The notes below the pieces were generated by a model. It made no database searches and had not been told where the DNA came from. It was given only the letters and a program-made list of their open reading frames with translations. A DNA stretch of 64,000 nt from a virus: positions 1 to 64,000 of IMG/VR virus record IMGVR_UViG_3300018916_000001. One strand, 5' to 3'. Within the stretch, counting starts at the first letter, position 1; every line of letters begins with the position of its first letter. A program made the position numbers and the translations under genes. Below, piece by piece: positions 1 through 64,000 of the stretch.

Positions 1-389
1 CTCTTTTGTAGATATCTTACTTAGAATTAAGTTCTGATATTTGGGAGAAAGGTTTTTATATACTGTAGAATTAGCAACTACAGTTAGTAAGTTAAATGAA
101 TAACTAACATATTTATAATTCTTTGGATGTTGAGTAGCTCTAAACAATCTATTTTCAAAGTGGAGCTTAATAAAGTTCTCAAAAACCCTTCAATCTCTAA
201 ATGTTCTTTATCTACGTATTCCCAAATAGCTTCATGTATACATCTAAATACAAATCTAGTAGGAACATCTTCTGGTAGATAATCAGCAGTTAAGTTTATA
301 CATTTACCATTCTTAGCAAACTCTCTTTGATTGGGAGTAAGAAGCTGCCATATTCTTCTATCTTCTTTAGTTTTTAGTATCAGTGGCAT
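1..389 (-). pseudogene. Frameshifted hypothetical gene, cut by left window edge
   Basis: The ATG lies in the 3' end of the upstream GIY-YIG gene and has a GGAGGT ribosome binding site. The first 69 codons read well (MPLILKTKEDRRIWQLL...EHLEIEGF). After a T5 run near position 180 this frame degenerates and stops at 84. The -1 frame continues without a stop to the window edge with protein-like content (ENFIKLHFENRLF, YVSYSFNLLTVVANS). One missing T would restore a single protein of at least 128 residues. I do not recognise a family. Seen: two overlapping open frames. Inferred: one gene with an indel. Confidence 0.6.
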
Positions 390-1077
390 CTACTAACCTC
401 CATCCTCTATATGACTTAACTTTTCCTGATTTAAGGTGAGCTACTCCATAAGTAGTCAAACCAAATTGATTAATAAAATCTCGTTGTCTTAAGCTATGTG
501 TTCCATAATCGTCATGATAAAGAGTGACATATTTACAGAGTCTTCCTATCTTTGTCTTCCCTTTAGTTATTTTTTCGTAGTCTTCCTTATTCTCAAAGAG
601 TACAAAACCATTTATTTGTTTTCTCGTCCCATTAATTAGTTTGCTTATACACACTAATTCAGGATATTGAGACATTAGTTCTATTTTATTACCTGATATT
701 TCTCCATGTTCAAAATGATATAAATGATAAACTTGAGGATTAAAGTTAAGATTCCTCTCTCCGCTTCCAAGATAAGGCTCTTTTAACGTGTTATAACCTT
801 TTTCGGGGTTACAAGTATCTAAATCAGCAATAAAAAACTGTTCGTAATAATCAGCTTTTTCATACTCGACCTCTTTTAAAACATAAAAATTCCAAGACTC
901 TTTAGGATAAGCTTTAAGAGCAGCAGCAAATCTATGCTTATACTTGATTGTTTTAGTAAAGTGTTCTTTCTTTCTGACATCAAGAGTTCTAATAGTTCTA
1001 CCAACATATTTCTTACCACTAATAGCGTTTTCTGCACAGTAAATAATAGCTTGCGGTTTATTAGTGATAAGAGACAT
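367..1077 (-). CDS. GIY-YIG endonuclease with C-terminal DNA-binding-like repeats
   Basis: Residues 10-95 look like a GIY-YIG nuclease: IIYCAENAISGKKYVGRT (the GIY...YVG core), then an R and H in DVRKKEHF and a downstream E/N context. Residues 115-235 hold two copies of a ~45-residue repeat with the pattern YHxxHGxxxxxxxEL...L..G....GW (YHLYHFEHGEISGNK; VTLYHDDYGTHSLR...YRGWRLV). Such tails in phage homing endonucleases usually bind DNA, as NUMOD-type modules do. RBS AAGGAG lies 6 nt before ATG. The gene at 1746-2297 carries the same repeats without the nuclease. Homing activity is inferred; no intron is visible next to it. Confidence 0.85.
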   Translation of the reverse strand: MSLITNKPQAIIYCAENAISGKKYVGRTIRTLDVRKKEHFTKTIKYKHRFAAALKAYPKESWNFYVLKEVEYEKADYYEQFFIADLDTCNPEKGYNTLKEPYLGSGERNLNFNPQVYHLYHFEHGEISGNKIELMSQYPELVCISKLINGTRKQINGFVLFENKEDYEKITKGKTKIGRLCKYVTLYHDDYGTHSLRQRDFINQFGLTTYGVAHLKSGKVKSYRGWRLVDATDTKN

Positions 1078-1095
1078 ATTAAACTCCTTACTTAA

Positions 1096-1689
1096 TTACA
1101 AGAACTTAACTAATTGATTTACTAATCTATCTTTGTCATATCTCTCTTCAGTTCCATTAAAAATAATTCCGTCAGAATTGGGTTTGAGATAACTCTTATA
1201 ATAAGACTCTGATTCTTCACTAAAACTTTTATCTGCTAAATCGCTTTCTATATATAAAGACTTATAATCAACTTCATAACCTGGAATACCTTTATGATCT
1301 ACTTCACATTGAATCTTACTACATCTTCCTAGTTTGCGAAAATATAGGGCTTGATATGGGAATCTCAAATCTGATACGAGGAATTTAGTAATACCTGTAT
1401 TTTCTAGTTCTTGTAGAATCTGGTTATACACTACCTCACAAAGGCAATTTACTCCATATATCTCTTTCATTTTTGCGCTAGTAGTAATAAGTTCAGGTCT
1501 AGCAATTTCTTTGTACTTTCTCTGCTCTAATTGTTCTAGAGTTATTCCATGTATTTGACAATATACGTACTTAATTAACCCCATTAACTTCAAATGTTTA
1601 TAACCGAACTGTTCTTCAGCTATTTGAGCAATAAAATCCTTCCCAGAGCCAATCGGAGCAGATAAACTAATAATCTTTACTTCTTTCAT
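1096..1689 (-). CDS. Deoxynucleoside monophosphate kinase-like protein
   Basis: The N-terminus has a P-loop, LSAPIGSGKDFIAQ, followed by a fold like phage dNMP kinases (T4 gp1 family): an LMGLIKYVYC segment, a basic ARPELITTSAKMKEIYG stretch, and VSDLRFPYQALYFRKLG, which matches the conserved D-x-R-F-x-x-E/Q segment of this family. The predicted role is phosphorylation of dNMPs to dNDPs for phage DNA synthesis. The ATG at 1687-1689 is preferred over an upstream GTG because GAGG lies 8-9 nt before it. Length (197 aa) is slightly below T4 gp1. A cytosolic enzyme. Confidence 0.8.
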   Translation of the reverse strand: MKEVKIISLSAPIGSGKDFIAQIAEEQFGYKHLKLMGLIKYVYCQIHGITLEQLEQRKYKEIARPELITTSAKMKEIYGVNCLCEVVYNQILQELENTGITKFLVSDLRFPYQALYFRKLGRCSKIQCEVDHKGIPGYEVDYKSLYIESDLADKSFSEESESYYKSYLKPNSDGIIFNGTEERYDKDRLVNQLVKFL

Positions 1690-1713
1690 TTTTAAATCCT
1701 CAAATAGAAACAC

Positions 1714-1735
1714 TCCACCAATTAAGATAGAGTGC
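1714..1735 (-). terminator. Weak intrinsic terminator-like hairpin
   Basis: Read on the minus strand, GCACTC pairs with GAGTGT across a loop, followed by TTTCTATTT. It lies just downstream of the repeat-protein gene at 1746. The stem is short, so this is a weak call. Confidence 0.35.
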
Positions 1736-1745
1736 TTCCAACTAA

Positions 1746-2297
1746 TTAATTATCTAGTTTCCATCCAAGATAAGTCTGTAACTTACCTAAGAGTAAAAGT
1801 GAAAGTCCTTGTCTAGTGCCACCGTACCTATCTAGAAACTCTCTTCTAGTCAAAGAATGTTTACCATGTTCAGAATGAAAAAGCGCATATCTCTCTTCTG
1901 TAGTTGGTTTATACTCTTTATTACTAGCTAGTCTCCAACCATCAACTATCTTTTCTTTTCCATTAGATATTCCTGTAGCCCTTTCTTTACTATATCCTTT
2001 GTCCTTTAGATATTTCTCCCATAGTTCTCTAGAAGTACATTCAACTTCTCCTATATTTGGATGATAGAATCTATGTATCTTGGGAACTGTACCATTTTTA
2101 GGAGCAAGAACATCTTTATTTTTTAATAATCTCCATCCATGAAGACTAAAATGACGTTCCTTTCCTTTACCAGTAAGAAGAGATATTAGATTTGTACCTA
2201 ACTCAGGATAAATTGCACTTAACTCTTTCTTAGTACCAGAAACTAAACCATGCTTAGGATGATAGAGTTCGTAAATTGTGTCTCTTGAGTTATACAT
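1746..2297 (-). CDS. Nuclease-less protein of three homing-endonuclease-type repeats
   Basis: The protein is nearly all repeats. Three ~50-residue units share the pattern Y-x-x-H-P/S-x-H/I-G...E-L/F...L-G/N...G-W-R/K-L: YELYHPKHGLVSGTKKEL...HGWRLL, HRFYHPNIGEVECTSREL...DGWRLA, YALFHSEHGKHSLTRREF...LGWKLD. The same unit forms the tail of the GIY-YIG enzyme at 367-1077. No catalytic nuclease motif is present. The ATG at 2295-2297 is chosen because AAGGAG precedes it by 7 nt; a longer in-frame ATG at 2345 lacks this. Either a sequence-specific DNA-binding protein or the remnant of a homing endonuclease. Confidence 0.75.
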   Translation of the reverse strand: MYNSRDTIYELYHPKHGLVSGTKKELSAIYPELGTNLISLLTGKGKERHFSLHGWRLLKNKDVLAPKNGTVPKIHRFYHPNIGEVECTSRELWEKYLKDKGYSKERATGISNGKEKIVDGWRLASNKEYKPTTEERYALFHSEHGKHSLTRREFLDRYGGTRQGLSLLLLGKLQTYLGWKLDN

Positions 2298-2334
2298 TGT
2301 AATCTCCTTAGAAGTGAGTGAACAATTCTTTACT

Positions 2335-2718
2335 CTACAATTCATCTAAAATATTAGACTTTAAATCACAAGTGAAAGGATAAAAGATAATTTCTTCTGT
2401 TTGGTTATCATCACTAACACTTAACTTATGAATCCAAGCATAACCTTTATCTTTATCTATTCCTCTAGTTTTTCTTTCTATCACTGCTTGAGTAGGAACA
2501 ATCTCTTTAAAACTTACTACTTTCTGAACAGTTGCGTTTACCTCATAATTATCCCTCACCCATTCCCAAAACTTAAAGAAATACTCATCTATTTTAATGT
2601 TGAAAGTATCTGACCAAGGTTTACCTCCTACTTCAATGGGAGTATAAGAAATAAGATTTAAATTAAAGTATTTTCTTTTACTTCCAAATAAAAAATCTAC
2701 ATATAAAATATCATCCAT
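2335..2718 (-). CDS. Hypothetical protein, beta-rich
   Basis: A 127-residue protein with no motif I recognise. It alternates hydrophobic and aromatic residues (DDILYVDFLFGSKRKYF, FFKFWEWVRDNYEV), suggesting a small alpha/beta domain. It ends with TAG. It starts directly after the gene at 2720-3418 (1-nt gap), so the two are probably co-transcribed. Confidence 0.75.
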   Translation of the reverse strand: MDDILYVDFLFGSKRKYFNLNLISYTPIEVGGKPWSDTFNIKIDEYFFKFWEWVRDNYEVNATVQKVVSFKEIVPTQAVIERKTRGIDKDKGYAWIHKLSVSDDNQTEEIIFYPFTCDLKSNILDEL

Positions 2719-2719
2719 A

Positions 2720-3418
2720 TTAATAAACTTGATAAACTACTATATCTTGAGATGTAACTCCCACAAAAAGTCCGCTATCTACTAAATCATCTTCTACAGC
2801 TTCTCTTATAATATCTAAATCTAGATCTTCCCAAGATTTATCTTTGTTTTCTTCTGTTTCTCTTTCTTTTATTGGTATTTGTTCTCCTATTTCCTTTGCT
2901 TCTTCATTAGTAAGAGCTATACCTGCAAAATTATAATCTAAATCTGTAACTAAATAGACATTAGTAGAATCTATCCATTCTCCGTTCTCATCTAATATCC
3001 CTATTAGTAAGATTCGATAATAACCTTCTTCATCTTCTCTTCTTACTTTTTTATTACCTATTATCTTATAGTCTTTGTAAAGTTCAGTTGTAAAATCTAC
3101 ATAAAGGTTAGGAATATTAAGAACTAATTTATCTACTCTTTTCTCATAAGTAGAGAAATCAAATATCTCTTCTTCATCTTTATCTTCATCAAAGAAATCT
3201 TCTATATCTAAGTTGTTCTTAGCAAACGTTAAGATATCTTCTTCACTATATTCACCACAAATAGATATAACATCTAACTCTATCTCTTCTCCTGTATTTT
3301 CTTCATAACATATTAGATAGTCGTAAATTAACTCTAAAGCTTCTCTAGAAAAACTATCTTCTCTATTATGATCTATAAAAGCTTGAACAAAATCGTTATA
3401 ATATACAGTCTTTTTCAT
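2720..3418 (-). CDS. Acidic hypothetical protein
   Basis: 232 residues, strongly acidic in the middle (EDFFDEDKDEEEIFDF) and near the C-terminus (EENKDKSWEDLDLD). It contains a YRILLIGILDENGEWIDST segment and LVTDLDYNFAGIALT that look like beta strands of a small globular domain. The charge pattern resembles DNA-mimic or inhibitor proteins, but that is only a resemblance. Unknown family. Confidence 0.75.
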   Translation of the reverse strand: MKKTVYYNDFVQAFIDHNREDSFSREALELIYDYLICYEENTGEEIELDVISICGEYSEEDILTFAKNNLDIEDFFDEDKDEEEIFDFSTYEKRVDKLVLNIPNLYVDFTTELYKDYKIIGNKKVRREDEEGYYRILLIGILDENGEWIDSTNVYLVTDLDYNFAGIALTNEEAKEIGEQIPIKERETEENKDKSWEDLDLDIIREAVEDDLVDSGLFVGVTSQDIVVYQVY

Positions 3419-3438
3419 ATATTAATCAATAAAATATA

Positions 3439-3469
3439 ATCTCCCTACTCAAACTTAGAATAGAGAGAT
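3439..3469 (-). terminator. Hairpin after the LRR gene
   Basis: On the minus strand ATCTCTCT pairs with AGGGAGAT (8 bp with one G-U), followed by TATATTTT. It follows the leucine-rich-repeat gene and precedes the acidic gene. Confidence 0.5.
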
Positions 3470-3476
3470 AAGACTA

Positions 3477-4031
3477 CTACTCAAAAATTATTTTACAACC
3501 AGGCAATCTACCCTGAAGATCTAACACTTCATTTGGTTCTACAGGATTACCACTTAAATTTAGATGTACAAGATTAGTTAGCGATTCTAATGGTTTAAGA
3601 TTAGTAATTTGATTTTCTCTTAAACCTAATCTCCTAAGAGTTTGCATTTGAGATAAAAGAGAAACATCTGATATTAGATTCTCCCCTAAATACAACTCTT
3701 CTAACTTGAGATTTTCTAAACCATCTAGAAACTTAATATTATTGTCTATCAAATTCAAATGTCTTAAATTCGATAACTTAGATAATGGAGCAACATTAGA
3801 GATTCTACTACCAAATAATACTAGAGTTCTTATATTATCTAGCGATTCTAATGGCTCAAGTGAAGAAATATCAGATTGTTGTAGACATACTTTTCCTTCC
3901 TCTACATTTCTCCAATACCAATCAGTGTCTTCGGCAATATCTACTCCTGAACGTTGCATCATTACATTAAGAGTCAACTTAATTTCAGAGTCTAGATTAT
4001 TTATGTTCTGTAACTGTTCAATTAATGTCAT
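3477..4031 (-). CDS. Leucine-rich-repeat protein
   Basis: Residues 55-165 contain about five ~22-residue leucine-rich repeats of the internalin/SDS22-like type: L-x-x-L-x-x-L-x-L-x-x-N-x-I (LRHLNLIDNNIKFLDGL, LEELYLGENLISDVSLL, LRRLGLRENQITNLKPL, LVHLNLSGNPVEP). There is no signal peptide or membrane segment, so it is probably a cytosolic protein-binding scaffold. It ends with two consecutive TAG codons. LRR proteins are unusual in phages; a target among host proteins is possible but not shown. Confidence 0.85.
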   Translation of the reverse strand: MTLIEQLQNINNLDSEIKLTLNVMMQRSGVDIAEDTDWYWRNVEEGKVCLQQSDISSLEPLESLDNIRTLVLFGSRISNVAPLSKLSNLRHLNLIDNNIKFLDGLENLKLEELYLGENLISDVSLLSQMQTLRRLGLRENQITNLKPLESLTNLVHLNLSGNPVEPNEVLDLQGRLPGCKIIFE

Positions 4032-4035
4032 AACC

Positions 4036-4437
4036 TTACTTATTATTTTCTAGTCTTTTGTCTATTTCTTGTAACATCTCTGCAAAAACCTTTTGGTCTC
4101 TTTTTACGTCTTCAATATAATTAGAAAAATAAGACTCTACTTCTTCTTTAGTTGCTTCAGTAACAATAGAATTAAACATCTCTACTTTATATGTCTTGTA
4201 ATCATGATAAATATAGAAGTCTGCGGGCTTAAGATCTCTCTCTAGAAGTATAAGTACACTACTATCTTCTATTAATGCAAAAAGAAAAATATGATTACTT
4301 TCTTTCTCATCTACACAAATAGCTAAGTAAACTTCATCTCTTTCATTTTTACAGCTAAATAAAATAGGAAAATCGTAGTAATCGTAAATCTCTAAATATT
4401 CTAATTTACCAAGAATAGTTCCTTCATTAGGTAGCAT
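4036..4437 (-). CDS. Hypothetical protein
   Basis: 133 residues. N-terminal half alternates strand-like segments (FPILFSCKNERDEVYLAICV, HIFLFALIEDSSVLILLER); the C-terminal 40 residues look like one amphipathic helix (EVESYFSNYIEDVKRDQ). It overlaps the next upstream gene at 4427 by 11 nt, so they are translationally linked. Unknown function. Confidence 0.75.
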   Translation of the reverse strand: MLPNEGTILGKLEYLEIYDYYDFPILFSCKNERDEVYLAICVDEKESNHIFLFALIEDSSVLILLERDLKPADFYIYHDYKTYKVEMFNSIVTEATKEEVESYFSNYIEDVKRDQKVFAEMLQEIDKRLENNK

Positions 4438-4702
4438 TTATCTCTCCTAAAATATACAAAGGATTAGTTTCATCAGCTTGATTTTTTATCCATTCTAGTT
4501 TTTGTACTAGAGATAATACGTTATTTAATTGATTAGTATGATACTCTTTCTGCTCATCATCTAATTGGAAATCTTTATCTCTCTCACTAAGCATTAAATC
4601 TAACTTATACTTTAAATCTCTAAAGTAGTAGTAAAGACTTCCATTTAACTTATTAAACTCTTCTTCAGTAAATTGAACTGTATAAAGTAATTCTTTAGTC
4701 AT
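4427..4702 (-). CDS. Small helical hypothetical protein
   Basis: 91 residues, mostly helix-forming and charged, e.g. YFRDLKYKLDLMLSERDKDF and LNNVLSLVQKLEWIKNQ. No catalytic motif. It lies in a run of small minus-strand genes with 2-11 nt junctions. Confidence 0.7.
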   Translation of the reverse strand: MTKELLYTVQFTEEEFNKLNGSLYYYFRDLKYKLDLMLSERDKDFQLDDEQKEYHTNQLNNVLSLVQKLEWIKNQADETNPLYILGEINAT

Positions 4703-4704
4703 AG

Positions 4705-4974
4705 TTATATATCTAGTTTTCTAAAATTTAATCTATATCCTAAAGATTTCAAAATCTCTACTAATTCTTTTCCACATTTTTGACACAATTCCATAGTAGT
4801 CTCTTCTATAAGACCACCTTCAGGATAGACATCTCCCTCTTGGTATTTAAAGTAACATTCAAAAGAATCGAAACTACCTGTTATAATCCTAGATTTACAT
4901 TTATCACATTCATCGTAGAAATCTTTAGTAACTTCTACCTCTTTTATTACTTTTTCAGTTATCCTAACTTCCAT
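4705..4974 (-). CDS. Small zinc-ribbon-like protein
   Basis: 89 residues with two CxxC knuckles, CDKC at ~28-31 and CQKC at ~64-67, separated by ~33 residues including one more Cys (FECYF). This fits a four-cysteine zinc-binding ribbon. The C-terminal helix (ELVEILKSLGY) could mediate binding to nucleic acid or protein. Its start overlaps the end of the 4974 gene by one base. Function unknown. Confidence 0.75.
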   Translation of the reverse strand: MEVRITEKVIKEVEVTKDFYDECDKCKSRIITGSFDSFECYFKYQEGDVYPEGGLIEETTMELCQKCGKELVEILKSLGYRLNFRKLDI

Positions 4975-5168
4975 TAATCCTCTTCTCTTGGAATATACTT
5001 AAATCCTAGACTTAGATACTTCTGAGCAGTAGCAAATCCACTGTTACTACTTTCTTTTGCATCTGGAACATAAAACCTAGCTTGTTTATAATTCTTCCAT
5101 TGATTATCTTCGTAAACTTCTAAGAATAAAGATTCATCAGATTTTCGTGTCCATCTAAGTAATTTCAT
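4974..5168 (-). CDS. Small hypothetical protein
   Basis: 64 residues beginning MKLLRWTRKSDESLFLEVYE; basic and aromatic at the N-terminus. No recognised family. It follows the frameshifted gene at 5174-5675 by 5 nt. Confidence 0.6.
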   Translation of the reverse strand: MKLLRWTRKSDESLFLEVYEDNQWKNYKQARFYVPDAKESSNSGFATAQKYLSLGFKYIPREED

Positions 5169-5173
5169 ATTAT

Positions 5174-5675
5174 TTAAGGTACAGTATTATCTTTCTTACT
5201 ATAAGGTAACGCAGCTTTAACTACTCTAACCATATTACATAATTGAGTAATGAATTGAGCAGCTCCTATTTCTTCTGAAGTATTAATATCTGATACTTCT
5301 TTTTCATGTGTAAAAATATAAGTCTTGTATTTTGTATAATTCAAATCAGCTATAGTTAATGCTAGATATCCTAAATTTCTACTATCTATAAACTGACTAT
5401 AAAAACTCTTTGATTCAAAATTATAAAAATGAAGATTATATGATTTGACCTAATATATTTCCATCAATTTTATTAATAAAAACTACATTGTCACTAATAT
5501 CTGAAATAGGAAAGAAAGCGAATTTATCTTCTTTGTGTTTCCAAATTCTACTACCTTTAGCTACATTCCAAATTACATCATTCAAATTATTAATACAGTG
5601 ATTAATTTCTGGATAATCTTTGTGAACATAAGGAATTTTTTGAATCGGGATGGCGGTGGGTAGAATGATAGTCAT
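5174..5675 (-). pseudogene. Hypothetical gene split by a +1 frameshift
   Basis: The first 79 codons (MTIILPTAIPIQKIPYVH...DGNILGQII) end at TAA 5436-5438. A second frame, open from 5449 to TAA at 5174, has no usable start codon but reads like protein (YNLHFYNFESKSFYSQF, LGYLALTIADLNYTKYK, GAAQFITQLCNMVRVV). The frames can only join within a 12-nt window (5439-5449) that holds an AAA run; one extra A explains it. Joined, they give ~165 residues. Unknown family. Could be an indel error, a real mutation or +1 recoding. Confidence 0.65.
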
Positions 5676-5711
5676 AATATCCTCTCAGATGGGTTTATTT
5701 GTTCGTTTAAG

Positions 5712-5735
5712 ACACCTTAAATCTAAAAAAGGTGT
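5712..5735 (-). terminator. ACACCTT/AAGGTGT hairpin
   Basis: A 7-bp perfect inverted repeat with a 10-nt loop lies in the 124-nt gap between the AAA ATPase gene and the frameshifted gene. The T-run is inside the loop on the minus strand, so termination is uncertain. Confidence 0.35.
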
Positions 5736-5799
5736 GAGTAGATGTAAGATGCCTTAAATCGCGAAATTAGGGCTTAATGCTCTCAGCAAGCTTTTCGAG

Positions 5800-6840
5800 C
5801 TAATCTAACATTGAGAATAGTTCAGCTAAAGTTGTCTCTTGATTTACCCTTTTACTTGAGTTTTTGTATTCTAAGAAAGTATTAGCTTCATCCATACTTA
5901 AAGCTTTTAATTCATGTTGGAGAAACAATCTTCCCGGTCTAATCAATGCAGAATCTAAGTTAGAAATATGTGTATTGAAAGTTGCTAATAATCCACAGTT
6001 GTAGATTTCAGCGAGAATACCATCAGTAAGATTTAAGAGATTAGCAGTAGCAGCACTTCTAGTACCTACGTCTACCAATATATTTTCTGCATCTTCCGCA
6101 ATTATTATCTTTCCAGTATGTTGCAATAAAAACTTAGTGAAATCAGGAGTTCCTAATAGCTTAATATTTTCTGGAGAGAAGTATAATAGACGATCATTCT
6201 TCTGAGCTATTAACTGCTTGAGAAGTGTAGATTTACCAGTACCAGGTTCTCCATGAAGTAAAACTAACTTCCTGTGAGCTTCTAAGAATTCTTGTAGCTT
6301 GTCATATACATCTAAAAAATTCTTACCATAATGAATAGTAAGTTCTTCTCTAGATAATTGTTGGAATGCAAACTTCCTTCTAATCGTATCTAGCTCTCCT
6401 TGATTAAGTATTACTAATTCAATCATGGGTTCCATAATCTTCTTAGGAACACGAACATGATGTTTCTTAGATAGCTTAATCGCCTTATCTATTAGATTTA
6501 AATTACTCTCTGTATTTAAGAAATGTAATACAAAAACGATAGAATTGCCTTCTACAAACTTAATTACTAGAATTTCTTTCTTCTTATCTAAGTAAATAGT
6601 TTTGTCTATATCTCTTAGATTTTTAGGAGAATATCCAAAATCTTTAATCAATACCTCCAAATCTAGAAGAGGAAATAAGTTCTTCTCAAATCCTTTAGTC
6701 AATCGTTGAAACACTGCTCTAGATGGATATTTACCAAATTGATCTATGTATAAAGCAACAGTTTCTCTTACGTCATCATAGATATTGCTAGCATATTCTT
6801 GATATATGAGAGAAGAATTAGTCATGATTTGAGACTCCAT
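5800..6840 (-). CDS. AAA+ ATPase
   Basis: 346 residues. The C-terminal half is an AAA+ domain: Walker A in LLHGEPGTGKSTLLKQL (~195-211), a Walker B-like strand KIIIAEDAEN (~245-254), a sensor-1-like GLLATFNTHISNLD, and an arginine-finger/SRH-like SALIRPGRLF. The N-terminal ~170 residues resemble no domain I know. The arrangement resembles BCS1/CDC48-type phage ATPases that remodel proteins; the substrate is unknown. It ends at TAG; reading through would add ten residues before TAA. Confidence 0.85.
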   Translation of the reverse strand: MESQIMTNSSLIYQEYASNIYDDVRETVALYIDQFGKYPSRAVFQRLTKGFEKNLFPLLDLEVLIKDFGYSPKNLRDIDKTIYLDKKKEILVIKFVEGNSIVFVLHFLNTESNLNLIDKAIKLSKKHHVRVPKKIMEPMIELVILNQGELDTIRRKFAFQQLSREELTIHYGKNFLDVYDKLQEFLEAHRKLVLLHGEPGTGKSTLLKQLIAQKNDRLLYFSPENIKLLGTPDFTKFLLQHTGKIIIAEDAENILVDVGTRSAATANLLNLTDGILAEIYNCGLLATFNTHISNLDSALIRPGRLFLQHELKALSMDEANTFLEYKNSSKRVNQETTLAELFSMLD

Positions 6841-6858
6841 TAATGAACAAAAAAGAAA

Positions 6859-7113
6859 CTAAACTAACTTAGATAAACGATTACAAGAAATTTCTATCTC
6901 TACTAATTCTTTTACTTCTGGAAATAGTTCACAATAAGCTCTTACACTACAGGCTATAAGAAACAAATCAATAACACTATCTCCTGTTCTTTGGTGGATC
7001 TGGTATAGAAGCAATTTTTACTCGTAGCTCTTTATCATATTTGTCTCTATTAGAGTATTTAATAATGCAGTATAAGCTTTGACTATACCTTTATCTTCAC
7101 TACTCTCTAAAAT
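6859..7113 (-). pseudogene. Degraded or twice-frameshifted hypothetical gene
   Basis: Three overlapping open stretches give a sensible protein only if joined: frame 1 (ESSEDKGIVKAYTALL), then -1 (KYSNRDKYDKELRVKIASIPDPP), then back to frame 1 (RTGDSVIDLFLIACSVRAYCEL...NRLSKLV). Both junctions fall in A-runs (AAA near 7053 and near 6994). An AAAGGAG ribosome binding site is present but the first codons after it are ATA/ATT, not ATG. About 85 codons. Unknown family; likely indels or decay. Confidence 0.5.
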
Positions 7114-7115
7114 AT

Positions 7116-7313
7116 TTATAATTCTCCTTTGATAGTGCTTACTTCTATAGTGTTCTGAGCAGTTAATCTACTATAAGTCTGTTCTAATTTACTTAGATGT
7201 TCAATGGGAACTACTCCAAGATAAGTAGTTATGAGACAATCGACTAACTCATCTACAGTTAAATCAAAAGTAGAAGCTATCTGTAATCGATTTACATTTG
7301 ACTTACTAATCAT
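7116..7313 (-). CDS. Small hypothetical protein
   Basis: 65 residues. The sequence SKSNVNRLQIASTFDLTVDELVDCLITTYL could form a small helical bundle. Its ATG overlaps the end of the 7306 gene by 8 nt. No function recognised. Confidence 0.65.
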   Translation of the reverse strand: MISKSNVNRLQIASTFDLTVDELVDCLITTYLGVVPIEHLSKLEQTYSRLTAQNTIEVSTIKGEL

Positions 7314-7605
7314 ATTTTTCTACCCTTTCTTTTAATAAAACTACTAATCTCTCAATACCTGGATATGAACTTTCATTAGATATACTAAAACCTCTTACTC
7401 CTACAATGTTTTTGATACTGTCTCTCGACTTTGTATTACTTCTGTAGAGTTGATTAATAACGTCTTCTATTCCTTCATTATCCACTTGATTTTCGAGTAG
7501 AGGTAAAACACTAGAAATTAGTCCTTCTATAAAAGAATCCTCTAGATGTTCTGGAACAGTAATAACAGCCTCATAAACTTCTCTAAGAATATGATTTTCT
7601 AGCAT
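7306..7605 (-). CDS. Small hypothetical protein
   Basis: 99 residues, helical and slightly acidic (EAVITVPEHLEDSFIEGLI, IERLVVLLKERVEKYD). It sits in an operon with its neighbours (4-nt gap upstream, 8-nt overlap downstream). No known family. Confidence 0.7.
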   Translation of the reverse strand: MLENHILREVYEAVITVPEHLEDSFIEGLISSVLPLLENQVDNEGIEDVINQLYRSNTKSRDSIKNIVGVRGFSISNESSYPGIERLVVLLKERVEKYD

Positions 7606-7609
7606 TTAT

Positions 7610-8140
7610 TTACTCCCAAATAAAGTTAATTTCGTCTTCTGCAATATCGTATTGTTGTGCAAAAGCTAAAATTGCATCTTTGCTAGTATTATTTTCAAAT
7701 CTTCCTACAAACTCACTATCTTTATCTTTTCGTTTGAGAGCTACAGAAATCCAATGAGGATAAGGAGTATTAAAGTAGGGAAATACATTAAAACGTTTTT
7801 TCTCACTCTCTAGCTCTTTATAATAGTTTTCAGTTTCCTCATTTTCAGAATCTTTATAAATATCTTCTACTAATTCTACCCACTCAGTCATTTCTCTTTC
7901 AATTTCACGTTCTACTGATTTATTACATACTTCCTCAATTCGGTCATAGAGAGACTTAGGAATTTGAATACTAATTATTTCATTATCTGGGTCTTCTTCT
8001 ACATAATTAAGATATTTCTCTGCTGCATCACACAATACTGCTTCTGTAGTCCAACCTTTTTCTTTTGCAATTTTCTCTGCTATATCCCAGAGTTTTTGGG
8101 GAACATCGAAGTTAACTAGCTTTTTCCATTGAATTGTCAT
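7610..8140 (-). CDS. Protein with two ribbon-helix-helix-like segments
   Basis: Two stretches have the strand-helix-helix look of RHH DNA-binding domains: residues 1-40 (VNFDVPQKLWDIAEKIAKEK...LCDAAEKYL) and 50-75 (IISIQIPKSLYDRIEEV). The C-terminal half is acidic and unassigned. ATG at 8138-8140 with an upstream GAGGAAA is preferred over the in-frame GTG at 8239. Could be a tandem RHH regulator; DNA binding is inferred from pattern only. Confidence 0.6.
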   Translation of the reverse strand: MTIQWKKLVNFDVPQKLWDIAEKIAKEKGWTTEAVLCDAAEKYLNYVEEDPDNEIISIQIPKSLYDRIEEVCNKSVEREIEREMTEWVELVEDIYKDSENEETENYYKELESEKKRFNVFPYFNTPYPHWISVALKRKDKDSEFVGRFENNTSKDAILAFAQQYDIAEDEINFIWE

Positions 8141-8291
8141 TGTAGTTTCCTCTTTCTTTTTAATTTGTAGACTAAATCCTAATTCTTCAAGTAGCTGTAC
8201 GAAGATACTAATCTCAGATTCTTTTTCTTTAGCTTTCACGTCTACTATTAATTAATTCGTTTGCTTGACCTTCAATTTTTATCATGTTTCT

Positions 8292-8316
8292 AAGGGAGTG
8301 GTTTTAATACTCCCTT
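8292..8316 (-). terminator. AAGGGAGT/ACTCCCTT hairpin
   Basis: A perfect 8-bp inverted repeat with a 9-nt loop, about 20 nt downstream of the minus-strand gene at 8337. Plus-strand reading ends in TTTT, so it could act on either strand. Confidence 0.6.
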
Positions 8317-8336
8317 TTACACTAAACCTAATCTAC

Positions 8337-8768
8337 CTAGGATTTAGAAAAATACTGAGGTAGAATTTCTGTCTCGAAAGTGTGTTCTAAGATACTCCTC
8401 CAAATTTTATGGATTTCTTTGCCCAACTCAATAACTTCATCCTCTTCTCTTGAGATTTGGATACACTCAAACGTCTTCATGATCTCTTGATAAACTACGT
8501 CAATTGTGTCTTCTTCAGAGCCACGATAAGTTAAACCACGAATGATGTCTTTTGCTAGAGAGTCATAGAAGTCTACGCGATCTTTCTCTCCATAATACGC
8601 CATCTCAGCAGGATCATACTTGAAAAGCGTTAGAGAAACACATTGAAAAAATCCAAGACCTTTGGGATGAGGAAGATTGTAATTAGGCATGGTTTTAATT
8701 AAGTAAAGAACTTTTCCCGTTAGTTGGTTATCCGCTAGTACCAGCGAGGAGGTGGGAATCACTAGCAT
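8337..8768 (-). CDS. Hypothetical protein
   Basis: 143 residues, soluble and acidic in the second half (REEDEVIELGKEIHKIW). The N-terminus SSLVLADNQLTGKVLYLIK may be a small strand-turn-strand. It is the last gene before the hairpin at 8292, downstream of the VWA/MoxR pair, so it may belong to the same transcription unit. Unknown function. Confidence 0.75.
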   Translation of the reverse strand: MLVIPTSSLVLADNQLTGKVLYLIKTMPNYNLPHPKGLGFFQCVSLTLFKYDPAEMAYYGEKDRVDFYDSLAKDIIRGLTYRGSEEDTIDVVYQEIMKTFECIQISREEDEVIELGKEIHKIWRSILEHTFETEILPQYFSKS

Positions 8769-8814
8769 AAATCTTAGAAGTATATTTCAACTCCTAAGAA
8801 TCTAAAATTAAATG

Positions 8815-10173
8815 CTAAATATTACTAATTGCTACTCCACCTGACTGTCTCGCTATTTTTAGTAGATGATCATTAGTTCCACCTACAATAATAGTGTTTA
8901 GAGTAACCCTCCCTAAATGTTCAAGTTTTAGTGAAGTAGTATTGTCACATCCGTCAGTTACCACTAACAACTCCGGTTTAGTTAGATTAGGATTATTTTC
9001 TAACTTTTTATTCATTCGTTTGATAGCTTCTTTTGTACAATAGGCTATTGCAGTGCTTCCCTCATCAAAATTTTCATACTTGATTTTACTCATCAAATTC
9101 TTTACTTCGGATAAAGAATCGGAAGAGGCAGTAAACTCCTTACCTAACTCATCATGAAAAAAAGAAAAACTTACTTCTGCTTCTCCTTCTAAGACTGCTT
9201 TGAGTCTGTTCATTAACACTCCACCAGCTTTAAGGAATCTGTTATGAGAGTGCATGGAAGAGGAACAGTCAATCAGAAGATAAAGTAACATTTTCTTCTC
9301 TTGTTTAGAACATCTCTCTCTAATAGTTGATGTTCCAGAGATAATTCGATAATTTAAATAATTTCTGTTGTATATAAGTTCTCCGGGATTTAATCTATCT
9401 ATCTCACTAAAATCATTAATCGGACGATATCTAACTTCACTTCCATTTGGGTCAGGAGTTAGTCTTACGTGTTTTCCAGTCCTTAACTTAACTAATTTAT
9501 CTAGATTTCTCTTAATTTGAAGCATAACTTCTTTACCGTTGAGCATATCTTCTGCCATTGATAGCTGACCTTTATCACCTAACGGCCCAGTAAAATCAAG
9601 TAATTGCTTCTCGTGATAATCTAAGTTCGATATAGCTTCAAAAGTTTTATTAATTTTATCTGCTAATTTCTCTTGAGTCTGATTGAAGATTGGTAAACTG
9701 TCCTCATCTCCTTGTCTATTGCTTGACTCTCCACCACTTTGAGTAGATAAGATTTTTACTAAAGAAAGAGATTTTTCTAACGGAGAAACACCTGGAACAT
9801 TACGGATATCGAGACTACGAACAAAATTCTGTATGTTTCGATGGTAGTTGATCTCTTTAATAGATGCTAACTCTCTAGCTTTAGTTTTATCTTTTACATA
9901 ATTATCGTTAGAATCGGTTAAATACTCTCTTTCTTTATATCTATAGTTACCATTACTATTAGTAGTTAAATATTTATCTAGATAATTGCCTCTCCTCAAG
10001 TTGTCTACTATCTGATGTTCAGGTATATATGACCCCCCTGCTTGTATGTTACATAAATCTTCTACTAAGTCTTTCGAGAAGGCTTTAAGTCCTACCTTCT
10101 GAGCCATTTCTTGAATTTCTCTTTGACTAGGAGGAAGATAATTGCTTGGAGGATTTGTTCTAGGTGTAGTCAT
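8815..10173 (-). CDS. VWA-domain protein, partner of MoxR-type ATPase
   Basis: 452 residues. The C-terminal ~190 residues form a von Willebrand factor A domain with a MIDAS metal site: LLIDCSSSM (DxSxS), a threonine in EGSTAIAYC, and VVTDGCDN (distal Asp). The N-terminal 250 residues are helical and unassigned. It lies 72 nt downstream of the MoxR-like gene in the same orientation. MoxR/VWA pairs (RavA-ViaA is the known model) act as chaperones that insert cofactors or remodel complexes. The phage target is unknown. Confidence 0.85.
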   Translation of the reverse strand: MTTPRTNPPSNYLPPSQREIQEMAQKVGLKAFSKDLVEDLCNIQAGGSYIPEHQIVDNLRRGNYLDKYLTTNSNGNYRYKEREYLTDSNDNYVKDKTKARELASIKEINYHRNIQNFVRSLDIRNVPGVSPLEKSLSLVKILSTQSGGESSNRQGDEDSLPIFNQTQEKLADKINKTFEAISNLDYHEKQLLDFTGPLGDKGQLSMAEDMLNGKEVMLQIKRNLDKLVKLRTGKHVRLTPDPNGSEVRYRPINDFSEIDRLNPGELIYNRNYLNYRIISGTSTIRERCSKQEKKMLLYLLIDCSSSMHSHNRFLKAGGVLMNRLKAVLEGEAEVSFSFFHDELGKEFTASSDSLSEVKNLMSKIKYENFDEGSTAIAYCTKEAIKRMNKKLENNPNLTKPELLVVTDGCDNTTSLKLEHLGRVTLNTIIVGGTNDHLLKIARQSGGVAISNI

Positions 10174-10245
10174 TTTTCTATACTCCTTTATATTAATTGA
10201 GTTTTAGCTCTGATAATCATTAGTTACCAGAGCCATTCCTTCTTA

Positions 10246-11385
10246 CTACTTACTTAAATAACCTGTACCTGTCTCTAACGCTTTATCTCGAAGTTTCATA
10301 ATCTCTTCTTGTAGATTATCTCTTTCTTGTGTTAGAGAATCTGGAACTTGAATATTAGAAACTTTTTCTATGGACTTATTCAAGTTTCCATACAATCCCA
10401 ATATCATTGTTCCCTTTTGAGTAGTCGGAATCTTTAAATTACCACTATATTCATCCATCTTTTTAGAAATTTCCCTCACATCTTTCTTTACTTTGTCTAA
10501 CAATTCAGTAGCTTCTCTAGTAACTCTGACTCTTTCCAAGTTAGCGGCTAAATCATCAAGAATATCATCAGTACCAGGAATGAATTTAAGACTCCATAAG
10601 TCATCTTCTTTAGCTTCTGTTCTTCCTTGGATAGTAGCCGAAGCTCTTAAAGAACTAAGACACACCATTGCTTGACGAGGACTAATCCATTGTCCTTTGC
10701 TATGTGCATCAGCAATCAATCCAGCTAATACTTTCTTCAAATCGAAAGAGATAGACACAACAGAAGAATTGTTATCCGCAGTTATAAACAACTTGTAAAA
10801 ATCATCCTGTTTGTATGAATCCCATTCTACACACACCTGAAGAGGAAATCTTTCTACTAGGGCTTCGTAACTTGAACCCATCTCTGCGATTTCTCCCGGA
10901 TGGCGATTTGTGGCAGCAATGAGTTGGAGCGTCTTCATCTCGAAGGATTGATGGCCGTTATTTAACCTGCGAGAAGTCAATGTATCCTTAAGCGATAACA
11001 AGACAATAGGAGGAGCATCATACAACTCTTCAAAAAGATAATTGTGATAATTTAGAAAGCTCCACTCAGGTTTATATTCTTGACGAGGATCTTCACTACA
11101 ATTGAGTGCTTTTAAGTCTACACCTCCGTAAATACGTCCTTCATTCATTCCCTCACCAAACGATTGGATTCCATAATCTTCTTGATATTCTTTCTTACGT
11201 GTTTCAAATACCTGCCGAACCATTTCACTCTTACCATGTCCACCACGACCGTATAGTAGGACTGGAATTGGTTTTCCAATAGACGCAGATGAATAAGATA
11301 GTGAGAGAATTTCCTTCACTTTATCTGCGTAAACAAAACCTTTTAACGCTTGCTCAATTTCGGGAAGAATGAATTTGTTAGTCAT
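10246..11385 (-). CDS. MoxR-type AAA+ ATPase
   Basis: Walker A in LLYGRGGHGKSEMV (~45-58), a MoxR-style Walker B/linker LFEELYDAPPIVLLSLKD, sensor-1 LIAATNRHPG, then a lid helix domain with WISPRQAMVCLSSL. The C-terminal ~100 residues are coiled-coil-like (EISKKMDEYSG...NLQEEIMKLRDKA). ATG at 11383-11385 is chosen over a TTG nine codons upstream. It pairs with the VWA gene at 8815. Expected to form a hexamer that drives ATP-dependent remodelling with its VWA partner. Confidence 0.85.
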   Translation of the reverse strand: MTNKFILPEIEQALKGFVYADKVKEILSLSYSSASIGKPIPVLLYGRGGHGKSEMVRQVFETRKKEYQEDYGIQSFGEGMNEGRIYGGVDLKALNCSEDPRQEYKPEWSFLNYHNYLFEELYDAPPIVLLSLKDTLTSRRLNNGHQSFEMKTLQLIAATNRHPGEIAEMGSSYEALVERFPLQVCVEWDSYKQDDFYKLFITADNNSSVVSISFDLKKVLAGLIADAHSKGQWISPRQAMVCLSSLRASATIQGRTEAKEDDLWSLKFIPGTDDILDDLAANLERVRVTREATELLDKVKKDVREISKKMDEYSGNLKIPTTQKGTMILGLYGNLNKSIEKVSNIQVPDSLTQERDNLQEEIMKLRDKALETGTGYLSK

Positions 11386-11460
11386 AATTTTTAGGGTTAG
11401 ATACTTGAACAAACTACTTTACTTAAGACTTTTATGGATAATCTTAGAGATAAAGTAAGA

Positions 11461-11492
11461 CCTCCACTAAAACAACCAATCTTAGTAGAGGT
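11461..11492 (-). terminator. 10-bp hairpin after gene 11499
   Basis: Minus-strand RNA CCTCTACTAA pairs with TTAGTGGAGG (one G-U) across a ~10-nt loop, 7 nt after the stop codon of the 11499 gene. The T-tract (TCTTACTTT) is weak. Confidence 0.55.
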
Positions 11493-11498
11493 GAGATA

Positions 11499-11840
11499 TT
11501 ACAGCTTAGCTACTCTATCTAAGTAGTAATTTACTTTTCTATCTTGTTCCTTAACTAGCTTAATAAGTTCTCTAGCATCTTTTAGCAATTGTTCTAGTAA
11601 CACAGTCTCGTCATTAGACCAAAGTTCTAAAGTATCCCGGTCAGCTAGCCCTGCAAAACTTATAAAAACTAAAGGATCTTTTGGATGTTGATATCCTAAT
11701 TCCCTATTTTCTGATTCCGATATACACTTAAATTTAGAACTACTACGAGACTTAATATAACTTAATACACTAACATCCTCAAGTAGTTTTTTCTCAAGTG
11801 CAAGAATAATAGTCTCTAAATCTTTGGAATTCACTTTCAT
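11499..11840 (-). CDS. Small hypothetical protein
   Basis: 113 residues, helix-rich with an N-terminal LETIILALEKKLLED and C-terminal LLKDARELIKLVKEQDR. It is bracketed by hairpins at 11461 and 11861, so it may be a monocistronic unit. Unknown family. Confidence 0.7.
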   Translation of the reverse strand: MKVNSKDLETIILALEKKLLEDVSVLSYIKSRSSSKFKCISESENRELGYQHPKDPLVFISFAGLADRDTLELWSNDETVLLEQLLKDARELIKLVKEQDRKVNYYLDRVAKL

Positions 11841-11860
11841 TATTTTTCTCCAAATAGTTT

Positions 11861-11891
11861 AGTCCCTAGAATTACGACAACTCTAAGGACT
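11861..11891 (-). terminator. AGTCC...GGACT hairpin
   Basis: AGTCCTTAGA pairs with TCTAGGGACT (10 bp, one G-U) on the minus strand just after the 11900 gene. There is no T-run, so it may be an RNA-stability or processing hairpin rather than a terminator. Confidence 0.45.
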
Positions 11892-11899
11892 TGATTCTT

Positions 11900-12166
11900 T
11901 TACTTATGAAAAGTTACCGCATTTACTACATTGTTTAAGCAGTAAGGAGTTATCCCCTTCTTTCTCATTCGATTATACAAACTTGCTACCTTATTACCTG
12001 TCTCTAAATCAATAGAAAGGTAAGAGATAACATTTGAGCTATCTATTTCTTCTTTTTGAGATATAACTTTTGCACTAATCCCATTTTCTCCACTAATTAG
12101 AACTACTGCATTCCCAATATTGGTTTTAGGTAGAGAGACTGTCCATTTCCAAGTTCTAGTCAACAT
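11900..12166 (-). CDS. Small hypothetical protein
   Basis: 88 residues with probable beta strands (WKWTVSLPKTNIGNAVVLI) and a C-terminal helix-turn (VASLYNRMRKKGITPY). AGGTTAG is upstream of the ATG. No family recognised. Confidence 0.7.
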   Translation of the reverse strand: MLTRTWKWTVSLPKTNIGNAVVLISGENGISAKVISQKEEIDSSNVISYLSIDLETGNKVASLYNRMRKKGITPYCLNNVVNAVTFHK

Positions 12167-12220
12167 AATCTAACCTCCTAAGAAAATAAAAATTACTCTC
12201 AAGCCTTACAATCGGTTTAC

Positions 12221-12967
12221 TTATTGAACATTAAACGTATGGTACAAGTCTAACAATAATAGAAATCCTCTAGCTTCTTTTCTCCCATCCAGATCTCCAA
12301 TAGAAGATAAAGAACCTAATTCTAGTAAATCGTGTACTTTTCTACCCAAGTTATATCCAATAGCCGTCAATCCTCTCTTAAGAAACTCACTTTGTTTAAC
12401 TATTTCTTTAAATCTATCAACATCTCCTAAAATTAAAACTTCTCTCTCTTGTTCAGGTATATTTTTCCATAATTCAGAGTCACTAGATAGTAAATTAAAC
12501 GACTTAATAATAATTTCCATAGTAATAGAAACTACAGAAGGAGAGCCATAACTAAAAGATTCTTGTTTTGTCTCTTCTTGGATATCTACAGTTAAATCTA
12601 ATGTTTCCAATCTAAAAGCTATATCTTTTACTAGCTCCATCATTTTCTCTTTGTTTCTACCAATCTTAGGATGCTGACTTCCGGGTATTACAAACTTGTT
12701 GTCATATCGAGGAGGTAACGAGTCTTCCTTGATAATCTTATCTTTCTCTATTTTTCCAAATGCTAGCTCAAATACTACTGGAGGTACACTTGCCATCACT
12801 TCACAAATTTCCTCAGATGCAAGTTTTAAAGGAAGACTCCAACCACCAGATTCTAAATTCTTTAGAAGACCACGAACTAAAGAGTATTTGTCAGTATCGG
12901 TACTAATAAGAAAACCGTTTTCGTCAATAGCAGAAATCTGAACATCGCTTCTTTCTAGAATAGCCAT
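12221..12967 (-). CDS. Hypothetical protein
   Basis: 248 residues, soluble. N-terminal strand pairs (AILERSDVQISAIDENGFLI) are followed by mainly helices. No motif identifies a function. It lies upstream of the MoxR/VWA pair, with two small genes and two hairpins in between, so a shared function is not supported. Confidence 0.75.
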   Translation of the reverse strand: MAILERSDVQISAIDENGFLISTDTDKYSLVRGLLKNLESGGWSLPLKLASEEICEVMASVPPVVFELAFGKIEKDKIIKEDSLPPRYDNKFVIPGSQHPKIGRNKEKMMELVKDIAFRLETLDLTVDIQEETKQESFSYGSPSVVSITMEIIIKSFNLLSSDSELWKNIPEQEREVLILGDVDRFKEIVKQSEFLKRGLTAIGYNLGRKVHDLLELGSLSSIGDLDGRKEARGFLLLLDLYHTFNVQ

Positions 12968-13037
12968 AATTTTTAAGTAATATAAAGGACAAATAAAAAA
13001 GAGAAGATAGTGACAATTACTACCTTCTCATCAAGCT

Positions 13038-13352
13038 CTAGCAATTATAAAGAGTAGCACTGCATAACTGATAAGTTAGTCTATCTGCTTGTTGTAGTAG
13101 ATAATAACTATTACAAAGCTTATGAGTATCTACTTGAATCGTGATTATCTCAGTTCGTTGTTCTTTCTTTCCACAAATAAACTCACCTTCTTCAATTAAA
13201 TCGTAATCAATACTTCCATCGCGGTTTATTTTAGTAAAAATTGCACAAGAGTAATCTACAATGTTTTCGTCTTTCTCATCGTAAGGTCGAGTAGAACTAT
13301 TTTCTAATTTTCTGACTACTTGACGATAAGTTGAGTCATAGTATTCTGGCAT
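13038..13352 (-). CDS. Small hypothetical protein
   Basis: 104 residues beginning MPEYYDSTYRQVVRKLENS and ending with a cysteine-containing LTYQLCSATLYNC. AAGGAGAAA precedes the ATG. A pair GAGAAG/CTTCTC flanks 13000-13030 downstream. Unknown. Confidence 0.7.
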   Translation of the reverse strand: MPEYYDSTYRQVVRKLENSSTRPYDEKDENIVDYSCAIFTKINRDGSIDYDLIEEGEFICGKKEQRTEIITIQVDTHKLCNSYYLLQQADRLTYQLCSATLYNC

Positions 13353-13416
13353 TTGTTTCTCCTTATTTTGGAAACGTAATATTTTCTTTTATTCAATGAG
13401 TAATAATTAAAAAATA

Positions 13417-13989
13417 TTACACTTTCCTCTTATAACTCACTAAATAATCGTGCATCCCAAACCACTGTGGAATACTTATAGAACATACTTCTTCCCATTC
13501 TTCTTCTAGTAAAGAAAAGAAATTACCATCTCCAGTACATCCTCCACATCCTTCACCTACAAAAATGAGTTGATTACCTTTATAAGTCTTTAAACAATCA
13601 TAAGCAAAAGAAGTATTATAAGGTGGCCAACAGAGAAATAAAGTATGTTCAGGATAATCAGCTAATATACCGACTGAATCAATCTTAGTAATTTCGTACC
13701 ATTGATTTTTACACCAATGATTATCATAAGGAGATTCATCAAATGCTATAACTTCTCCTCCTGAATCACTTATTAATTTAGACCAATATCCTGTACCTGC
13801 ACCCATCTCGATTATTGGAGATTGAGATACTAAATAATCAATAGCTTCTTGATTTGGAACTGCCCAAGAATAGTGATTAGTTAAAGTGTATCTTTCATCA
13901 GAACCAATAGAGTAAATAAGATTGTCATATCGTTCTCTCTCAAACTCTTTTAAATATGGATTAGCAATTTTAGTTTCAGTACAAATCAT
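13417..13989 (-). CDS. Class I SAM methyltransferase-like protein
   Basis: 190 residues with a motif I SAM-binding loop, PIIEMGAGTGYWSKL (~58-72), an acidic end of strand 2 (VIAFDESPYD), and a motif IV-like LCWPPYN (~121-127). WPPY in place of NPPY marks a methyltransferase-like family of unclear substrate. The C-terminal half has QLIFVGEGCGGCTGD and IPQWFGMHDYLVSY. Predicted Rossmann-fold methyltransferase; the target could be DNA, protein or small molecule. Confidence 0.75.
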   Translation of the reverse strand: MICTETKIANPYLKEFERERYDNLIYSIGSDERYTLTNHYSWAVPNQEAIDYLVSQSPIIEMGAGTGYWSKLISDSGGEVIAFDESPYDNHWCKNQWYEITKIDSVGILADYPEHTLFLCWPPYNTSFAYDCLKTYKGNQLIFVGEGCGGCTGDGNFFSLLEEEWEEVCSISIPQWFGMHDYLVSYKRKV

Positions 13990-14036
13990 ACTTTAATATT
14001 CGAGAGTTAGTCACTTCCTCTCATAAGACTAAGAAT

Positions 14037-15092
14037 TTATTGCTGTTTGATGAAGATTACTTTATCTTCTGGAAAATCTTTATATCCACTACTCCATCTA
14101 TCCCAATAATCAGGATGAATAGCGTATAAAAAGCTAACTTGACTAGACCAAGGAAATCTAAGTGTATCGAACTTATATCCTTTACTTTTTAGATACTCTT
14201 CAAGTTCTTCTTGATGTAGAGAAACTAAACGTTCTAGATTTCTAATGTTTGCTAGTAAATCTTTTTCATCTACTTTCTCTCTAAATGCTTTCTCAATCGC
14301 ATCTTTAAAGTGCCACTTGACACTACCTTGAGGAAAAATCTTAGAAGTACCAATAAACCAAATACCATCTTTTACTATTTCAAGTTCATAACCTTTGTAC
14401 TCAATTTTCGTTGGTTTTGAGTATTCATTCACTGCTTCTTGAAAATAGCTCACTACCAAAGTGTCTAAATAGTGATATCCTGATTTCTCAAAATTAATGG
14501 CTTCACATTTACCATGCCAAAGAATTTCATTTGTTGTCTTCTCCTTCTCTTGCCAGACTTCTAAAGTGAAATCATTGTAAACCACAGAAAATTGATTAAT
14601 TATCTTTTTGTCTACAAATTTAGGAAAATCTTCCATTAGAAAGCTTAAAGTTGTAGCACCTACAAAATACTCTAACTCTTTACATTCTCCATTAAATAGA
14701 GCATGATTGAATTTGGAAACAATTAGTTCGTAACCTTTGTGAGTAATGTTCATATTCTTCTCCAAATGTTTGTCCACTTTATCTAGAAAAGCAATGGTCA
14801 AGTCATCTATGTAATGTTCCTCTTCAAATCCAATTTCTTTGCAAACACCTGTATAAGTATGAACCATATATTCAATCTCTAAAGTAAATCCTCTATAGAT
14901 TAACTTCGATGGATCACGCTTATATGTCAATTGCTTTTTTGCTAAGTATGCACAAAATGGAAATAATAAAGAATCAATAGAAGAATGCTTCTCCACGTTA
15001 AATCCTACTTTTTTACATTTAGCAGAATAACCTTCTTTAGATTCTTCAACTTCTAAATTGAAAATACCCATGACCAATGTGAAATTTCTCAT
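14037..15092 (-). CDS. Four-repeat HicB-like-domain protein
   Basis: Four to five ~60-residue units with the pattern Y-x-G-Y-x-L-E-I ... G-x-C-K-E-x-x-F ... L...F...V-D: YRGFTLEIEYMVHTYTGVCKEIGF, HKGYELIVSKFN...GECKELEYF, YNDFTLEVWQEK...GKCEAINF, YKGYELEIVKDG. The layout resembles the HicB antitoxin RNase-H-like fold without the partner HicA. The C-terminus has another shared module (LKSKGYKFD...YAIHPDYWDRW...KVIFIKQ). Related single or multi-copy proteins lie at 15156, 34114, 37577 and 38603. Function unknown. Confidence 0.75.
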   Translation of the reverse strand: MRNFTLVMGIFNLEVEESKEGYSAKCKKVGFNVEKHSSIDSLLFPFCAYLAKKQLTYKRDPSKLIYRGFTLEIEYMVHTYTGVCKEIGFEEEHYIDDLTIAFLDKVDKHLEKNMNITHKGYELIVSKFNHALFNGECKELEYFVGATTLSFLMEDFPKFVDKKIINQFSVVYNDFTLEVWQEKEKTTNEILWHGKCEAINFEKSGYHYLDTLVVSYFQEAVNEYSKPTKIEYKGYELEIVKDGIWFIGTSKIFPQGSVKWHFKDAIEKAFREKVDEKDLLANIRNLERLVSLHQEELEEYLKSKGYKFDTLRFPWSSQVSFLYAIHPDYWDRWSSGYKDFPEDKVIFIKQQ

Positions 15093-15155
15093 GATGTTCT
15101 CCTTCTCTGAATAGTGCGTGTTGAATTAGCTAGGTTAGTTACTTCCTACGTTGAG

Positions 15156-15548
15156 TTAAAAAATACGAACTACAGCCCATTTAGGAAACTCAGCATTCTT
15201 ATTCTTTTGAAATACCTCTTCATACTCAGGATTAACTGCACATCGATAGTTACCCTGATTACCTGGGATTGTATAAGTGTAAAAAGAATAGCCTAGTCCT
15301 CTCAGATAATCTTCTAGTCGGTCTTGTTTTTCCCATACTTCTTGCTGATATTGAAGTATTTTTTCTAATGCTGCTTTACGTTTATTTTTCTCTATCCTAT
15401 CTACAAAATCCATGAAACTCGTGATTAATGAACCAATATCGTCGTATCTATCAGAATAATGAAGTTTTTCACAATATCCACGGCAATTAGATTCATCGAA
15501 AGTAACAATCAATTCGTAACCTTCATGGGAAAATTTAGACTGTGACAT
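15156..15548 (-). CDS. Single HicB-like-domain protein
   Basis: 130 residues. The N-terminal half is one HicB-like unit (HEGYELIVTFDESNCRGYCEKL...SLITSFMDFVDRI). The C-terminal half has the shared module L-x-x-L-G-Y-x-F...CAVNPEYEEVF...FPKWAVVRIF, also seen at 14037, 34530 and 40703. It appears to be a short version of the 14037 protein next to it, so a local duplication is likely. Confidence 0.75.
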   Translation of the reverse strand: MSQSKFSHEGYELIVTFDESNCRGYCEKLHYSDRYDDIGSLITSFMDFVDRIEKNKRKAALEKILQYQQEVWEKQDRLEDYLRGLGYSFYTYTIPGNQGNYRCAVNPEYEEVFQKNKNAEFPKWAVVRIF

Positions 15549-15565
15549 AATGTTTTCCTTTTGTT

Positions 15566-15790
15566 TTAGTTAAACTTCAAATTCTGTCGAAGTAAATTGA
15601 TATATTGTCTTCTCGTTAACTCTACTGCTACTCCAATGTGTTTAATCTCAGGAAAATCTTTCTTGACTACTACAAAGCTATATTCCTTACCAATCGTGTC
15701 ATGTGACCAACCAAAATCTGCCCAATCTCCAGTAGTATGACCTGAGCGACATTCATAACCTTGATCAATTAATTGAGATTTAGTGTCCAT
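15566..15790 (-). CDS. Small hypothetical protein
   Basis: 74 residues: TKSQLIDQGYECRSGHTTGDW then GKEYSFVVVKKDFPEIKHIG. Looks like a small alpha/beta domain. AGGAGAAT precedes the ATG. Unknown. Confidence 0.7.
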   Translation of the reverse strand: MDTKSQLIDQGYECRSGHTTGDWADFGWSHDTIGKEYSFVVVKKDFPEIKHIGVAVELTRRQYINLLRQNLKFN

Positions 15791-15889
15791 GATATTCTCC
15801 TAAAGTTAAAGTGAAATGTTCTACTTAGGACTTCAACCTAAGAATGAGGCAAACTCATAGAACTCCAGTAGACTAACTACTATGAGAAA

Positions 15890-16420
15890 TTACCGATCAA
15901 AAACTTCACTTATCTTTCCATGAAAAACTAAAGAAGGTAAGCTATCATCTTTGACATAAACAAGCCAATTGAAAAACCCCATCAAGTCCATTCCTTCTAA
16001 TTTCTTATGCTCCATGAAATCTTTAAGAGAATCTACAAGTCTTAGATATTCACCACTTAAAGCTACCGCATCATCAAACTCGGGACTAATAAATACTACT
16101 CTTAACTTTCTAGGTTGAATTATTGAATTAACTAATTCTTCAGCAGTAGAATAAGTTTCTCCCCAACTTTGATATTCAATATCTACGTTATCTCTAATTT
16201 CCCAAGTATTTTCCTCTAGTCTAGTAATTCCTAACTTAACCATTCTTCCTCTAAAATAATCAATATACAAACCATCTTCATCTAGTTCAATATCATCTGT
16301 AGTTAATGGTACTCCTTTAAAATGTCTATCTTGATAAATACCCATGCCAACTACTTTACTTGCTTTAATGGCGTTGAGGGCAATCTGTTTTATTTGTTGT
16401 TCTGTTGCTGTAAAGTTCAT
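15890..16420 (-). CDS. Hypothetical protein
   Basis: 176 residues with an N-terminal helix (TEQQIKQIALNAIKASK), a strand-rich middle (GLYIDYFRGRMVKLGI, TWEIRDNVDIEYQSW), and a hydrophobic helix near the C-terminus (GFFNWLVYVK). Not a recognised family. It overlaps none of its neighbours but is 12 nt from the next gene. Confidence 0.7.
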   Translation of the reverse strand: MNFTATEQQIKQIALNAIKASKVVGMGIYQDRHFKGVPLTTDDIELDEDGLYIDYFRGRMVKLGITRLEENTWEIRDNVDIEYQSWGETYSTAEELVNSIIQPRKLRVVFISPEFDDAVALSGEYLRLVDSLKDFMEHKKLEGMDLMGFFNWLVYVKDDSLPSLVFHGKISEVFDR

Positions 16421-16431
16421 ATTCTTGACTC

Positions 16432-16638
16432 CTAACTATCTTCTTCTATTTGTGTACTTGAATATTGTGTGTTAGATACTCCTGCATTTCTAGCTGCTTC
16501 TCGAATATCAGATTCAGAGACATTATTAGAGACAAACACTTGACTATTTATTGCTACTGAGTTCTCTAACTTACTAGAGATTTTCTTAGCTATTTCATCT
16601 GTATCACAAAAAACTCTTAGCTCTGATTTATTCGACAT
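16432..16638 (-). CDS. Small hypothetical protein
   Basis: 68 residues from ATG 16636-16638 (MSNKSELRVFCDTDEIAKK), overlapping the end of the 16628 gene by 11 nt. The serine/asparagine-rich C-terminus (VSNTQYSSTQIEEDS) is probably disordered. Unknown. Confidence 0.65.
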   Translation of the reverse strand: MSNKSELRVFCDTDEIAKKISSKLENSVAINSQVFVSNNVSESDIREAARNAGVSNTQYSSTQIEEDS

Positions 16639-17104
16639 TTTCTTCATCCTCAATAAAATATGGATCTGTAAGTTCTGACCAGTTTATTACCAAAAAATCA
16701 GGATATTTAGTATCTCTCCTTTTGTTATAGTCTTTTTGGTTTTCCTTCCATTCGTCTAAGACTTGAGAGTGAACTGCAAATTCTGTTGGTACTCCTCTAT
16801 AATTTCTATCATCAACAAAGATATACTCTTCACTTATTAAGAAATCTCTTAGAAATGAGTAAAGAGATTCTAATGATTCCTTAGTCTCTTTTATTTTAGT
16901 AATTTGATTTCCAATCTTAACTGAAACTGGTAATTTCAATTCTATTTCTTGTTTTAACTCTCTTTTTGCATCTAATTGAGTTTCTAGCCAGTTTTTCCAC
17001 TCTTCTATTAACTTATAATCTCCTAATCTTTCAATAACTCTAATATGTTCTCTTGTTTCTTCAATAGATTTGTTAAGCTCTGATAGTCGTTCTTGAGAAT
17101 TCAT
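16628..17104 (-). CDS. Coiled-coil hypothetical protein
   Basis: Residues 1-60 are a strong amphipathic helix (QERLSELNKSIEETREHIR, WLETQLDAKRELKQEIEL). The C-terminal half carries a variant of the shared module seen in several window proteins: YIFVDDRNYRG...FAVHSQVLDEW...YPDFLVINWSE. Function unknown; coiled coil suggests oligomerisation. Confidence 0.7.
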   Translation of the reverse strand: MNSQERLSELNKSIEETREHIRVIERLGDYKLIEEWKNWLETQLDAKRELKQEIELKLPVSVKIGNQITKIKETKESLESLYSFLRDFLISEEYIFVDDRNYRGVPTEFAVHSQVLDEWKENQKDYNKRRDTKYPDFLVINWSELTDPYFIEDEENVE

Positions 17105-17121
17105 AATAGCTCTCTCTCTCC

Positions 17122-17541
17122 TTAAGATTCAGCCAAACGTTTATACACTTCTTCTCTTTCTTTTAGAGACTCTTCATAAACTTGTTCTACTGAATCTCCT
17201 TTCCCTCCCCAATTAAAAGACCAGTTAATAGGTAATTCCTCATAACTAAGGTTCAATAATTTTCTAATCGAAGAAGCACGATAATACTTACAACTAGCTA
17301 ATATACAAACTTTAATATATAAACCGTTACCCTCAAAATAATAATCTAACTCTTTTTCATAAGTTGCCCTATCAAAACACTTAAAAACTTCTGCTGAATA
17401 ATACGTTTTTCCAAACATTTTTATAGGTGAAGCAAAATAACTATTTAAATGTCTATCAAACATTCCCTCCATATCTACTCTACTTATAGGTTTTAGTCTT
17501 CTTTTTATTTCTATACACTGAGATGGAGTAAGATTTAACAT
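17122..17541 (-). CDS. Hypothetical protein
   Basis: 139 residues from ATG at 17539-17541 (MLNLTPSQCIEIKRRLKPI). Aromatic-rich middle (NSYFASPIKMFGKTYYSAE). No family recognised. The start lies within a few bases of the end of the 17547 gene, suggesting coupled translation. Confidence 0.7.
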   Translation of the reverse strand: MLNLTPSQCIEIKRRLKPISRVDMEGMFDRHLNSYFASPIKMFGKTYYSAEVFKCFDRATYEKELDYYFEGNGLYIKVCILASCKYYRASSIRKLLNLSYEELPINWSFNWGGKGDSVEQVYEESLKEREEVYKRLAES

Positions 17542-17546
17542 TTTTA

Positions 17547-26444: not shown

Positions 26445-27164
26445 TTAAATGAAATAATCGTAATAAACATCTCTACCATATTTATCTTTAAATCCAAGAA
26501 CACCCACAGTTCTACCAAATTCTTTAATAGGTTTGCTAAGTGGTATAGGTGAATAGATAGGATATAACGTACCATCTGCACTCATATTAGCTTCCATTAC
26601 ATACCAATTAAAATCATAAAGATCAGGTATAAAAGCTTTAGTTCTTTCGCTATAACCATAAAACTCTAAATTATAATCATTATCTACATAACCAACTTTT
26701 ATATACTCATTAGTTTTTAGATTCTTCTTATAAACCTTTCTAGTAGGATTATCTAATGGCAATCCTATATTTTTCTCTTCAACTACTATATCTATCTCGT
26801 TCTGACTCGTAACGGGAGATAAAAGTTCAATCAATTTATCTAACTTCTTAATAACTAAATCTAACTTATCCACTTTAGGTTCTCTCCTTTTTTCTACTCT
26901 ATTAGCTATATCATATAAAACTTTATTAATATCACTAGCCACATTTTTATCTTCACTTCTTACATTAATAGGTGAGTTAATAACTACGGGATTATCTAAT
27001 TTCTTCATTAGAGTCTGAATATGACCTAAAACACTATCTACTGTATGAGCTATATTATCTTGACTTTCTAGTATTTGATTTCTCATTTCTCGTTGATTTA
27101 GATATAAAACTACTAATCTATCTAATATATCTTTACCTTCAAAATCTCTTAGTTTATCATTCAT
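26445..27164 (-). CDS. Family-B paralog with N-terminal coiled coil
   Basis: 239 residues. Residues 1-110 are helical (FEGKDILDRLVVLYLNQREM, VDKLDLVIKKLDKLIELL). The C-terminal 110 residues belong to a family repeated in this window: KVYKKNLKTNEYIKVGYVD...LYDFNWYV...GFKDKYGRDVYYDYF, i.e. YK-x-T-x-x-x-x-V-G ... Y-P ... G-x-x-D...YYDQY. Relatives lie at 27315, 28374, 28742, 30079, 30932 and 36247. Probably a local expansion; function unknown. Confidence 0.75.
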   Translation of the reverse strand: MNDKLRDFEGKDILDRLVVLYLNQREMRNQILESQDNIAHTVDSVLGHIQTLMKKLDNPVVINSPINVRSEDKNVASDINKVLYDIANRVEKRREPKVDKLDLVIKKLDKLIELLSPVTSQNEIDIVVEEKNIGLPLDNPTRKVYKKNLKTNEYIKVGYVDNDYNLEFYGYSERTKAFIPDLYDFNWYVMEANMSADGTLYPIYSPIPLSKPIKEFGRTVGVLGFKDKYGRDVYYDYFI

Positions 27165-27318
27165 TTTGATTATCTTCCAATTCTTTTCTCAATCTAGCTA
27201 TTTCTTTTATATAGTTCTGTTCGTTAGATACTAATTCATCTATCATTTTAAGAAGTTCAGGTATAGTGAAATCCTCGGGCTTCTTATCTTCATTCTCAAG
27301 GTCTAAACTATAAGTCAT
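27157..27318 (-). CDS. Small coiled-coil ORF, 53 aa
   Basis: MTYSLDLENEDKKPEDFTIP then a helix ELLKMIDELVSNEQNYIKEI. The ATG overlaps the TGA of the 27315 gene (ATGA), and its own TGA overlaps the start of the 26445 gene. The tight coupling supports a real gene although it is short. Confidence 0.7.
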   Translation of the reverse strand: MTYSLDLENEDKKPEDFTIPELLKMIDELVSNEQNYIKEIARLRKELEDNQNE

Positions 27319-27776
27319 TGTACTCCTCTAAGCTTTCTTAGTTCTTTATATAATTCATTAGTCTGATAACAAATATCAATAACTCTATTATCAATATAAG
27401 AATCCCAATAAGTTATCTCTAATTCACATCTTCTATCAGGAGAACTTTGATCAACCATTCCAATAGTAAGTGGATAATTACCTACATTAGATAAAAATTC
27501 ATTGCTAGGAGGCTCTAAATATAACTGAACTTCGTAAGCATGAGAATCTACTTTCAATATATTACCTTCTATATCATAGATATCTGGATAATAAGTATTC
27601 TTAGTAGTACATTCTTTAGTTCCTACTATCTTTCCATTCCAAGGTACATAAAATCCTTTATCACTTCCATTATCATAAGCAACTTCACCAATAAGAACTA
27701 ATCTATTATCAAAGACTCTTCTCTTATAACAATAAACATGAGTAAAGCTATAATCTTCTTCTATATTATTTATCAT
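27315..27776 (-). CDS. Family-B paralog
   Basis: 153 residues with a variant of the family-B layout: THVYCYKRRVFDNRLVLIGE, NTYYPDIYDIEGNI, then ITYWDSYI near the C-terminus, matching YK...VG...YYP...YWDQY in other copies. The last 20 residues add a short helix. Overlaps its neighbours by 4 and 11 nt in an operon. Unknown function. Confidence 0.7.
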   Translation of the reverse strand: MINNIEEDYSFTHVYCYKRRVFDNRLVLIGEVAYDNGSDKGFYVPWNGKIVGTKECTTKNTYYPDIYDIEGNILKVDSHAYEVQLYLEPPSNEFLSNVGNYPLTIGMVDQSSPDRRCELEITYWDSYIDNRVIDICYQTNELYKELRKLRGVQ

Positions 27777-28377
27777 TTCTCAACTTACTAAGAACGTCTA
27801 TCATTGACTGTAAATAAGAACCATCATCTCTACTACTTCTAATTACTCGTCTAGTTAAAGTTATCGGATTACCATTATCTCGATTTATCTCTACGTTGAA
27901 TGTATCTTCTACTTCTCCTAACTCTTTTTCTCTATAACAATCATCATAAGGTTCAATATCATCCCTAAAAGGTGTCGTAATATCTTTATTAACTTCAACA
28001 GAAGAGGCTTGAGAACTAGATAATGAATTTAACTCTCTATGAAGTTCAGAAATAATAACTTCTTGCTCAATCAGTTTACTATTAACTTCTCTAACTAAAG
28101 TATCTAATATTTCTACTGGTGCATTATATCTATCTTCTACATATTGAATCTCTTTTCTTAGCTCGGAAATAGTAGAGTCAAAATCTTGATAGAAAACCGT
28201 AAAATCATTTTCTTTTACCATATCTTTCAGTTTATTTTTATATTCTTTTGAATGTTCTACTACTAAAAAAGTCTTCTCACCTTCTATTACTGTACTTATA
28301 TTAATTTCACTCGTATCAGGAAATCTTCCTAAACTATTAGTAACTTTATCGACTAAACTTTTTATCGTATTATTCAT
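27766..28377 (-). CDS. Hypothetical protein with coiled coil
   Basis: 203 residues from ATG 28375-28377, which overlaps the upstream TGA (ATGA); a TTG five codons earlier is less likely. Residues 50-120 are helical with heptad spacing (SELRKEIQYVEDRYNAPVEI, KLIEQEVIISELHRELNSL). The C-terminus contains TLTRRVIRSSRDDGSYL. Not recognised. Confidence 0.7.
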   Translation of the reverse strand: MNNTIKSLVDKVTNSLGRFPDTSEINISTVIEGEKTFLVVEHSKEYKNKLKDMVKENDFTVFYQDFDSTISELRKEIQYVEDRYNAPVEILDTLVREVNSKLIEQEVIISELHRELNSLSSSQASSVEVNKDITTPFRDDIEPYDDCYREKELGEVEDTFNVEINRDNGNPITLTRRVIRSSRDDGSYLQSMIDVLSKLRNDK

Positions 28378-28745
28378 AAATATTGATCCCAAAATACTAA
28401 CTTAACTTCACCGTCATTCATAAGTAATCGACTATTATCCCAATATCCAATAGAGTCTTCAGTATCAGATATAAGAAACTCATCTACATTAGACTTAATA
28501 GTTCTTGTACATATCTGAGATTGATTGTCTAAGCTATAAACTTTTAAAGTTGGATAATAAACATTAATCTTCTTATTATCTATTTCACCTAAAGATTTTT
28601 TTGGACTTCTTAACATCAATCTTCCGTTAAGAGCTAAATAACCAACTTCAACTCTTTCGTAAGTTTTAGCATTAATTTTATAAACTGTAATTCCATCAGT
28701 ATTTGGAGGTTTAGAGTTGTTAAAGAAACTCATTATGTGTGTCAT
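28374..28745 (-). CDS. Family-B paralog
   Basis: 123 residues: ITVYKINAKTYERVEVGYLA at the start, KINVYYPTLKVYSLD in the middle, DGEVKLVFWDQYL at the end. This is the YK-x-x-x-x-T-x-x-x-VG ... YYP ... WDQY layout of family B. The start overlaps the TGA of the upstream copy at 28742, so adjacent copies are coupled. Function unknown. Confidence 0.75.
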   Translation of the reverse strand: MTHIMSFFNNSKPPNTDGITVYKINAKTYERVEVGYLALNGRLMLRSPKKSLGEIDNKKINVYYPTLKVYSLDNQSQICTRTIKSNVDEFLISDTEDSIGYWDNSRLLMNDGEVKLVFWDQYL

Positions 28746-29056
28746 TCATATTGAGTCCATAAAATTAATTTACCATTATCCAAATAACCAATAGATAAAT
28801 AATTTACATAAGACTCTTCATCAAAGTTTTTATCACTCTTATCTATAAATACACAAACTTCTCTTTTATCATCTAGTATTAATAACTCCAATTCGTCTAA
28901 CTCATAATGTGTCTTATAGGTATTAACTTTATCTATCTCATTGATATTTCTCTTAGGTTCTAGAAATGTCTTTTCTCCAGTATCTTTATTCCAATCTCCA
29001 ACTAATACTTTATCTTCAGTCTGACTATTAATCTTATATAAGTTCATATCATTCAC
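28742..29056 (-). CDS. Family-B paralog
   Basis: 104 residues: MNLYKINSQTEDKVLVGDW, then a compact strand region, then YLSIGYLDNGKLILWTQYE. Very similar in layout to the next gene at 28374 (IGYxDNxxL...W-x-Q-Y), so likely a recent tandem duplicate. Overlaps the 29049 gene by 8 nt. Confidence 0.75.
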   Translation of the reverse strand: MNDMNLYKINSQTEDKVLVGDWNKDTGEKTFLEPKRNINEIDKVNTYKTHYELDELELLILDDKREVCVFIDKSDKNFDEESYVNYLSIGYLDNGKLILWTQYE

Positions 29057-29336
29057 CTAACTTCTTTCTTATTTTCTTGCCATCTTGATTTGTATATTCA
29101 TAATAAAAGTACCCATCTATCAAATAAATGTTTTGACCTTCAGGAACTCTCACCTTTCTATCTTGTGGAGTTTTACACTTCTCTAATAAATATTCAGTAG
29201 CAATAAACGCATCATCAATAACCTCTCTCAATTCTTCTTGAGTTAAAGCTCTACTCTTATTAATAAATGTACAAGTAAATTGAGTAGCGGTTTGTAATCT
29301 CAATAACTCAATTGGACTGTAATCATATTCATTCAT
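29049..29336 (-). CDS. Small hypothetical protein
   Basis: 95 residues: LLRLQTATQFTCTFINKSRA, a helix AFIATEYLLEKCKTP, and a C-terminal beta hairpin NIYLIDGYFYYEYTNQDGKK. No family recognised; part of the coupled operon. Confidence 0.7.
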   Translation of the reverse strand: MNEYDYSPIELLRLQTATQFTCTFINKSRALTQEELREVIDDAFIATEYLLEKCKTPQDRKVRVPEGQNIYLIDGYFYYEYTNQDGKKIRKKLGE

Positions 29337-29461
29337 ATTACTTTCTTCCTTAATAATCTATCTACTAAACTCTGAGCTTCTTTTTTATCGGGGTCTTTGT
29401 AAATATGTCCCTTATCTTCTCTTATCTCTACAAGTTCTAACCCAATTTCTTCATTATTCAT
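29333..29461 (-). CDS. Small ORF, 42 aa
   Basis: MNNEEIGLELVEIREDKGHI then YKDPDKKEAQSLVDRLLRKK. Its TGA overlaps the start of the 29336 gene, and its ATG overlaps the end of the frameshifted gene upstream. Highly charged; unknown. Confidence 0.65.
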   Translation of the reverse strand: MNNEEIGLELVEIREDKGHIYKDPDKKEAQSLVDRLLRKKVI

Positions 29462-29612
29462 AAATGTTTCTCTTCTTTTCTTAATGTAGCTAATAGTTTT
29501 TCTGCTAAATCTTCATATCTCTTAATAAAGACAGTCTTAGCATATCTCTAGTATAAGTAGACTCCAGATTTAATTGATCTAACCATTCTCTAAAATGTTG
29601 ATATTGAGTCAT
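29458..29612 (-). pseudogene. Small gene with one-base frameshift
   Basis: The ATG frame reads MTQYQHFREWLDQLNLESTY then TRDML and stops early. The -1 frame continues as KTVFIKRYEDLAEKLLATLR to a TGA that overlaps the next ATG. A single missing A in CTAAGACT (near 29540) restores a 51-residue protein. The overlap with both neighbours supports a formerly intact gene. Confidence 0.6.
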
Positions 29613-29613
29613 A

Positions 29614-30015
29614 CTAAATCCCTATTAAAATAAAATCTTTACTACCATCAATAATCTTATCAAGAGGTAACTCTTCTACATCAAACCATTGAATTTTACT
29701 TACACTACTATCTCCATAAGTAATTTCTCCATCTAACTTAATACATTCATAACAGAGAAGTAATATTTGGATCTGAGTAGACTTTCCATTTCCCTTCTTC
29801 ACTAGAGAATATACTAAAGGAATCATTCTTACGTCTACTACATCATAACCAGTCTCTTCTTTAACTTCTCTAATTGCGGTATGAGAGGGACATTCACCAA
29901 ACTCAACTTTCCCTCCTGGTAACTCCCATTTATCAGGTACTCCTTTCCTTTGAGTTAGGAGTATCTTACCTTCATGAATCACTAAACCTAATGAGACTAT
30001 TATTTGCTTATTCAT
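29614..30015 (-). CDS. Nudix hydrolase (MutT-like)
   Basis: 133 residues with a complete Nudix box, GGKVEFGECPSHTAIREVKE then ETGY (G-x5-E-x7-REUXEEXGU), at ~33-56, preceded by LVIHEGKILLTQRKGVPDKW. Expected to hydrolyse nucleoside diphosphate-X compounds, for example oxidised dNTPs or other nucleotides, in the cytosol. Substrate not determinable. The stop is TAG. Confidence 0.9.
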   Translation of the reverse strand: MNKQIIVSLGLVIHEGKILLTQRKGVPDKWELPGGKVEFGECPSHTAIREVKEETGYDVVDVRMIPLVYSLVKKGNGKSTQIQILLLCYECIKLDGEITYGDSSVSKIQWFDVEELPLDKIIDGSKDFILIGI

Positions 30016-30040
30016 ATACTAATAATTAACTAAAAAAATT

Positions 30041-30064
30041 AAAAAGCTCCCAATGAAGAGAGCT
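30041..30064 (-). terminator. Intrinsic terminator
   Basis: Minus-strand AGCTCTC pairs with GGGAGCT (7 bp, one G-U), loop 6 nt, followed by TTTTTAATTTTTTT. It lies between the 30079 gene and the Nudix gene. Confidence 0.7.
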
Positions 30065-30078
30065 ACTAACTTATCTAT

Positions 30079-30546
30079 CTACTCTCCTAAATATTGGTCA
30101 TAATAAAAGACTTCTCCATCATTCGTCACATAGCCCGTTGGATCATTTAAGTTCTTATTAAATATTTCAGTAGCATCTTTAAGTACAAAATTATCTAACT
30201 CAGTAAATCTTAAATAATTACCTTCTAGCTCTAAAGTATAAAATCCATTATTATACCATTCAGGATGTTCTATTAACTCACTCATCTTAATCTTAGGAAT
30301 ATTAAAGACAATTACGTTATCTTCTTTAAGAAAACCTACTTTTATAAATCCAGAAGAATAACCAGTATTTCTCTTATACACGTCTTTATAAACTAAAGTC
30401 TTATCTTTATAACGGTCTACATATTGATACGGCTCTTTAGGTCTTGGTTTGCGAACTGTTACTTCCTCTTTCTTATCTGTTACTAAAGCTTTCAAGATTG
30501 TATTTAGCTCGGTACTTAACTTATCTAATTTACTTTCAATACTCAT
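30079..30546 (-). CDS. Family-B paralog
   Basis: 155 residues from ATG 30544-30546 (MSIESKLDKLSTELNTIL), chosen because GAGGAG lies upstream; an ATG six codons earlier is possible. After a short N-terminal coiled coil come the family-B features: LVYKDVYKRNTGYSSGFIKV, then VGFLKEDN, HPEWYNNGFYTLE, and TGYVTNDGEVFYYDQYLGE. Very like the copy at 30932. Confidence 0.75.
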   Translation of the reverse strand: MSIESKLDKLSTELNTILKALVTDKKEEVTVRKPRPKEPYQYVDRYKDKTLVYKDVYKRNTGYSSGFIKVGFLKEDNVIVFNIPKIKMSELIEHPEWYNNGFYTLELEGNYLRFTELDNFVLKDATEIFNKNLNDPTGYVTNDGEVFYYDQYLGE

Positions 30547-30547
30547 A

Positions 30548-30706
30548 TTATTTACTCTCCTCATTCTTATCTACTTTTATTGATATCTTTGTTTGATTAC
30601 TAGAACTATAGCTATAGTCATCAATTGATAAACCCTTTAATAATCTATCTCTCAGTAAATCATGAAATTCTTTAACTGTCATCTCTTTATCTGTATAGAG
30701 AGGCAT
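30548..30706 (-). CDS. Small ORF, 52 aa
   Basis: MPLYTDKEMTVKEFHDLLRD then RLLKGLSIDDYSYSSSNQ. Ends two bases before the start of the 30079 gene and begins inside the 30687 gene. The charged helix and operon position support it. Unknown. Confidence 0.6.
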   Translation of the reverse strand: MPLYTDKEMTVKEFHDLLRDRLLKGLSIDDYSYSSSNQTKISIKVDKNEESK

Positions 30707-30926
30707 TTCTCTTATCTCCTTCATATTTATCTCTCATCATCTTTGACCATCTACCAAAAGAATTCATACGTCTTTTATCTTCTTTTAGTCGATTTAACTG
30801 TTGAGCAATGATTCTCTTATCTCTTAACTCATTAATCGCTTTTAATATTGGGTCATTTAGTAATTCTTTAAGATGTTCACAATTCTCTTTCTGCCACTCA
30901 TTTAAATAATCTGCTATAACTCCCAT
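30687..30926 (-). CDS. Small basic hypothetical protein
   Basis: 79 residues, helical and basic in the second half (RIIAQQLNRLKEDKRRMNSF, MMRDKYEGDKRNASLYR). Could bind nucleic acid, but no motif. AAGATG precedes the start. Six bases from the 30932 gene. Confidence 0.65.
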   Translation of the reverse strand: MGVIADYLNEWQKENCEHLKELLNDPILKAINELRDKRIIAQQLNRLKEDKRRMNSFGRWSKMMRDKYEGDKRNASLYR

Positions 30927-30931
30927 CTTTC

Positions 30932-31345
30932 TTATCCTTCAATATACTGATCATAATAAACTGCTATTCCATTTTTATCTACGTAACCAGTAACTAGATA
31001 ATCATTAGGTTCCAAAAATGTACTTCCACTAAGACTAACTAACTGAGTAGGCATATTCTTAGGAGTAAATACTTTCTTATAATAACCACTAATCACTGTC
31101 TGAGGTGGTTCATATTCTCTCTTTACTACATTACCTTCATCATCTAATATATCTTTCCATCTAGTAACTTCTCTAATATCTTCTTGCTCAATATAAAACT
31201 CAGGATAAAATAACTGAGGCATTACATTCCCTATTGATTCATAAGTAGGAACATCAAACTCTAAATAACCATATTCATCTACTTGACCTACTTGAATGAA
31301 CTTTTCTGTATTTTGAACTTTCTTGTATACTGGTTTAGTTGTCAT
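30932..31345 (-). CDS. Family-B paralog
   Basis: 137 residues: KPVYKKVQNTEKFIQVGQVD, EYGYLEFDVPTYES, QLFYPEFYIEQED, then YLVTGYVDKNGIAVYYDQYI. This is the clearest complete example of the family: YK...T-E-K...VGxxDxxGYLEF...YPEFYI...GYVDxxGxxVYYDQY. AAGGAAGATAA precedes the ATG. Function unknown. Confidence 0.75.
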   Translation of the reverse strand: MTTKPVYKKVQNTEKFIQVGQVDEYGYLEFDVPTYESIGNVMPQLFYPEFYIEQEDIREVTRWKDILDDEGNVVKREYEPPQTVISGYYKKVFTPKNMPTQLVSLSGSTFLEPNDYLVTGYVDKNGIAVYYDQYIEG

Positions 31346-31350
31346 TCTAT

Positions 31351-31725
31351 TTATCTTCCTTTAATTAATGTATGTTCAATCATTTTACGCAATAGTATAT
31401 TCTCAGGTTCTTCTATTCTTAGATACTCAAAGTTACTCTCTACGTCATCCCAATCTCTAAGAACTTTCTCTTGTACATAATACTCTCTATCCTCTTTACT
31501 TAAATTAATCTCTATACCTTCCACTGCTTCATAATAAAACTGGATATTACCCGACTTAAAATGCTCAGTATTTCTAAGTACAAAATAATTCCAGTCTATC
31601 AATATTACCGTTAGAGGATTGTCAGGATTGAATGATTTACCTAACTTCTCTTCATTTAAGAATTTACCTAGAGATACTCCACTAACACTTTTACCTGTGA
31701 ATAATGCTGAATAAGTTTTTGTCAT
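31351..31725 (-). CDS. Hypothetical protein
   Basis: 124 residues: TYSALFTGKSVSGVSLGKFL, LTVILIDWNYFVLRN, and a helical C-terminus (EYLRIEEPENILLRKMIEHT). First gene after the promoter at 31751. No family recognised. Confidence 0.7.
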   Translation of the reverse strand: MTKTYSALFTGKSVSGVSLGKFLNEEKLGKSFNPDNPLTVILIDWNYFVLRNTEHFKSGNIQFYYEAVEGIEINLSKEDREYYVQEKVLRDWDDVESNFEYLRIEEPENILLRKMIEHTLIKGR

Positions 31726-31750
31726 TTACTTTCTATTAACTCTTAGTTTG

Positions 31751-31756
31751 ATTATA
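31751..31756 (-). promoter_or_regulatory. TATAAT -10 box for the 31.7 to 26.4 kb operon
   Basis: A perfect minus-strand TATAAT lies 26 nt upstream of the ATG at 31725, with no clear -35. It is positioned to drive the minus-strand run of small genes. Confidence 0.45.
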
Positions 31757-31782
31757 ACACAAGCAGGTAATGAGTAGTGTAG

Positions 31783-32002
31783 TTAAGATAATAATGCTAC
31801 ATCTTCATTAGTATCTAGATAATATTTATACTGATAAAAAGTAAAAGAATTGTCTAGCCCTAACAATATATTCCGAATTAGCTCATTACTGCTATGAACA
31901 AACCAAATCCGCTAGGACGCGGTTCTCGCGAATAGGAAGATTACCTAAAATTGAGTCTTCCCATAATTCTAAATACTTATCAATATATTTTAGATTTTTC
32001 AT
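31783..32002 (-). pseudogene. Frameshifted small gene
   Basis: From ATG 32000-32002 the frame reads MKNLKYIDKYLELWEDSILG then NLPIRENRVLA before degenerating. The +1 frame continues as RIWFVHSSNELIRNILLGLD and QYKYYLDTNEDVALLS to TAA 31783-31785. The switch is near 31911 at CCTAGCGG. One extra base explains it. About 73 codons. Unknown family. Confidence 0.55.
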
Positions 32003-32135
32003 ATATCACGGTAATAGTCCTTTAACACAAATCTATATTCTCTAATTTTTAGTGGCAAAGTTCCTATATACTAGCTAATAAAGTGTTTTAAAGCTAATTG
32101 GATAGGAGTAGTCTTACCCTTTTTTATTTCTAAAC

Positions 32136-32194
32136 TGTGGAGTTTTTTTCCAAAATGAACTATAATAAATATAGAAATCAATAAAAATTCCACA
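32136..32194 (+). promoter_or_regulatory. Promoter flanked by TGTGGA/TCCACA inverted repeat
   Basis: TATAAT at 32161-32166 (33 nt before the helicase ATG) sits between TGTGGA (32136-32141) and TCCACA (32189-32194). The same inverted repeat follows the gene at 33958-34006. The arrangement suggests an operator or a looped RNA; no repressor is identified. Confidence 0.5.
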
Positions 32195-32198
32195 ACTT

Positions 32199-33956
32199 AT
32201 GAAAAATACAATTGTCACAACTGAAGACCAAAAATACTTATCTGACGTTTTAAACGAACTTCCAATAGGTATTCTTAATAAAACTCAATGTAACGTAGGC
32301 GGTTCACACTTAGCCCTTAACTCCCCTGATAATTACCTCATAGTAGTTCCGACTAGGGATTTAATAGATAATAAGTTAGCAAATCCTGCTAATAGCAAAT
32401 ACGAACTGTTTGGTATTTATGGAGGAGTAACTAACAAACAATTTAAAGATTATATAAAGAGAAATACTAAACATCACATTTTAGTTACCTATGATTCTTT
32501 ACCTAAGCTAATTAAATGGTTAAGTGCTTTAGGTATAAATGCTTACGAGTATAAAGTTCTATTTGACGAATATCATATGCTTCTTACTGAAATGGGGTAT
32601 AGATATAAAGCTATTGAGAACTTAGTAAAAGAAGCTAAGAACTTTAAGCACTATACTTTTATGAGTGCTACACCTATTCCAGAGAAGTTCCTTCCAAAGA
32701 TACTAGCTGACTTACCTTACACAGAAATAAAATGGACTAATACTAAAACTATCCTCCCTACTAGATTCTGTAGTCCTAATGTATATCAAACAACGGTTAG
32801 ATTATTAAAAGAGTTAGAGAATGGATTAGACGGAATAGAGATAAAAGAACGTTTCATTTTTACTAATACGGTTATTGGCATTAAGCAAATATTAGACAGT
32901 GCTGAACTTAATCCTGAAGAAGTTAAGGTAGTTTGCTCTAACACTATAAGAAATCAACAAGTCCTAGGTAATTACGAAATATCTACAATGACTGGAGAGA
33001 ATAAGAAATACAACTTCTTTACTTCCAAAGGATTTCAAGGATGTGATTTATTTAGTAAGTCTGGTTTGTGTATTGTAGTAAGCGACTCAAAAAAGAAACA
33101 TACATTAACTGATATTCAAACTACCTTATATCAAATCAGTGGACGTATTAGAGATATTGATAACTTGTTTGCAGATAGAATATTTCATGTCTATTCCACT
33201 GGTTATGTAACTCAGACTAAAGAAGAATATGAAGCAGAGAAACAAGAATTAATAGACGAAGCACTAATGATTCTCGAAACTCAAAATAGTTTATCTGAGA
33301 AATCTAGAATTGCTTATGCTAAAAGACTTAATATAGATAACGACTTTATTATCTTTGATGAAGAAACAAAAACTTATGATTATTCCGAACTAAAAGAGAA
33401 GTTTGCTGATTTCAACTATGAACTTACTCAATATACTTATACCAATGGATTATCTATTAGAAAAGCTTATGAAGATTCTGGTATTAAAGCAGGTAATCAG
33501 ATACAAACATATTTAGCAGATAAAGATACTCAATTAGTTAAACGAGTGACAAAAGTAGGTTTTAAGATTTTATTAGAACAATATATTGAGTTAAGAGAAA
33601 AGAATAGAAAAGAAGATGCTGAGTTAATTAGTAGATACGAACTAGAACATCCAGTATTTAAAGATGCGTATGATAAGCTAGGTACAAAAATTATTAATAG
33701 CTGTAAATTTGTAGAAAAGAATATATTAGAAAAGTTATACTCTACTAGCAATAGTTCTGAAAACGCAATTAAAGAGTTACTAAGAGCTAAATATAAGAAA
33801 GGAGATATAGTACCTGTTAAAGAAGCAAAAGCTGAACTACAAAATATTTATAATACTTTAAAAATCAAATCTAAAGCCAAAGCTACTGAACTAAGTAAAT
33901 ATTTACCCGTAGAAACTGTCAAAGGTAGAAGTCATAACTCAGTAAGGTTTTTATAA
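32199..33956 (+). CDS. SF2 DEAD/DEAH-like helicase or translocase
   Basis: 585 residues. Helicase-like motifs in order: a deviant motif I, NKTQCNVGGSHLAL (~27-40, lacking the usual GKT); motif Ia-like YLIVVPTRDLI; motif II DEYH (~123); motif III SATP (~156); motif VI-like QISGRIRD (~313). The C-terminal 250 residues are helical, unassigned. The gene stands alone on the plus strand among minus-strand genes, with its own promoter and matching inverted repeats on both sides. Likely a DNA or RNA translocase; ATP binding by the odd motif I needs checking. Confidence 0.75.
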   Translation: MKNTIVTTEDQKYLSDVLNELPIGILNKTQCNVGGSHLALNSPDNYLIVVPTRDLIDNKLANPANSKYELFGIYGGVTNKQFKDYIKRNTKHHILVTYDSLPKLIKWLSALGINAYEYKVLFDEYHMLLTEMGYRYKAIENLVKEAKNFKHYTFMSATPIPEKFLPKILADLPYTEIKWTNTKTILPTRFCSPNVYQTTVRLLKELENGLDGIEIKERFIFTNTVIGIKQILDSAELNPEEVKVVCSNTIRNQQVLGNYEISTMTGENKKYNFFTSKGFQGCDLFSKSGLCIVVSDSKKKHTLTDIQTTLYQISGRIRDIDNLFADRIFHVYSTGYVTQTKEEYEAEKQELIDEALMILETQNSLSEKSRIAYAKRLNIDNDFIIFDEETKTYDYSELKEKFADFNYELTQYTYTNGLSIRKAYEDSGIKAGNQIQTYLADKDTQLVKRVTKVGFKILLEQYIELREKNRKEDAELISRYELEHPVFKDAYDKLGTKIINSCKFVEKNILEKLYSTSNSSENAIKELLRAKYKKGDIVPVKEAKAELQNIYNTLKIKSKAKATELSKYLPVETVKGRSHNSVRFL

Positions 33957-33957
33957 G

Positions 33958-34006
33958 TGTGGATTTTCTTTATTTCTATAAGATGAGTTTGGAAAATAAT
34001 TCCACA
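33958..34006. terminator. TGTGGA/TCCACA inverted repeat after the helicase
   Basis: TGTGGA (33958-33963) and TCCACA (34001-34006) with inner TTTTC/GAAAA complementarity. It begins 2 nt after the TAA. It mirrors the repeat upstream of the gene, so it could be a terminator or a second operator. Confidence 0.5.
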
Positions 34007-34083
34007 TAATCCTAATAACTCTTCCCCAAATAACTAAAATAATATAAAATAGCAAAAAAATACTAGCTATCTTACTATTATGT

Positions 34084-34089
34084 TATAGT
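34084..34089 (+). promoter_or_regulatory. TATAGT -10-like box
   Basis: TATAGT on the plus strand, 25 nt upstream of the ATG at 34114. No clear -35. Confidence 0.35.
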
Positions 34090-34113
34090 ATAGGAAATTA
34101 ACTAAAAAATATT

Positions 34114-34524
34114 ATGGACTTACAAATTTGTTACAAAGGTTACGTATTAAAAGTAGAAATTATACGGATGACTGGTTATAAAGATAAATTTAGGTTAAAA
34201 GGTTTATGTAGAGAAGTCGGGTTTGAGTTTGTTAGTGAGATGGATGAAAATGCTTTAGATAGGTTGAAAGATAGATTTAGAGAACAAGTAGATTATTATT
34301 TGGAAGAGTCTTACGCATTAAAGTTAAGTGAATTAATAAAGCTGCTAGAAACAAATCCCAAATATGTAGAAAGAGTTTTAGAAAGTTTAATTATTAAAGA
34401 AAGAGACAATACATCTCTATTAGAAGTAGCACTATTTTATACAAAAGCTAAAGATATAAGCCCAGAAAATAGTATCATTATTAGTAGAATCGAGAAAAAG
34501 TATACTGCAAATAAAGGAGAATAA
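34114..34524 (+). CDS. Single HicB-like-domain protein
   Basis: 136 residues. Residues 1-65 are one HicB-like unit: CYKGYVLKVEIIRM...RLKGLCREVGFEF...DRFREQVDYYLEES. The C-terminal half is helical (KLSELIKLLETNPKYVERVL). A plus-strand copy of the family otherwise seen on the minus strand (14037, 15156, 37577, 38603). Function unknown. Confidence 0.7.
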   Translation: MDLQICYKGYVLKVEIIRMTGYKDKFRLKGLCREVGFEFVSEMDENALDRLKDRFREQVDYYLEESYALKLSELIKLLETNPKYVERVLESLIIKERDNTSLLEVALFYTKAKDISPENSIIISRIEKKYTANKGE

Positions 34525-34529
34525 AAATT

Positions 34530-35186
34530 ATGGCAATTACAACTGAAATGGAAATTCGTCTTTTACACGAAGACATTGCTCGATTACATAAAGCAACTAA
34601 GACTGAAGATAAAAAGAAGAGAATTAAAGCTATCAAAGAAAGAAATGAGTATTTGAATGGTAGAGGTTATAAAGTAATCAACGTAAAAGATATTAATGGA
34701 TATCATATTACTTATGCAATTCACGAGTATTTATTTGATGACTCAGTAATGCAAGGTAGAGAAAAAGATGAAGATAATGAAGAACCTGATTGGGCAATTA
34801 TTGAGTTAGGTGCTTATTACTTCGATGAAGAGAAGCATAATTATGAAGGATTGACAGTTAGCTTAATGGGAATCAAACAAGTAACAGACGAAGAGTTAGA
34901 AAAATTATCTGAGTCAGAACAGTTGTTTATTAAAGAGATACGTGAACCTAACCGAATGATTCCTATTGGAGTTATTCACGGTGACATGATTGAATTGCAA
35001 GGTATAAGCGGTGAAGTAGTTAAAGATTATGAAGAATTTTTAGGGCTTAGTAGTAAACTTTCTAAATTTATATTGTCAGATGAGATGGTAGAAGAATTAT
35101 TCTATCCTGAATATTACACTGTGGATAAGGAAGGGAATTACAAAGAACTAGATAAAGATACAGCCTATTTCTTTGTAGGTCAGTAG
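34530..35186 (+). CDS. Hypothetical protein with shared GY/IHEY/WAII module
   Basis: 218 residues. Residues 1-90 contain a helical start, then EYLNGRGYKVINVKDINGYH, YAIHEYLFDDSVM, and EEPDWAIIELGAYYF, the same module as in 14037, 15156 and 40703. The remainder (GVIHGDMIELQGISGEVV...FYPEYYTVDKEGNYKEL) may be a second strand-rich domain. Five nt after the 34114 gene, so co-transcribed. Unknown. Confidence 0.7.
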   Translation: MAITTEMEIRLLHEDIARLHKATKTEDKKKRIKAIKERNEYLNGRGYKVINVKDINGYHITYAIHEYLFDDSVMQGREKDEDNEEPDWAIIELGAYYFDEEKHNYEGLTVSLMGIKQVTDEELEKLSESEQLFIKEIREPNRMIPIGVIHGDMIELQGISGEVVKDYEEFLGLSSKLSKFILSDEMVEELFYPEYYTVDKEGNYKELDKDTAYFFVGQ

Positions 35187-35194
35187 TCAATAAA

Positions 35195-35215
35195 AAAGCT
35201 GGCTCCAAATACCAG
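35195..35215. terminator. AGCTGG/CCAGCT terminator between convergent genes
   Basis: A perfect 6-bp stem with a 9-nt loop; on the minus strand it is followed by TTTTTT. It lies between the plus-strand 34530 gene and the minus-strand 35306 gene. Confidence 0.65.
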
Positions 35216-35305
35216 CTAATTATAGAAAAAACAAGCACAAACGTCATGAATCAAAAACAACACACAGTCCTAACATCTAAGACCATAAATTTATTATAAC
35301 AGCTT

Positions 35306-35650
35306 TTAACAAAAATAACTAATTAATCCTACTAATATTGTTTTTTTACCGTCTATATAGTAAGTAATATAGGGAACATAATTAGACGGAAGTAAAAGAT
35401 TAATTCTTCTAGTAAGAGTGCTATATTTAATATTACAGATCATTTCACAAATCATAGATCTAATATAGTGTAATAAGTCATATTCTTCACTATTGTCAAT
35501 ACTTAAACTTATTTCTGATTTAGAGATTAAAGCCTCAGCAGGTATAAATGTTTCTTCTATAAAACTAAAATGATGATTTGTATAATTATTTAGTTCTTCT
35601 TTTAAAAGTTCTAGTTGTAGGTCAACAGAAAGTAACATATTAGTTTTCAT
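35306..35650 (-). CDS. Family-D paralog
   Basis: 114 residues. The C-terminal part, IRSMICEMICNIKYSTLTRR then INLLLPSNYVPYITYYIDGK, and KTILVGLISYF, matches two other window proteins (35730 and 39517): a helix, then a strand ending in LLP, then Y-I-x-x-x-x-x-V/I-x-x-G/Q-x-x-x-Y/F. Unknown function. Confidence 0.7.
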   Translation of the reverse strand: MKTNMLLSVDLQLELLKEELNNYTNHHFSFIEETFIPAEALISKSEISLSIDNSEEYDLLHYIRSMICEMICNIKYSTLTRRINLLLPSNYVPYITYYIDGKKTILVGLISYFC

Positions 35651-35672
35651 AGCTTTATCGTTAAAATTAATA

Positions 35673-35703
35673 AAGAGGTAAGATTGTTTATGTCCTACCT
35701 CTT
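35673..35703 (-). terminator. Hairpin AAGAGGTA/TACCTCTT
   Basis: Minus-strand AAGAGGTAGGA pairs with TCTTACCTCTT (11 bp, one G-U), followed by TATTAATTTT. It precedes the 35730 gene and follows the start region of the 35306 gene. The stem sequence resembles the hairpin at 36758. Confidence 0.6.
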
Positions 35704-35729
35704 CAGGTATTTATTTAGTTATCAGTTAA

Positions 35730-36143
35730 CTATTGGTCATTAAAGTAAAGACTTACAAAACCAGCTAATATCACTCTATCGTCTTGAATGTAAGTACATA
35801 TATAACGTGTAAAATGTGGAGCTTCAGGTAATAAAACAATAACTTCTTTTGTGTTACGTTTTCTACATTCTTCTATAATACCTTCTACTAAACCATTTAA
35901 TATACGTTCAACATCACTGTTTAAATATGTTTTGTCATTTTCGTAAGCTTGCTCAAATTTATGATTTTCTTCTACATCCCAAGCCATTCCTAGTTTTATA
36001 GTCTTTCGTATATCTGGGACACAATCAGTAAAAATGAATTTATATTCTCCGTTAGTTAATATATCTACTCTTCGTTTTATAAAGAATATTTGATCACTAA
36101 ATTCTGGAAGATTCTTTTCAATGTAAGAAATATCAATAGTCAT
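35730..36143 (-). CDS. Family-D paralog
   Basis: 137 residues: helix NGLVEGIIEECRKRNTKEVI, strand VLLPEAPHFTRYICTYIQDD, and RVILAGFVSLYFND. The layout matches 35306 and 39517 (IxECxR...xILLP...YI...VIxGFxxxY). The N-terminal half is strand-rich (GEYKFIFTDCVPDIRK). Unknown. Confidence 0.7.
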   Translation of the reverse strand: MTIDISYIEKNLPEFSDQIFFIKRRVDILTNGEYKFIFTDCVPDIRKTIKLGMAWDVEENHKFEQAYENDKTYLNSDVERILNGLVEGIIEECRKRNTKEVIVLLPEAPHFTRYICTYIQDDRVILAGFVSLYFNDQ

Positions 36144-36217
36144 AAATTTTTATTATTATTGGTAACGTTATTACTTAATTGTAACTCATTTCTATACTAC
36201 TTCTTATCTACTTGTGC

Positions 36218-36223
36218 TATAAT
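36218..36223 (+). promoter_or_regulatory. Extended -10 promoter (TGC-TATAAT)
   Basis: TGCTATAAT on the plus strand, about 24 nt upstream of the ATG at 36247. An extended -10 compensates for the lack of a clear -35. It supports the upstream start of the frameshifted 36247 gene. Confidence 0.5.
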
Positions 36224-36246
36224 ATAAGAAATTTGTAGACGACAAT

Positions 36247-36722
36247 ATGCCAAATAGAGAAAATGAAAAAATAAAAATATAGCACTAACCAGAATACTTG
36301 AGACAGTTAACTTGTTAGAAGACAATATAAAAGATGAATTAGTTAACCACCTACTCTCAAATAAAAAACTAAGAGATGTAACTACTGTATACAAATTAAA
36401 TATAGCTACTGAGAAAATGCTAGCTGTTGGTACTGTAGAATATCATATTGGAGAGAAAGATTATGTGCTAACTTTATTTCCAGATCCAACAGAGAAAATG
36501 AAAGGTATTACTTCTCTTAAAGACGCTAAGCCATATTACCCAGATTGGTATATTGAAGATGGCAAGGGAGGATATAAAAAGATTATTCCAATTAACAATC
36601 CTCAGCAAGTATACATAAATAGTGAAAAAGAAATTGTATCTATTGGTATTATCAGTGATTATCTAAGTGTTCAACTATTTAGTAATTATGAGCAGATGGA
36701 TAGAAATAATCGAAGATACTGA
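36247..36722 (+). pseudogene. Family-B paralog with a frameshift near its start
   Basis: From ATG 36247 the frame reads MPNRENEKIK and stops at TAG. The -1 frame continues as NIALTRILETVNLLEDNIKD and then a full family-B domain: TVYKLNIATEKMLAVGTVEY, KPYYPDWYIEDGKGGYKK, VSIGIISDYL. The switch is in an A-run (GAAAAAATAAAAA, ~36265). The downstream open frame alone has only a TTG start at 36312. Promoter TATAAT upstream fits the ATG. One missing A restores a ~158-residue protein. Confidence 0.65.
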
Positions 36723-36757
36723 GATAAACAAGTGGTTAAATAAAATTCAATAAATAA

Positions 36758-36791
36758 TTAGAGGTAAGAGAATTATAACTCCTACCTCTTT
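36758..36791 (+). terminator. AGAGGTA/TACCTCT terminator
   Basis: A stem of AGAGGTAAGAG with CTCCTACCTCT and a TTTT tail on the plus strand, ~35 nt after the 36247 gene. Its stem shares the AGAGGTA sequence with the hairpin at 35673. Confidence 0.6.
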
Positions 36792-36799
36792 TAATATTA

Positions 36800-36985
36800 T
36801 TATAAGTTCAATACTCTTCCATCGCTATCGTAACAAGTATAGTAATACTCAGTAGAATTATTAATATACCAGTTAACTCCTTCTCATGTATTAGCTCCAA
36901 CTGTTTTATAGGCTTCTCCTACTTTAACTCTTTGACCGTCACTTACTCTATCTCGATAAACTTCACAATAGATTTTGTTACTCAT
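36800..36985 (-). pseudogene. Small gene with an in-frame TGA
   Basis: ATG 36983-36985 opens SNKIYCEVYRDRVSDGQRVK, then VGEAYKTVGANT, an in-frame TGA (36884-36886), then EGVNWYINNSTEYYYTCYDS and DGRVLNL to TAA. The protein-like content on both sides, in one frame, points to a TGG-to-TGA change, an error, or TGA read as tryptophan. 61 codons. AGGTAAAAATT upstream. Unknown family. Confidence 0.6.
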
Positions 36986-37050
36986 AATTTTTACCTTTTT
37001 AGTTTAATTTAGTTAGTAGATAAACTAGATATTATTAGGTAGAACTTACC

Positions 37051-37539
37051 CTATCGGATTCCATCAATAACGAAGCCATTTGGATATCTAGCTCCTAACT
37101 TTTTATTTAATATATCGAAACTATCTGATAAATCAAAGTTATTACTAATTAGTTTTAATGGTTCGATAAATCCATCTAATGAGCTAATATCTCTACTAGG
37201 ATAATCTCTAACGTATTTCTTAGCTTTCTCTAGAAAATACAAACTTTGATGTAAAGCTTCATATAATAATTCTGTACCATTAGCTGTAAACTCATACGTA
37301 TTGGAGAAGTTAATATTATCTAGTAGTTCTTCTTTACCTAACATAATACTAAGAGCTACAGTATACCAAACTATATCTGCCAACTCCATCTTAAAGTTTT
37401 CATCTGATACTTCATATTCATCTATTGTTTCTCCTATTTCTCCAACTAATCCCATTGAGTAAATAGCAATAGTAAGTCTGTCGTTAACATCTAGATTGCT
37501 AGCAGTTGTCTTAACTAAATTAATCAATTGGTCTTTCAT
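37051..37539 (-). CDS. MazG-like nucleotide pyrophosphohydrolase
   Basis: 162 residues. The MazG/dUTPase-like all-alpha NTP-PPase motif is present: GLVGEIGETIDEYEV (E-x-x-E) followed after ~10 residues by ENFKMELADIVWYTVALSI (E-x-x-D). The C-terminal 70 residues add a second helical half. Such phage enzymes hydrolyse (d)NTPs or ppGpp-like nucleotides and may reset host metabolism. Substrate is inferred only by family. Confidence 0.85.
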   Translation of the reverse strand: MKDQLINLVKTTASNLDVNDRLTIAIYSMGLVGEIGETIDEYEVSDENFKMELADIVWYTVALSIMLGKEELLDNINFSNTYEFTANGTELLYEALHQSLYFLEKAKKYVRDYPSRDISSLDGFIEPLKLISNNFDLSDSFDILNKKLGARYPNGFVIDGIR

Positions 37540-37576
37540 AGTTTTATCTACTTCCTTCTTAAAATTACAAATCTAT

Positions 37577-38599
37577 CTATTTATTAGAAAATCTCATAAA
37601 GTAAAAAGTCTTAAAACTATCAAATGAAGTTAAATGTAAAATATCTTTAGCTTTCTCATATAGCTTACCTAATTTAATATCTAGTACAAGTGAATAATTA
37701 GAATTATCTTTCAACTTCTCTATATCTTTATTGATTTTGGTTAGAGCATAGATAAAGTCTTCTGCCATAACTAAATCTTCATCTTTCTCTTTATCATTCT
37801 TTAAGCGAGTATCAACAGCTTTCTTAAATTCATTCATTATATGGTCTATTCCTGCTGAACTCATATAGTAGAATCCAGTTTCTTTACATTCAGCGATACA
37901 CATCCGATAATCTATACTGTGTTTTAAATGTAGAATAAATCCTTCATAGTACCATTCTGAAGAATCTCCCATTTTTATAACGTCATTCATATTACTCTTA
38001 TTTTGATTTAGTTGTTTATCTATCCATTGTTGGAATTGCTCTACTAAACTATTTAAACTACTACAAGTACCTATTCTAGGGATGAAGTTTGTGTCACATT
38101 TATATTTACTAACTTGATTAATATAAGGATCGTAGCTATCAATAGTTAAAGTCTGACCTTTATATTCAACTACTAGATTCATTAAATGATTTGAATTAGC
38201 AATATTAAATTTATCTACATGACCTTTATGCCAGTGAAGAACTCTTTCTAGAGATTCATTAGAGATTTTAATTGGACTTGAATATACATCTCCAGTTAAA
38301 ATACATCTGAAGTATTGACTATCATCTTCTTTAGTCTCGGACGAGCATTGACGAGTAATTTCTACTGAATAGCCTTTATAAGTAGAAGTAATTTTCATCA
38401 TAGTTTTATTATCTAACTTTTTATCTACTGCTTTCTTAAACTCAGAAATTATATAATCTATTCTTCCAAATGTCTTGTAGTAAATATCTAGTTCTTTACA
38501 TTCTACAATAACATAGCAGGATGAAGTAGTTTTTAAAGATAAAATAAAACCTTCGTAATGGTACTCTGAAAATTTAACGATTTCTATTAGGTCATTCAT
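37577..38599 (-). CDS. Four-repeat HicB-like-domain protein
   Basis: 340 residues with four HicB-like units: YHYEGFILSLKTTSSC...ECKELDIYY...FKKAVDKKL, TYKGYSVEITRQ, EYKGQTLTIDSY...FQQWIDKQL, and YYEGFILHLKHSIDY...ECKETGFYY...FKKAVDTRL. The first and last are near-duplicates. The C-terminus (EDFIYALTKINKDIEKL...YSLVLDIKLGKLYEKA...SFDSF) is shared with the 38603 protein. No HicA toxin is next to it. Function unknown. Confidence 0.75.
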   Translation of the reverse strand: MNDLIEIVKFSEYHYEGFILSLKTTSSCYVIVECKELDIYYKTFGRIDYIISEFKKAVDKKLDNKTMMKITSTYKGYSVEITRQCSSETKEDDSQYFRCILTGDVYSSPIKISNESLERVLHWHKGHVDKFNIANSNHLMNLVVEYKGQTLTIDSYDPYINQVSKYKCDTNFIPRIGTCSSLNSLVEQFQQWIDKQLNQNKSNMNDVIKMGDSSEWYYEGFILHLKHSIDYRMCIAECKETGFYYMSSAGIDHIMNEFKKAVDTRLKNDKEKDEDLVMAEDFIYALTKINKDIEKLKDNSNYSLVLDIKLGKLYEKAKDILHLTSFDSFKTFYFMRFSNK

Positions 38600-38602
38600 T
38601 TA

Positions 38603-39217
38603 TTATTTATTTCCTATATTTAAATACTGTTTCTTTACATCTTCAAGAGTCAAACCTAAAGTCTCATGATACTCTTCATATACCTCATTTAATTTAGTCT
38701 GATTATCTCTTTTAATCACCAATAATTGATTAAAGTATTCTCTATTAGATCTTTCTTTCTTCTCTTCTTCTTTTTTAGTTTGGAGATAAGAATAATAATC
38801 AATGAAAGATTCAAATGAGCTACTAGGCATTACTTTATCTCGATATTCGTCATAAACTCTCTTAAGTTTTACGGATAGAACCGTACCGGAATATTCATCT
38901 TCTTCTAGTAAGTTCATTTCTTCAGCTACTTTGTCTAGCTTGGAGATAAATTCCTTAACTAATTCTGCGTCTTTATCCATTGGAGTATTTTTATTTCCTA
39001 TTGGATTATTTAATGGAACCTCCTTTTCTTTTTTAGACTTTTGATAATTTACCTCTCTTTTAAAGCTACTAATTATATTAGTCAAATCAGTTTTATAAAT
39101 ATCTTGCGGAAGATAAGGAAGTTCATTACATTTAGTTTTATAGAGAGTAGTTTTACCTGTGTCATAATCTGTAACTTCTTCAATTTCTAGAACGTAACCT
39201 TCATGTTCAATTTTCAT
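38603..39217 (-). CDS. HicB-like domain plus shared helical module
   Basis: 204 residues. N-terminus: EHEGYVLEIEEVTDYDTGKT, then TKCNELPYLPQ...NIISSFKREV, the closest of all copies to canonical HicB (Y-x-G-Y...A-x-C-x-E-L-P). The middle, VKEFISKLDKVAEEMNLL...YSGTVLSVKLKRVYDEY...SSFESF, repeats the C-terminal module of 37577. The C-terminal 45 residues are coiled-coil-like. Adjacent to its multi-repeat relative by 3 nt. Unknown. Confidence 0.75.
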   Translation of the reverse strand: MKIEHEGYVLEIEEVTDYDTGKTTLYKTKCNELPYLPQDIYKTDLTNIISSFKREVNYQKSKKEKEVPLNNPIGNKNTPMDKDAELVKEFISKLDKVAEEMNLLEEDEYSGTVLSVKLKRVYDEYRDKVMPSSSFESFIDYYSYLQTKKEEEKKERSNREYFNQLLVIKRDNQTKLNEVYEEYHETLGLTLEDVKKQYLNIGNK

Positions 39218-39485
39218 AGTTTTTACTCCTTAAAATTACAAATCTATTTTCTATTGGAAACTTAGGGCTATCTTCATCCTCTAAATATCTCTCAGTATAA
39301 AATTGAGTAGGAATCCAGCAACCCGATTCAATCCATCTCTTATGGCTTTCTTTTAATTTCTCTACTTGTTCTTCTGTGAGATTAGAAATATCTATTACTC
39401 CTAACTCCTGATGAGTTAATTCTTTATTATTTGTCAACATATTATCTATTATTGTAGTTATCAATATAATCTGAGAGGTACTCAA
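39207..39485 (-). CDS. Small hypothetical protein
   Basis: 92 residues: SQIILITTIIDNMLTNNKEL, LTEEQVEKLKESHKRWIESG, and FYTERYLEDEDSPKFPIEN. The start of the 38603 gene overlaps its end by 11 nt. No family recognised. Confidence 0.65.
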   Translation of the reverse strand: MSTSQIILITTIIDNMLTNNKELTHQELGVIDISNLTEEQVEKLKESHKRWIESGCWIPTQFYTERYLEDEDSPKFPIENRFVILRSKNYEN

Positions 39486-39516
39486 ATCCTTTTATAGTCG
39501 TAGCTTGTATTATCAT

Positions 39517-39894
39517 TTAGTTTTCATCAAAATAAAATTGAATTACACCTTTTAAAGGATTGGTTATAAGATAAGAATTTACAATATTGTAACTAGGAGG
39601 CAAGATATTCACTCTATAAACCTCTTGTCTATTACATTCTTTAATTACTCCATTTATTAATCTCTTAAGTAAAGAATCTGTTATCTCACTTAGATTTTCT
39701 CCTGTTTGGTTTGAGTTGAAAAAGTTATATACTGCTAATTTATATGTGTCACTTTTATTAACTAATAAACCTTCTATATCAGTTTTCCAATTGAAGATAT
39801 ATAGATTCCCATAATTAGTAAATAATATATTTTTTAGTTTTTCTATTTGTTCTTGAGGAGTTGGAAGGTTATCTCGAATATCTAAGAAATTCAT
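39517..39894 (-). CDS. Family-D paralog
   Basis: 125 residues. The C-terminus LLKRLINGVIKECNRQEVYR, VNILPPSYNIVNSYLI and GVIQFYFDEN follow the family-D layout (IxECxR...ILPP...Y-I...xVIxxFYFD), as in 35306 and 35730. The N-terminus FLDIRDNLPTPQEQIEKL is also like 35730. The ATG overlaps the TGA of the 39891 gene. Unknown. Confidence 0.7.
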   Translation of the reverse strand: MNFLDIRDNLPTPQEQIEKLKNILFTNYGNLYIFNWKTDIEGLLVNKSDTYKLAVYNFFNSNQTGENLSEITDSLLKRLINGVIKECNRQEVYRVNILPPSYNIVNSYLITNPLKGVIQFYFDEN

Positions 39895-40199
39895 ACTTTA
39901 AATACATCACTACAATATTTCCATTTAAGAACTCTAGTATTTATACTATCAAAGCTATGTTTACTTGAATAATAATTCCATTTCTTATCTTGTGTATCAT
40001 AATACAGAATCTCGTACCAAGTAGATGAATTTAAGTCTCCTATAGTAGTGAGTTCAGCTAATACAGGATTTATAGTATCTGGAACAGTATCTTGACTCTT
40101 CATAATCTTAAGTAATTTAAGAGCTTCATTGGTATAATTATTTTTGTAAGAATTAGCTTCTAGATACTTAATAGCTTTATCTAAATAATTATTATCCAT
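39891..40199 (-). CDS. Small hypothetical protein
   Basis: 102 residues. Helical start (YLDKAIKYLEANSYKNNY, ALKLLKIMKSQ), then a strand-rich STWYEILYYDTQDKKWNYYS. Unknown family; 1-nt gap to the next gene upstream. Confidence 0.65.
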   Translation of the reverse strand: MDNNYLDKAIKYLEANSYKNNYTNEALKLLKIMKSQDTVPDTINPVLAELTTIGDLNSSTWYEILYYDTQDKKWNYYSSKHSFDSINTRVLKWKYCSDVFKV

Positions 40200-40200
40200 G

Positions 40201-40482
40201 CTAACTCACTGAATAAGTTTTAAATATCATTGCATGATTCGACATATCTTTATAATACCAATTGTTTATATCATTAATATCTAAATCTCTAGAAGTAAAC
40301 CAATTACGTGCTTTTATTTCTGATTCTTCTTCTGTATCTCCTAAGAAAGCTTGGAGAACTATTAGAGGTTCATCTATCCATACACTTCTTAATCTATGGT
40401 CTAATGTAACTTTATCTATATTGAATTGAGCTGGAAGAGTTATATAACCTAAGACATCATCTATATAATAAGTTTTAATCAT
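40201..40482 (-). CDS. Small hypothetical protein
   Basis: 93 residues from ATG 40480-40482 (MIKTYYIDDVLGYITLPAQF), overlapping the end of the 40475 gene; in-frame ATGs up to 40494 are alternatives. VDIEPL-type strands followed by a helical FLGDTEEESEIKARNWF. Unknown. Confidence 0.6.
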   Translation of the reverse strand: MIKTYYIDDVLGYITLPAQFNIDKVTLDHRLRSVWIDEPLIVLQAFLGDTEEESEIKARNWFTSRDLDINDINNWYYKDMSNHAMIFKTYSVS

Positions 40483-40699
40483 TATCATCACCAAATACTC
40501 TAGGTAATCCAGTTATCTCTATCACTACTCTCACCCCATCTATATTATTAGGAATATTATGGTCTTCTATAGGTTCTGATATGTGAGCAATTAAGAAATA
40601 CCCATCGTTATCATAAGCTAATCCAATAATAGTAGGAAGATCTTTAACTATAAGAAGTAAAGATTGCTTAGCCTTTCTAGCTTGTTGTAGTGTAATCAA
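40475..40699 (-). CDS. Small protein of the ARKAK...GV family
   Basis: 74 residues: QQARKAKQSLLLIVKDLPTI, IGLAYDNDGYFLIAHI, and NIDGVRVVIEITGLPRV. The order A-x-x-A-K-x-x-L...G-V/L-G/A-x-x-x-D-x-G-Y...L-P-x-x-I-x-G-V-x-V-x-x-E-x-x-G is a small conserved domain often found at the front of bacterial trypsin-like or uncharacterised proteins. Function unknown. Confidence 0.65.
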   Translation of the reverse strand: MITLQQARKAKQSLLLIVKDLPTIIGLAYDNDGYFLIAHISEPIEDHNIPNNIDGVRVVIEITGLPRVFGDDND

Positions 40700-40702
40700 T
40701 TT

Positions 40703-40987
40703 CTATTCACAGCTTGATACTTCTTTAGTTATTTCTATAATTGCCCAATCAGGAATAGGCTCTAAACCTTCTTCTCTGTTATAGTAATCTCTACCGTGTT
40801 CTATAACTCTATCTATAAAACTTCTATGTACTGCTAAATAAGTTGTCCAATAATAGCAACTCTGTTCAGTAGTAAATGTAAATCCTTGGTCTAATAGAAA
40901 TCTATGATACTCTTTATTAGCTGCTTTAATAATTTCAGTATGCTTCTTAATACCGTCTTTTAATTCTCTCTTTTGTATTTCATTCAT
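40703..40987 (-). CDS. Small protein with the shared GY-WAII module
   Basis: 94 residues from ATG 40985-40987 (MNEIQKRELKDGIKKHTE), coupled ATGA to the upstream gene. C-terminal FLLDQGFTFTTEQ, YLAVHRSFIDRVIEHG and IPDWAIIEI match the module in 15156 and 34530. Unknown. Confidence 0.65.
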   Translation of the reverse strand: MNEIQKRELKDGIKKHTEIIKAANKEYHRFLLDQGFTFTTEQSCYYWTTYLAVHRSFIDRVIEHGRDYYNREEGLEPIPDWAIIEITKEVSSCE

Positions 40988-41178
40988 AAAGAGTTCTCCC
41001 AAGTAAATTGTTCTTTGTATTTTTCGTCGTCAGAGAATTTATAACCCCACTCTTGTAAATTATTTACAAAGTTAAGGTCTATTTTCCAGCTTTCTTCAGT
41101 ATCAAATTTAACTACCACTATTGTTCCATAATCAGATTCTATTAATTGTAAAACTTTTTGAACTAGATATTTGTGCAT
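40984..41178 (-). CDS. Small hypothetical protein
   Basis: 64 residues: VQKVLQLIESDYGTIVVVKF then WKIDLNFVNNLQEWGYKF. The LQEWGYKF end resembles the first part of the GY module of neighbours. Immediately downstream of the ClpP-like gene. Confidence 0.6.
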   Translation of the reverse strand: MHKYLVQKVLQLIESDYGTIVVVKFDTEESWKIDLNFVNNLQEWGYKFSDDEKYKEQFTWENSL

Positions 41179-41688
41179 TTATATAATCTCATCTATAATT
41201 TTCATTTCTAGAGCTTCATCTGCATCTAAATATTTATCTACTACTAACCATTCTCTAGTAATTTCTGGAGTTCGATTATTGTAAATCTCTACAATCTTCG
41301 ATAGTAATTTATCATTAAGTTCGGCATAAGACTTACTATTACTAAATCTTTGATCAGAATACCAACTTACTTCATGAAATCCTAATATTGCGTTTCTATA
41401 CATCACTACTTTATGTCTAGTAGTAAATAAACACATAGTAGCAGCAGACCCTACAAAGCTAGTAATATAGATAGTTACATTTAATCTAGTAGAGTTGAGA
41501 ATGTCATGTAACTTAAGTCCTTCAAATGCACTTCCACCATCTGAACTCAAATAGAAATTAAGAGTAGTGTTGTTCTTATCTTTCTCTAACTTATGAATTT
41601 CTTTTAGTAAATCATTGATAGACTCCGGTGTAATCTCACCTATGAAATATAAATTATTATCTATTCTTTCTGCTTTATTTATACTCAT
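41179..41688 (-). CDS. ClpP-like serine protease
   Basis: 169 residues with the ClpP triad in order: Ser81 in VGSAATM, His105 in LGFHEVS (canonical M-I/L-H), and an Asp at ~151 in VVDKYLDADEALEMKIIDEI. LNFYLSSDGGSAFEGLKLHD matches the ClpP handle/oxyanion region. No ClpX is visible here. Phage ClpP-like proteins serve as prohead proteases or act on host targets; a separate prohead protease is at 52716, so this one likely has another role. Confidence 0.85.
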   Translation of the reverse strand: MSINKAERIDNNLYFIGEITPESINDLLKEIHKLEKDKNNTTLNFYLSSDGGSAFEGLKLHDILNSTRLNVTIYITSFVGSAATMCLFTTRHKVVMYRNAILGFHEVSWYSDQRFSNSKSYAELNDKLLSKIVEIYNNRTPEITREWLVVDKYLDADEALEMKIIDEII

Positions 41689-41689
41689 A

Positions 41690-41941
41690 TTACTTTCTCA
41701 CTGATTTATTGAATTGATACATAGCTTTGTATTCTTCTATCTTTTCTTTAGTTAGTGGTTCAAATACATCTAACTTATTATTTTTGGTATATAAGATTTT
41801 ATGTGATTCTTGTACATCTTCACCAGATTCTAGTGAATTTACTATTGTACAGTAGTGACTGATAGCTCCATTAGATTCGAGATGTCCTATAACTAACATC
41901 TTTCCAAATTTATCTCTTCTATATATTTCTAAAAACTTCAC
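41690..41941 (-). CDS. Small hypothetical protein, weak family-B resemblance
   Basis: 83 residues with a GTG start overlapping the TGA of the upstream mini-gene. EIYRRDKFGKMLVIGHLESN and ILYTKNNKLDVFEP resemble the start of the family-B proteins (YK...VGxxxxxG), but the YYDQY end is missing. Unknown. Confidence 0.6.
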   Translation of the reverse strand: MKFLEIYRRDKFGKMLVIGHLESNGAISHYCTIVNSLESGEDVQESHKILYTKNNKLDVFEPLTKEKIEEYKAMYQFNKSVRK

Positions 41942-42030
41942 TTCTTATCTTCTTTACCTTTTAGTAGTTCTTTTATCTTAGTGAATAAAGGATGTTCAGG
42001 TTTTCCTTTCTTATCTTTATCTTGTGTCAT
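41938..42030 (-). CDS. Mini-ORF, 30 aa
   Basis: MTQDKDKKGKPEHPLFTKIK then ELLKGKEDKK. Lysine-rich. AGATATT upstream; TGA overlaps the GTG of the 41690 gene, which supports real coupling. Confidence 0.5.
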   Translation of the reverse strand: MTQDKDKKGKPEHPLFTKIKELLKGKEDKK

Positions 42031-42044
42031 AATATCTCCAAATG

Positions 42045-42075
42045 AAAAAAGTAGCTAGCTATTAACTAACTACTT
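42045..42075 (-). terminator. Strong terminator in the leader of gene 42030
   Basis: AAGTAGTTAG pairs with CTAGCTACTT (10 bp, one G-U), loop 7 nt, followed by TTTTTT on the minus strand. It lies 15 nt upstream of the 42030 start and downstream of a TATAAT (42099-42104). Confidence 0.75.
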
Positions 42076-42098
42076 CAAATGAATTACTCTATATCTAT

Positions 42099-42104
42099 AT
42101 TATA
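42099..42104 (-). promoter_or_regulatory. TATAAT box upstream of the 42045 terminator
   Basis: Minus-strand TATAAT just after the stop of the 42110 gene and ~24 nt before the terminator stem. If active, its transcript would meet the terminator at once, as in attenuation. Confidence 0.35.
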
Positions 42105-42109
42105 GCTCT

Positions 42110-42491
42110 TTATTCATATCTACTAAAATTACTAAGAAACTTTCCTAACCTACTCATCTTTCTCCCTTCAGATTTCATAACTAAATCATCTAGAGGAGTT
42201 ACAGTATTCTTAATTGCGTTACCAGTAGCTTTTGCACCTTGTTTAGCTCTATAAGCAGTTTCCTTGGGATTCTTAATTAATAATACTCCAATTCGTTTCT
42301 TAGCTTTGTCTAGAAAAGAACGTCTCGGTAATTCAATGTTACCTTTACTTTTTAATAGTCTTGGCTACTTTGTCGTACTCTCTAATATTGGTAAAAGTAT
42401 TCTTAGGTATTTTAGCTACTTGCTTTGGAGCTTCTACCGCTTGTTTCTTTGCTACTGTAAGAGCTGATTGTAAAAATTGTCTACGGTTCAT
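42110..42491 (-). pseudogene. Frameshifted basic protein with twin-arginine-like start
   Basis: The ATG frame reads MNRRQFLQSALTVAKKQAVE, ..., EYDKVAKTIKK, then stops. The +1 frame continues as SKGNIELPRRSFLDKAKKRI and AKATGNAIKNTVTPLDDLVM to TAA 42110. The switch is an A5 run (~42352). One extra A restores a 126-residue protein. The N-terminus has an N-R-R-Q-F-L motif like Tat signals, though without a clear hydrophobic core. Basic and Ala/Lys-rich overall. Unknown. Confidence 0.6.
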
Positions 42492-42589
42492 TGTTTCTTT
42501 CTCTCATTATCTTTATCCCTTTGTTCTTTAATAGTTTTGTCTAATGTTTCTTTAACTTTTTCTTTTCGTTTATCTGAATCTTCTGACAT
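42488..42589 (-). CDS. Mini-ORF, 33 aa
   Basis: MSEDSDKRKEKVKETLDKTI then KEQRDKDNERKKQ. Highly charged helix. ATGA overlap with the 42110 gene start. Probably real but unknown. Confidence 0.5.
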   Translation of the reverse strand: MSEDSDKRKEKVKETLDKTIKEQRDKDNERKKQ

Positions 42590-42626
42590 AATGTACACCC
42601 TGAGATATTTATGTCTTAATTTTAAC

Positions 42627-43412
42627 TTAGACTTCTACTATTAATTGGTATTGAAACTTATTGTTCTCACCTTCTGTACTAGAACTATTTGGGTAAGTAA
42701 TACAAGTGTTGGGAGTTTTTGGATATCCTCTAGGATTAGATATTGCTCTACATCTATCAGAGAATTGTTGATCTATACTATCATGTGAATGCCCAAATAC
42801 TGCTAAATCAAACTTATCTAAGAACTTTCCTATGTCGTTTAAATAAAAACAATTCATTTCGTTACCTACATATTTAGGTGAGATAAATCTACTATGAGGA
42901 ACGTGATGAGTGATTAATACTTTCTTTGATTCACTATCTTCTATATTTTTTATAAATTTGATAGCTTCTCTTGACCATTTATCTGGGGTAAAGTCTTTTA
43001 TACATCGATAATCATTGAGATTGTATTTTAGTAGATTAGTCTCTATAGTTTCTTCAAACCATAAAGAAGTTCCGTAGAAAGTAATATCTTCTATCTTTTC
43101 TGAATTATTCTCTAATACATATAGATTAGGAATATATTTAATACGTTTCTCTAAGAGATTATGTACCTCTTCATAAGATGTTCCATAATACTCATGATTT
43201 CCTAGTACATATAATATGTTTTCATATCTATCTTGTACAACATCTAAAAAATGTGAAAGATTTCCACTAGATCTTTTATTTAACGCGCAAATATCTCCAG
43301 ACATAATTAGTGTACTAGCTGGAGTTTTATAAGAGATTCTATCTGCTAACTCAATTACTTGTACCGGAATAAGAAACTCTAAATGTAAATCTGAAACCAA
43401 TTGTATTTTCAT
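42627..43412 (-). CDS. Metallophosphoesterase (calcineurin-like)
   Basis: 261 residues with the five metallophosphoesterase blocks: LVSDLHLE (D-x-H), MSGDICAL (G-D), VLGNHEYY (G-N-H-E), LITHHVPH, and VFGHSHDS (G-H-x-H). Expected di-metal phosphoesterase on nucleotides, phosphoproteins or nucleic acid ends. The substrate is not evident. First large gene after a run of four small paralogs. Confidence 0.9.
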   Translation of the reverse strand: MKIQLVSDLHLEFLIPVQVIELADRISYKTPASTLIMSGDICALNKRSSGNLSHFLDVVQDRYENILYVLGNHEYYGTSYEEVHNLLEKRIKYIPNLYVLENNSEKIEDITFYGTSLWFEETIETNLLKYNLNDYRCIKDFTPDKWSREAIKFIKNIEDSESKKVLITHHVPHSRFISPKYVGNEMNCFYLNDIGKFLDKFDLAVFGHSHDSIDQQFSDRCRAISNPRGYPKTPNTCITYPNSSSTEGENNKFQYQLIVEV

Positions 43413-43413
43413 G

Positions 43414-43608
43414 TTAAAAGTCGCATATTAAATAATTAATACTAAAATCTGTAAACTTCACTAATTCAACGTTTAGATATCTACATTCTTTATAATATTT
43501 CTGTTCCCAAATTGCAGTTTCTTTTTCTTTATATACTAAGACTAGATTTGTTTCATCATCTTTTATATATTCGCTATTTAGTAGAAGCACCCAAAGTTTG
43601 TTATCCAT
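43414..43608 (-). CDS. Small paralog, family E
   Basis: 64 residues: KLWVLLLNSEYIKDDETNLV then LVYKEKETAIWEQKYYKE. One of four tandem small proteins that share strand-strand (YYxxx) followed by xVYxxKxxAxxxA. The most divergent copy. Unknown. Confidence 0.6.
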   Translation of the reverse strand: MDNKLWVLLLNSEYIKDDETNLVLVYKEKETAIWEQKYYKECRYLNVELVKFTDFSINYLICDF

Positions 43609-43807
43609 CCATTATTATGTAGTAGTTTTTATCTACGTATCTCATAATATGTGATTCAACTGTAAATGTTCTAGAAGAAGTAGCTAAACTATTGGCTATC
43701 TCTTGAGCTTTATCTTTGTTTAGGAATAGAATCATTTTATTAGTATCTTCATCTCGAACTAAATCTCTTTCTATTGAATCTTCATACCAAATAACGTAAT
43801 AGTTCAT
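43601..43807 (-). CDS. Small paralog, family E
   Basis: 68 residues: NYYVIWYEDSIERDLVRDED, MILFLNKDKAQEIANSLA, then VESHIMRYVDKNYYIIMD. Shares the layout YYxxxxxD...I-x-F/L-x-N-K-D-x-A...A...V-E with its neighbours. Overlaps 43608 and 43804 by 4-8 nt. Confidence 0.7.
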   Translation of the reverse strand: MNYYVIWYEDSIERDLVRDEDTNKMILFLNKDKAQEIANSLATSSRTFTVESHIMRYVDKNYYIIMDG

Positions 43808-44019
43808 GACTTATCTATATCTACATAATCTTTATCAAAATCTAAAATCTTATAAGAAATCACTTGTACTAAATAATAAGTATCTCCTACTCCTATTTCA
43901 CAAGCTTTATTTTCTGCTACTGTTTCTTCTGTATAAAGTTGAATTTTGTCATTTAGATTATAAAAACGAGTACCAGAATAATCTGTACATTGAATTGCGT
44001 AATAAGTTGATATCGCCAT
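43804..44019 (-). CDS. Small paralog, family E
   Basis: 71 residues: STYYAIQCTDYSGTRFYNLN, IQLYTEETVAENKACEIG, then YYLVQVISYKILDFD. Same layout as its neighbours. Translationally coupled. Unknown. Confidence 0.65.
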   Translation of the reverse strand: MAISTYYAIQCTDYSGTRFYNLNDKIQLYTEETVAENKACEIGVGDTYYLVQVISYKILDFDKDYVDIDKS

Positions 44020-44024
44020 AATAA

Positions 44025-44225
44025 TTAATCTCCAATAGTAAAATGTAGATCAAACTCTGTATCTTCTATTAATTCTATAGTTTCTATTTTTGCTGTAGAA
44101 TCTAGTTCTTTAGCTTTATTTCTTGCGTTATCTTTATTGCGATATACTATAACTTTTTGATTTTCTGCTAAAGCTATTTTCTTTTTAGTCTCGTCTATAT
44201 AAGTGAGATAATAAAAAGTTGCCAT
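44025..44225 (-). CDS. Small paralog, family E
   Basis: 66 residues: TFYYLTYIDETKKKIALAEN, VIVYRNKDNARNKAKELD, then IETIELIEDTEFDL. The VYRNKDxAxxxAxEL segment is closest to the 43601 copy (LNKDKAQEIANSL). Unknown function. Confidence 0.7.
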   Translation of the reverse strand: MATFYYLTYIDETKKKIALAENQKVIVYRNKDNARNKAKELDSTAKIETIELIEDTEFDLHFTIGD

Positions 44226-44226
44226 A

Positions 44227-44439
44227 TTATTTATTATTTTCTATCTTTGGTTTGTTAGGTGTAATGTAATTACTTGTATAATCTAACTCTACCGGACTTA
44301 TAATTAAAGCTACTATAACTGCAAAAATAAATATAAACCAAGAAAAAGGTGCTTTCTTAGGTTCTACTTTCTTTTTGTTATCTTCTTTATCTTTAGAACT
44401 TACTTCTTTAACTTGTATGGTATATGTCTTATTTTTCAT
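44227..44439 (-). CDS. Small single-pass membrane protein
   Basis: 70 residues. A charged N-terminus (KEVSSKDKEDNKKKVEPKK) is followed by a clear membrane helix WFIFIFAVIVALIISPVEL and a short polar tail. The lysine-rich N-terminus suggests it faces the cytoplasm. No family; could be involved in membrane association or lysis, but nothing shows this. Confidence 0.7.
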   Translation of the reverse strand: MKNKTYTIQVKEVSSKDKEDNKKKVEPKKAPFSWFIFIFAVIVALIISPVELDYTSNYITPNKPKIENNK

Positions 44440-44441
44440 AG

Positions 44442-44834
44442 TTATTCAGTAAATAAACTTAATTTTTCTATTAATTCATTAGAAATTGATTGGTCTAAGT
44501 TATCATAATCTTCTCCCCAATCTTCTTTATTAATACGATTCATATAAAAGAACTCAATAGCTCCATTACTAAATAGTTCACATTCTAAATAATACTCATT
44601 TTTATCCCAAGCAAACATTATATGAAAATCTCCTTCATTACTTTCACTAGGACAACAATCAGGAATCTCTAGAACTTTATCTTCTTTAGCTAACTTATAG
44701 ATTAAAAGAGTAATTAAATCTTCTGCTAACCATATAACAGATTCATCTCCATTAATTCTTTTAGCTTCATCTTTTAGAGAATTGAGATAACTGTTCATTC
44801 GTCTTCTTCGATTTAGTTGATATTCAGTAACCAT
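44442..44834 (-). CDS. Paralog pair member (CxLxxxGxxEFxYxN)
   Basis: 130 residues. YYLECELFSNGAIEFFYMNR, INKEDWGEDYDNLDQS, and IEKLSLFTE align with the next gene (LCCELLVDGSFEFQYRNK, ITKEELGEDYHPED, LLFKFTED). The N-terminus is helical and basic. Adjacent duplicates, function unknown. Confidence 0.75.
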   Translation of the reverse strand: MVTEYQLNRRRRMNSYLNSLKDEAKRINGDESVIWLAEDLITLLIYKLAKEDKVLEIPDCCPSESNEGDFHIMFAWDKNEYYLECELFSNGAIEFFYMNRINKEDWGEDYDNLDQSISNELIEKLSLFTE

Positions 44835-44837
44835 TAT

Positions 44838-45248
44838 TTAATCCTCAGTAAATTTAAATAATAATTCAAATATACCCTCTGGAAAATTATTGTCCTCTGG
44901 ATGATAGTCTTCTCCTAACTCCTCTTTAGTAATCTTATTTCTATATTGAAATTCAAAAGAACCGTCTACTAATAACTCACAACATAACCATTCTGTCTTA
45001 TTTTTCCAATAGAAAGAAATTATAATTCCTAAGTCATCTGTAGGAAAACGTGGATCAAAAATAATATTAGGTATTAGTAATTTTTTACTAACTCCATTTT
45101 TAAATAGATTCCAATGTTCTAGAGCTTTATCTATTATTAAGTCTGTATTTATCAACTTAATACATTCTGGTCTTAAATCGTTTAAACACGTTATCAATTC
45201 TGCTTCTGTACTAATTTCAAATTCGGGACATGAAGAACTATAAGTCAT
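44838..45248 (-). CDS. Paralog pair member (CxLxxxGxxEFxYxN)
   Basis: 136 residues from ATG 45246-45248 (MTYSSSCPEFEISTEAELIT); a TTG start upstream would lie in the terminator. WLCCELLVDGSFEFQYRNKI and EELGEDYHPEDNNFPEGIFE match the 44442 protein in order. Alpha/beta domain of unknown role. Confidence 0.75.
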   Translation of the reverse strand: MTYSSSCPEFEISTEAELITCLNDLRPECIKLINTDLIIDKALEHWNLFKNGVSKKLLIPNIIFDPRFPTDDLGIIISFYWKNKTEWLCCELLVDGSFEFQYRNKITKEELGEDYHPEDNNFPEGIFELLFKFTED

Positions 45249-45267
45249 AATATTTCTCTTATAAATA

Positions 45268-45291
45268 AATAAAAATCCCCACAATAGAGAT
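45268..45291 (-). terminator. Hairpin after gene 45323
   Basis: AATCTC pairs with GGGATT (6 bp, one G-U), followed by TTTATTT on the minus strand, ~35 nt after the 45323 stop. Confidence 0.45.
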
Positions 45292-45322
45292 TCTTTAATA
45301 GTATAGCTAATACATTGGAGAT

Positions 45323-45586
45323 TTAGTTATTTTGAGTTTGATTGCAAAGAAAGTCTCTTATTTTATCTAACTTTATTACTCCTCTATGATATAAATGTTC
45401 AGCTATTTCAGCAAATTCACTAGCAGTACAAAATAATTCTTGATGTCGTTCATTAGTTAAAGTTAAATGAGCTTCATCTTTAATTGTTTCTCCTTCTACT
45501 ACTTTTACAGTTAAGCAGCAATTAGCAATAGTGGTACAAGCAGTTACTAATTCTTGTCCGTTTACTTTTTTCTTAGTTATTGTCAT
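45323..45586 (-). CDS. Small hypothetical protein
   Basis: 87 residues: NGQELVTACTTIANCCLTVK, ERHQELFCTASEFAEIAEHL, and GVIKLDKIRDFLCN. Contains five cysteines without a CxxC pair. Divergent from terL across a short promoter-sized gap. Unknown. Confidence 0.7.
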   Translation of the reverse strand: MTITKKKVNGQELVTACTTIANCCLTVKVVEGETIKDEAHLTLTNERHQELFCTASEFAEIAEHLYHRGVIKLDKIRDFLCNQTQNN

Positions 45587-45628
45587 GTTTTTATACTATT
45601 ATATAGGTACTTCATATTATATATCAAA

Positions 45629-47218
45629 ATGTCAAAGAAAAAGAATGAGCAGTTAAGTAAAATAGACCAAGAAATAGAATTTCTACTTAATCAACAAAAA
45701 TATATCAATGCTTCTAATTCTCTATATGATTTTCTTAAAGTTGGATTTGATCATGTAGAAACTAATGATTTTAGAGATAGTCGTTTAGCAGGAGCTTTAT
45801 GCGAGCATTTAGAAGCAATAATGAATGGACAGATTAAAAGATTAATTATCAATATTAGTCCAAGAACTATGAAGACTCTATTAACCGGAGTTTATTTTCC
45901 TGCTTATTGGTGGTTAAAGAAACCTCATCTTAAGTTTATTTATTGTAGTTATACGGTTGGTATTGCTCGTAAATGCTCTGAACAGTTTAGAAAATTAGTT
46001 CAACATGATTATTACTCTTTAGTTCAAAATACTATGGAGAGTTATATGGATACTCCTATTAGTTTTACTGGTTATAAAAATACACAAGATTTAATCGTAA
46101 ATAACTATGGAGGTGAGAGAGTTACTGTAGGTATCGGAGGTAGTATCACTGGTATTGGAGCAGATGTAATTATCTTAGATGATCCTTTAAAAGCTAAAGA
46201 TGCGTATAGCAAAATACAAAAAGCTCATGTTAACAACTTCATTCAAGGTACATTAATCAATCGTTTAAATAAGACCAGTGAAGAAAAAGTAGTTATATTA
46301 ATTCAGCAAAGATTAGCAGAAGATGATGCTTCAGGGTTTTTAAGAGAACAAGGTAGCTATGATATTTTAGAATTACCACTTTTATTTACTGGTCTTTCTA
46401 ATAGTAAGACTCAACTAGATTTTAGAGATTGGAGAAAGAAACCTGGTGAGATCCTGATCCCAGAACTTATGACTTTGGAAGATGTAGCTAGTCTAGAAAA
46501 TCAGATGGGAGCTATTGAGTTTGAACGTCAATGTCAGCAGAATATTAAAGGTGCAGCGGGAAATATTGTCTCTAGTAAGTATTTCAAAGAATATCAAAAT
46601 GCTCCTCCTTACGAACAATATATCTTGGCAGGTGACTTAGCTGAATCAGTGGAAGACCAAGCTTGTTATACCGGATTAGTAATCTTTGGTGTATATGAAA
46701 ATAAGTATTATGTAGTAGATATAGTAGAGAAAAAATTAGGTTTTGATGATTTAATTATTGAAGTGAAAAATCTACTAAATAAATATCCTTGTGCTTATAA
46801 AATCATAGAGAAGAAAAGTGTCGGCCCTGCTCTTATCAATGTTTTATCTAAAGAAATTCCGGGTTTTATTGCATTAGAGCCTAGAGAATATGGAACAGAT
46901 AAAGAAAGTCGATTGAAAGCTAGTATTCCTGCGTTTATGTCAGGTAAAATATATTTCCCTACTAAAGAGGCTTGTGAGAAAATAGTAACTCTAAAAGATC
47001 AGTTGGTAACTTTTCCATTATGTAGAAATGATGATGTTATGGATGCTTTTTGCTATGGAGTTCTATGGTTAGAAAGAAATAGTAGAGTAGTTAGTAGCTC
47101 AGAAATACTTCAAGTTCCATCTGAATATATAAAACAAAGAAGGAACATCTTTATTGATACTCCTTCTCCTAATCAAATATTTGGTTCTACTAATACTTCT
47201 ACTAGATTTAGATTTTAA
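45629..47218 (+). CDS. terL: Terminase large subunit
   Basis: 529 residues from ATG 45629; an upstream non-ATG start would add an implausible hydrophobic 25 residues. ATPase: Walker A variant INISPRTMKTLLTG (~71-84), FIYCSYTVGIARKCSEQFRK, Walker B VIILDDPLKA (~180). Nuclease: AGDLAESVEDQACYTGLVIF (first Asp), IIEKKSVGPALI, and NDDVMDAFCYGVLW (last Asp pair). It packages DNA into proheads. The putative small subunit is 19 kb away at 25711. Confidence 0.9.
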   Translation: MSKKKNEQLSKIDQEIEFLLNQQKYINASNSLYDFLKVGFDHVETNDFRDSRLAGALCEHLEAIMNGQIKRLIINISPRTMKTLLTGVYFPAYWWLKKPHLKFIYCSYTVGIARKCSEQFRKLVQHDYYSLVQNTMESYMDTPISFTGYKNTQDLIVNNYGGERVTVGIGGSITGIGADVIILDDPLKAKDAYSKIQKAHVNNFIQGTLINRLNKTSEEKVVILIQQRLAEDDASGFLREQGSYDILELPLLFTGLSNSKTQLDFRDWRKKPGEILIPELMTLEDVASLENQMGAIEFERQCQQNIKGAAGNIVSSKYFKEYQNAPPYEQYILAGDLAESVEDQACYTGLVIFGVYENKYYVVDIVEKKLGFDDLIIEVKNLLNKYPCAYKIIEKKSVGPALINVLSKEIPGFIALEPREYGTDKESRLKASIPAFMSGKIYFPTKEACEKIVTLKDQLVTFPLCRNDDVMDAFCYGVLWLERNSRVVSSSEILQVPSEYIKQRRNIFIDTPSPNQIFGSTNTSTRFRF

Positions 47219-47460
47219 GGATAAGTCCAGAATTCATCTACTACAGGAGTAAAATTACCTTCTGATTGCTCTAAAGCTTTATGAAACTCTTTTTCAATCT
47301 TAGGTGAACCAGATAGTATAATAGTGGCCTGTAGTCCTTCTATAGTTTCTAGCATATCTTCTATTAGATCTTTTAGTTCATCTATAGTCTTTCTTGGAAA
47401 TACTAGATCTTCTTCAATTTTATTATATAATTCTTCAAATCTTTTTCTAGAATAAATCAT
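47215..47460 (-). CDS. Small acidic hypothetical protein
   Basis: 81 residues: RKRFEELYNKIEEDLVFPRK then a helical LKDLIEDMLETIEGLQATI. Its end overlaps the end of terL by 4 nt; convergent. Unknown. Confidence 0.65.
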   Translation of the reverse strand: MIYSRKRFEELYNKIEEDLVFPRKTIDELKDLIEDMLETIEGLQATIILSGSPKIEKEFHKALEQSEGNFTPVVDEFWTYP

Positions 47461-47463
47461 TTA

Positions 47464-47808
47464 CTACTCACCCTTCTTCTCGGGTTCTAAGAATGTATGA
47501 CCTCTTTTAGCAAATCTCTTTCTAATAGTATCGTTTAATGCAAGTTTAGGTCGAAAATAACCTTTTACAATTAAGAAACTATTATTACCAATATCTCTGC
47601 GTCTTGTATCAGGTAAAGTTTTGAGCTTGATAACTCCTAGAGGAGTCGTTACCTCGTTACCTTCTTCTAGATATTGGATGATAGATTCAAAAACAGAATC
47701 AAATACTTTAGATAATAGAACTTGTGATAGAACAGCTTCAGAGCTTTGTTTTATTTTAGATTGAATGCGAAGGATAAGATCTTTCTTCGCTACTTTAGGA
47801 AATGTCAT
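47464..47808 (-). CDS. HU/IHF-like DNA-binding protein
   Basis: 114 residues from ATG 47806-47808 (MTFPKVAKKDLILRIQ), matching the HU start. Features of the HU/IHF fold follow: AVLSQVLLSKVFDSVFESII helices, LEEGNEVTTPLGVIKLKTLP, DTRRRDIGNNSFLIVKGYFR (the R-x-G-x-N arm) and PKLALNDTIRKRF. Predicted to bend and compact DNA. Longer GTG/ATG starts exist but lie over a promoter. Sits divergently next to the MuF-like gene. Confidence 0.85.
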   Translation of the reverse strand: MTFPKVAKKDLILRIQSKIKQSSEAVLSQVLLSKVFDSVFESIIQYLEEGNEVTTPLGVIKLKTLPDTRRRDIGNNSFLIVKGYFRPKLALNDTIRKRFAKRGHTFLEPEKKGE

Positions 47809-47836
47809 GTATGTTATATTGAAACAGTATTGCTTC

Positions 47837-47844
47837 ATTATAAT
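47837..47844. promoter_or_regulatory. Overlapping divergent -10 boxes (ATTATAAT)
   Basis: The 8-mer ATTATAAT holds TATAAT on both strands. On the plus strand it lies 15 nt before the MuF-like ATG; on the minus strand 28 nt before the HU-like ATG. Both could fire only one at a time. Confidence 0.45.
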
Positions 47845-47858
47845 GTACACTTCTATTT

Positions 47859-50800
47859 ATGGCAACAGTATTGAAAAAGAAAAAATCTAAGAGTTCTTTA
47901 GATATTAATTATGTAGATAAATTCGTTAATAGCGTAGAGAATAAACTATACAACTTCAATCTAATGTTTTTAACTCCTTATAAGAAAGAGTTAGATAATG
48001 GAGATTCTAGTGTCTTAAACAAAATCTCTAAGAACTTTAATTTACCTACTTTAATTATTAAAAATGCTTTAGATGAGTTATGGAATCATCATTGGATATT
48101 AGGCCAGCAAGATGTATTGAGTAGTGAGAAAAATAAGAGAAGTAATTATTCTATATCGTCTAATGAGCTAATCACATTTGCTATCGACCCAAATCAAAAG
48201 ATTGTAGATTCTAGAGTAGAAAAGCGAATATTAAAAGAACAATCTATAAGAGTTGCTGCCTTACAAAAAGAATTAAATAGAAAGAATCTTAATCAATCTG
48301 ATAAAAATACTATAAAAGCTAACTTAGATTTGATTAGTAATGAACTTCAACAATTCTTAGGTAGTTTAGGTAGTAGAAATGTTACTCAAGATAAAAAGAA
48401 TAAACAATTTGCTTCTGTAGATGTTAGAGTTCGTGATTTACAAGAGACTATAAGAACTATGGAGCTTAAGTTATCAGAATCTAATGCTCCTAATCCCAAT
48501 ACTAATGGAATTGATATATTAAACTCTACTGAATTTGGTACTATCTATCAAAATAAGCGAACTCTACTGTTAGCCCAGAACTACTCTGAAGATTATAAGA
48601 AAAACGTAATTAAAAAGATTCGAGATTATTTCTCTAATAATGAAGGAGTAAGACCAAATAATAGAGAACAAAAATTATTCAATGCTTTAACTACTAGACA
48701 AGAAAATGAAAATCAAGAGTACTATCAGAAGTTATTGAAAGACCCAGATTTAAAAGGAGAAGATAGAACTGCTCTAACTGCTATTGAAGATTTTATAGAT
48801 CAGATTAAAGACAATAAAAGTCTAAACGATAAACAAATACAGAAATTTGCTACTGGAGAAAGTGGTTATGGCAACGATGCTAAAGTTAATCTTGCTACTA
48901 CTCGATTAAAGAATCAGACTGCTAAAAGTGATTTATATAAAGATTTAGCTCAACAATTAATAGATTTAATTCAACCTTATAAAGATAATAAGAAGGTTGC
49001 TAGATATAAAGAAAATATACCAAAAATTAGAAATGCAGGAGATATTAGAAATCTATTAAAAACTATAAAAGAAAGAGAAGTTAAGAATATTTTGATAGAC
49101 GGACAATATAAAGAAGGTGCATTTGATAGTAAATCTGGAAAATATAAACCAATTGAGTCTATAGAAAATACTGCTAGTAATATCTTTGGTATAAGAAGAA
49201 TCAAAAGAATAGCTGAAACAGAAATATCTCTAGCATATAACTTAGGTCGTTTAAAAAAACTAGAAGAACTTGGATATAAAAAAGTTAGAGTAACTAATGA
49301 AGCTGAAAATAGAACGAATAGAGATAGAGTATTAGCTCTACAAGAACTTCAGAAAGTAAAAGAATCTTACCGACTAAATAAAGCATATAGATTACCTAAT
49401 AGTAAGAGTTATATGCCAATTCTTTGTAACCATTGTTTAGGTAGAAAGGGTGATGAGTTTGATATTCAAACAGATAAAGTTTATGAAAGTAATGTAAATA
49501 CTCCATATAACCAAGTAGATAAGAGATATTCTTTATTTCCACCTTTTCATGTATCGTGTTGGTGTTATTTTGAAGGAGTAGAAGATAGTAGGAAAGCTGG
49601 TGTTATTAATACTAAAGTACCTCCAATTAAAGATGGACTTGTACTATCTGGTATAGGATTATTATCTGTAGCTTCTGCTTATATAGCTTTTAATGTATTA
49701 AAGAGAAATCCTGTAGCAAAGAATTTAACTCAAACAGTATTTGATAGAGCAACTGATGTTAGAAATACTTTTAATGACGCACTAAAAAGACCTAAAGTTA
49801 ATCTTCCTCTAAACTTAACACCTAAACAAATAGAAGATAGTAGAAAGATACTAGATGTTACTGATGAAGCTTTTGAACAAATAGAATCGAATACTAGAAA
49901 CTTACTAGGAGTATCAAATGTATCGAAGAAAAGTGGAGATGCTGTCTTAGATGCTATAGATAATAGTTTAGTTGGACGTTCTTATAAAACTCTTAATGAA
50001 AATGCTAAAAGTTTTAATGGAGTTCTAGATGATATTCCAGATTACGTAAGAAATCTAAAACCAGTAATTGACTCTAGAGAAAGATACTATACTCTACGAA
50101 ATATTATATATGATAAATCTGTACCTATAGAAACTAGAAAAAGTATCTATAATCAATATTTAATAGCTAGAAGAGAATACGAGAAACAAATATCTAATCA
50201 TTTAAATAGAACTAGAAATCTAAAAAGTACAGTTAATAATATACAATCTCAATTAACTCTAGATGCTAATAGACAAATATTAGGTAATATAGATAATTTT
50301 CCTCCTAATACAAATCTAGAAGATGCGTTAAATAGTGTAAGAAGTAGAAATGCTTTAACTCTTACTGATACTCAATTAAAATCTATAAGAAATAATCTTG
50401 CTACTGAACGTAAAGGTATACAAGAAAAAATTAATGTAGAGAGTAAAGTTATAGATAATACTTTAGATGGTATAGATACTAAACAAAAAGCTATAGATCT
50501 TAAAGATAGTTATAGAAATATAAGAAATCTTAGTGATTCGTATATCTCTCGAAATAAAGCTCTAGATAAAGTCATTACTAATATAGATTCTATTAAGAAA
50601 GAACTTAATAATACCACTAAACTTGGTAATACTAAAAGAAATTTACTTAACTCTAGACTTAATAGTAGTAATCCTATAGATAGACAGTATTTACTAGATA
50701 ACCAAGAAAAATATATTAAAGACGTAATTAAACAACAACAGTTAATAATTAGTGAGTTAAAGAAATTACCTAAGAATGATAGTGAGCTAGATGATTTTAT

Positions 50801-51107
50801 TAATCTCTATAGATCTGAAATACAGAATAAATATAGTAATAAATACAAATATAGTCAAAATTTATGGAGTGAAAAAGAAATAGCTAGTCTACAAAAGCAA
50901 TATGTGAAAGCTAGTGATATTGTTACAGCTAGAAATACTTATCAATCTTATCTAGAAGAAACAGAAGATATATTAGCTAAGTTAAGCAGCTTCGAGAAGA
51001 GTATAAGTGATTCGACTATTAAATTCTCTTCCTATGAAAATGATAATATAAAAGAAAAACTCTCTAAATTACCAAGTATAAGAAAAATAAAATTCTATGA
51101 GAAGTAG
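47859..51107 (+). CDS. MuF-like minor head protein
   Basis: 1,082 residues. A head-morphogenesis (SPP1 gp7/Mu F-like) core lies at ~445-570: KRIAETEISLAYNLGRLKKL, LCNHCLGRKGDEF, and LFPPFHVSCWCYFEG, the typical A-x-T-E...C-x-x-C...P-P-x-H-x-x-C-x-C order. The N-terminal 440 and C-terminal 480 residues are helical and Asn/Lys-rich, much longer than usual. A hydrophobic LSGIGLLSVASAYIAFNVLK (~598-617) could be a membrane segment. Minor capsid protein near the portal. Ends with TAG inside the next gene. Confidence 0.75.
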   Translation: MATVLKKKKSKSSLDINYVDKFVNSVENKLYNFNLMFLTPYKKELDNGDSSVLNKISKNFNLPTLIIKNALDELWNHHWILGQQDVLSSEKNKRSNYSISSNELITFAIDPNQKIVDSRVEKRILKEQSIRVAALQKELNRKNLNQSDKNTIKANLDLISNELQQFLGSLGSRNVTQDKKNKQFASVDVRVRDLQETIRTMELKLSESNAPNPNTNGIDILNSTEFGTIYQNKRTLLLAQNYSEDYKKNVIKKIRDYFSNNEGVRPNNREQKLFNALTTRQENENQEYYQKLLKDPDLKGEDRTALTAIEDFIDQIKDNKSLNDKQIQKFATGESGYGNDAKVNLATTRLKNQTAKSDLYKDLAQQLIDLIQPYKDNKKVARYKENIPKIRNAGDIRNLLKTIKEREVKNILIDGQYKEGAFDSKSGKYKPIESIENTASNIFGIRRIKRIAETEISLAYNLGRLKKLEELGYKKVRVTNEAENRTNRDRVLALQELQKVKESYRLNKAYRLPNSKSYMPILCNHCLGRKGDEFDIQTDKVYESNVNTPYNQVDKRYSLFPPFHVSCWCYFEGVEDSRKAGVINTKVPPIKDGLVLSGIGLLSVASAYIAFNVLKRNPVAKNLTQTVFDRATDVRNTFNDALKRPKVNLPLNLTPKQIEDSRKILDVTDEAFEQIESNTRNLLGVSNVSKKSGDAVLDAIDNSLVGRSYKTLNENAKSFNGVLDDIPDYVRNLKPVIDSRERYYTLRNIIYDKSVPIETRKSIYNQYLIARREYEKQISNHLNRTRNLKSTVNNIQSQLTLDANRQILGNIDNFPPNTNLEDALNSVRSRNALTLTDTQLKSIRNNLATERKGIQEKINVESKVIDNTLDGIDTKQKAIDLKDSYRNIRNLSDSYISRNKALDKVITNIDSIKKELNNTTKLGNTKRNLLNSRLNSSNPIDRQYLLDNQEKYIKDVIKQQQLIISELKKLPKNDSELDDFINLYRSEIQNKYSNKYKYSQNLWSEKEIASLQKQYVKASDIVTARNTYQSYLEETEDILAKLSSFEKSISDSTIKFSSYENDNIKEKLSKLPSIRKIKFYEK

Positions 51108-52179
51108 TCGATATATCACATTTTCAGGAAATCAAAAAGTAAAAAAAGATATTAAAGTTAAAGGTTATGTAAGAAAAGGTAAGTTTGTTAGGTCATTTAA
51201 TAGAGAACAAAATGTAAATCAAATTGCTCTTAAAGTAGCTGGTGTAAGTTTAGCTGTGTTAGGTGGTGCGTTAGGTATTGGTATTACTGGAGCTGCTGTT
51301 ACTAAATTTAGATATAACAAGAATCTAGTTGATTTCGGTAAAAAGATTGCTAATGGTACTGCTGATATTCCATCTATGAAAATTCCTGAAGGTGTTAAAA
51401 AGATAAAACCACCTTATAGAATTGATGCAGACAAAGATGACCTTACTTTTTTTATAGGAGGTATGGGTAGAGCAGAAGATGCTTTAGGAGAAAAGTTAAT
51501 GAAAACTGTTAGAGCTTCATTTAAAGCAAGAGGTAAAGATATAACTAAACGACATGAGTTAGTCCCTCTCTTTCACAATTATCAGGTTAAGAGAGATGTA
51601 AATCTAAAAGTTTTAGGAAAAGATTTAAGTGACACTCCTGTAGCAAAGATGGGTCAAGAGATATATGACGTATTTAATAAAGCTGCTATTAAAGGATATA
51701 ACGAAGACTCACTTATTATGGCGAATGAAATTTATAAATGGCACAAGCTCAATCCTACTAAACCTATCAACTTAATTACTGCTAGTGGAGGAGGTTTTCA
51801 AGGTAAAGATGTTCCTCACTTATTGAATGCTGCTGGAGTAGACCCAAAATTAATGAAAGTATTTTCTACTGCTACACCTGATTACGGTATTGTAGATGAG
51901 ATTGTTCCTACTTTAAAAGTCATGCACACTGATGATATGTATGCAAGAACTATTCCTAAGATTAAACAACTAAATTTACCATCTTTACATAGAGGAACTA
52001 CTTGGGTCGGCCCTGGAGATACACCAGAATATAGAGCAATGCTAAAGAAAGGAAATAAAATGGTTTCAGATTACGAGATGCCTGCTGCTGTTCACTTTGC
52101 TCCTGCATATTTCAATGGAGAAACTCTATCTTCTAAGAAAACTTTAAAGTTGCTTGAGAATTTTATGTTTAATGATTAA
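51097..52179 (+). CDS. Alpha/beta-hydrolase-like protein with membrane segment
   Basis: 360 residues. N-terminus: FSGNQKVKK then the basic motif VKGYVRKGKFVRSF (20-35), a Gly-rich membrane-like segment (44-69, VAGVSLAVLGGALGIGITG). Residues 115-340 resemble an alpha/beta hydrolase: oxyanion-type FFIGGMGR, nucleophile elbow LITASGGG (Ser230), HTDDMYAR, and a candidate His333 in AAVHFAPAYF. A virion-associated lipase/esterase or host-envelope enzyme is possible. Classification rests on weak motifs. Confidence 0.55.
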   Translation: MRSSRYITFSGNQKVKKDIKVKGYVRKGKFVRSFNREQNVNQIALKVAGVSLAVLGGALGIGITGAAVTKFRYNKNLVDFGKKIANGTADIPSMKIPEGVKKIKPPYRIDADKDDLTFFIGGMGRAEDALGEKLMKTVRASFKARGKDITKRHELVPLFHNYQVKRDVNLKVLGKDLSDTPVAKMGQEIYDVFNKAAIKGYNEDSLIMANEIYKWHKLNPTKPINLITASGGGFQGKDVPHLLNAAGVDPKLMKVFSTATPDYGIVDEIVPTLKVMHTDDMYARTIPKIKQLNLPSLHRGTTWVGPGDTPEYRAMLKKGNKMVSDYEMPAAVHFAPAYFNGETLSSKKTLKLLENFMFND

Positions 52180-52398
52180 TTTAGTGATAAGTGCTATATA
52201 ACTTCTACATTCATAAATTTCTAAAGATCTTATAATACTGAAATACTGATTAATTGTTATGTCTACTTTTCCATTTTCTATTTTGGATAACTCAGCTTGA
52301 GAATACGAGAGAATCTTACCAAATTCTATTTGACTTAATTTCTTATCTTCTCTGTAATTTCTAAGTTGTCTACCAAAATTAATATTAGTCTCAAACAT
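52144..52398 (-). CDS. XRE-family HTH regulator, antisense
   Basis: 84 residues. A Cro/CI-type helix-turn-helix: GRQLRNYREDKKLSQIEFGK then ILSYSQAELSKIENGKVD (classic S-Q-x-x-x-x-x-x-x-S-x-x-S-x-I-E-x-G). Its 3' end overlaps the 3' end of the 51097 gene by 36 nt on the other strand. Placed antisense inside the structural operon, next to a promoter at 52418, it could control the downstream genes. Confidence 0.8.
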   Translation of the reverse strand: MFETNINFGRQLRNYREDKKLSQIEFGKILSYSQAELSKIENGKVDITINQYFSIIRSLEIYECRSYIALITKLIIKHKILKQL

Positions 52399-52417
52399 TA
52401 TTCTCTAAACGAATCAC

Positions 52418-52423
52418 TATAAT
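52418..52423 (+). promoter_or_regulatory. TATAAT box upstream of gene 52480
   Basis: Plus-strand TATAAT in the 81-nt gap between the antisense HTH gene and the 52480 gene. -35 weak. Candidate target of the HTH regulator. Confidence 0.45.
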
Positions 52424-52479
52424 ATTAGTAATCGTAGCATAGAGATTGGTGCTATAACAAAAATATATAAGAAAGAGTT

Positions 52480-52719
52480 ATGTCAAAAAGTAAATTATTA
52501 TTACAAAAAGCTACTAGAGCTGCTGGAATGGCTGGAGCTGGAGCTGGTGCTGGGTGGGGTGTAGGTTATGCGGTTGGTGGAAATAACACTAAAGTTCCAA
52601 TGCTAGTTAAAGGTAAACTTAAAACTAAGACAAAGAAAGCCCCTACTATTCAAAGAGCTGCTGCTATTGGAGGATTATTGACTGGAGCAAGTGTAGGATT
52701 ATTAAAGAAAAAACTATGA
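52480..52719 (+). CDS. Small glycine-zipper protein
   Basis: 79 residues. Two Gly/Ala-rich segments, AGMAGAGAGAGWGVGYAVGG and AAIGGLLTGASVGLLK, separated by a Lys-rich linker (KGKLKTKTKK). GxxxG spacing is typical of membrane-inserting helices. ATGA overlap with the protease. Part of the small-protein set in this module but without the F-x-G...FS signature. Confidence 0.65.
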   Translation: MSKSKLLLQKATRAAGMAGAGAGAGWGVGYAVGGNNTKVPMLVKGKLKTKTKKAPTIQRAAAIGGLLTGASVGLLKKKL

Positions 52720-53651
52720 CAATTATACATTTTAATACTATACCTACTCCATTAAAAGAAGTAGAAAATGACGACCCTAACTCACTAACTAAAGAAGGAT
52801 TAATATTCTACTCTACTTTAGAAAATACTCCTCATATAGATAGTAGAAAGAAATCACATAACTTTCCACCAGATAAGATTTATCAGTTAGTAGAAAATAC
52901 TAATAAACATTTTGATATGTCTGAAGTTGGTATTCCTGTACTTACTGAACATAAAAAAGATGTAGGAAATGTTGTAGGTTTTATTGAATCTCCTGTAGAA
53001 GCTAAAGTAATAGACGAATCTTATACTAAAGGAAATCCTAAGTTAAAACATTTACTAGGAAGAGTAGGAGTATTCGTTAAAGATGTAGTTATCAAAACTC
53101 CTGAAATTATTGATAGGATGAAGAGAGGTTTAGCTAAAACAGTATCGGCAGGAATTGATTTAGATTCTTTTTCTATTAAAGAACTTTCTCTTGTTGCTTT
53201 ACCTGCTATACCTAATGCTACACTTTATAGTTATCATAAAGATAAATCAACTCCAAACATGAAAAAAATAAAAAATAAAAATCTACTAATTGCTAAAGGT
53301 GTTACTAATGAAAGTAACTATTCATTATCTATAGAAGAAGCACTTAATTCTGCTCAAACTCTAGAAGAACAAAGGGCAGAAGCTCAGAAAGTTTTTGATG
53401 CTTTTCTAGAAGTAATAGAAAATGCAAATGAAATGGACGAAGAAGAAATGGCTTCTATGGGAATTCAAGATCCTTCAGAAATTATTCAATCTGCTGTAGA
53501 AGATTTAGGAATGAGATTAACAGAAATGTTCTTAACTCCTCCTGAACCTGTAGAACCTCAAGCTCCGGTAGCTCCTATGGCAAAACCTGGTATTGGTATG
53601 AAAACTAGAACATATAAATTTTCTCCTGAATTAATTCAATTTACAAAATAA
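52716..53651 (+). CDS. Prohead protease with scaffold-like tail
   Basis: 311 residues. Residues 70-170 match the herpesvirus-assemblin-like phage prohead protease pattern: VLTEHKKDVGNVVGFI (His79), LLGRVGVFVKDV, TVSAGIDL (Ser144) and ELSLVALPAIPNA (E-x-S-L-V...P-A-x-P-x-A). Residues 195-311 are acidic, Pro-rich and helical (ALNSAQTLEEQRAEAQKVFD), like an attached scaffold. C-terminus TRTYKFSPELIQFTK has the same F-S context as other structural proteins. It would mature the capsid. Confidence 0.75.
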   Translation: MTIIHFNTIPTPLKEVENDDPNSLTKEGLIFYSTLENTPHIDSRKKSHNFPPDKIYQLVENTNKHFDMSEVGIPVLTEHKKDVGNVVGFIESPVEAKVIDESYTKGNPKLKHLLGRVGVFVKDVVIKTPEIIDRMKRGLAKTVSAGIDLDSFSIKELSLVALPAIPNATLYSYHKDKSTPNMKKIKNKNLLIAKGVTNESNYSLSIEEALNSAQTLEEQRAEAQKVFDAFLEVIENANEMDEEEMASMGIQDPSEIIQSAVEDLGMRLTEMFLTPPEPVEPQAPVAPMAKPGIGMKTRTYKFSPELIQFTK

Positions 53652-53652
53652 T

Positions 53653-53970
53653 ATGAAACAAAATAAATTTGCTGATTTCGCACGTATCGATCCTTCTAAA
53701 GGTCAATATGGTTACTTCCCTAATAAAAATAAAAACAAACTAGAAAACTTAGTTAGTGGTGGTAAAAGAAATATAAAAAATCTTGGTAATGCTGTTGGTG
53801 GCGCTCTTAAAAATGCAGGAAATGTTGCAGGTGGAGCGATTGGTAAAGGTGCTGGATTTGTTAAACGGAATCCTGTTAAAGCTGCTGCTGGTTTAGGTGC
53901 TTTAGCTGCTGCTGGTGGATTAGGTATGGCAGGTTATAAAGCAATGAAAGGGAATAGGAAAAAGAAATAA
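53653..53970 (+). CDS. Small glycine-zipper protein
   Basis: 105 residues. N-terminus NKFADFARIDPSKGQYGYF and a long Gly/Ala-rich region: GNAVGGALKNAGNVAGGAIG, then AAAGLGALAAAGGLGMAG. Basic tail (GNRKKK). Glycine-zipper membrane-like helices. 1-nt overlap with the next gene. Likely virion component by position. Confidence 0.65.
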   Translation: MKQNKFADFARIDPSKGQYGYFPNKNKNKLENLVSGGKRNIKNLGNAVGGALKNAGNVAGGAIGKGAGFVKRNPVKAAAGLGALAAAGGLGMAGYKAMKGNRKKK

Positions 53971-54980
53971 TGAACAAATCAAAAGAAAGACAAGAGTGTT
54001 TTAAACTTTATAATCAAATTATTGATGGATTAGAAGCTTCTTATTCTAGAGATGAAATTAACGATGCTGAATTTAGTCAACTTAAAACTAAGACACTTAC
54101 AGAATTAGAACAATCCTTAGCAGATTTAACAGATATACAATTCTCACAAAATATGAAAACAAATTACGCAAACTTTAATATGAATACTCGATTTGTTCCT
54201 GCATTAGTAGAACAGATTGAAGAAAATTATGAAACGATTGAAGATGGAATGCTTGATATTCAAGATGCCACTGATATTACAGATGATGAAGTAAAAGGCT
54301 TATTTACTGGAGAGTTAGTACCTACCGCAAAAATGGTAGATATTCTCAATGGTTTATTTGAAGCTACTTCTACTGATAATAATATGGCTTTAGGTATGCA
54401 AGTTCTAGCTGCTCTTGACCGTGGAGATTTAGATGAAGAAGATCTCTATGAAGATGGTAGCGAAGAAGAAATGGAAGAAATAGATGAAGAAGATGAAGAT
54501 AGTGACGATGATGAGGAAGATGAAGTAGAACAACCTTCTATCAAATCTAAGAAAGATTCTCGTGCTGTATATTCCGCTATTGACCCACGACTTCAAGAGT
54601 TAGAATCTAAAATTGCTGATTTTGAACTTAACTCAGAACTTAAGAATCGTCTTTCTGAAATAGCTGAATTTGCACGTCAAGGAATTAATGATGGTTGGTT
54701 ATCTAGAGCTAAACGGGATTTACTTTTAGGTTCTTTTGAACGTGAAGATGATAGAGTCGCAGCTTTCTCTCAAACAGCAGAACAGAATAATGTAGATCTT
54801 TATACTCAGCTTTATGCAGTTCAATTTGCGTTAGAAGCAGATGAAGCTTGTGGAGAACGAGTAATGTTTTCTAGATATGTTAGCGAACCTCAAACTGCTG
54901 CAAAGAAAGATGATGATGATTTAGCTCTCTTACAAATTAAGAAGATGGTAGAAAATCGTCAGTTGTTTAATAAAAATTAA
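53970..54980 (+). CDS. Acidic scaffold-like head protein
   Basis: 336 residues. A very acidic middle (GSEEEMEEIDEEDEDSDDDE, ~163-182) separates helical halves. F-S occurs repeatedly (DAEFSQLK, DIQFSQNMK, VAAFSQTAE, VMFSRYV), possibly protease sites. Position between the prohead protease and capsid genes and the acidic helical nature fit an internal scaffolding protein. No sequence family recognised. Confidence 0.6.
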   Translation: MNKSKERQECFKLYNQIIDGLEASYSRDEINDAEFSQLKTKTLTELEQSLADLTDIQFSQNMKTNYANFNMNTRFVPALVEQIEENYETIEDGMLDIQDATDITDDEVKGLFTGELVPTAKMVDILNGLFEATSTDNNMALGMQVLAALDRGDLDEEDLYEDGSEEEMEEIDEEDEDSDDDEEDEVEQPSIKSKKDSRAVYSAIDPRLQELESKIADFELNSELKNRLSEIAEFARQGINDGWLSRAKRDLLLGSFEREDDRVAAFSQTAEQNNVDLYTQLYAVQFALEADEACGERVMFSRYVSEPQTAAKKDDDDLALLQIKKMVENRQLFNKN

Positions 54981-54994
54981 TAGGTAAATAAATA

Positions 54995-55831
54995 ATGTTT
55001 GTAAGATACGGATCAACAGATTCAGAAAAAGCTATTATTGCTTATCCTCGTAATATTAGAGTTCCTTACCACGTTTATATGACTGGTAAACATATCTCAC
55101 CTAATAAAGAAGGTAGACGTGCATTAGTAGAAGGTCATTTTGTTTCTAAGAAAGATGGAGTTCATAGATTTCTTCCACGTTCTAGAGTAACTACTACTCC
55201 TAGCGGTAATCGATTTAAAGTTAAGAATCCCTATGTATTTGTACCAGGAGATACTCTATATATCATTCAGCCAATAGCAGTATTACCTGTGTCTGGTGTA
55301 GGTGAAGCTGGTATTACCATCAATAAAAATAGAACGTTTAAGTATACTCCGGTTGGTGCAGCTAATACAACTGAAGCAGCTAGTATGATTGCTTCTTATT
55401 TTAATAGTCAACCTGATATTGCAGAATTGTTAGAACTAATTCCTTCTGGAGCTAATATTTCTTTCTATTCTCCAATTAGTCAACCTCTTGTAACTTTTAC
55501 TCCTAGCGGTACTTTAGGTACTACTGAGACTACTACTGCTGTAAATACTACTCCTATCGGTACTATCCAAGCGATTGATATTGAAACTGAAGAATTTATC
55601 TTTGCTTCTAATGTCACTGCTACTTTACCTATAAATGCTGTAGTAGGAGTTCCCCAAGATGAAGTGCTAGGTATTTTTACTCACTCAGTTGATTATACTG
55701 CTGGTGGTATTACTTCTCAACATATTGGAGTAATTGATGAAGCTAAGGTCTATAAGTTAGCATTACCTCACTATGATAATTCTCTTGCTTATGAATGTCC
55801 TCGCCTTCATGTTCGAGAAGTATGGTCTTAG
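54995..55831 (+). CDS. Capsid-associated beta protein, probably decoration
   Basis: 278 residues, beta-rich and Thr/Pro-rich (KNPYVFVPGDTLYIIQPIAV, PSGTLGTTETTTAVNTTPI). Directly before the major capsid gene, the usual place of head decoration proteins. VPGDTLYII resembles decoration-protein strands. Assignment by position and composition. Confidence 0.5.
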   Translation: MFVRYGSTDSEKAIIAYPRNIRVPYHVYMTGKHISPNKEGRRALVEGHFVSKKDGVHRFLPRSRVTTTPSGNRFKVKNPYVFVPGDTLYIIQPIAVLPVSGVGEAGITINKNRTFKYTPVGAANTTEAASMIASYFNSQPDIAELLELIPSGANISFYSPISQPLVTFTPSGTLGTTETTTAVNTTPIGTIQAIDIETEEFIFASNVTATLPINAVVGVPQDEVLGIFTHSVDYTAGGITSQHIGVIDEAKVYKLALPHYDNSLAYECPRLHVREVWS

Positions 55832-55886
55832 TAATATAAGAGAAGAAGAGAAATATATACAATTAATAAAAATTAATAAATAAAAT

Positions 55887-57053
55887 ATGTCACACGTTGC
55901 TACATTTTTCAATGAACGGTTTATCTCCAAGCAAGTAATGGCTATGGTAGATGAAACTGAACAAAATTTAATTAAAAGAAGTAAGTTAATCGACCCGTAC
56001 TTCCCTACTCAAATGTTTGATAGTAGAGACTTTGTAGGTCTATTGACTAAACGGGTTGCTCCTGCTGCATCTATCGTTGCGTATGGCGCTGAAATTCCAT
56101 TGGTTAACTTTGGTGGAATTGAACGTATGGCAGCTACATTATTCAAGTTGGGTACTTCACGTCTCTATGATGAAGAAACTCAATGGAAAATGATTGAAGC
56201 TCAAAATATGGCAATTGCTAAAGGTATTAGAGTTCAACGAGTTTATAACCCTGATGGAACCGTAACTCCTGGGGCAGATGCAGACTTGGCACGAGCTTTA
56301 TTTGGAGTAGTTGAAGATTTACTTAAAGGTATTACTGATCGGATGGATCACATGAAGTGGCAGGTAGCTTCTACTGGCGCTATTGATATGAAAGATCCTA
56401 AGACTGGTGCATTAGTACAACTAGATTTTAAAAAGCCAGGTGTAAATTACAATCACTTCCCAGCTCCTTTGACTCAAACTGGTAATACTGTCACTCCTAC
56501 TCAAAACAAATGGACTGATCATGAAAATGCTCGTGGCCTTGAGAATCTTAGTGATGCGGTAGAAACTTATTATGATACTAACGGTTATGCCCCGGATAAG
56601 ATTGTAATGAGTCGTAAGTGTTGGAGAGATTTCTTACATCAGAAGAGTACAAGAGATGCTGCCCGTCAATTGACTACTACTGAATTAGGTTTAGTCTCTG
56701 CTGATATGGGTAAAAAACTATTAGAAGCTCGTGATATTCCTGAAGTAGTCACATTTGAAGAAAAATATCAAGAACAATTACCTGATGGTTCTATAGTAGA
56801 TGTTAACTTCTTAAATAACAATCGAATTGTGTTTCTGAAGAATAATATGGGTATTAGTGCTATCGGCCCAACTATTGAGTCTGTTAAGGAAGTTGTTGGT
56901 GGTGGAGATACTAAGATTGAACCTAAATCAGGTATTTATGTTAGTACCTACGAAGAAAACAAACATCCTGTACATGACGTATCAATGGCGACTGCTACAT
57001 TTGTACCTATTGTAATGAATCCTAAGCAACTATTCTCTTGGCAGGTACGATAA
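55887..57053 (+). CDS. Major capsid protein (E-type)
   Basis: 388 residues. Features of the gpE-like HK97-fold major capsid family: N-terminal FFNERFISKQVMAMVDETEQ helix, FGGIERMAATLFKLGTSRLY, NGYAPDKIVMSRKCWRDFL, and C-terminal SGIYVSTYEENKHPVHDVSM. Strong RBS-like AATAAA context is weak, but codon use is the most GC-balanced of the right half, as for a highly expressed gene. Forms the capsid shell. Confidence 0.8.
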   Translation: MSHVATFFNERFISKQVMAMVDETEQNLIKRSKLIDPYFPTQMFDSRDFVGLLTKRVAPAASIVAYGAEIPLVNFGGIERMAATLFKLGTSRLYDEETQWKMIEAQNMAIAKGIRVQRVYNPDGTVTPGADADLARALFGVVEDLLKGITDRMDHMKWQVASTGAIDMKDPKTGALVQLDFKKPGVNYNHFPAPLTQTGNTVTPTQNKWTDHENARGLENLSDAVETYYDTNGYAPDKIVMSRKCWRDFLHQKSTRDAARQLTTTELGLVSADMGKKLLEARDIPEVVTFEEKYQEQLPDGSIVDVNFLNNNRIVFLKNNMGISAIGPTIESVKEVVGGGDTKIEPKSGIYVSTYEENKHPVHDVSMATATFVPIVMNPKQLFSWQVR

Positions 57054-57511
57054 TGAAGAAATACTTTCTTTTAAGAAATATCATTACTAAAGATGGAAAC
57101 TTACTTTTTGCTCGAACTGCTCCTTATATGGAAGGTGAGATTCCCAAAGAATTTATTAACCCGTTAAATGTACAAGTAATAGAAGATAGTCAGGCTATTG
57201 TCTATACACAAACCTCTATCGATAATGCTGTTAATCATCTCAACCCACCTAATGATGTAACTAGTTTAACTCCTAAGTTTTATGACCCAGAAAAGTTAAC
57301 TATCGTTCAAAAATTAGATATTAATACTTTGACCTTAGATCAACTTAAAGAACTTAAAGGTATTGGAGAGAAGACGGCAGTGCAATTAGTATCTAGTAGA
57401 CCTTATAAAGATTTAGCTGAATTAACTACTAAAGTTAAACCTCCTACTGGAAAAACTTGGGAAGACTTTAATTTTATGTTTAGTCAACCTCCTACTATCT
57501 CTGAAGTTTAA
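57053..57511 (+). CDS. Helix-hairpin-helix connector-like protein
   Basis: 152 residues from ATG 57053 (TAATG overlap with the capsid gene). Residues 1-85 look like a small beta domain; residues 88-130 hold a helix-hairpin-helix: TLDQLKELKGIGEKTAVQLV. Small proteins with C-terminal HhH after the capsid gene occur as head-completion proteins in some phages (gpFI-like position). DNA contact is inferred. Confidence 0.6.
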   Translation: MKKYFLLRNIITKDGNLLFARTAPYMEGEIPKEFINPLNVQVIEDSQAIVYTQTSIDNAVNHLNPPNDVTSLTPKFYDPEKLTIVQKLDINTLTLDQLKELKGIGEKTAVQLVSSRPYKDLAELTTKVKPPTGKTWEDFNFMFSQPPTISEV

Positions 57512-57579
57512 TCATATCTCTAGTACATCTAATTAATCCTAAAGTATAGTTTGCTAGAGAGCTATACTTATTTTTTTAT

Positions 57580-58005
57580 ATGCTCATTCAATCAAAAATC
57601 ACAAGTCTTCAAGTAGTAAGAGATTGTACTAAAGAAAAACCTCAGATATATTTGAGAAATTCTAAACATTCTATAAGAGATACTATTCCTGTTGTATTAG
57701 ATATAGCGTCTAGTGAACCTATCAAGTTAAATAATATAGGATTAGCATTTAAGTTATATCATCAATTGAGTGGAATATTACTTAAGCAATATGATACTAA
57801 TAGCTTTGTGTTTCCTATAGTAGAAATGAATTCTATTAGAGCTATTCTCTATATAAATGGGATAGATATAAAAACCTTCTATCAAAATAAGAGTTTAGAG
57901 TTTCCTAATAAACTTCAAGGTATTAGCTACTCACTAGATATATCAGTTAAAACTACTCAAAATATTTCAAATTATACAGACTCAGGAGAATTTTATGTCT
58001 ATTAA
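57580..58005 (+). CDS. Putative head-tail or tail structural protein
   Basis: 141 residues, beta-rich: IRDTIPVVLDIASSEPIKLN, LAFKLYHQLSGILLKQYDTN, RAILYINGIDIKTF. No family recognised. Position after the capsid suggests a virion component. ATG overlap with the next small protein. Confidence 0.6.
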   Translation: MLIQSKITSLQVVRDCTKEKPQIYLRNSKHSIRDTIPVVLDIASSEPIKLNNIGLAFKLYHQLSGILLKQYDTNSFVFPIVEMNSIRAILYINGIDIKTFYQNKSLEFPNKLQGISYSLDISVKTTQNISNYTDSGEFYVY

Positions 58006-58405
58006 GTTTATAGGGTCTGTTAATACTAGCTACAAAAGAGGTAAAGATAAGACTAAACGTAAAAGTCGAGGTTTACTAACTGCTGCTGGTTTAGGTGTTA
58101 TTGGTACAGTAGCTGGAAGTAGTTTAGCTCAAAGCGGACTAATAGTAGATAAGCTTAAAAAAGTAGGTAGCAAATCCGGCTATAAGTTCAATATACTAGA
58201 TAAGACAATGGCTCATGGTTTTGGACAATATATAGTTAAAAATATGCACGATAACCCAGAAAAATCAAAAGTAATTACGAAACAACTAAAAGTTCTTAAT
58301 AAAGCTAAATTACGTGGAGGAATTAAAGGTGCTGCAATTGGTGCTGGTATAGGTTTAGGAAGTACATATCTAATAAATAAATTAAGAAATAAGGATAAAA
58401 ATTAA
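57995..58405 (+). CDS. Small glycine-zipper protein, signature N-terminus
   Basis: 136 residues. N-terminus IKFIGSVNTSYKRGKDKTKR then KSR, one of the clearest copies of the shared signature (F-I-G...Y-x-R-G-K-D-K-T-K-R-K-S-R; also at 63374 and 63864). Two Gly/Ala segments: TAAGLGVIGTVAGSSLA and GGIKGAAIGAGIGLGSTYLI. Probably membrane-active. Virion protein by position. Confidence 0.65.
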   Translation: MSIKFIGSVNTSYKRGKDKTKRKSRGLLTAAGLGVIGTVAGSSLAQSGLIVDKLKKVGSKSGYKFNILDKTMAHGFGQYIVKNMHDNPEKSKVITKQLKVLNKAKLRGGIKGAAIGAGIGLGSTYLINKLRNKDKN

Positions 58406-58806
58406 TGTCTATTAAAACTACTACTTATAGAGAATGGAGAGATAATCGATTAGCAGGTTCAGTAATTCCAAGGTCAGATGATTTACCTTTAGGAGTTAAC
58501 TTAGAATCTATGGACAATCCATCTATTTTAGGAGCTGGAGTATCTATTAGTTTCACAGTATTTACTAATACTTCTACTACTAACTTTGGCGTTGGTAATT
58601 ATGGTACTTATAGTGGGTTATCTCCTATAGTTACAGAACCCAATAAAATTATCTTCAAAGGTTTAGTAGAAAAAGAAACTATTCAATCGAAGTTAGACCC
58701 AAAGCTAGATTCTTCTATTTATTTCGTTACTAAAGCAATGTTTCCAGATACAGCAGAAGTAACTATAGATGAAGGATACTTCACCAGTAAAGTAACTCTT
58801 ATTTAA
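58405..58806 (+). CDS. Putative structural protein
   Basis: 133 residues, beta-rich and Thr-rich (ILGAGVSISFTVFTNTSTTN, VTEPNKIIFKGLVEKETIQS). No recognised family. Overlaps its neighbours by 1 nt. Virion role inferred from position. Confidence 0.6.
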   Translation: MSIKTTTYREWRDNRLAGSVIPRSDDLPLGVNLESMDNPSILGAGVSISFTVFTNTSTTNFGVGNYGTYSGLSPIVTEPNKIIFKGLVEKETIQSKLDPKLDSSIYFVTKAMFPDTAEVTIDEGYFTSKVTLI

Positions 58807-58815
58807 TTTAGATAT

Positions 58816-59298
58816 ATGATTTATTTCGGGATGAATAGTATAAGTCTTAGAGCTGTTACAAAACTATTTAATAAAAAAGATAAAGATAAGGATAAAAACT
58901 TTAAATCTAAAAAAATGTTAATACCCAAAAAAGTTCTCTATAATTTTGACTTTACTAATAATATTGAATTTGGCAGAAATAAAGGTTCTAAAGATAAAAG
59001 AAAGAGAATAGTTAAAAATAATTCTAGTGCAGAAGGTCAAGCACCCTTACTTCCTATAGGTCAAGAACGTACTGGTCATAAATATTATCAGAAACGTAGA
59101 GCATTAGCTTATGTAGGAGGTGCAACTCTTGGCGGAGGAATTATAGGTGGTCTTATTGGTGGAAAATTTAGAACTAATAAAGCTGTTAATACAGGTATTC
59201 TATTAGGTAGCGTTTTAACAGGAGGTAGCGTTTTACTAGATCATGCAAAAAATAAATATAGCCCATTTTATCAAAAAAACTTATTTAAAAAGAAATAA
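58816..59298 (+). CDS. Glycine-zipper protein, signature motif internal
   Basis: 160 residues. The signature (NNIEFGRNKGSKDKRKRIV) sits at ~46-64, so the true start may be a later ATG (e.g. MLIPKKV at 34). C-terminal membrane-like segment AYVGGATLGGGIIGGLIGGK and GILLGSVLTGGSVLL. Basic tail FKKK. Same class as 57995 and 63374. Confidence 0.6.
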   Translation: MIYFGMNSISLRAVTKLFNKKDKDKDKNFKSKKMLIPKKVLYNFDFTNNIEFGRNKGSKDKRKRIVKNNSSAEGQAPLLPIGQERTGHKYYQKRRALAYVGGATLGGGIIGGLIGGKFRTNKAVNTGILLGSVLTGGSVLLDHAKNKYSPFYQKNLFKKK

Positions 59299-59300
59299 TT

Positions 59301-60065
59301 ATGACTAAGACTAAACTTAAGATTATTAATAGAACTCCATTAAAAAGTAGAGCTATACCATTTATTGAGTTACAACCACGTTATCTCTATTGGTTAGATA
59401 CTAATACTGAAATTGATGTAGAAATTATACGAGAGAAAGACGCTCATTATGAAGTTAAGCTATATACTAACTTTCCTGATTCACCTGTAGGTATTAGAAC
59501 TTGGTTTATCTATAAGGAACACGTAGAAGTAATAGAAGACAAAAAGAAATCTAGTAAGAATATACTTAAGACTGATTATTATTATCAACTAGACAATAAT
59601 TATCATCCTTATACATCTTGCTTTTTAACTTGTGTAGCAATGCTCTTATCTTTCTATAAGGTGAAGGTAACGCCAGATGAACTATATAATAAATGTCTAG
59701 ATTTAGGATACGACAGGTTTTCTCACCAAGATATTGTAGCTATCCTTAAAATCTATGGAGTTAATTATTATGCTACTACTTCTGGTACTTTTGAAGAGTT
59801 AAAAAAAGTATTACAAACTGCTCCAGTAATTATTGGTACTTATCTCACTGAAGCTAGTCATATTGTATTAGCAGTTGGCTATGATGACTCTGCTTATGAT
59901 GGGCGAGGTGCAATTATAGCTAACGATCCTTATGGAGAATTTACTCATAACGGTTATATACATACTCCTACAGCAGGGAAAGGTACTTTATACTCTTATT
60001 CTCTAATGGCTCAGGTAGCTGCACCAGAAGGTAATGGAAATTATTGGTTACATTTACCGGAATAA
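59301..60065 (+). CDS. SH3-like plus C39-family cysteine peptidase
   Basis: 254 residues. Residues 25-80 look like a bacterial SH3-type domain (LYWLDTNTEIDVEIIREKDA). The rest fits Peptidase_C39_2: Gln96, Cys107 in TSCFLTCVAMLL, His187 in ASHIVLAVGYDD, Asp209 in IIANDPYGEF. Such proteins cleave peptide bonds in cell wall or proteins. With the small membrane protein next door it could form a lysis or cell-entry pair; position inside the virion module favours a virion-associated enzyme. Confidence 0.8.
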   Translation: MTKTKLKIINRTPLKSRAIPFIELQPRYLYWLDTNTEIDVEIIREKDAHYEVKLYTNFPDSPVGIRTWFIYKEHVEVIEDKKKSSKNILKTDYYYQLDNNYHPYTSCFLTCVAMLLSFYKVKVTPDELYNKCLDLGYDRFSHQDIVAILKIYGVNYYATTSGTFEELKKVLQTAPVIIGTYLTEASHIVLAVGYDDSAYDGRGAIIANDPYGEFTHNGYIHTPTAGKGTLYSYSLMAQVAAPEGNGNYWLHLPE

Positions 60066-60069
60066 AACA

Positions 60070-60357
60070 ATGAAACACAAAATGAAGCGTTCTCTATATT
60101 TCACTAAAACATTTTTATTTTCTCTTTTACTTTATTTATCTGTTATCTATACTCCATTAATTAACTTCGCTTATGAACATAAATTGAGTAGAGGAGATTT
60201 AGAAGCTATAGTTATAGGTACTTTTAGTTTCTTAGGAGTTAGTAATGGTAGGTTGAGAGTTAACGAAGATATTAGAAAAAGTGCTGAAACGGGAGAACCT
60301 GTAGGATTACTTACAACTAAAGTAGTTCCTAGTAAGAGAAAAGAAGAAGAGGTATAA
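60070..60357 (+). CDS. Small membrane protein, holin-like
   Basis: 95 residues from ATG 60070. Basic start (KHKMKRSLYFTK), membrane segment TFLFSLLLYLSVIYTPLINF, then a second, weaker hydrophobic segment AIVIGTFSFLGVSNG, and a charged tail (KRKEEEV). Size and topology fit a holin, next to the C39 peptidase. Alternative: virion membrane component. No family confirmed. Confidence 0.55.
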   Translation: MKHKMKRSLYFTKTFLFSLLLYLSVIYTPLINFAYEHKLSRGDLEAIVIGTFSFLGVSNGRLRVNEDIRKSAETGEPVGLLTTKVVPSKRKEEEV

Positions 60358-60361
60358 GTTA

Positions 60362-61906
60362 ATGGTTATATTTAGTCTATTACTTGAAAAAGTTGAAGAT
60401 GATTATTACTATCGATATATTAGCGACAACATTACTTATTACATACCTTCATACAAAACTGATAGACTGAATAAACCTATTAGCGAATTTGAGTCTTTTG
60501 AAGATTATACAAGCATCTCTGAATTTTTAAATAGAGTATATAACGAAAATGAGTATAGCGAAGATTATGTAGTAAAAGAAGCTAAAGATACAAAAGAAAT
60601 ATCTATAACAATAATGGGGTATAAATATAAAAACTTCATTGTTCTTATAGGAAGTCAAAAATCAGATATTTTACTAGAAGAAACTTTATTTAAAGAAGAC
60701 TATATATTTCTAGTTAGATGGGTAGGTAATAAAGAAGATTTAATAGATGATATATCAGATAATGTAGTTAATCTTTTAGGATATAGCAAACAAGAAATAC
60801 TATCTAAACCTTATATAGATTTTTTACATCCTGATGATATTGACTTATTTAATCAAGAGTTAACTGAACATATAAAAGAAAATACTGCTTCTTTCTATCA
60901 AAGATATAGATTATTAGCTAAATCTGGAAAAGCTATCACTATTCTCGATCATTCATGTCAGATCTTTAAAGGAAATACTAAGACTATCATTGGTTATCTA
61001 AGAGATATCACTGTAGAAACTCAAATCTCTACTCAATTGAAAGAACTTATTAACTTAGATGAAGAAGATTTTAATAGTAGTCTTCTAATTAAGATTGAAT
61101 GGGATTCTGAATATCGAATAGTTCGTTGGAATACTGAAGCTCAAGATTTAATTGGTTGGGGTCACGAAATTCTTGGTAAAAGTATTAGAGAACTCAACTT
61201 ATTTTCTGATGCAGATTCTATTAAGATGCAAGGTCAATTTAAAAGATTATTTGCAAGAGAAGTAGATAACGTAATTAGTAGTTTTAGAATTCAAAAGAAA
61301 GAAGGAGGATTTATAGATACTAAATGGTCTAATCGTTTAATTACTAGAGAAGGTAAATTGAGAGTTGTATCTTCCGTCATAGATAAAAGTCAAGAAACTC
61401 TATTAACTACTCGCTTAGATGAGATGGAAGGTCGTTCTGACTTACTTCTAAAAACTCTAGAAAATACTCATTTATCTAATGATGTCTTTACTAAATTAAT
61501 GCACAATCCTCTCACTGGAAATCCTGAAGGACTTATTAAAGCTGAGATTATCATTAGAAAATTAGAAGAAGAGATTACTAGATTGAATAATACGATTTTC
61601 TACAATAACGATAATAATTTGATGAGTGACATTGCTTTCTTAAAGAATGAGGAACGTGTACTAAAAGATAAAATTAATAAAGTAGAAGAAAGTAATAAAA
61701 AGTTATCTGAACAGTTAGATGATTTATTAAACGTAAATATATTAACTCTATTTAAGAATTTAGATTTTAAAAAAGTTGTAGCAATAATTATATCGGGTTA
61801 TTTAATATTCGGTCAGTTTGTACCTGCTCTATATCCAAGATTAGTTAAACCTTTATTCCAAGAATATAATCGAGAAATGAAAGAGATTGAAGGTGATAAA
61901 AAATAA
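60362..61906 (+). CDS. Tandem PAS-domain, coiled-coil, membrane-anchored protein
   Basis: 514 residues. Two PAS domains: ~112-222 (FLVRW, VVNLLGYSKQEILSKPYIDF then LHPDD, YRLLAKSGK, IIGYLRDITVE) and ~240-345 (RIVRWNTEAQDLIGWGHEIL, SFRIQKKEGG, VVSSVIDKS). Then a coiled coil (~395-458) and one membrane helix (~470-490, KVVAIIISGYLIFGQFVPAL). There is no kinase, GGDEF or HTH. PAS domains sense redox, light or ligands. Translation-coupled to structural genes, so probably virion-linked or late. Very unusual for a phage. Confidence 0.8.
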   Translation: MVIFSLLLEKVEDDYYYRYISDNITYYIPSYKTDRLNKPISEFESFEDYTSISEFLNRVYNENEYSEDYVVKEAKDTKEISITIMGYKYKNFIVLIGSQKSDILLEETLFKEDYIFLVRWVGNKEDLIDDISDNVVNLLGYSKQEILSKPYIDFLHPDDIDLFNQELTEHIKENTASFYQRYRLLAKSGKAITILDHSCQIFKGNTKTIIGYLRDITVETQISTQLKELINLDEEDFNSSLLIKIEWDSEYRIVRWNTEAQDLIGWGHEILGKSIRELNLFSDADSIKMQGQFKRLFAREVDNVISSFRIQKKEGGFIDTKWSNRLITREGKLRVVSSVIDKSQETLLTTRLDEMEGRSDLLLKTLENTHLSNDVFTKLMHNPLTGNPEGLIKAEIIIRKLEEEITRLNNTIFYNNDNNLMSDIAFLKNEERVLKDKINKVEESNKKLSEQLDDLLNVNILTLFKNLDFKKVVAIIISGYLIFGQFVPALYPRLVKPLFQEYNREMKEIEGDKK

Positions 61907-62121
61907 TGCAACTTAAATTTTTAGGTAATATAGAATTTAGTAAAACTAATGCTGAAGGTAGAAAACGTTATAAAAGAAAATCTAAAGTCAATAATCCAAA
62001 TAATGAACTTCTAATACGTAAAGATAGAAGAGATGGTTTCAAAACTAAAATTAAAACTGTAGAAGAAGGTAGAAAATGGATAAATACTTTCCTAAATTTA
62101 AAGAGATATTTTAATAATTAA
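61906..62121 (+). CDS. Small signature protein
   Basis: 71 residues: QLKFLGNIEFSKTNAEGRKR then YKRKSKVNNPNNELL. It carries both parts of the shared signature (F-L-G-x-I-E-F-S-K and K-R-Y-K-R-K-S-K) but no membrane segment. One-base overlaps with both neighbours. Confidence 0.65.
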   Translation: MQLKFLGNIEFSKTNAEGRKRYKRKSKVNNPNNELLIRKDRRDGFKTKIKTVEEGRKWINTFLNLKRYFNN

Positions 62122-62708
62122 TGTATAAATATATAACAATTGAGAAAATTCAGAGAAGTTTAGGTAGGAGAGCTAATGTATTTAGTAGTGATTTAATTCC
62201 TAGTGATAATGTATCTGTCATATCTAGCAATATAGATGTTGAATTAATACATGATTTAATAGTTAGAAATGAAACTCTTATAGATACGTATTTTGGAATG
62301 ATTTATGTTCTTCCTATAGATATTAGAGATATTCCACTTATCGAACCTATATTAGAAGGTTTTGTTATTAATGATTTAATGATGAGAGTTTATGACCAAG
62401 GAATGATTGCTTCTCTAGGTGGAGATGGAGGATTTGGTTCTACTATATATCAAAAAGCTAAAGAATTACTTAAAGGATATTTTATTGGTACGGGCATTTA
62501 TATACCAGGAATATCAGCACCAGAAGATAATGGATATGGAAAAGAAGCTTATCCTTTACTTCTACCTTATACACCTCAATTAACTAATAGAAGAGATAAT
62601 ATTACTAGGAACTATACAGTAATAGGAACTTATCAAAATAATAGAAGAAATATGGAATTTGATTTTCAAGATAATAGAAGATATTTAGGAGTTGAAAGAC
62701 CATTTTAA
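62121..62708 (+). CDS. Putative head-tail connector (DUF1320/Gp36-like)
   Basis: 195 residues. YITIEKIQRSLGRRANVFSS, SNIDVELIHDLIVRNETLID, TYFGMIYVLPI, and LEGFVINDLMMRVYDQGM follow the helical pattern of Mu gp36/DUF1320 connectors (Y-x-T-x-x-D-I...A...I-D-x-x-L-x-x-x-Y-x-x-P). The C-terminal 60 residues (Asn/Arg-rich) are extra. Medium-weak resemblance. Confidence 0.5.
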   Translation: MYKYITIEKIQRSLGRRANVFSSDLIPSDNVSVISSNIDVELIHDLIVRNETLIDTYFGMIYVLPIDIRDIPLIEPILEGFVINDLMMRVYDQGMIASLGGDGGFGSTIYQKAKELLKGYFIGTGIYIPGISAPEDNGYGKEAYPLLLPYTPQLTNRRDNITRNYTVIGTYQNNRRNMEFDFQDNRRYLGVERPF

Positions 62709-62733
62709 TTTACTCATTTAAATAATATAAACT

Positions 62734-63042
62734 ATGAAATTTTTAGGTCAAATAGAATTTAGTAAAAAAGTAAAGAAAAGTCAAATGTGGAGTCCTGAAG
62801 TAGCTAAGACTAATCTAGCTATTACTACAGGTTTAGGTGGAGGTATTGGGTATCTAGAAGGAATGAAATCAAATTCTAGAAAAGGAATGCTAACTAATAA
62901 TCCCGTTAGAGCTATTAGTGGTAAAGGTTGGAAACGTAAACTTGTAGGAGCAACATTAGGTGCAGGATTATCTGCTGGAGTGGGTTATGCAATTTATAAA
63001 AACAACCCGTATAGTCCTATAGGTAAAAAGAAAAATAAGTAA
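62734..63042 (+). CDS. Small glycine-zipper signature protein
   Basis: 102 residues. N-terminus KFLGQIEFSKKVKKSQMWS, then two Gly-rich segments: AITTGLGGGIGYLEGMKSN and VGATLGAGLSAGVGYAIYK, and basic tail KKKNK. Close in layout to 63042. Membrane-active virion protein suspected. Confidence 0.65.
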   Translation: MKFLGQIEFSKKVKKSQMWSPEVAKTNLAITTGLGGGIGYLEGMKSNSRKGMLTNNPVRAISGKGWKRKLVGATLGAGLSAGVGYAIYKNNPYSPIGKKKNK

Positions 63043-63377
63043 TGATACGATTTCTAGGTCAATACACGGAATTTTCAAACTCTTTTACTAAGAATATGAT
63101 TAGAGAAAATGACAGATCTCTAACAAATGTTAATGGTAAGAAAGTAAATCTAAGTCACTTAGGTCTAATGAGTGCGTTAGGTGCTTATGGTGGATATGAG
63201 TCTGGCAAACTAGGTAATATGTTAAAAACCAAAAAGAATATAGCTGGTAAAGGTCTTAAAGCTAAGGTAATAGGTACTGCTCTAGGAACTGGATTAACTG
63301 GTGGGCTTAGCTATTATTTACAAACTAGAGATAGAGATGGACGTTCAGATAAAGGTAAAAAGAGGATTAATAAATGA
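63042..63377 (+). CDS. Small glycine-zipper signature protein
   Basis: 111 residues. N-terminus IRFLGQYTEFSNSFTKN, Gly-rich helices GLMSALGAYGGYESGKLGN and GTALGTGLTGGLSYYL, Lys/Arg-rich tail. Paralog of 62734. TAATG coupling. Unknown function. Confidence 0.65.
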   Translation: MIRFLGQYTEFSNSFTKNMIRENDRSLTNVNGKKVNLSHLGLMSALGAYGGYESGKLGNMLKTKKNIAGKGLKAKVIGTALGTGLTGGLSYYLQTRDRDGRSDKGKKRINK

Positions 63378-63865
63378 GTAGTATATATTTTGTTGGCTCT
63401 ACTAATACTGAATATGGTAGAGGAAAAGATAAAACTAAACGTAAAAGCCGTATTGGAAAGATTACTGGTGCTGCGGGTGGCCTAGCTACAGGTTTATTAG
63501 CTGGAAAAACCTTAACCAGTGGAGCAGTAGGAGCTTTAGCTGGTGCAGGAGCAGGAATGTTAGTAGATAAAGACATAGACAGAGAGAAGAAAAGATTTGA
63601 AAAAACAAAACGACCTCTTAGTTTGAATGGGAAAGTTAATAATGACTTTATTAGTGGAACAAAAGCTTTAGGTACTACTGGAGTGGGTTTAGGTGGATTA
63701 GGTGGTGGACTTATAGGTAAAGGTCTAAAAAATAAAGCTAAGTTAGCATTGATGGGGGCCGCTCTTGGAGGTGTTGGAGGAGCTGGAATTGGTGGATTAG
63801 GAGGAATAGCGAGTGGAGCAATCAGAGCTAAACTACAACCCAATAGTAAGAAAAAGAAAAAATAA
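63374..63865 (+). CDS. Glycine-zipper signature protein
   Basis: 163 residues. N-terminus IYFVGSTNTEYGRGKDKTKR then KSRIGKITG, close to 57995. Long glycine-zipper segments: AAGGLATGLLAGKTLTSGAV then GALAGAGAGMLV, and a second GLGGLGGGLIGKGL...GAALGGVGGAGIGGLGGI. Basic tail. The strongest membrane-inserting candidate of the set. Confidence 0.65.
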   Translation: MSSIYFVGSTNTEYGRGKDKTKRKSRIGKITGAAGGLATGLLAGKTLTSGAVGALAGAGAGMLVDKDIDREKKRFEKTKRPLSLNGKVNNDFISGTKALGTTGVGLGGLGGGLIGKGLKNKAKLALMGAALGGVGGAGIGGLGGIASGAIRAKLQPNSKKKKK

Positions 63866-64000
63866 TGAATATAGGTCGTGGTAAAGACAAGAAGAAAAGA
63901 AAAAGTAGATTACTACAACTAGGTACTAAAGCTTTAGCTGTTATAACTGCGGGAAATCCTATAGACCGAGAAACTGTTAGATATAATAAGCAAGGCCCTA
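63864..64000 (+). CDS. Signature protein, cut by right window edge
   Basis: Partial, 45 codons: MNIGRGKDKKKRKSRLLQLG then TKALAVITAGNP. Begins directly with the GRGKDKxKRKSR part of the signature. Overlaps the stop of the 63374 gene (TAATG). Confidence 0.6.

Follow-up and report, generated by a model that had tools for sequence, protein, structure and literature searches.

Expanded, toxin-less chains of HicB-like domains in a large phage as candidate sponges for host HicA toxins

What do five phage proteins built from repeated HicB-like units do in a genome in which no partner toxin is visible? The proteins lie in a stretch of 64,000 nucleotides (the window), bases 1 to 64000 of a 151,199-base tailed-phage record with terminase, capsid and tail genes. 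The N-terminal domain of HicB neutralizes HicA, and phages acquire antitoxins or antitoxin mimics (reviewed in PMC11594946), while a role for HicAB itself in phage defense has been proposed from genomic context, with physiological proof lacking (PMC10865869, PMC11594946). Here we ask whether the units are HicB domains, where they came from and what they may bind.

The five proteins, first described in a sequence-only reading of the window, are open reading frames with the described unit, and all are matched by a profile built from 44 units of sister phages, with no sequence from the window's genome and no canonical HicB among them (Table 1). Across the 151-kb record this sister-only profile recovers 29 units, spread over 17 ORFs that include the five, against an E value of 0.057 for the best reversed decoy; the sister units were gathered by iterating from units of the window's genome, so that the profile is only partly independent and the decoys provide the control. 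An iterated profile search of all ORFs of the record, again with reversed sequences as decoys, gave 28 units at E values below 0.01. A further candidate at 127434 was dropped after scoring 0.09 with the sister-only profile. The family reaches past the 64-kb window and comprises ∼29 diverged units that stand alone or in tandem arrays of as many as five. The tandem arrangement noted earlier thus stands, with the number of units per protein extended from one to four to one to five, since the protein at 14037 to 15092 holds five.

Table 1. HicB-like units and associated modules in the window. Features are named by start position; E values for whole proteins refer to the sister-only profile.
Feature	Coordinates	Strand	Evidence
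14037 chain, 351 aa: five HicB-like units and C-terminal IHPxY module	14037..15092	-	E 8.7e-24
14037 unit 1, residues 2-55	14928..15089	-	EEEEH, pLDDT ∼90 in chain model; sister-only profile weak (domain E 0.4)
14037 unit 2, residues 63-112	14757..14906	-	Profile searches and chain model
14037 unit 3, residues 114-164	14601..14753	-	Profile and chain model; nearly the unit modeled alone, pLDDT 94
14037 unit 4, residues 165-224	14421..14600	-	Profile searches and chain model
14037 unit 5, residues 229-277	14262..14408	-	Profile, 5.7e-5; no defined fold in chain model
14037 C-terminal module (helix-strand-strand-helix-strand), not HicA	14046..14246	-	Profile comparison and chain model
15156 protein, 130 aa: one unit and IHPxY module	15156..15548	-	E 7.9e-9
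15156 unit, residues 3-56	15381..15542	-	Profile searches
15156 IHPxY module, residues 64-130	15159..15359	-	Module analysis
34114 protein, 136 aa: one unit and helical tail	34114..34524	+	E 8e-10
34114 unit, residues 2-66	34117..34311	+	Profile searches
34530 gene, 5 bp downstream of 34114: IHPxY module (residues ∼25-94) as separate protein	34530..35186	+	
37577 chain, 340 aa: four units and helical tail	37577..38599	-	E 4.7e-21
37577 unit 1, residues 12-67	38399..38566	-	Profile searches
37577 unit 2, residues 71-133	38201..38389	-	Profile searches
37577 unit 3, residues 143-199	38003..38173	-	Profile searches
37577 unit 4, residues 216-272	37784..37954	-	Profile searches
38603 protein, 204 aa: one N-terminal unit and helical tail	38603..39217	-	E 1e-10
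38603 unit, residues 1-62	39032..39217	-	Profile searches

The phage is large and probably infects a cyanobacterium, with conflicting pointers to the host: the nearest named phages by capsid protein, Pam2 and PA-SR01 (31% identity), infect Pseudanabaena, whereas a host-like HicB in a sister phage points to Oscillatoriales. Single window proteins had no match among viral contigs, and after these queries came up empty the sister phages were located through their capsid protein, which yielded three contigs (G001, G003 and G005, 78 to 99% identical), and through DNA polymerase, which added G205 (150 kb) and G206 (147 kb). G205 carries 18 units, G206 ∼20 (23 listed, 3 of them counted twice from one ORF across two fetched stretches), G005 4, and G003 and G001, both fragments, 1 each. 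A unit search in Pam2 and PA-SR01 found nothing, a four-unit orthologue matched no record in the named-phage collection, and the unit profile gave no matches in 195 Microcoleus-order genomes, where the same profile also missed the HicB known to be there. The last result hints, weakly, that the expansion of units is specific to phages.

Scans of the five proteins as single sequences against Pfam, PHROGs, NCBIfam and PADLOC returned chance-level matches only, and a profile search of PDB sequences found no true match. The Pfam HicB model (PF05534) begins where the toxin-binding domain ends, and its silence is therefore no argument against HicB. Compared by hhalign with a profile of 63 HicB N-terminal domains, the unit profile aligned over the whole domain (probability 96.7, P 4.5e-10). 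Its score of 46.4 compares with 12.6 for the reversed profile, and 200 column-shuffled profiles averaged 8.5 and reached 16 at most. Units from the window only also matched HicB (probability 94.5; reversed 0.2; against HicA 0.2), as did units from the sisters only (probability 96.2; reversed ∼1 or less). When the unit HMM was run over 2,920 ORFs of bacterial loci, HicB took all 30 top places; reciprocally, a HicB HMM matched the units at 108127 (2.5e-7) and 131926 (6e-5), and the canonical HicB domains of sister phages can be reached by BLAST from intermediate units. Together with the structural model described below, these reciprocal and controlled matches support the units as homologues of the toxin-binding N-terminal domain of HicB and bear out the resemblance first drawn from their layout. 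Like HicB of the type II HicAB systems of Microcoleus and Oscillatoriales (PF05534, COG1598/4226), they have a common order of strands and helix and the Y-x-GY...G...F...VD signature, but they lack a DNA-binding domain and an adjacent HicA, form chains of up to five, are strongly diverged (most are ∼10 to 30% identical to any functional HicB) and as single sequences fit no family model.

AlphaFold2, given an alignment of phage units only, predicted for one window unit a strand-strand-strand-strand-helix (EEEEH) fold with a pLDDT of 94.2. In a structural comparison of this model the HicB antitoxins 6g1c, 6u0i, 6g1n and 3k6q occupied ranks 4 to 7 (Z 4.8 to 5.1, root mean square deviation 1.6 to 2.5 Å over ∼50 residues; for 6g1c, Z 5.1 and 1.8 Å over 50 residues), below 2yzt at rank 3. 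Since an unrelated protein heads the list with Z 7.4 and the HicB rows lie near 5, the predicted match to the HicB fold, a partial RNase H, is moderate and not unique, and it supports the HicB identity without proving it. The sequence-only reading had staked its interpretation on a HicB or RNase-H-like fold, and the model agrees with that expectation. In a model of the complete 14037 chain four of the five units adopt EEEEH, including unit 1 despite its weak profile score; with a pTM of 0.38, the model does not fix the placement of the units relative to each other. A fold comparison with the whole 351-aa chain was uninformative.

The earlier remark that no HicA is visible holds under wider search. 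PF07927 (HicA) had no matches in 11 related phage records, nor at E values up to 10 in five of these, and a HicA profile built from bacterial partners found none in the window's record or the sister phages. That same profile finds HicA beside HicB in three unrelated viral loci (L158, L159 and L161), so HicA detection works. For the DNA-binding domain of HicB, Pfam likewise gave no match, whether in the window proteins, the units tested or the copies in sister phages.

The sister phages suggest how such toxin-less domains were acquired. Three of them encode canonical HicB domains (G005 43427, E 4e-37; G206 42859, 2e-24; G205 150056, 6e-24) that end before the DNA-binding domain and are likewise without HicA. 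Over 67 aa, 94% of the residues of the G005 domain are identical to those of a Microcoleus HicB, and the bacterial counterpart is preceded by a HicA gene (PF07927) and continues into the DNA-binding part (PF05534). DNA similarity between G005 and Oscillatoriales hicB loci extends from at most ∼50 bp upstream of the start to about codon 66, where the toxin-binding domain ends and before the DNA-binding domain begins. In an unrelated 143-kb viral contig, whose record contains no HicA, a 243-bp stretch matches hicAB loci of bacteria and viruses at 98.4% DNA identity, with similarity stopping at codon 68; from its sequence, this appears to be a second, independent capture with the same cut. That two unrelated viral records are cut immediately ahead of the DNA-binding domain suggests that selection favored neutralization without host autoregulation. 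Bacterial contigs also hold truncated HicB genes, so that truncation is not phage-specific and some captures may be of genes that were already short. The transfer presumably ran from bacteria to phage. The lineage thus carries genes that derive from or mimic a bacterial antitoxin, with no detectable toxin gene, as a near-identical bacterial copy in G005 and as homologous units in the window.

Chains appear to have arisen within the lineage. Single-unit genes lie as near neighbors in two sisters (100353 and 100181 in G205; 96668 and 97046 in G206), and the halves of a two-unit gene of the window's genome, 118397, match separate G205 and G206 genes at 54 to 55% and 44 to 47% identity, with further copies at 118808 and 118225 flanking it. 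This suggests that neighboring genes were duplicated and then fused, presumably in that direction. Units also move between chains, since region 90 to 190 of 14037, containing unit 3, is 41% identical over 111 aa to a G206 protein (G206_53204) in which it is joined to other domains. The unit repertoire turns over rapidly between sister phages, and canonical and diverged HicB forms coexist in the same phages. Rapid turnover might be expected of a chance pattern or of functionless, decaying repeats, but dN/dS between orthologous units is ∼0.16 to 0.3 (with dS near saturation), well below 1 and indicative of purifying selection, and together with sister-only profile E values down to 1e-23, clean decoys and a confident fold this makes such an explanation scarcely credible.

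Some units are accompanied by a second module, with the consensus L..GY.F....Y.IHPxY...P.WAII.I, which forms part of the unit proteins 14037 and 15156 and comes directly after a unit gene at 34530. It also occurs by itself, at 16628, 17547 and 40703 as well as in G003, G205 and G206. The idea that it is a hidden HicA was rejected (profile probability against HicA, 1.2). The units could instead be the antitoxin or immunity part of novel phage-encoded pairs with a non-HicA partner such as this module, a reading favored by the two fusions, by the adjacency of 34114 and 34530, and by the existence of fused HicB-HicA proteins (HicAB classes 11 to 13; PMC10865869). In class 12, however, the C-terminal domain is HicA, which the C-terminal module of 14037 and 15156 is not; the module is unrelated to HicA or HicB by profile (probability 1 to 3), and most unit genes (37577, 38603 and those near 118 kb) are without it. 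We consider such pairs improbable.

We propose, with a probability of roughly 0.52, that captured, duplicated and fused antitoxin domains act as HicA sponges, a counter-defense against anti-phage toxins. The phage lineage would have acquired the HicB toxin-binding domains of bacterial hicAB loci, leaving the toxin and the DNA-binding domain behind, and these domains would then have been duplicated, diverged and fused into chains. During infection, each unit would take the place of HicB on a HicA-type mRNA interferase; lacking the operator-binding domain, the units would neutralize the toxin while leaving the host operon unrepressed and staying out of its autoregulation. Multiple units in a chain, together with the large number of diverged ones, would either supply a higher dose or extend coverage to several toxins. 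Neutralization of host HicA is plausible given the captured host HicB without a DNA-binding domain in a sister phage and the 3 to 11 HicA genes carried by each of four Oscillatoriales genomes; that the units bind HicA, when they would do so and how the phage would benefit are points that we infer. We regard a more specific version as rather unlikely: the lineage would maintain a collection of diverged HicB toxin-binding domains, every one of them matched to its own host HicA-type toxin, and gene duplication and fusion would have joined these into polyvalent protein antitoxins.

The main rival to the sponge is that the units are neofunctionalized protein-binding modules. With most of them so far from functional HicB in sequence, HicA binding may be lost, and the diverged units may have acquired different partners. 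As adaptors with a HicB fold they would target other host molecules, such as further toxins, nucleases or factors of transcription and translation, and activity against HicA would persist only in the canonical copies of the sisters. Low identity and long insertions in several units fit this account, as do fusion to other modules, the large lineage-specific expansion and a weakened charge (mean net charge −1.8, far less negative than the −7.8 of HicB N-terminal domains). Against these stand the intermediate units, still recognized by the HicB profile, and the presence of canonical and diverged forms together in the same phages, and we judge the account possible but doubtful. That the chains might bind RNA, the other function suggested from sequence, would suit the RNase-H-like class of the HicB domain, and some double-stranded RNA-binding domain structures appear at Z ∼4 in the fold comparison. 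Those matches are no better than general background, however, the HicB N-terminal domain binds protein rather than RNA, and the units are mostly acidic (median pI 5.5; 70% acidic), so that this suggestion finds no support and is very unlikely.

Phage antitoxin mimics are already known as a kind, to which toxin-less tandem HicB chains add a variant. Small HicB proteins without a DNA-binding domain occur likewise in HicAB classes 1 and 2, including one from a cyanobacterial phage, but those are paired with hicA (PMC10865869), and none was found in the window's record. The Planktothrix phage PaV-LD encodes a HicAB pair where the window's phage has expanded chains without toxin, and the proposal that cyanophage HicB or HipB prevents host dormancy was voiced for toxin-antitoxin pairs (PMC6293099). 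ICP1 AdfB, which acts against DarT, is likewise a toxin-less phage antitoxin directed at a host toxin-antitoxin defense, although it is a single gene, concerns another toxin family and has been shown experimentally (PMC11481870), whereas the function of the HicB-like chains is inferred. The pseudo-ToxI repeats and hijacked toxI of PhiTE are also host-derived antitoxin repeats, tandemly expanded in a phage against a defense toxin; ToxI is an RNA with a demonstrated function (PMC3475682), and if the polyvalent reading is true, the chains would be a protein counterpart. That a phage lineage has multiplied no more of HicB than its toxin-binding half is a pointer, from the phages themselves, to a genuine danger posed by HicA, and the unit proteins are concrete reagents for testing the role of HicA in phage defense. 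If the sponge proposal is true, tandem protein antitoxin chains would join the known counter-measures of phages.

The units have a parallel in L160, an unrelated 143-kb viral contig, where a HicB toxin-binding domain matches bacterial and viral hicAB toxin-antitoxin loci over 243 bp at 98.4% DNA identity. The copy is cut immediately before the DNA-binding domain, which is absent, and the final hicA codons are apparently retained upstream; no HicA is present in the L160 record. This domain is an independent capture.

A second small module, without a name and with the signature 'L..GY.F...Y.IHPxY...P.WAII.I', is predicted to fold as helix-strand-strand-helix-strand. Its multiple copies constitute an expansion in the phage genome, and it also occurs in the sister phages G003, G205 and G206. 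Among the proteins scanned it had no Pfam match over the cut-off, and profile comparison found no relation to either HicA or HicB. By eye, another family of small proteins, ending in '...VG.VD..G...YYDQY', also appears expanded in the translations.

Features of the phage record and of L160

Feature	Location	Strand	Basis
HicB toxin-binding domain	L160 (IMGVR_UViG_2854395284_000002), about 1962-2204		DNA identity to hicAB loci
'IHPxY' module protein	window 16628-17104	-	
'IHPxY' module protein	window 17547-17873	-	
'IHPxY' module protein	window 34530-35186	+	
'IHPxY' module protein	window 40703-41002	-	
'IHPxY' module	C-termini of unit proteins 14037 and 15156		
'VG.VD..G...YYDQY' family	window 26445, 27315, 28374, 28742, 30079, 30932, 36312		by eye
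'VG.VD..G...YYDQY' family	record 120394, 121535		by eye
MoxR-type AAA ATPase and vWA-domain protein, adjoining genes	window 8815-11412	-	
PAS domain(s) protein	window 60362-61906	+	PF08447, 1.5e-16
HTH_3 DNA-binding domain protein, 286 aa	record 108634-109494	-	Pfam
Thg1-type tRNA-His guanylyltransferase	record 117471-118220	-	PF04446, 3e-30
Macro-domain protein	record 144226-144699	-	PF01661, 5e-9

Elsewhere, the HTH_3 protein carries a C-terminal tail ('LFGDLLYLS...YFDR') that resembles, by eye, the helical tails of the sister unit proteins G003_56394, G206_88910, G206_53204 and G205_105301. Unit genes surround the Thg1-type gene. The PAS-domain gene, set amid structural genes, is kept in the sister phages, and both the MoxR-type ATPase and the vWA-domain protein are conserved in G003. 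The macro-domain protein may possibly act as a counter against ADP-ribosylating toxins.
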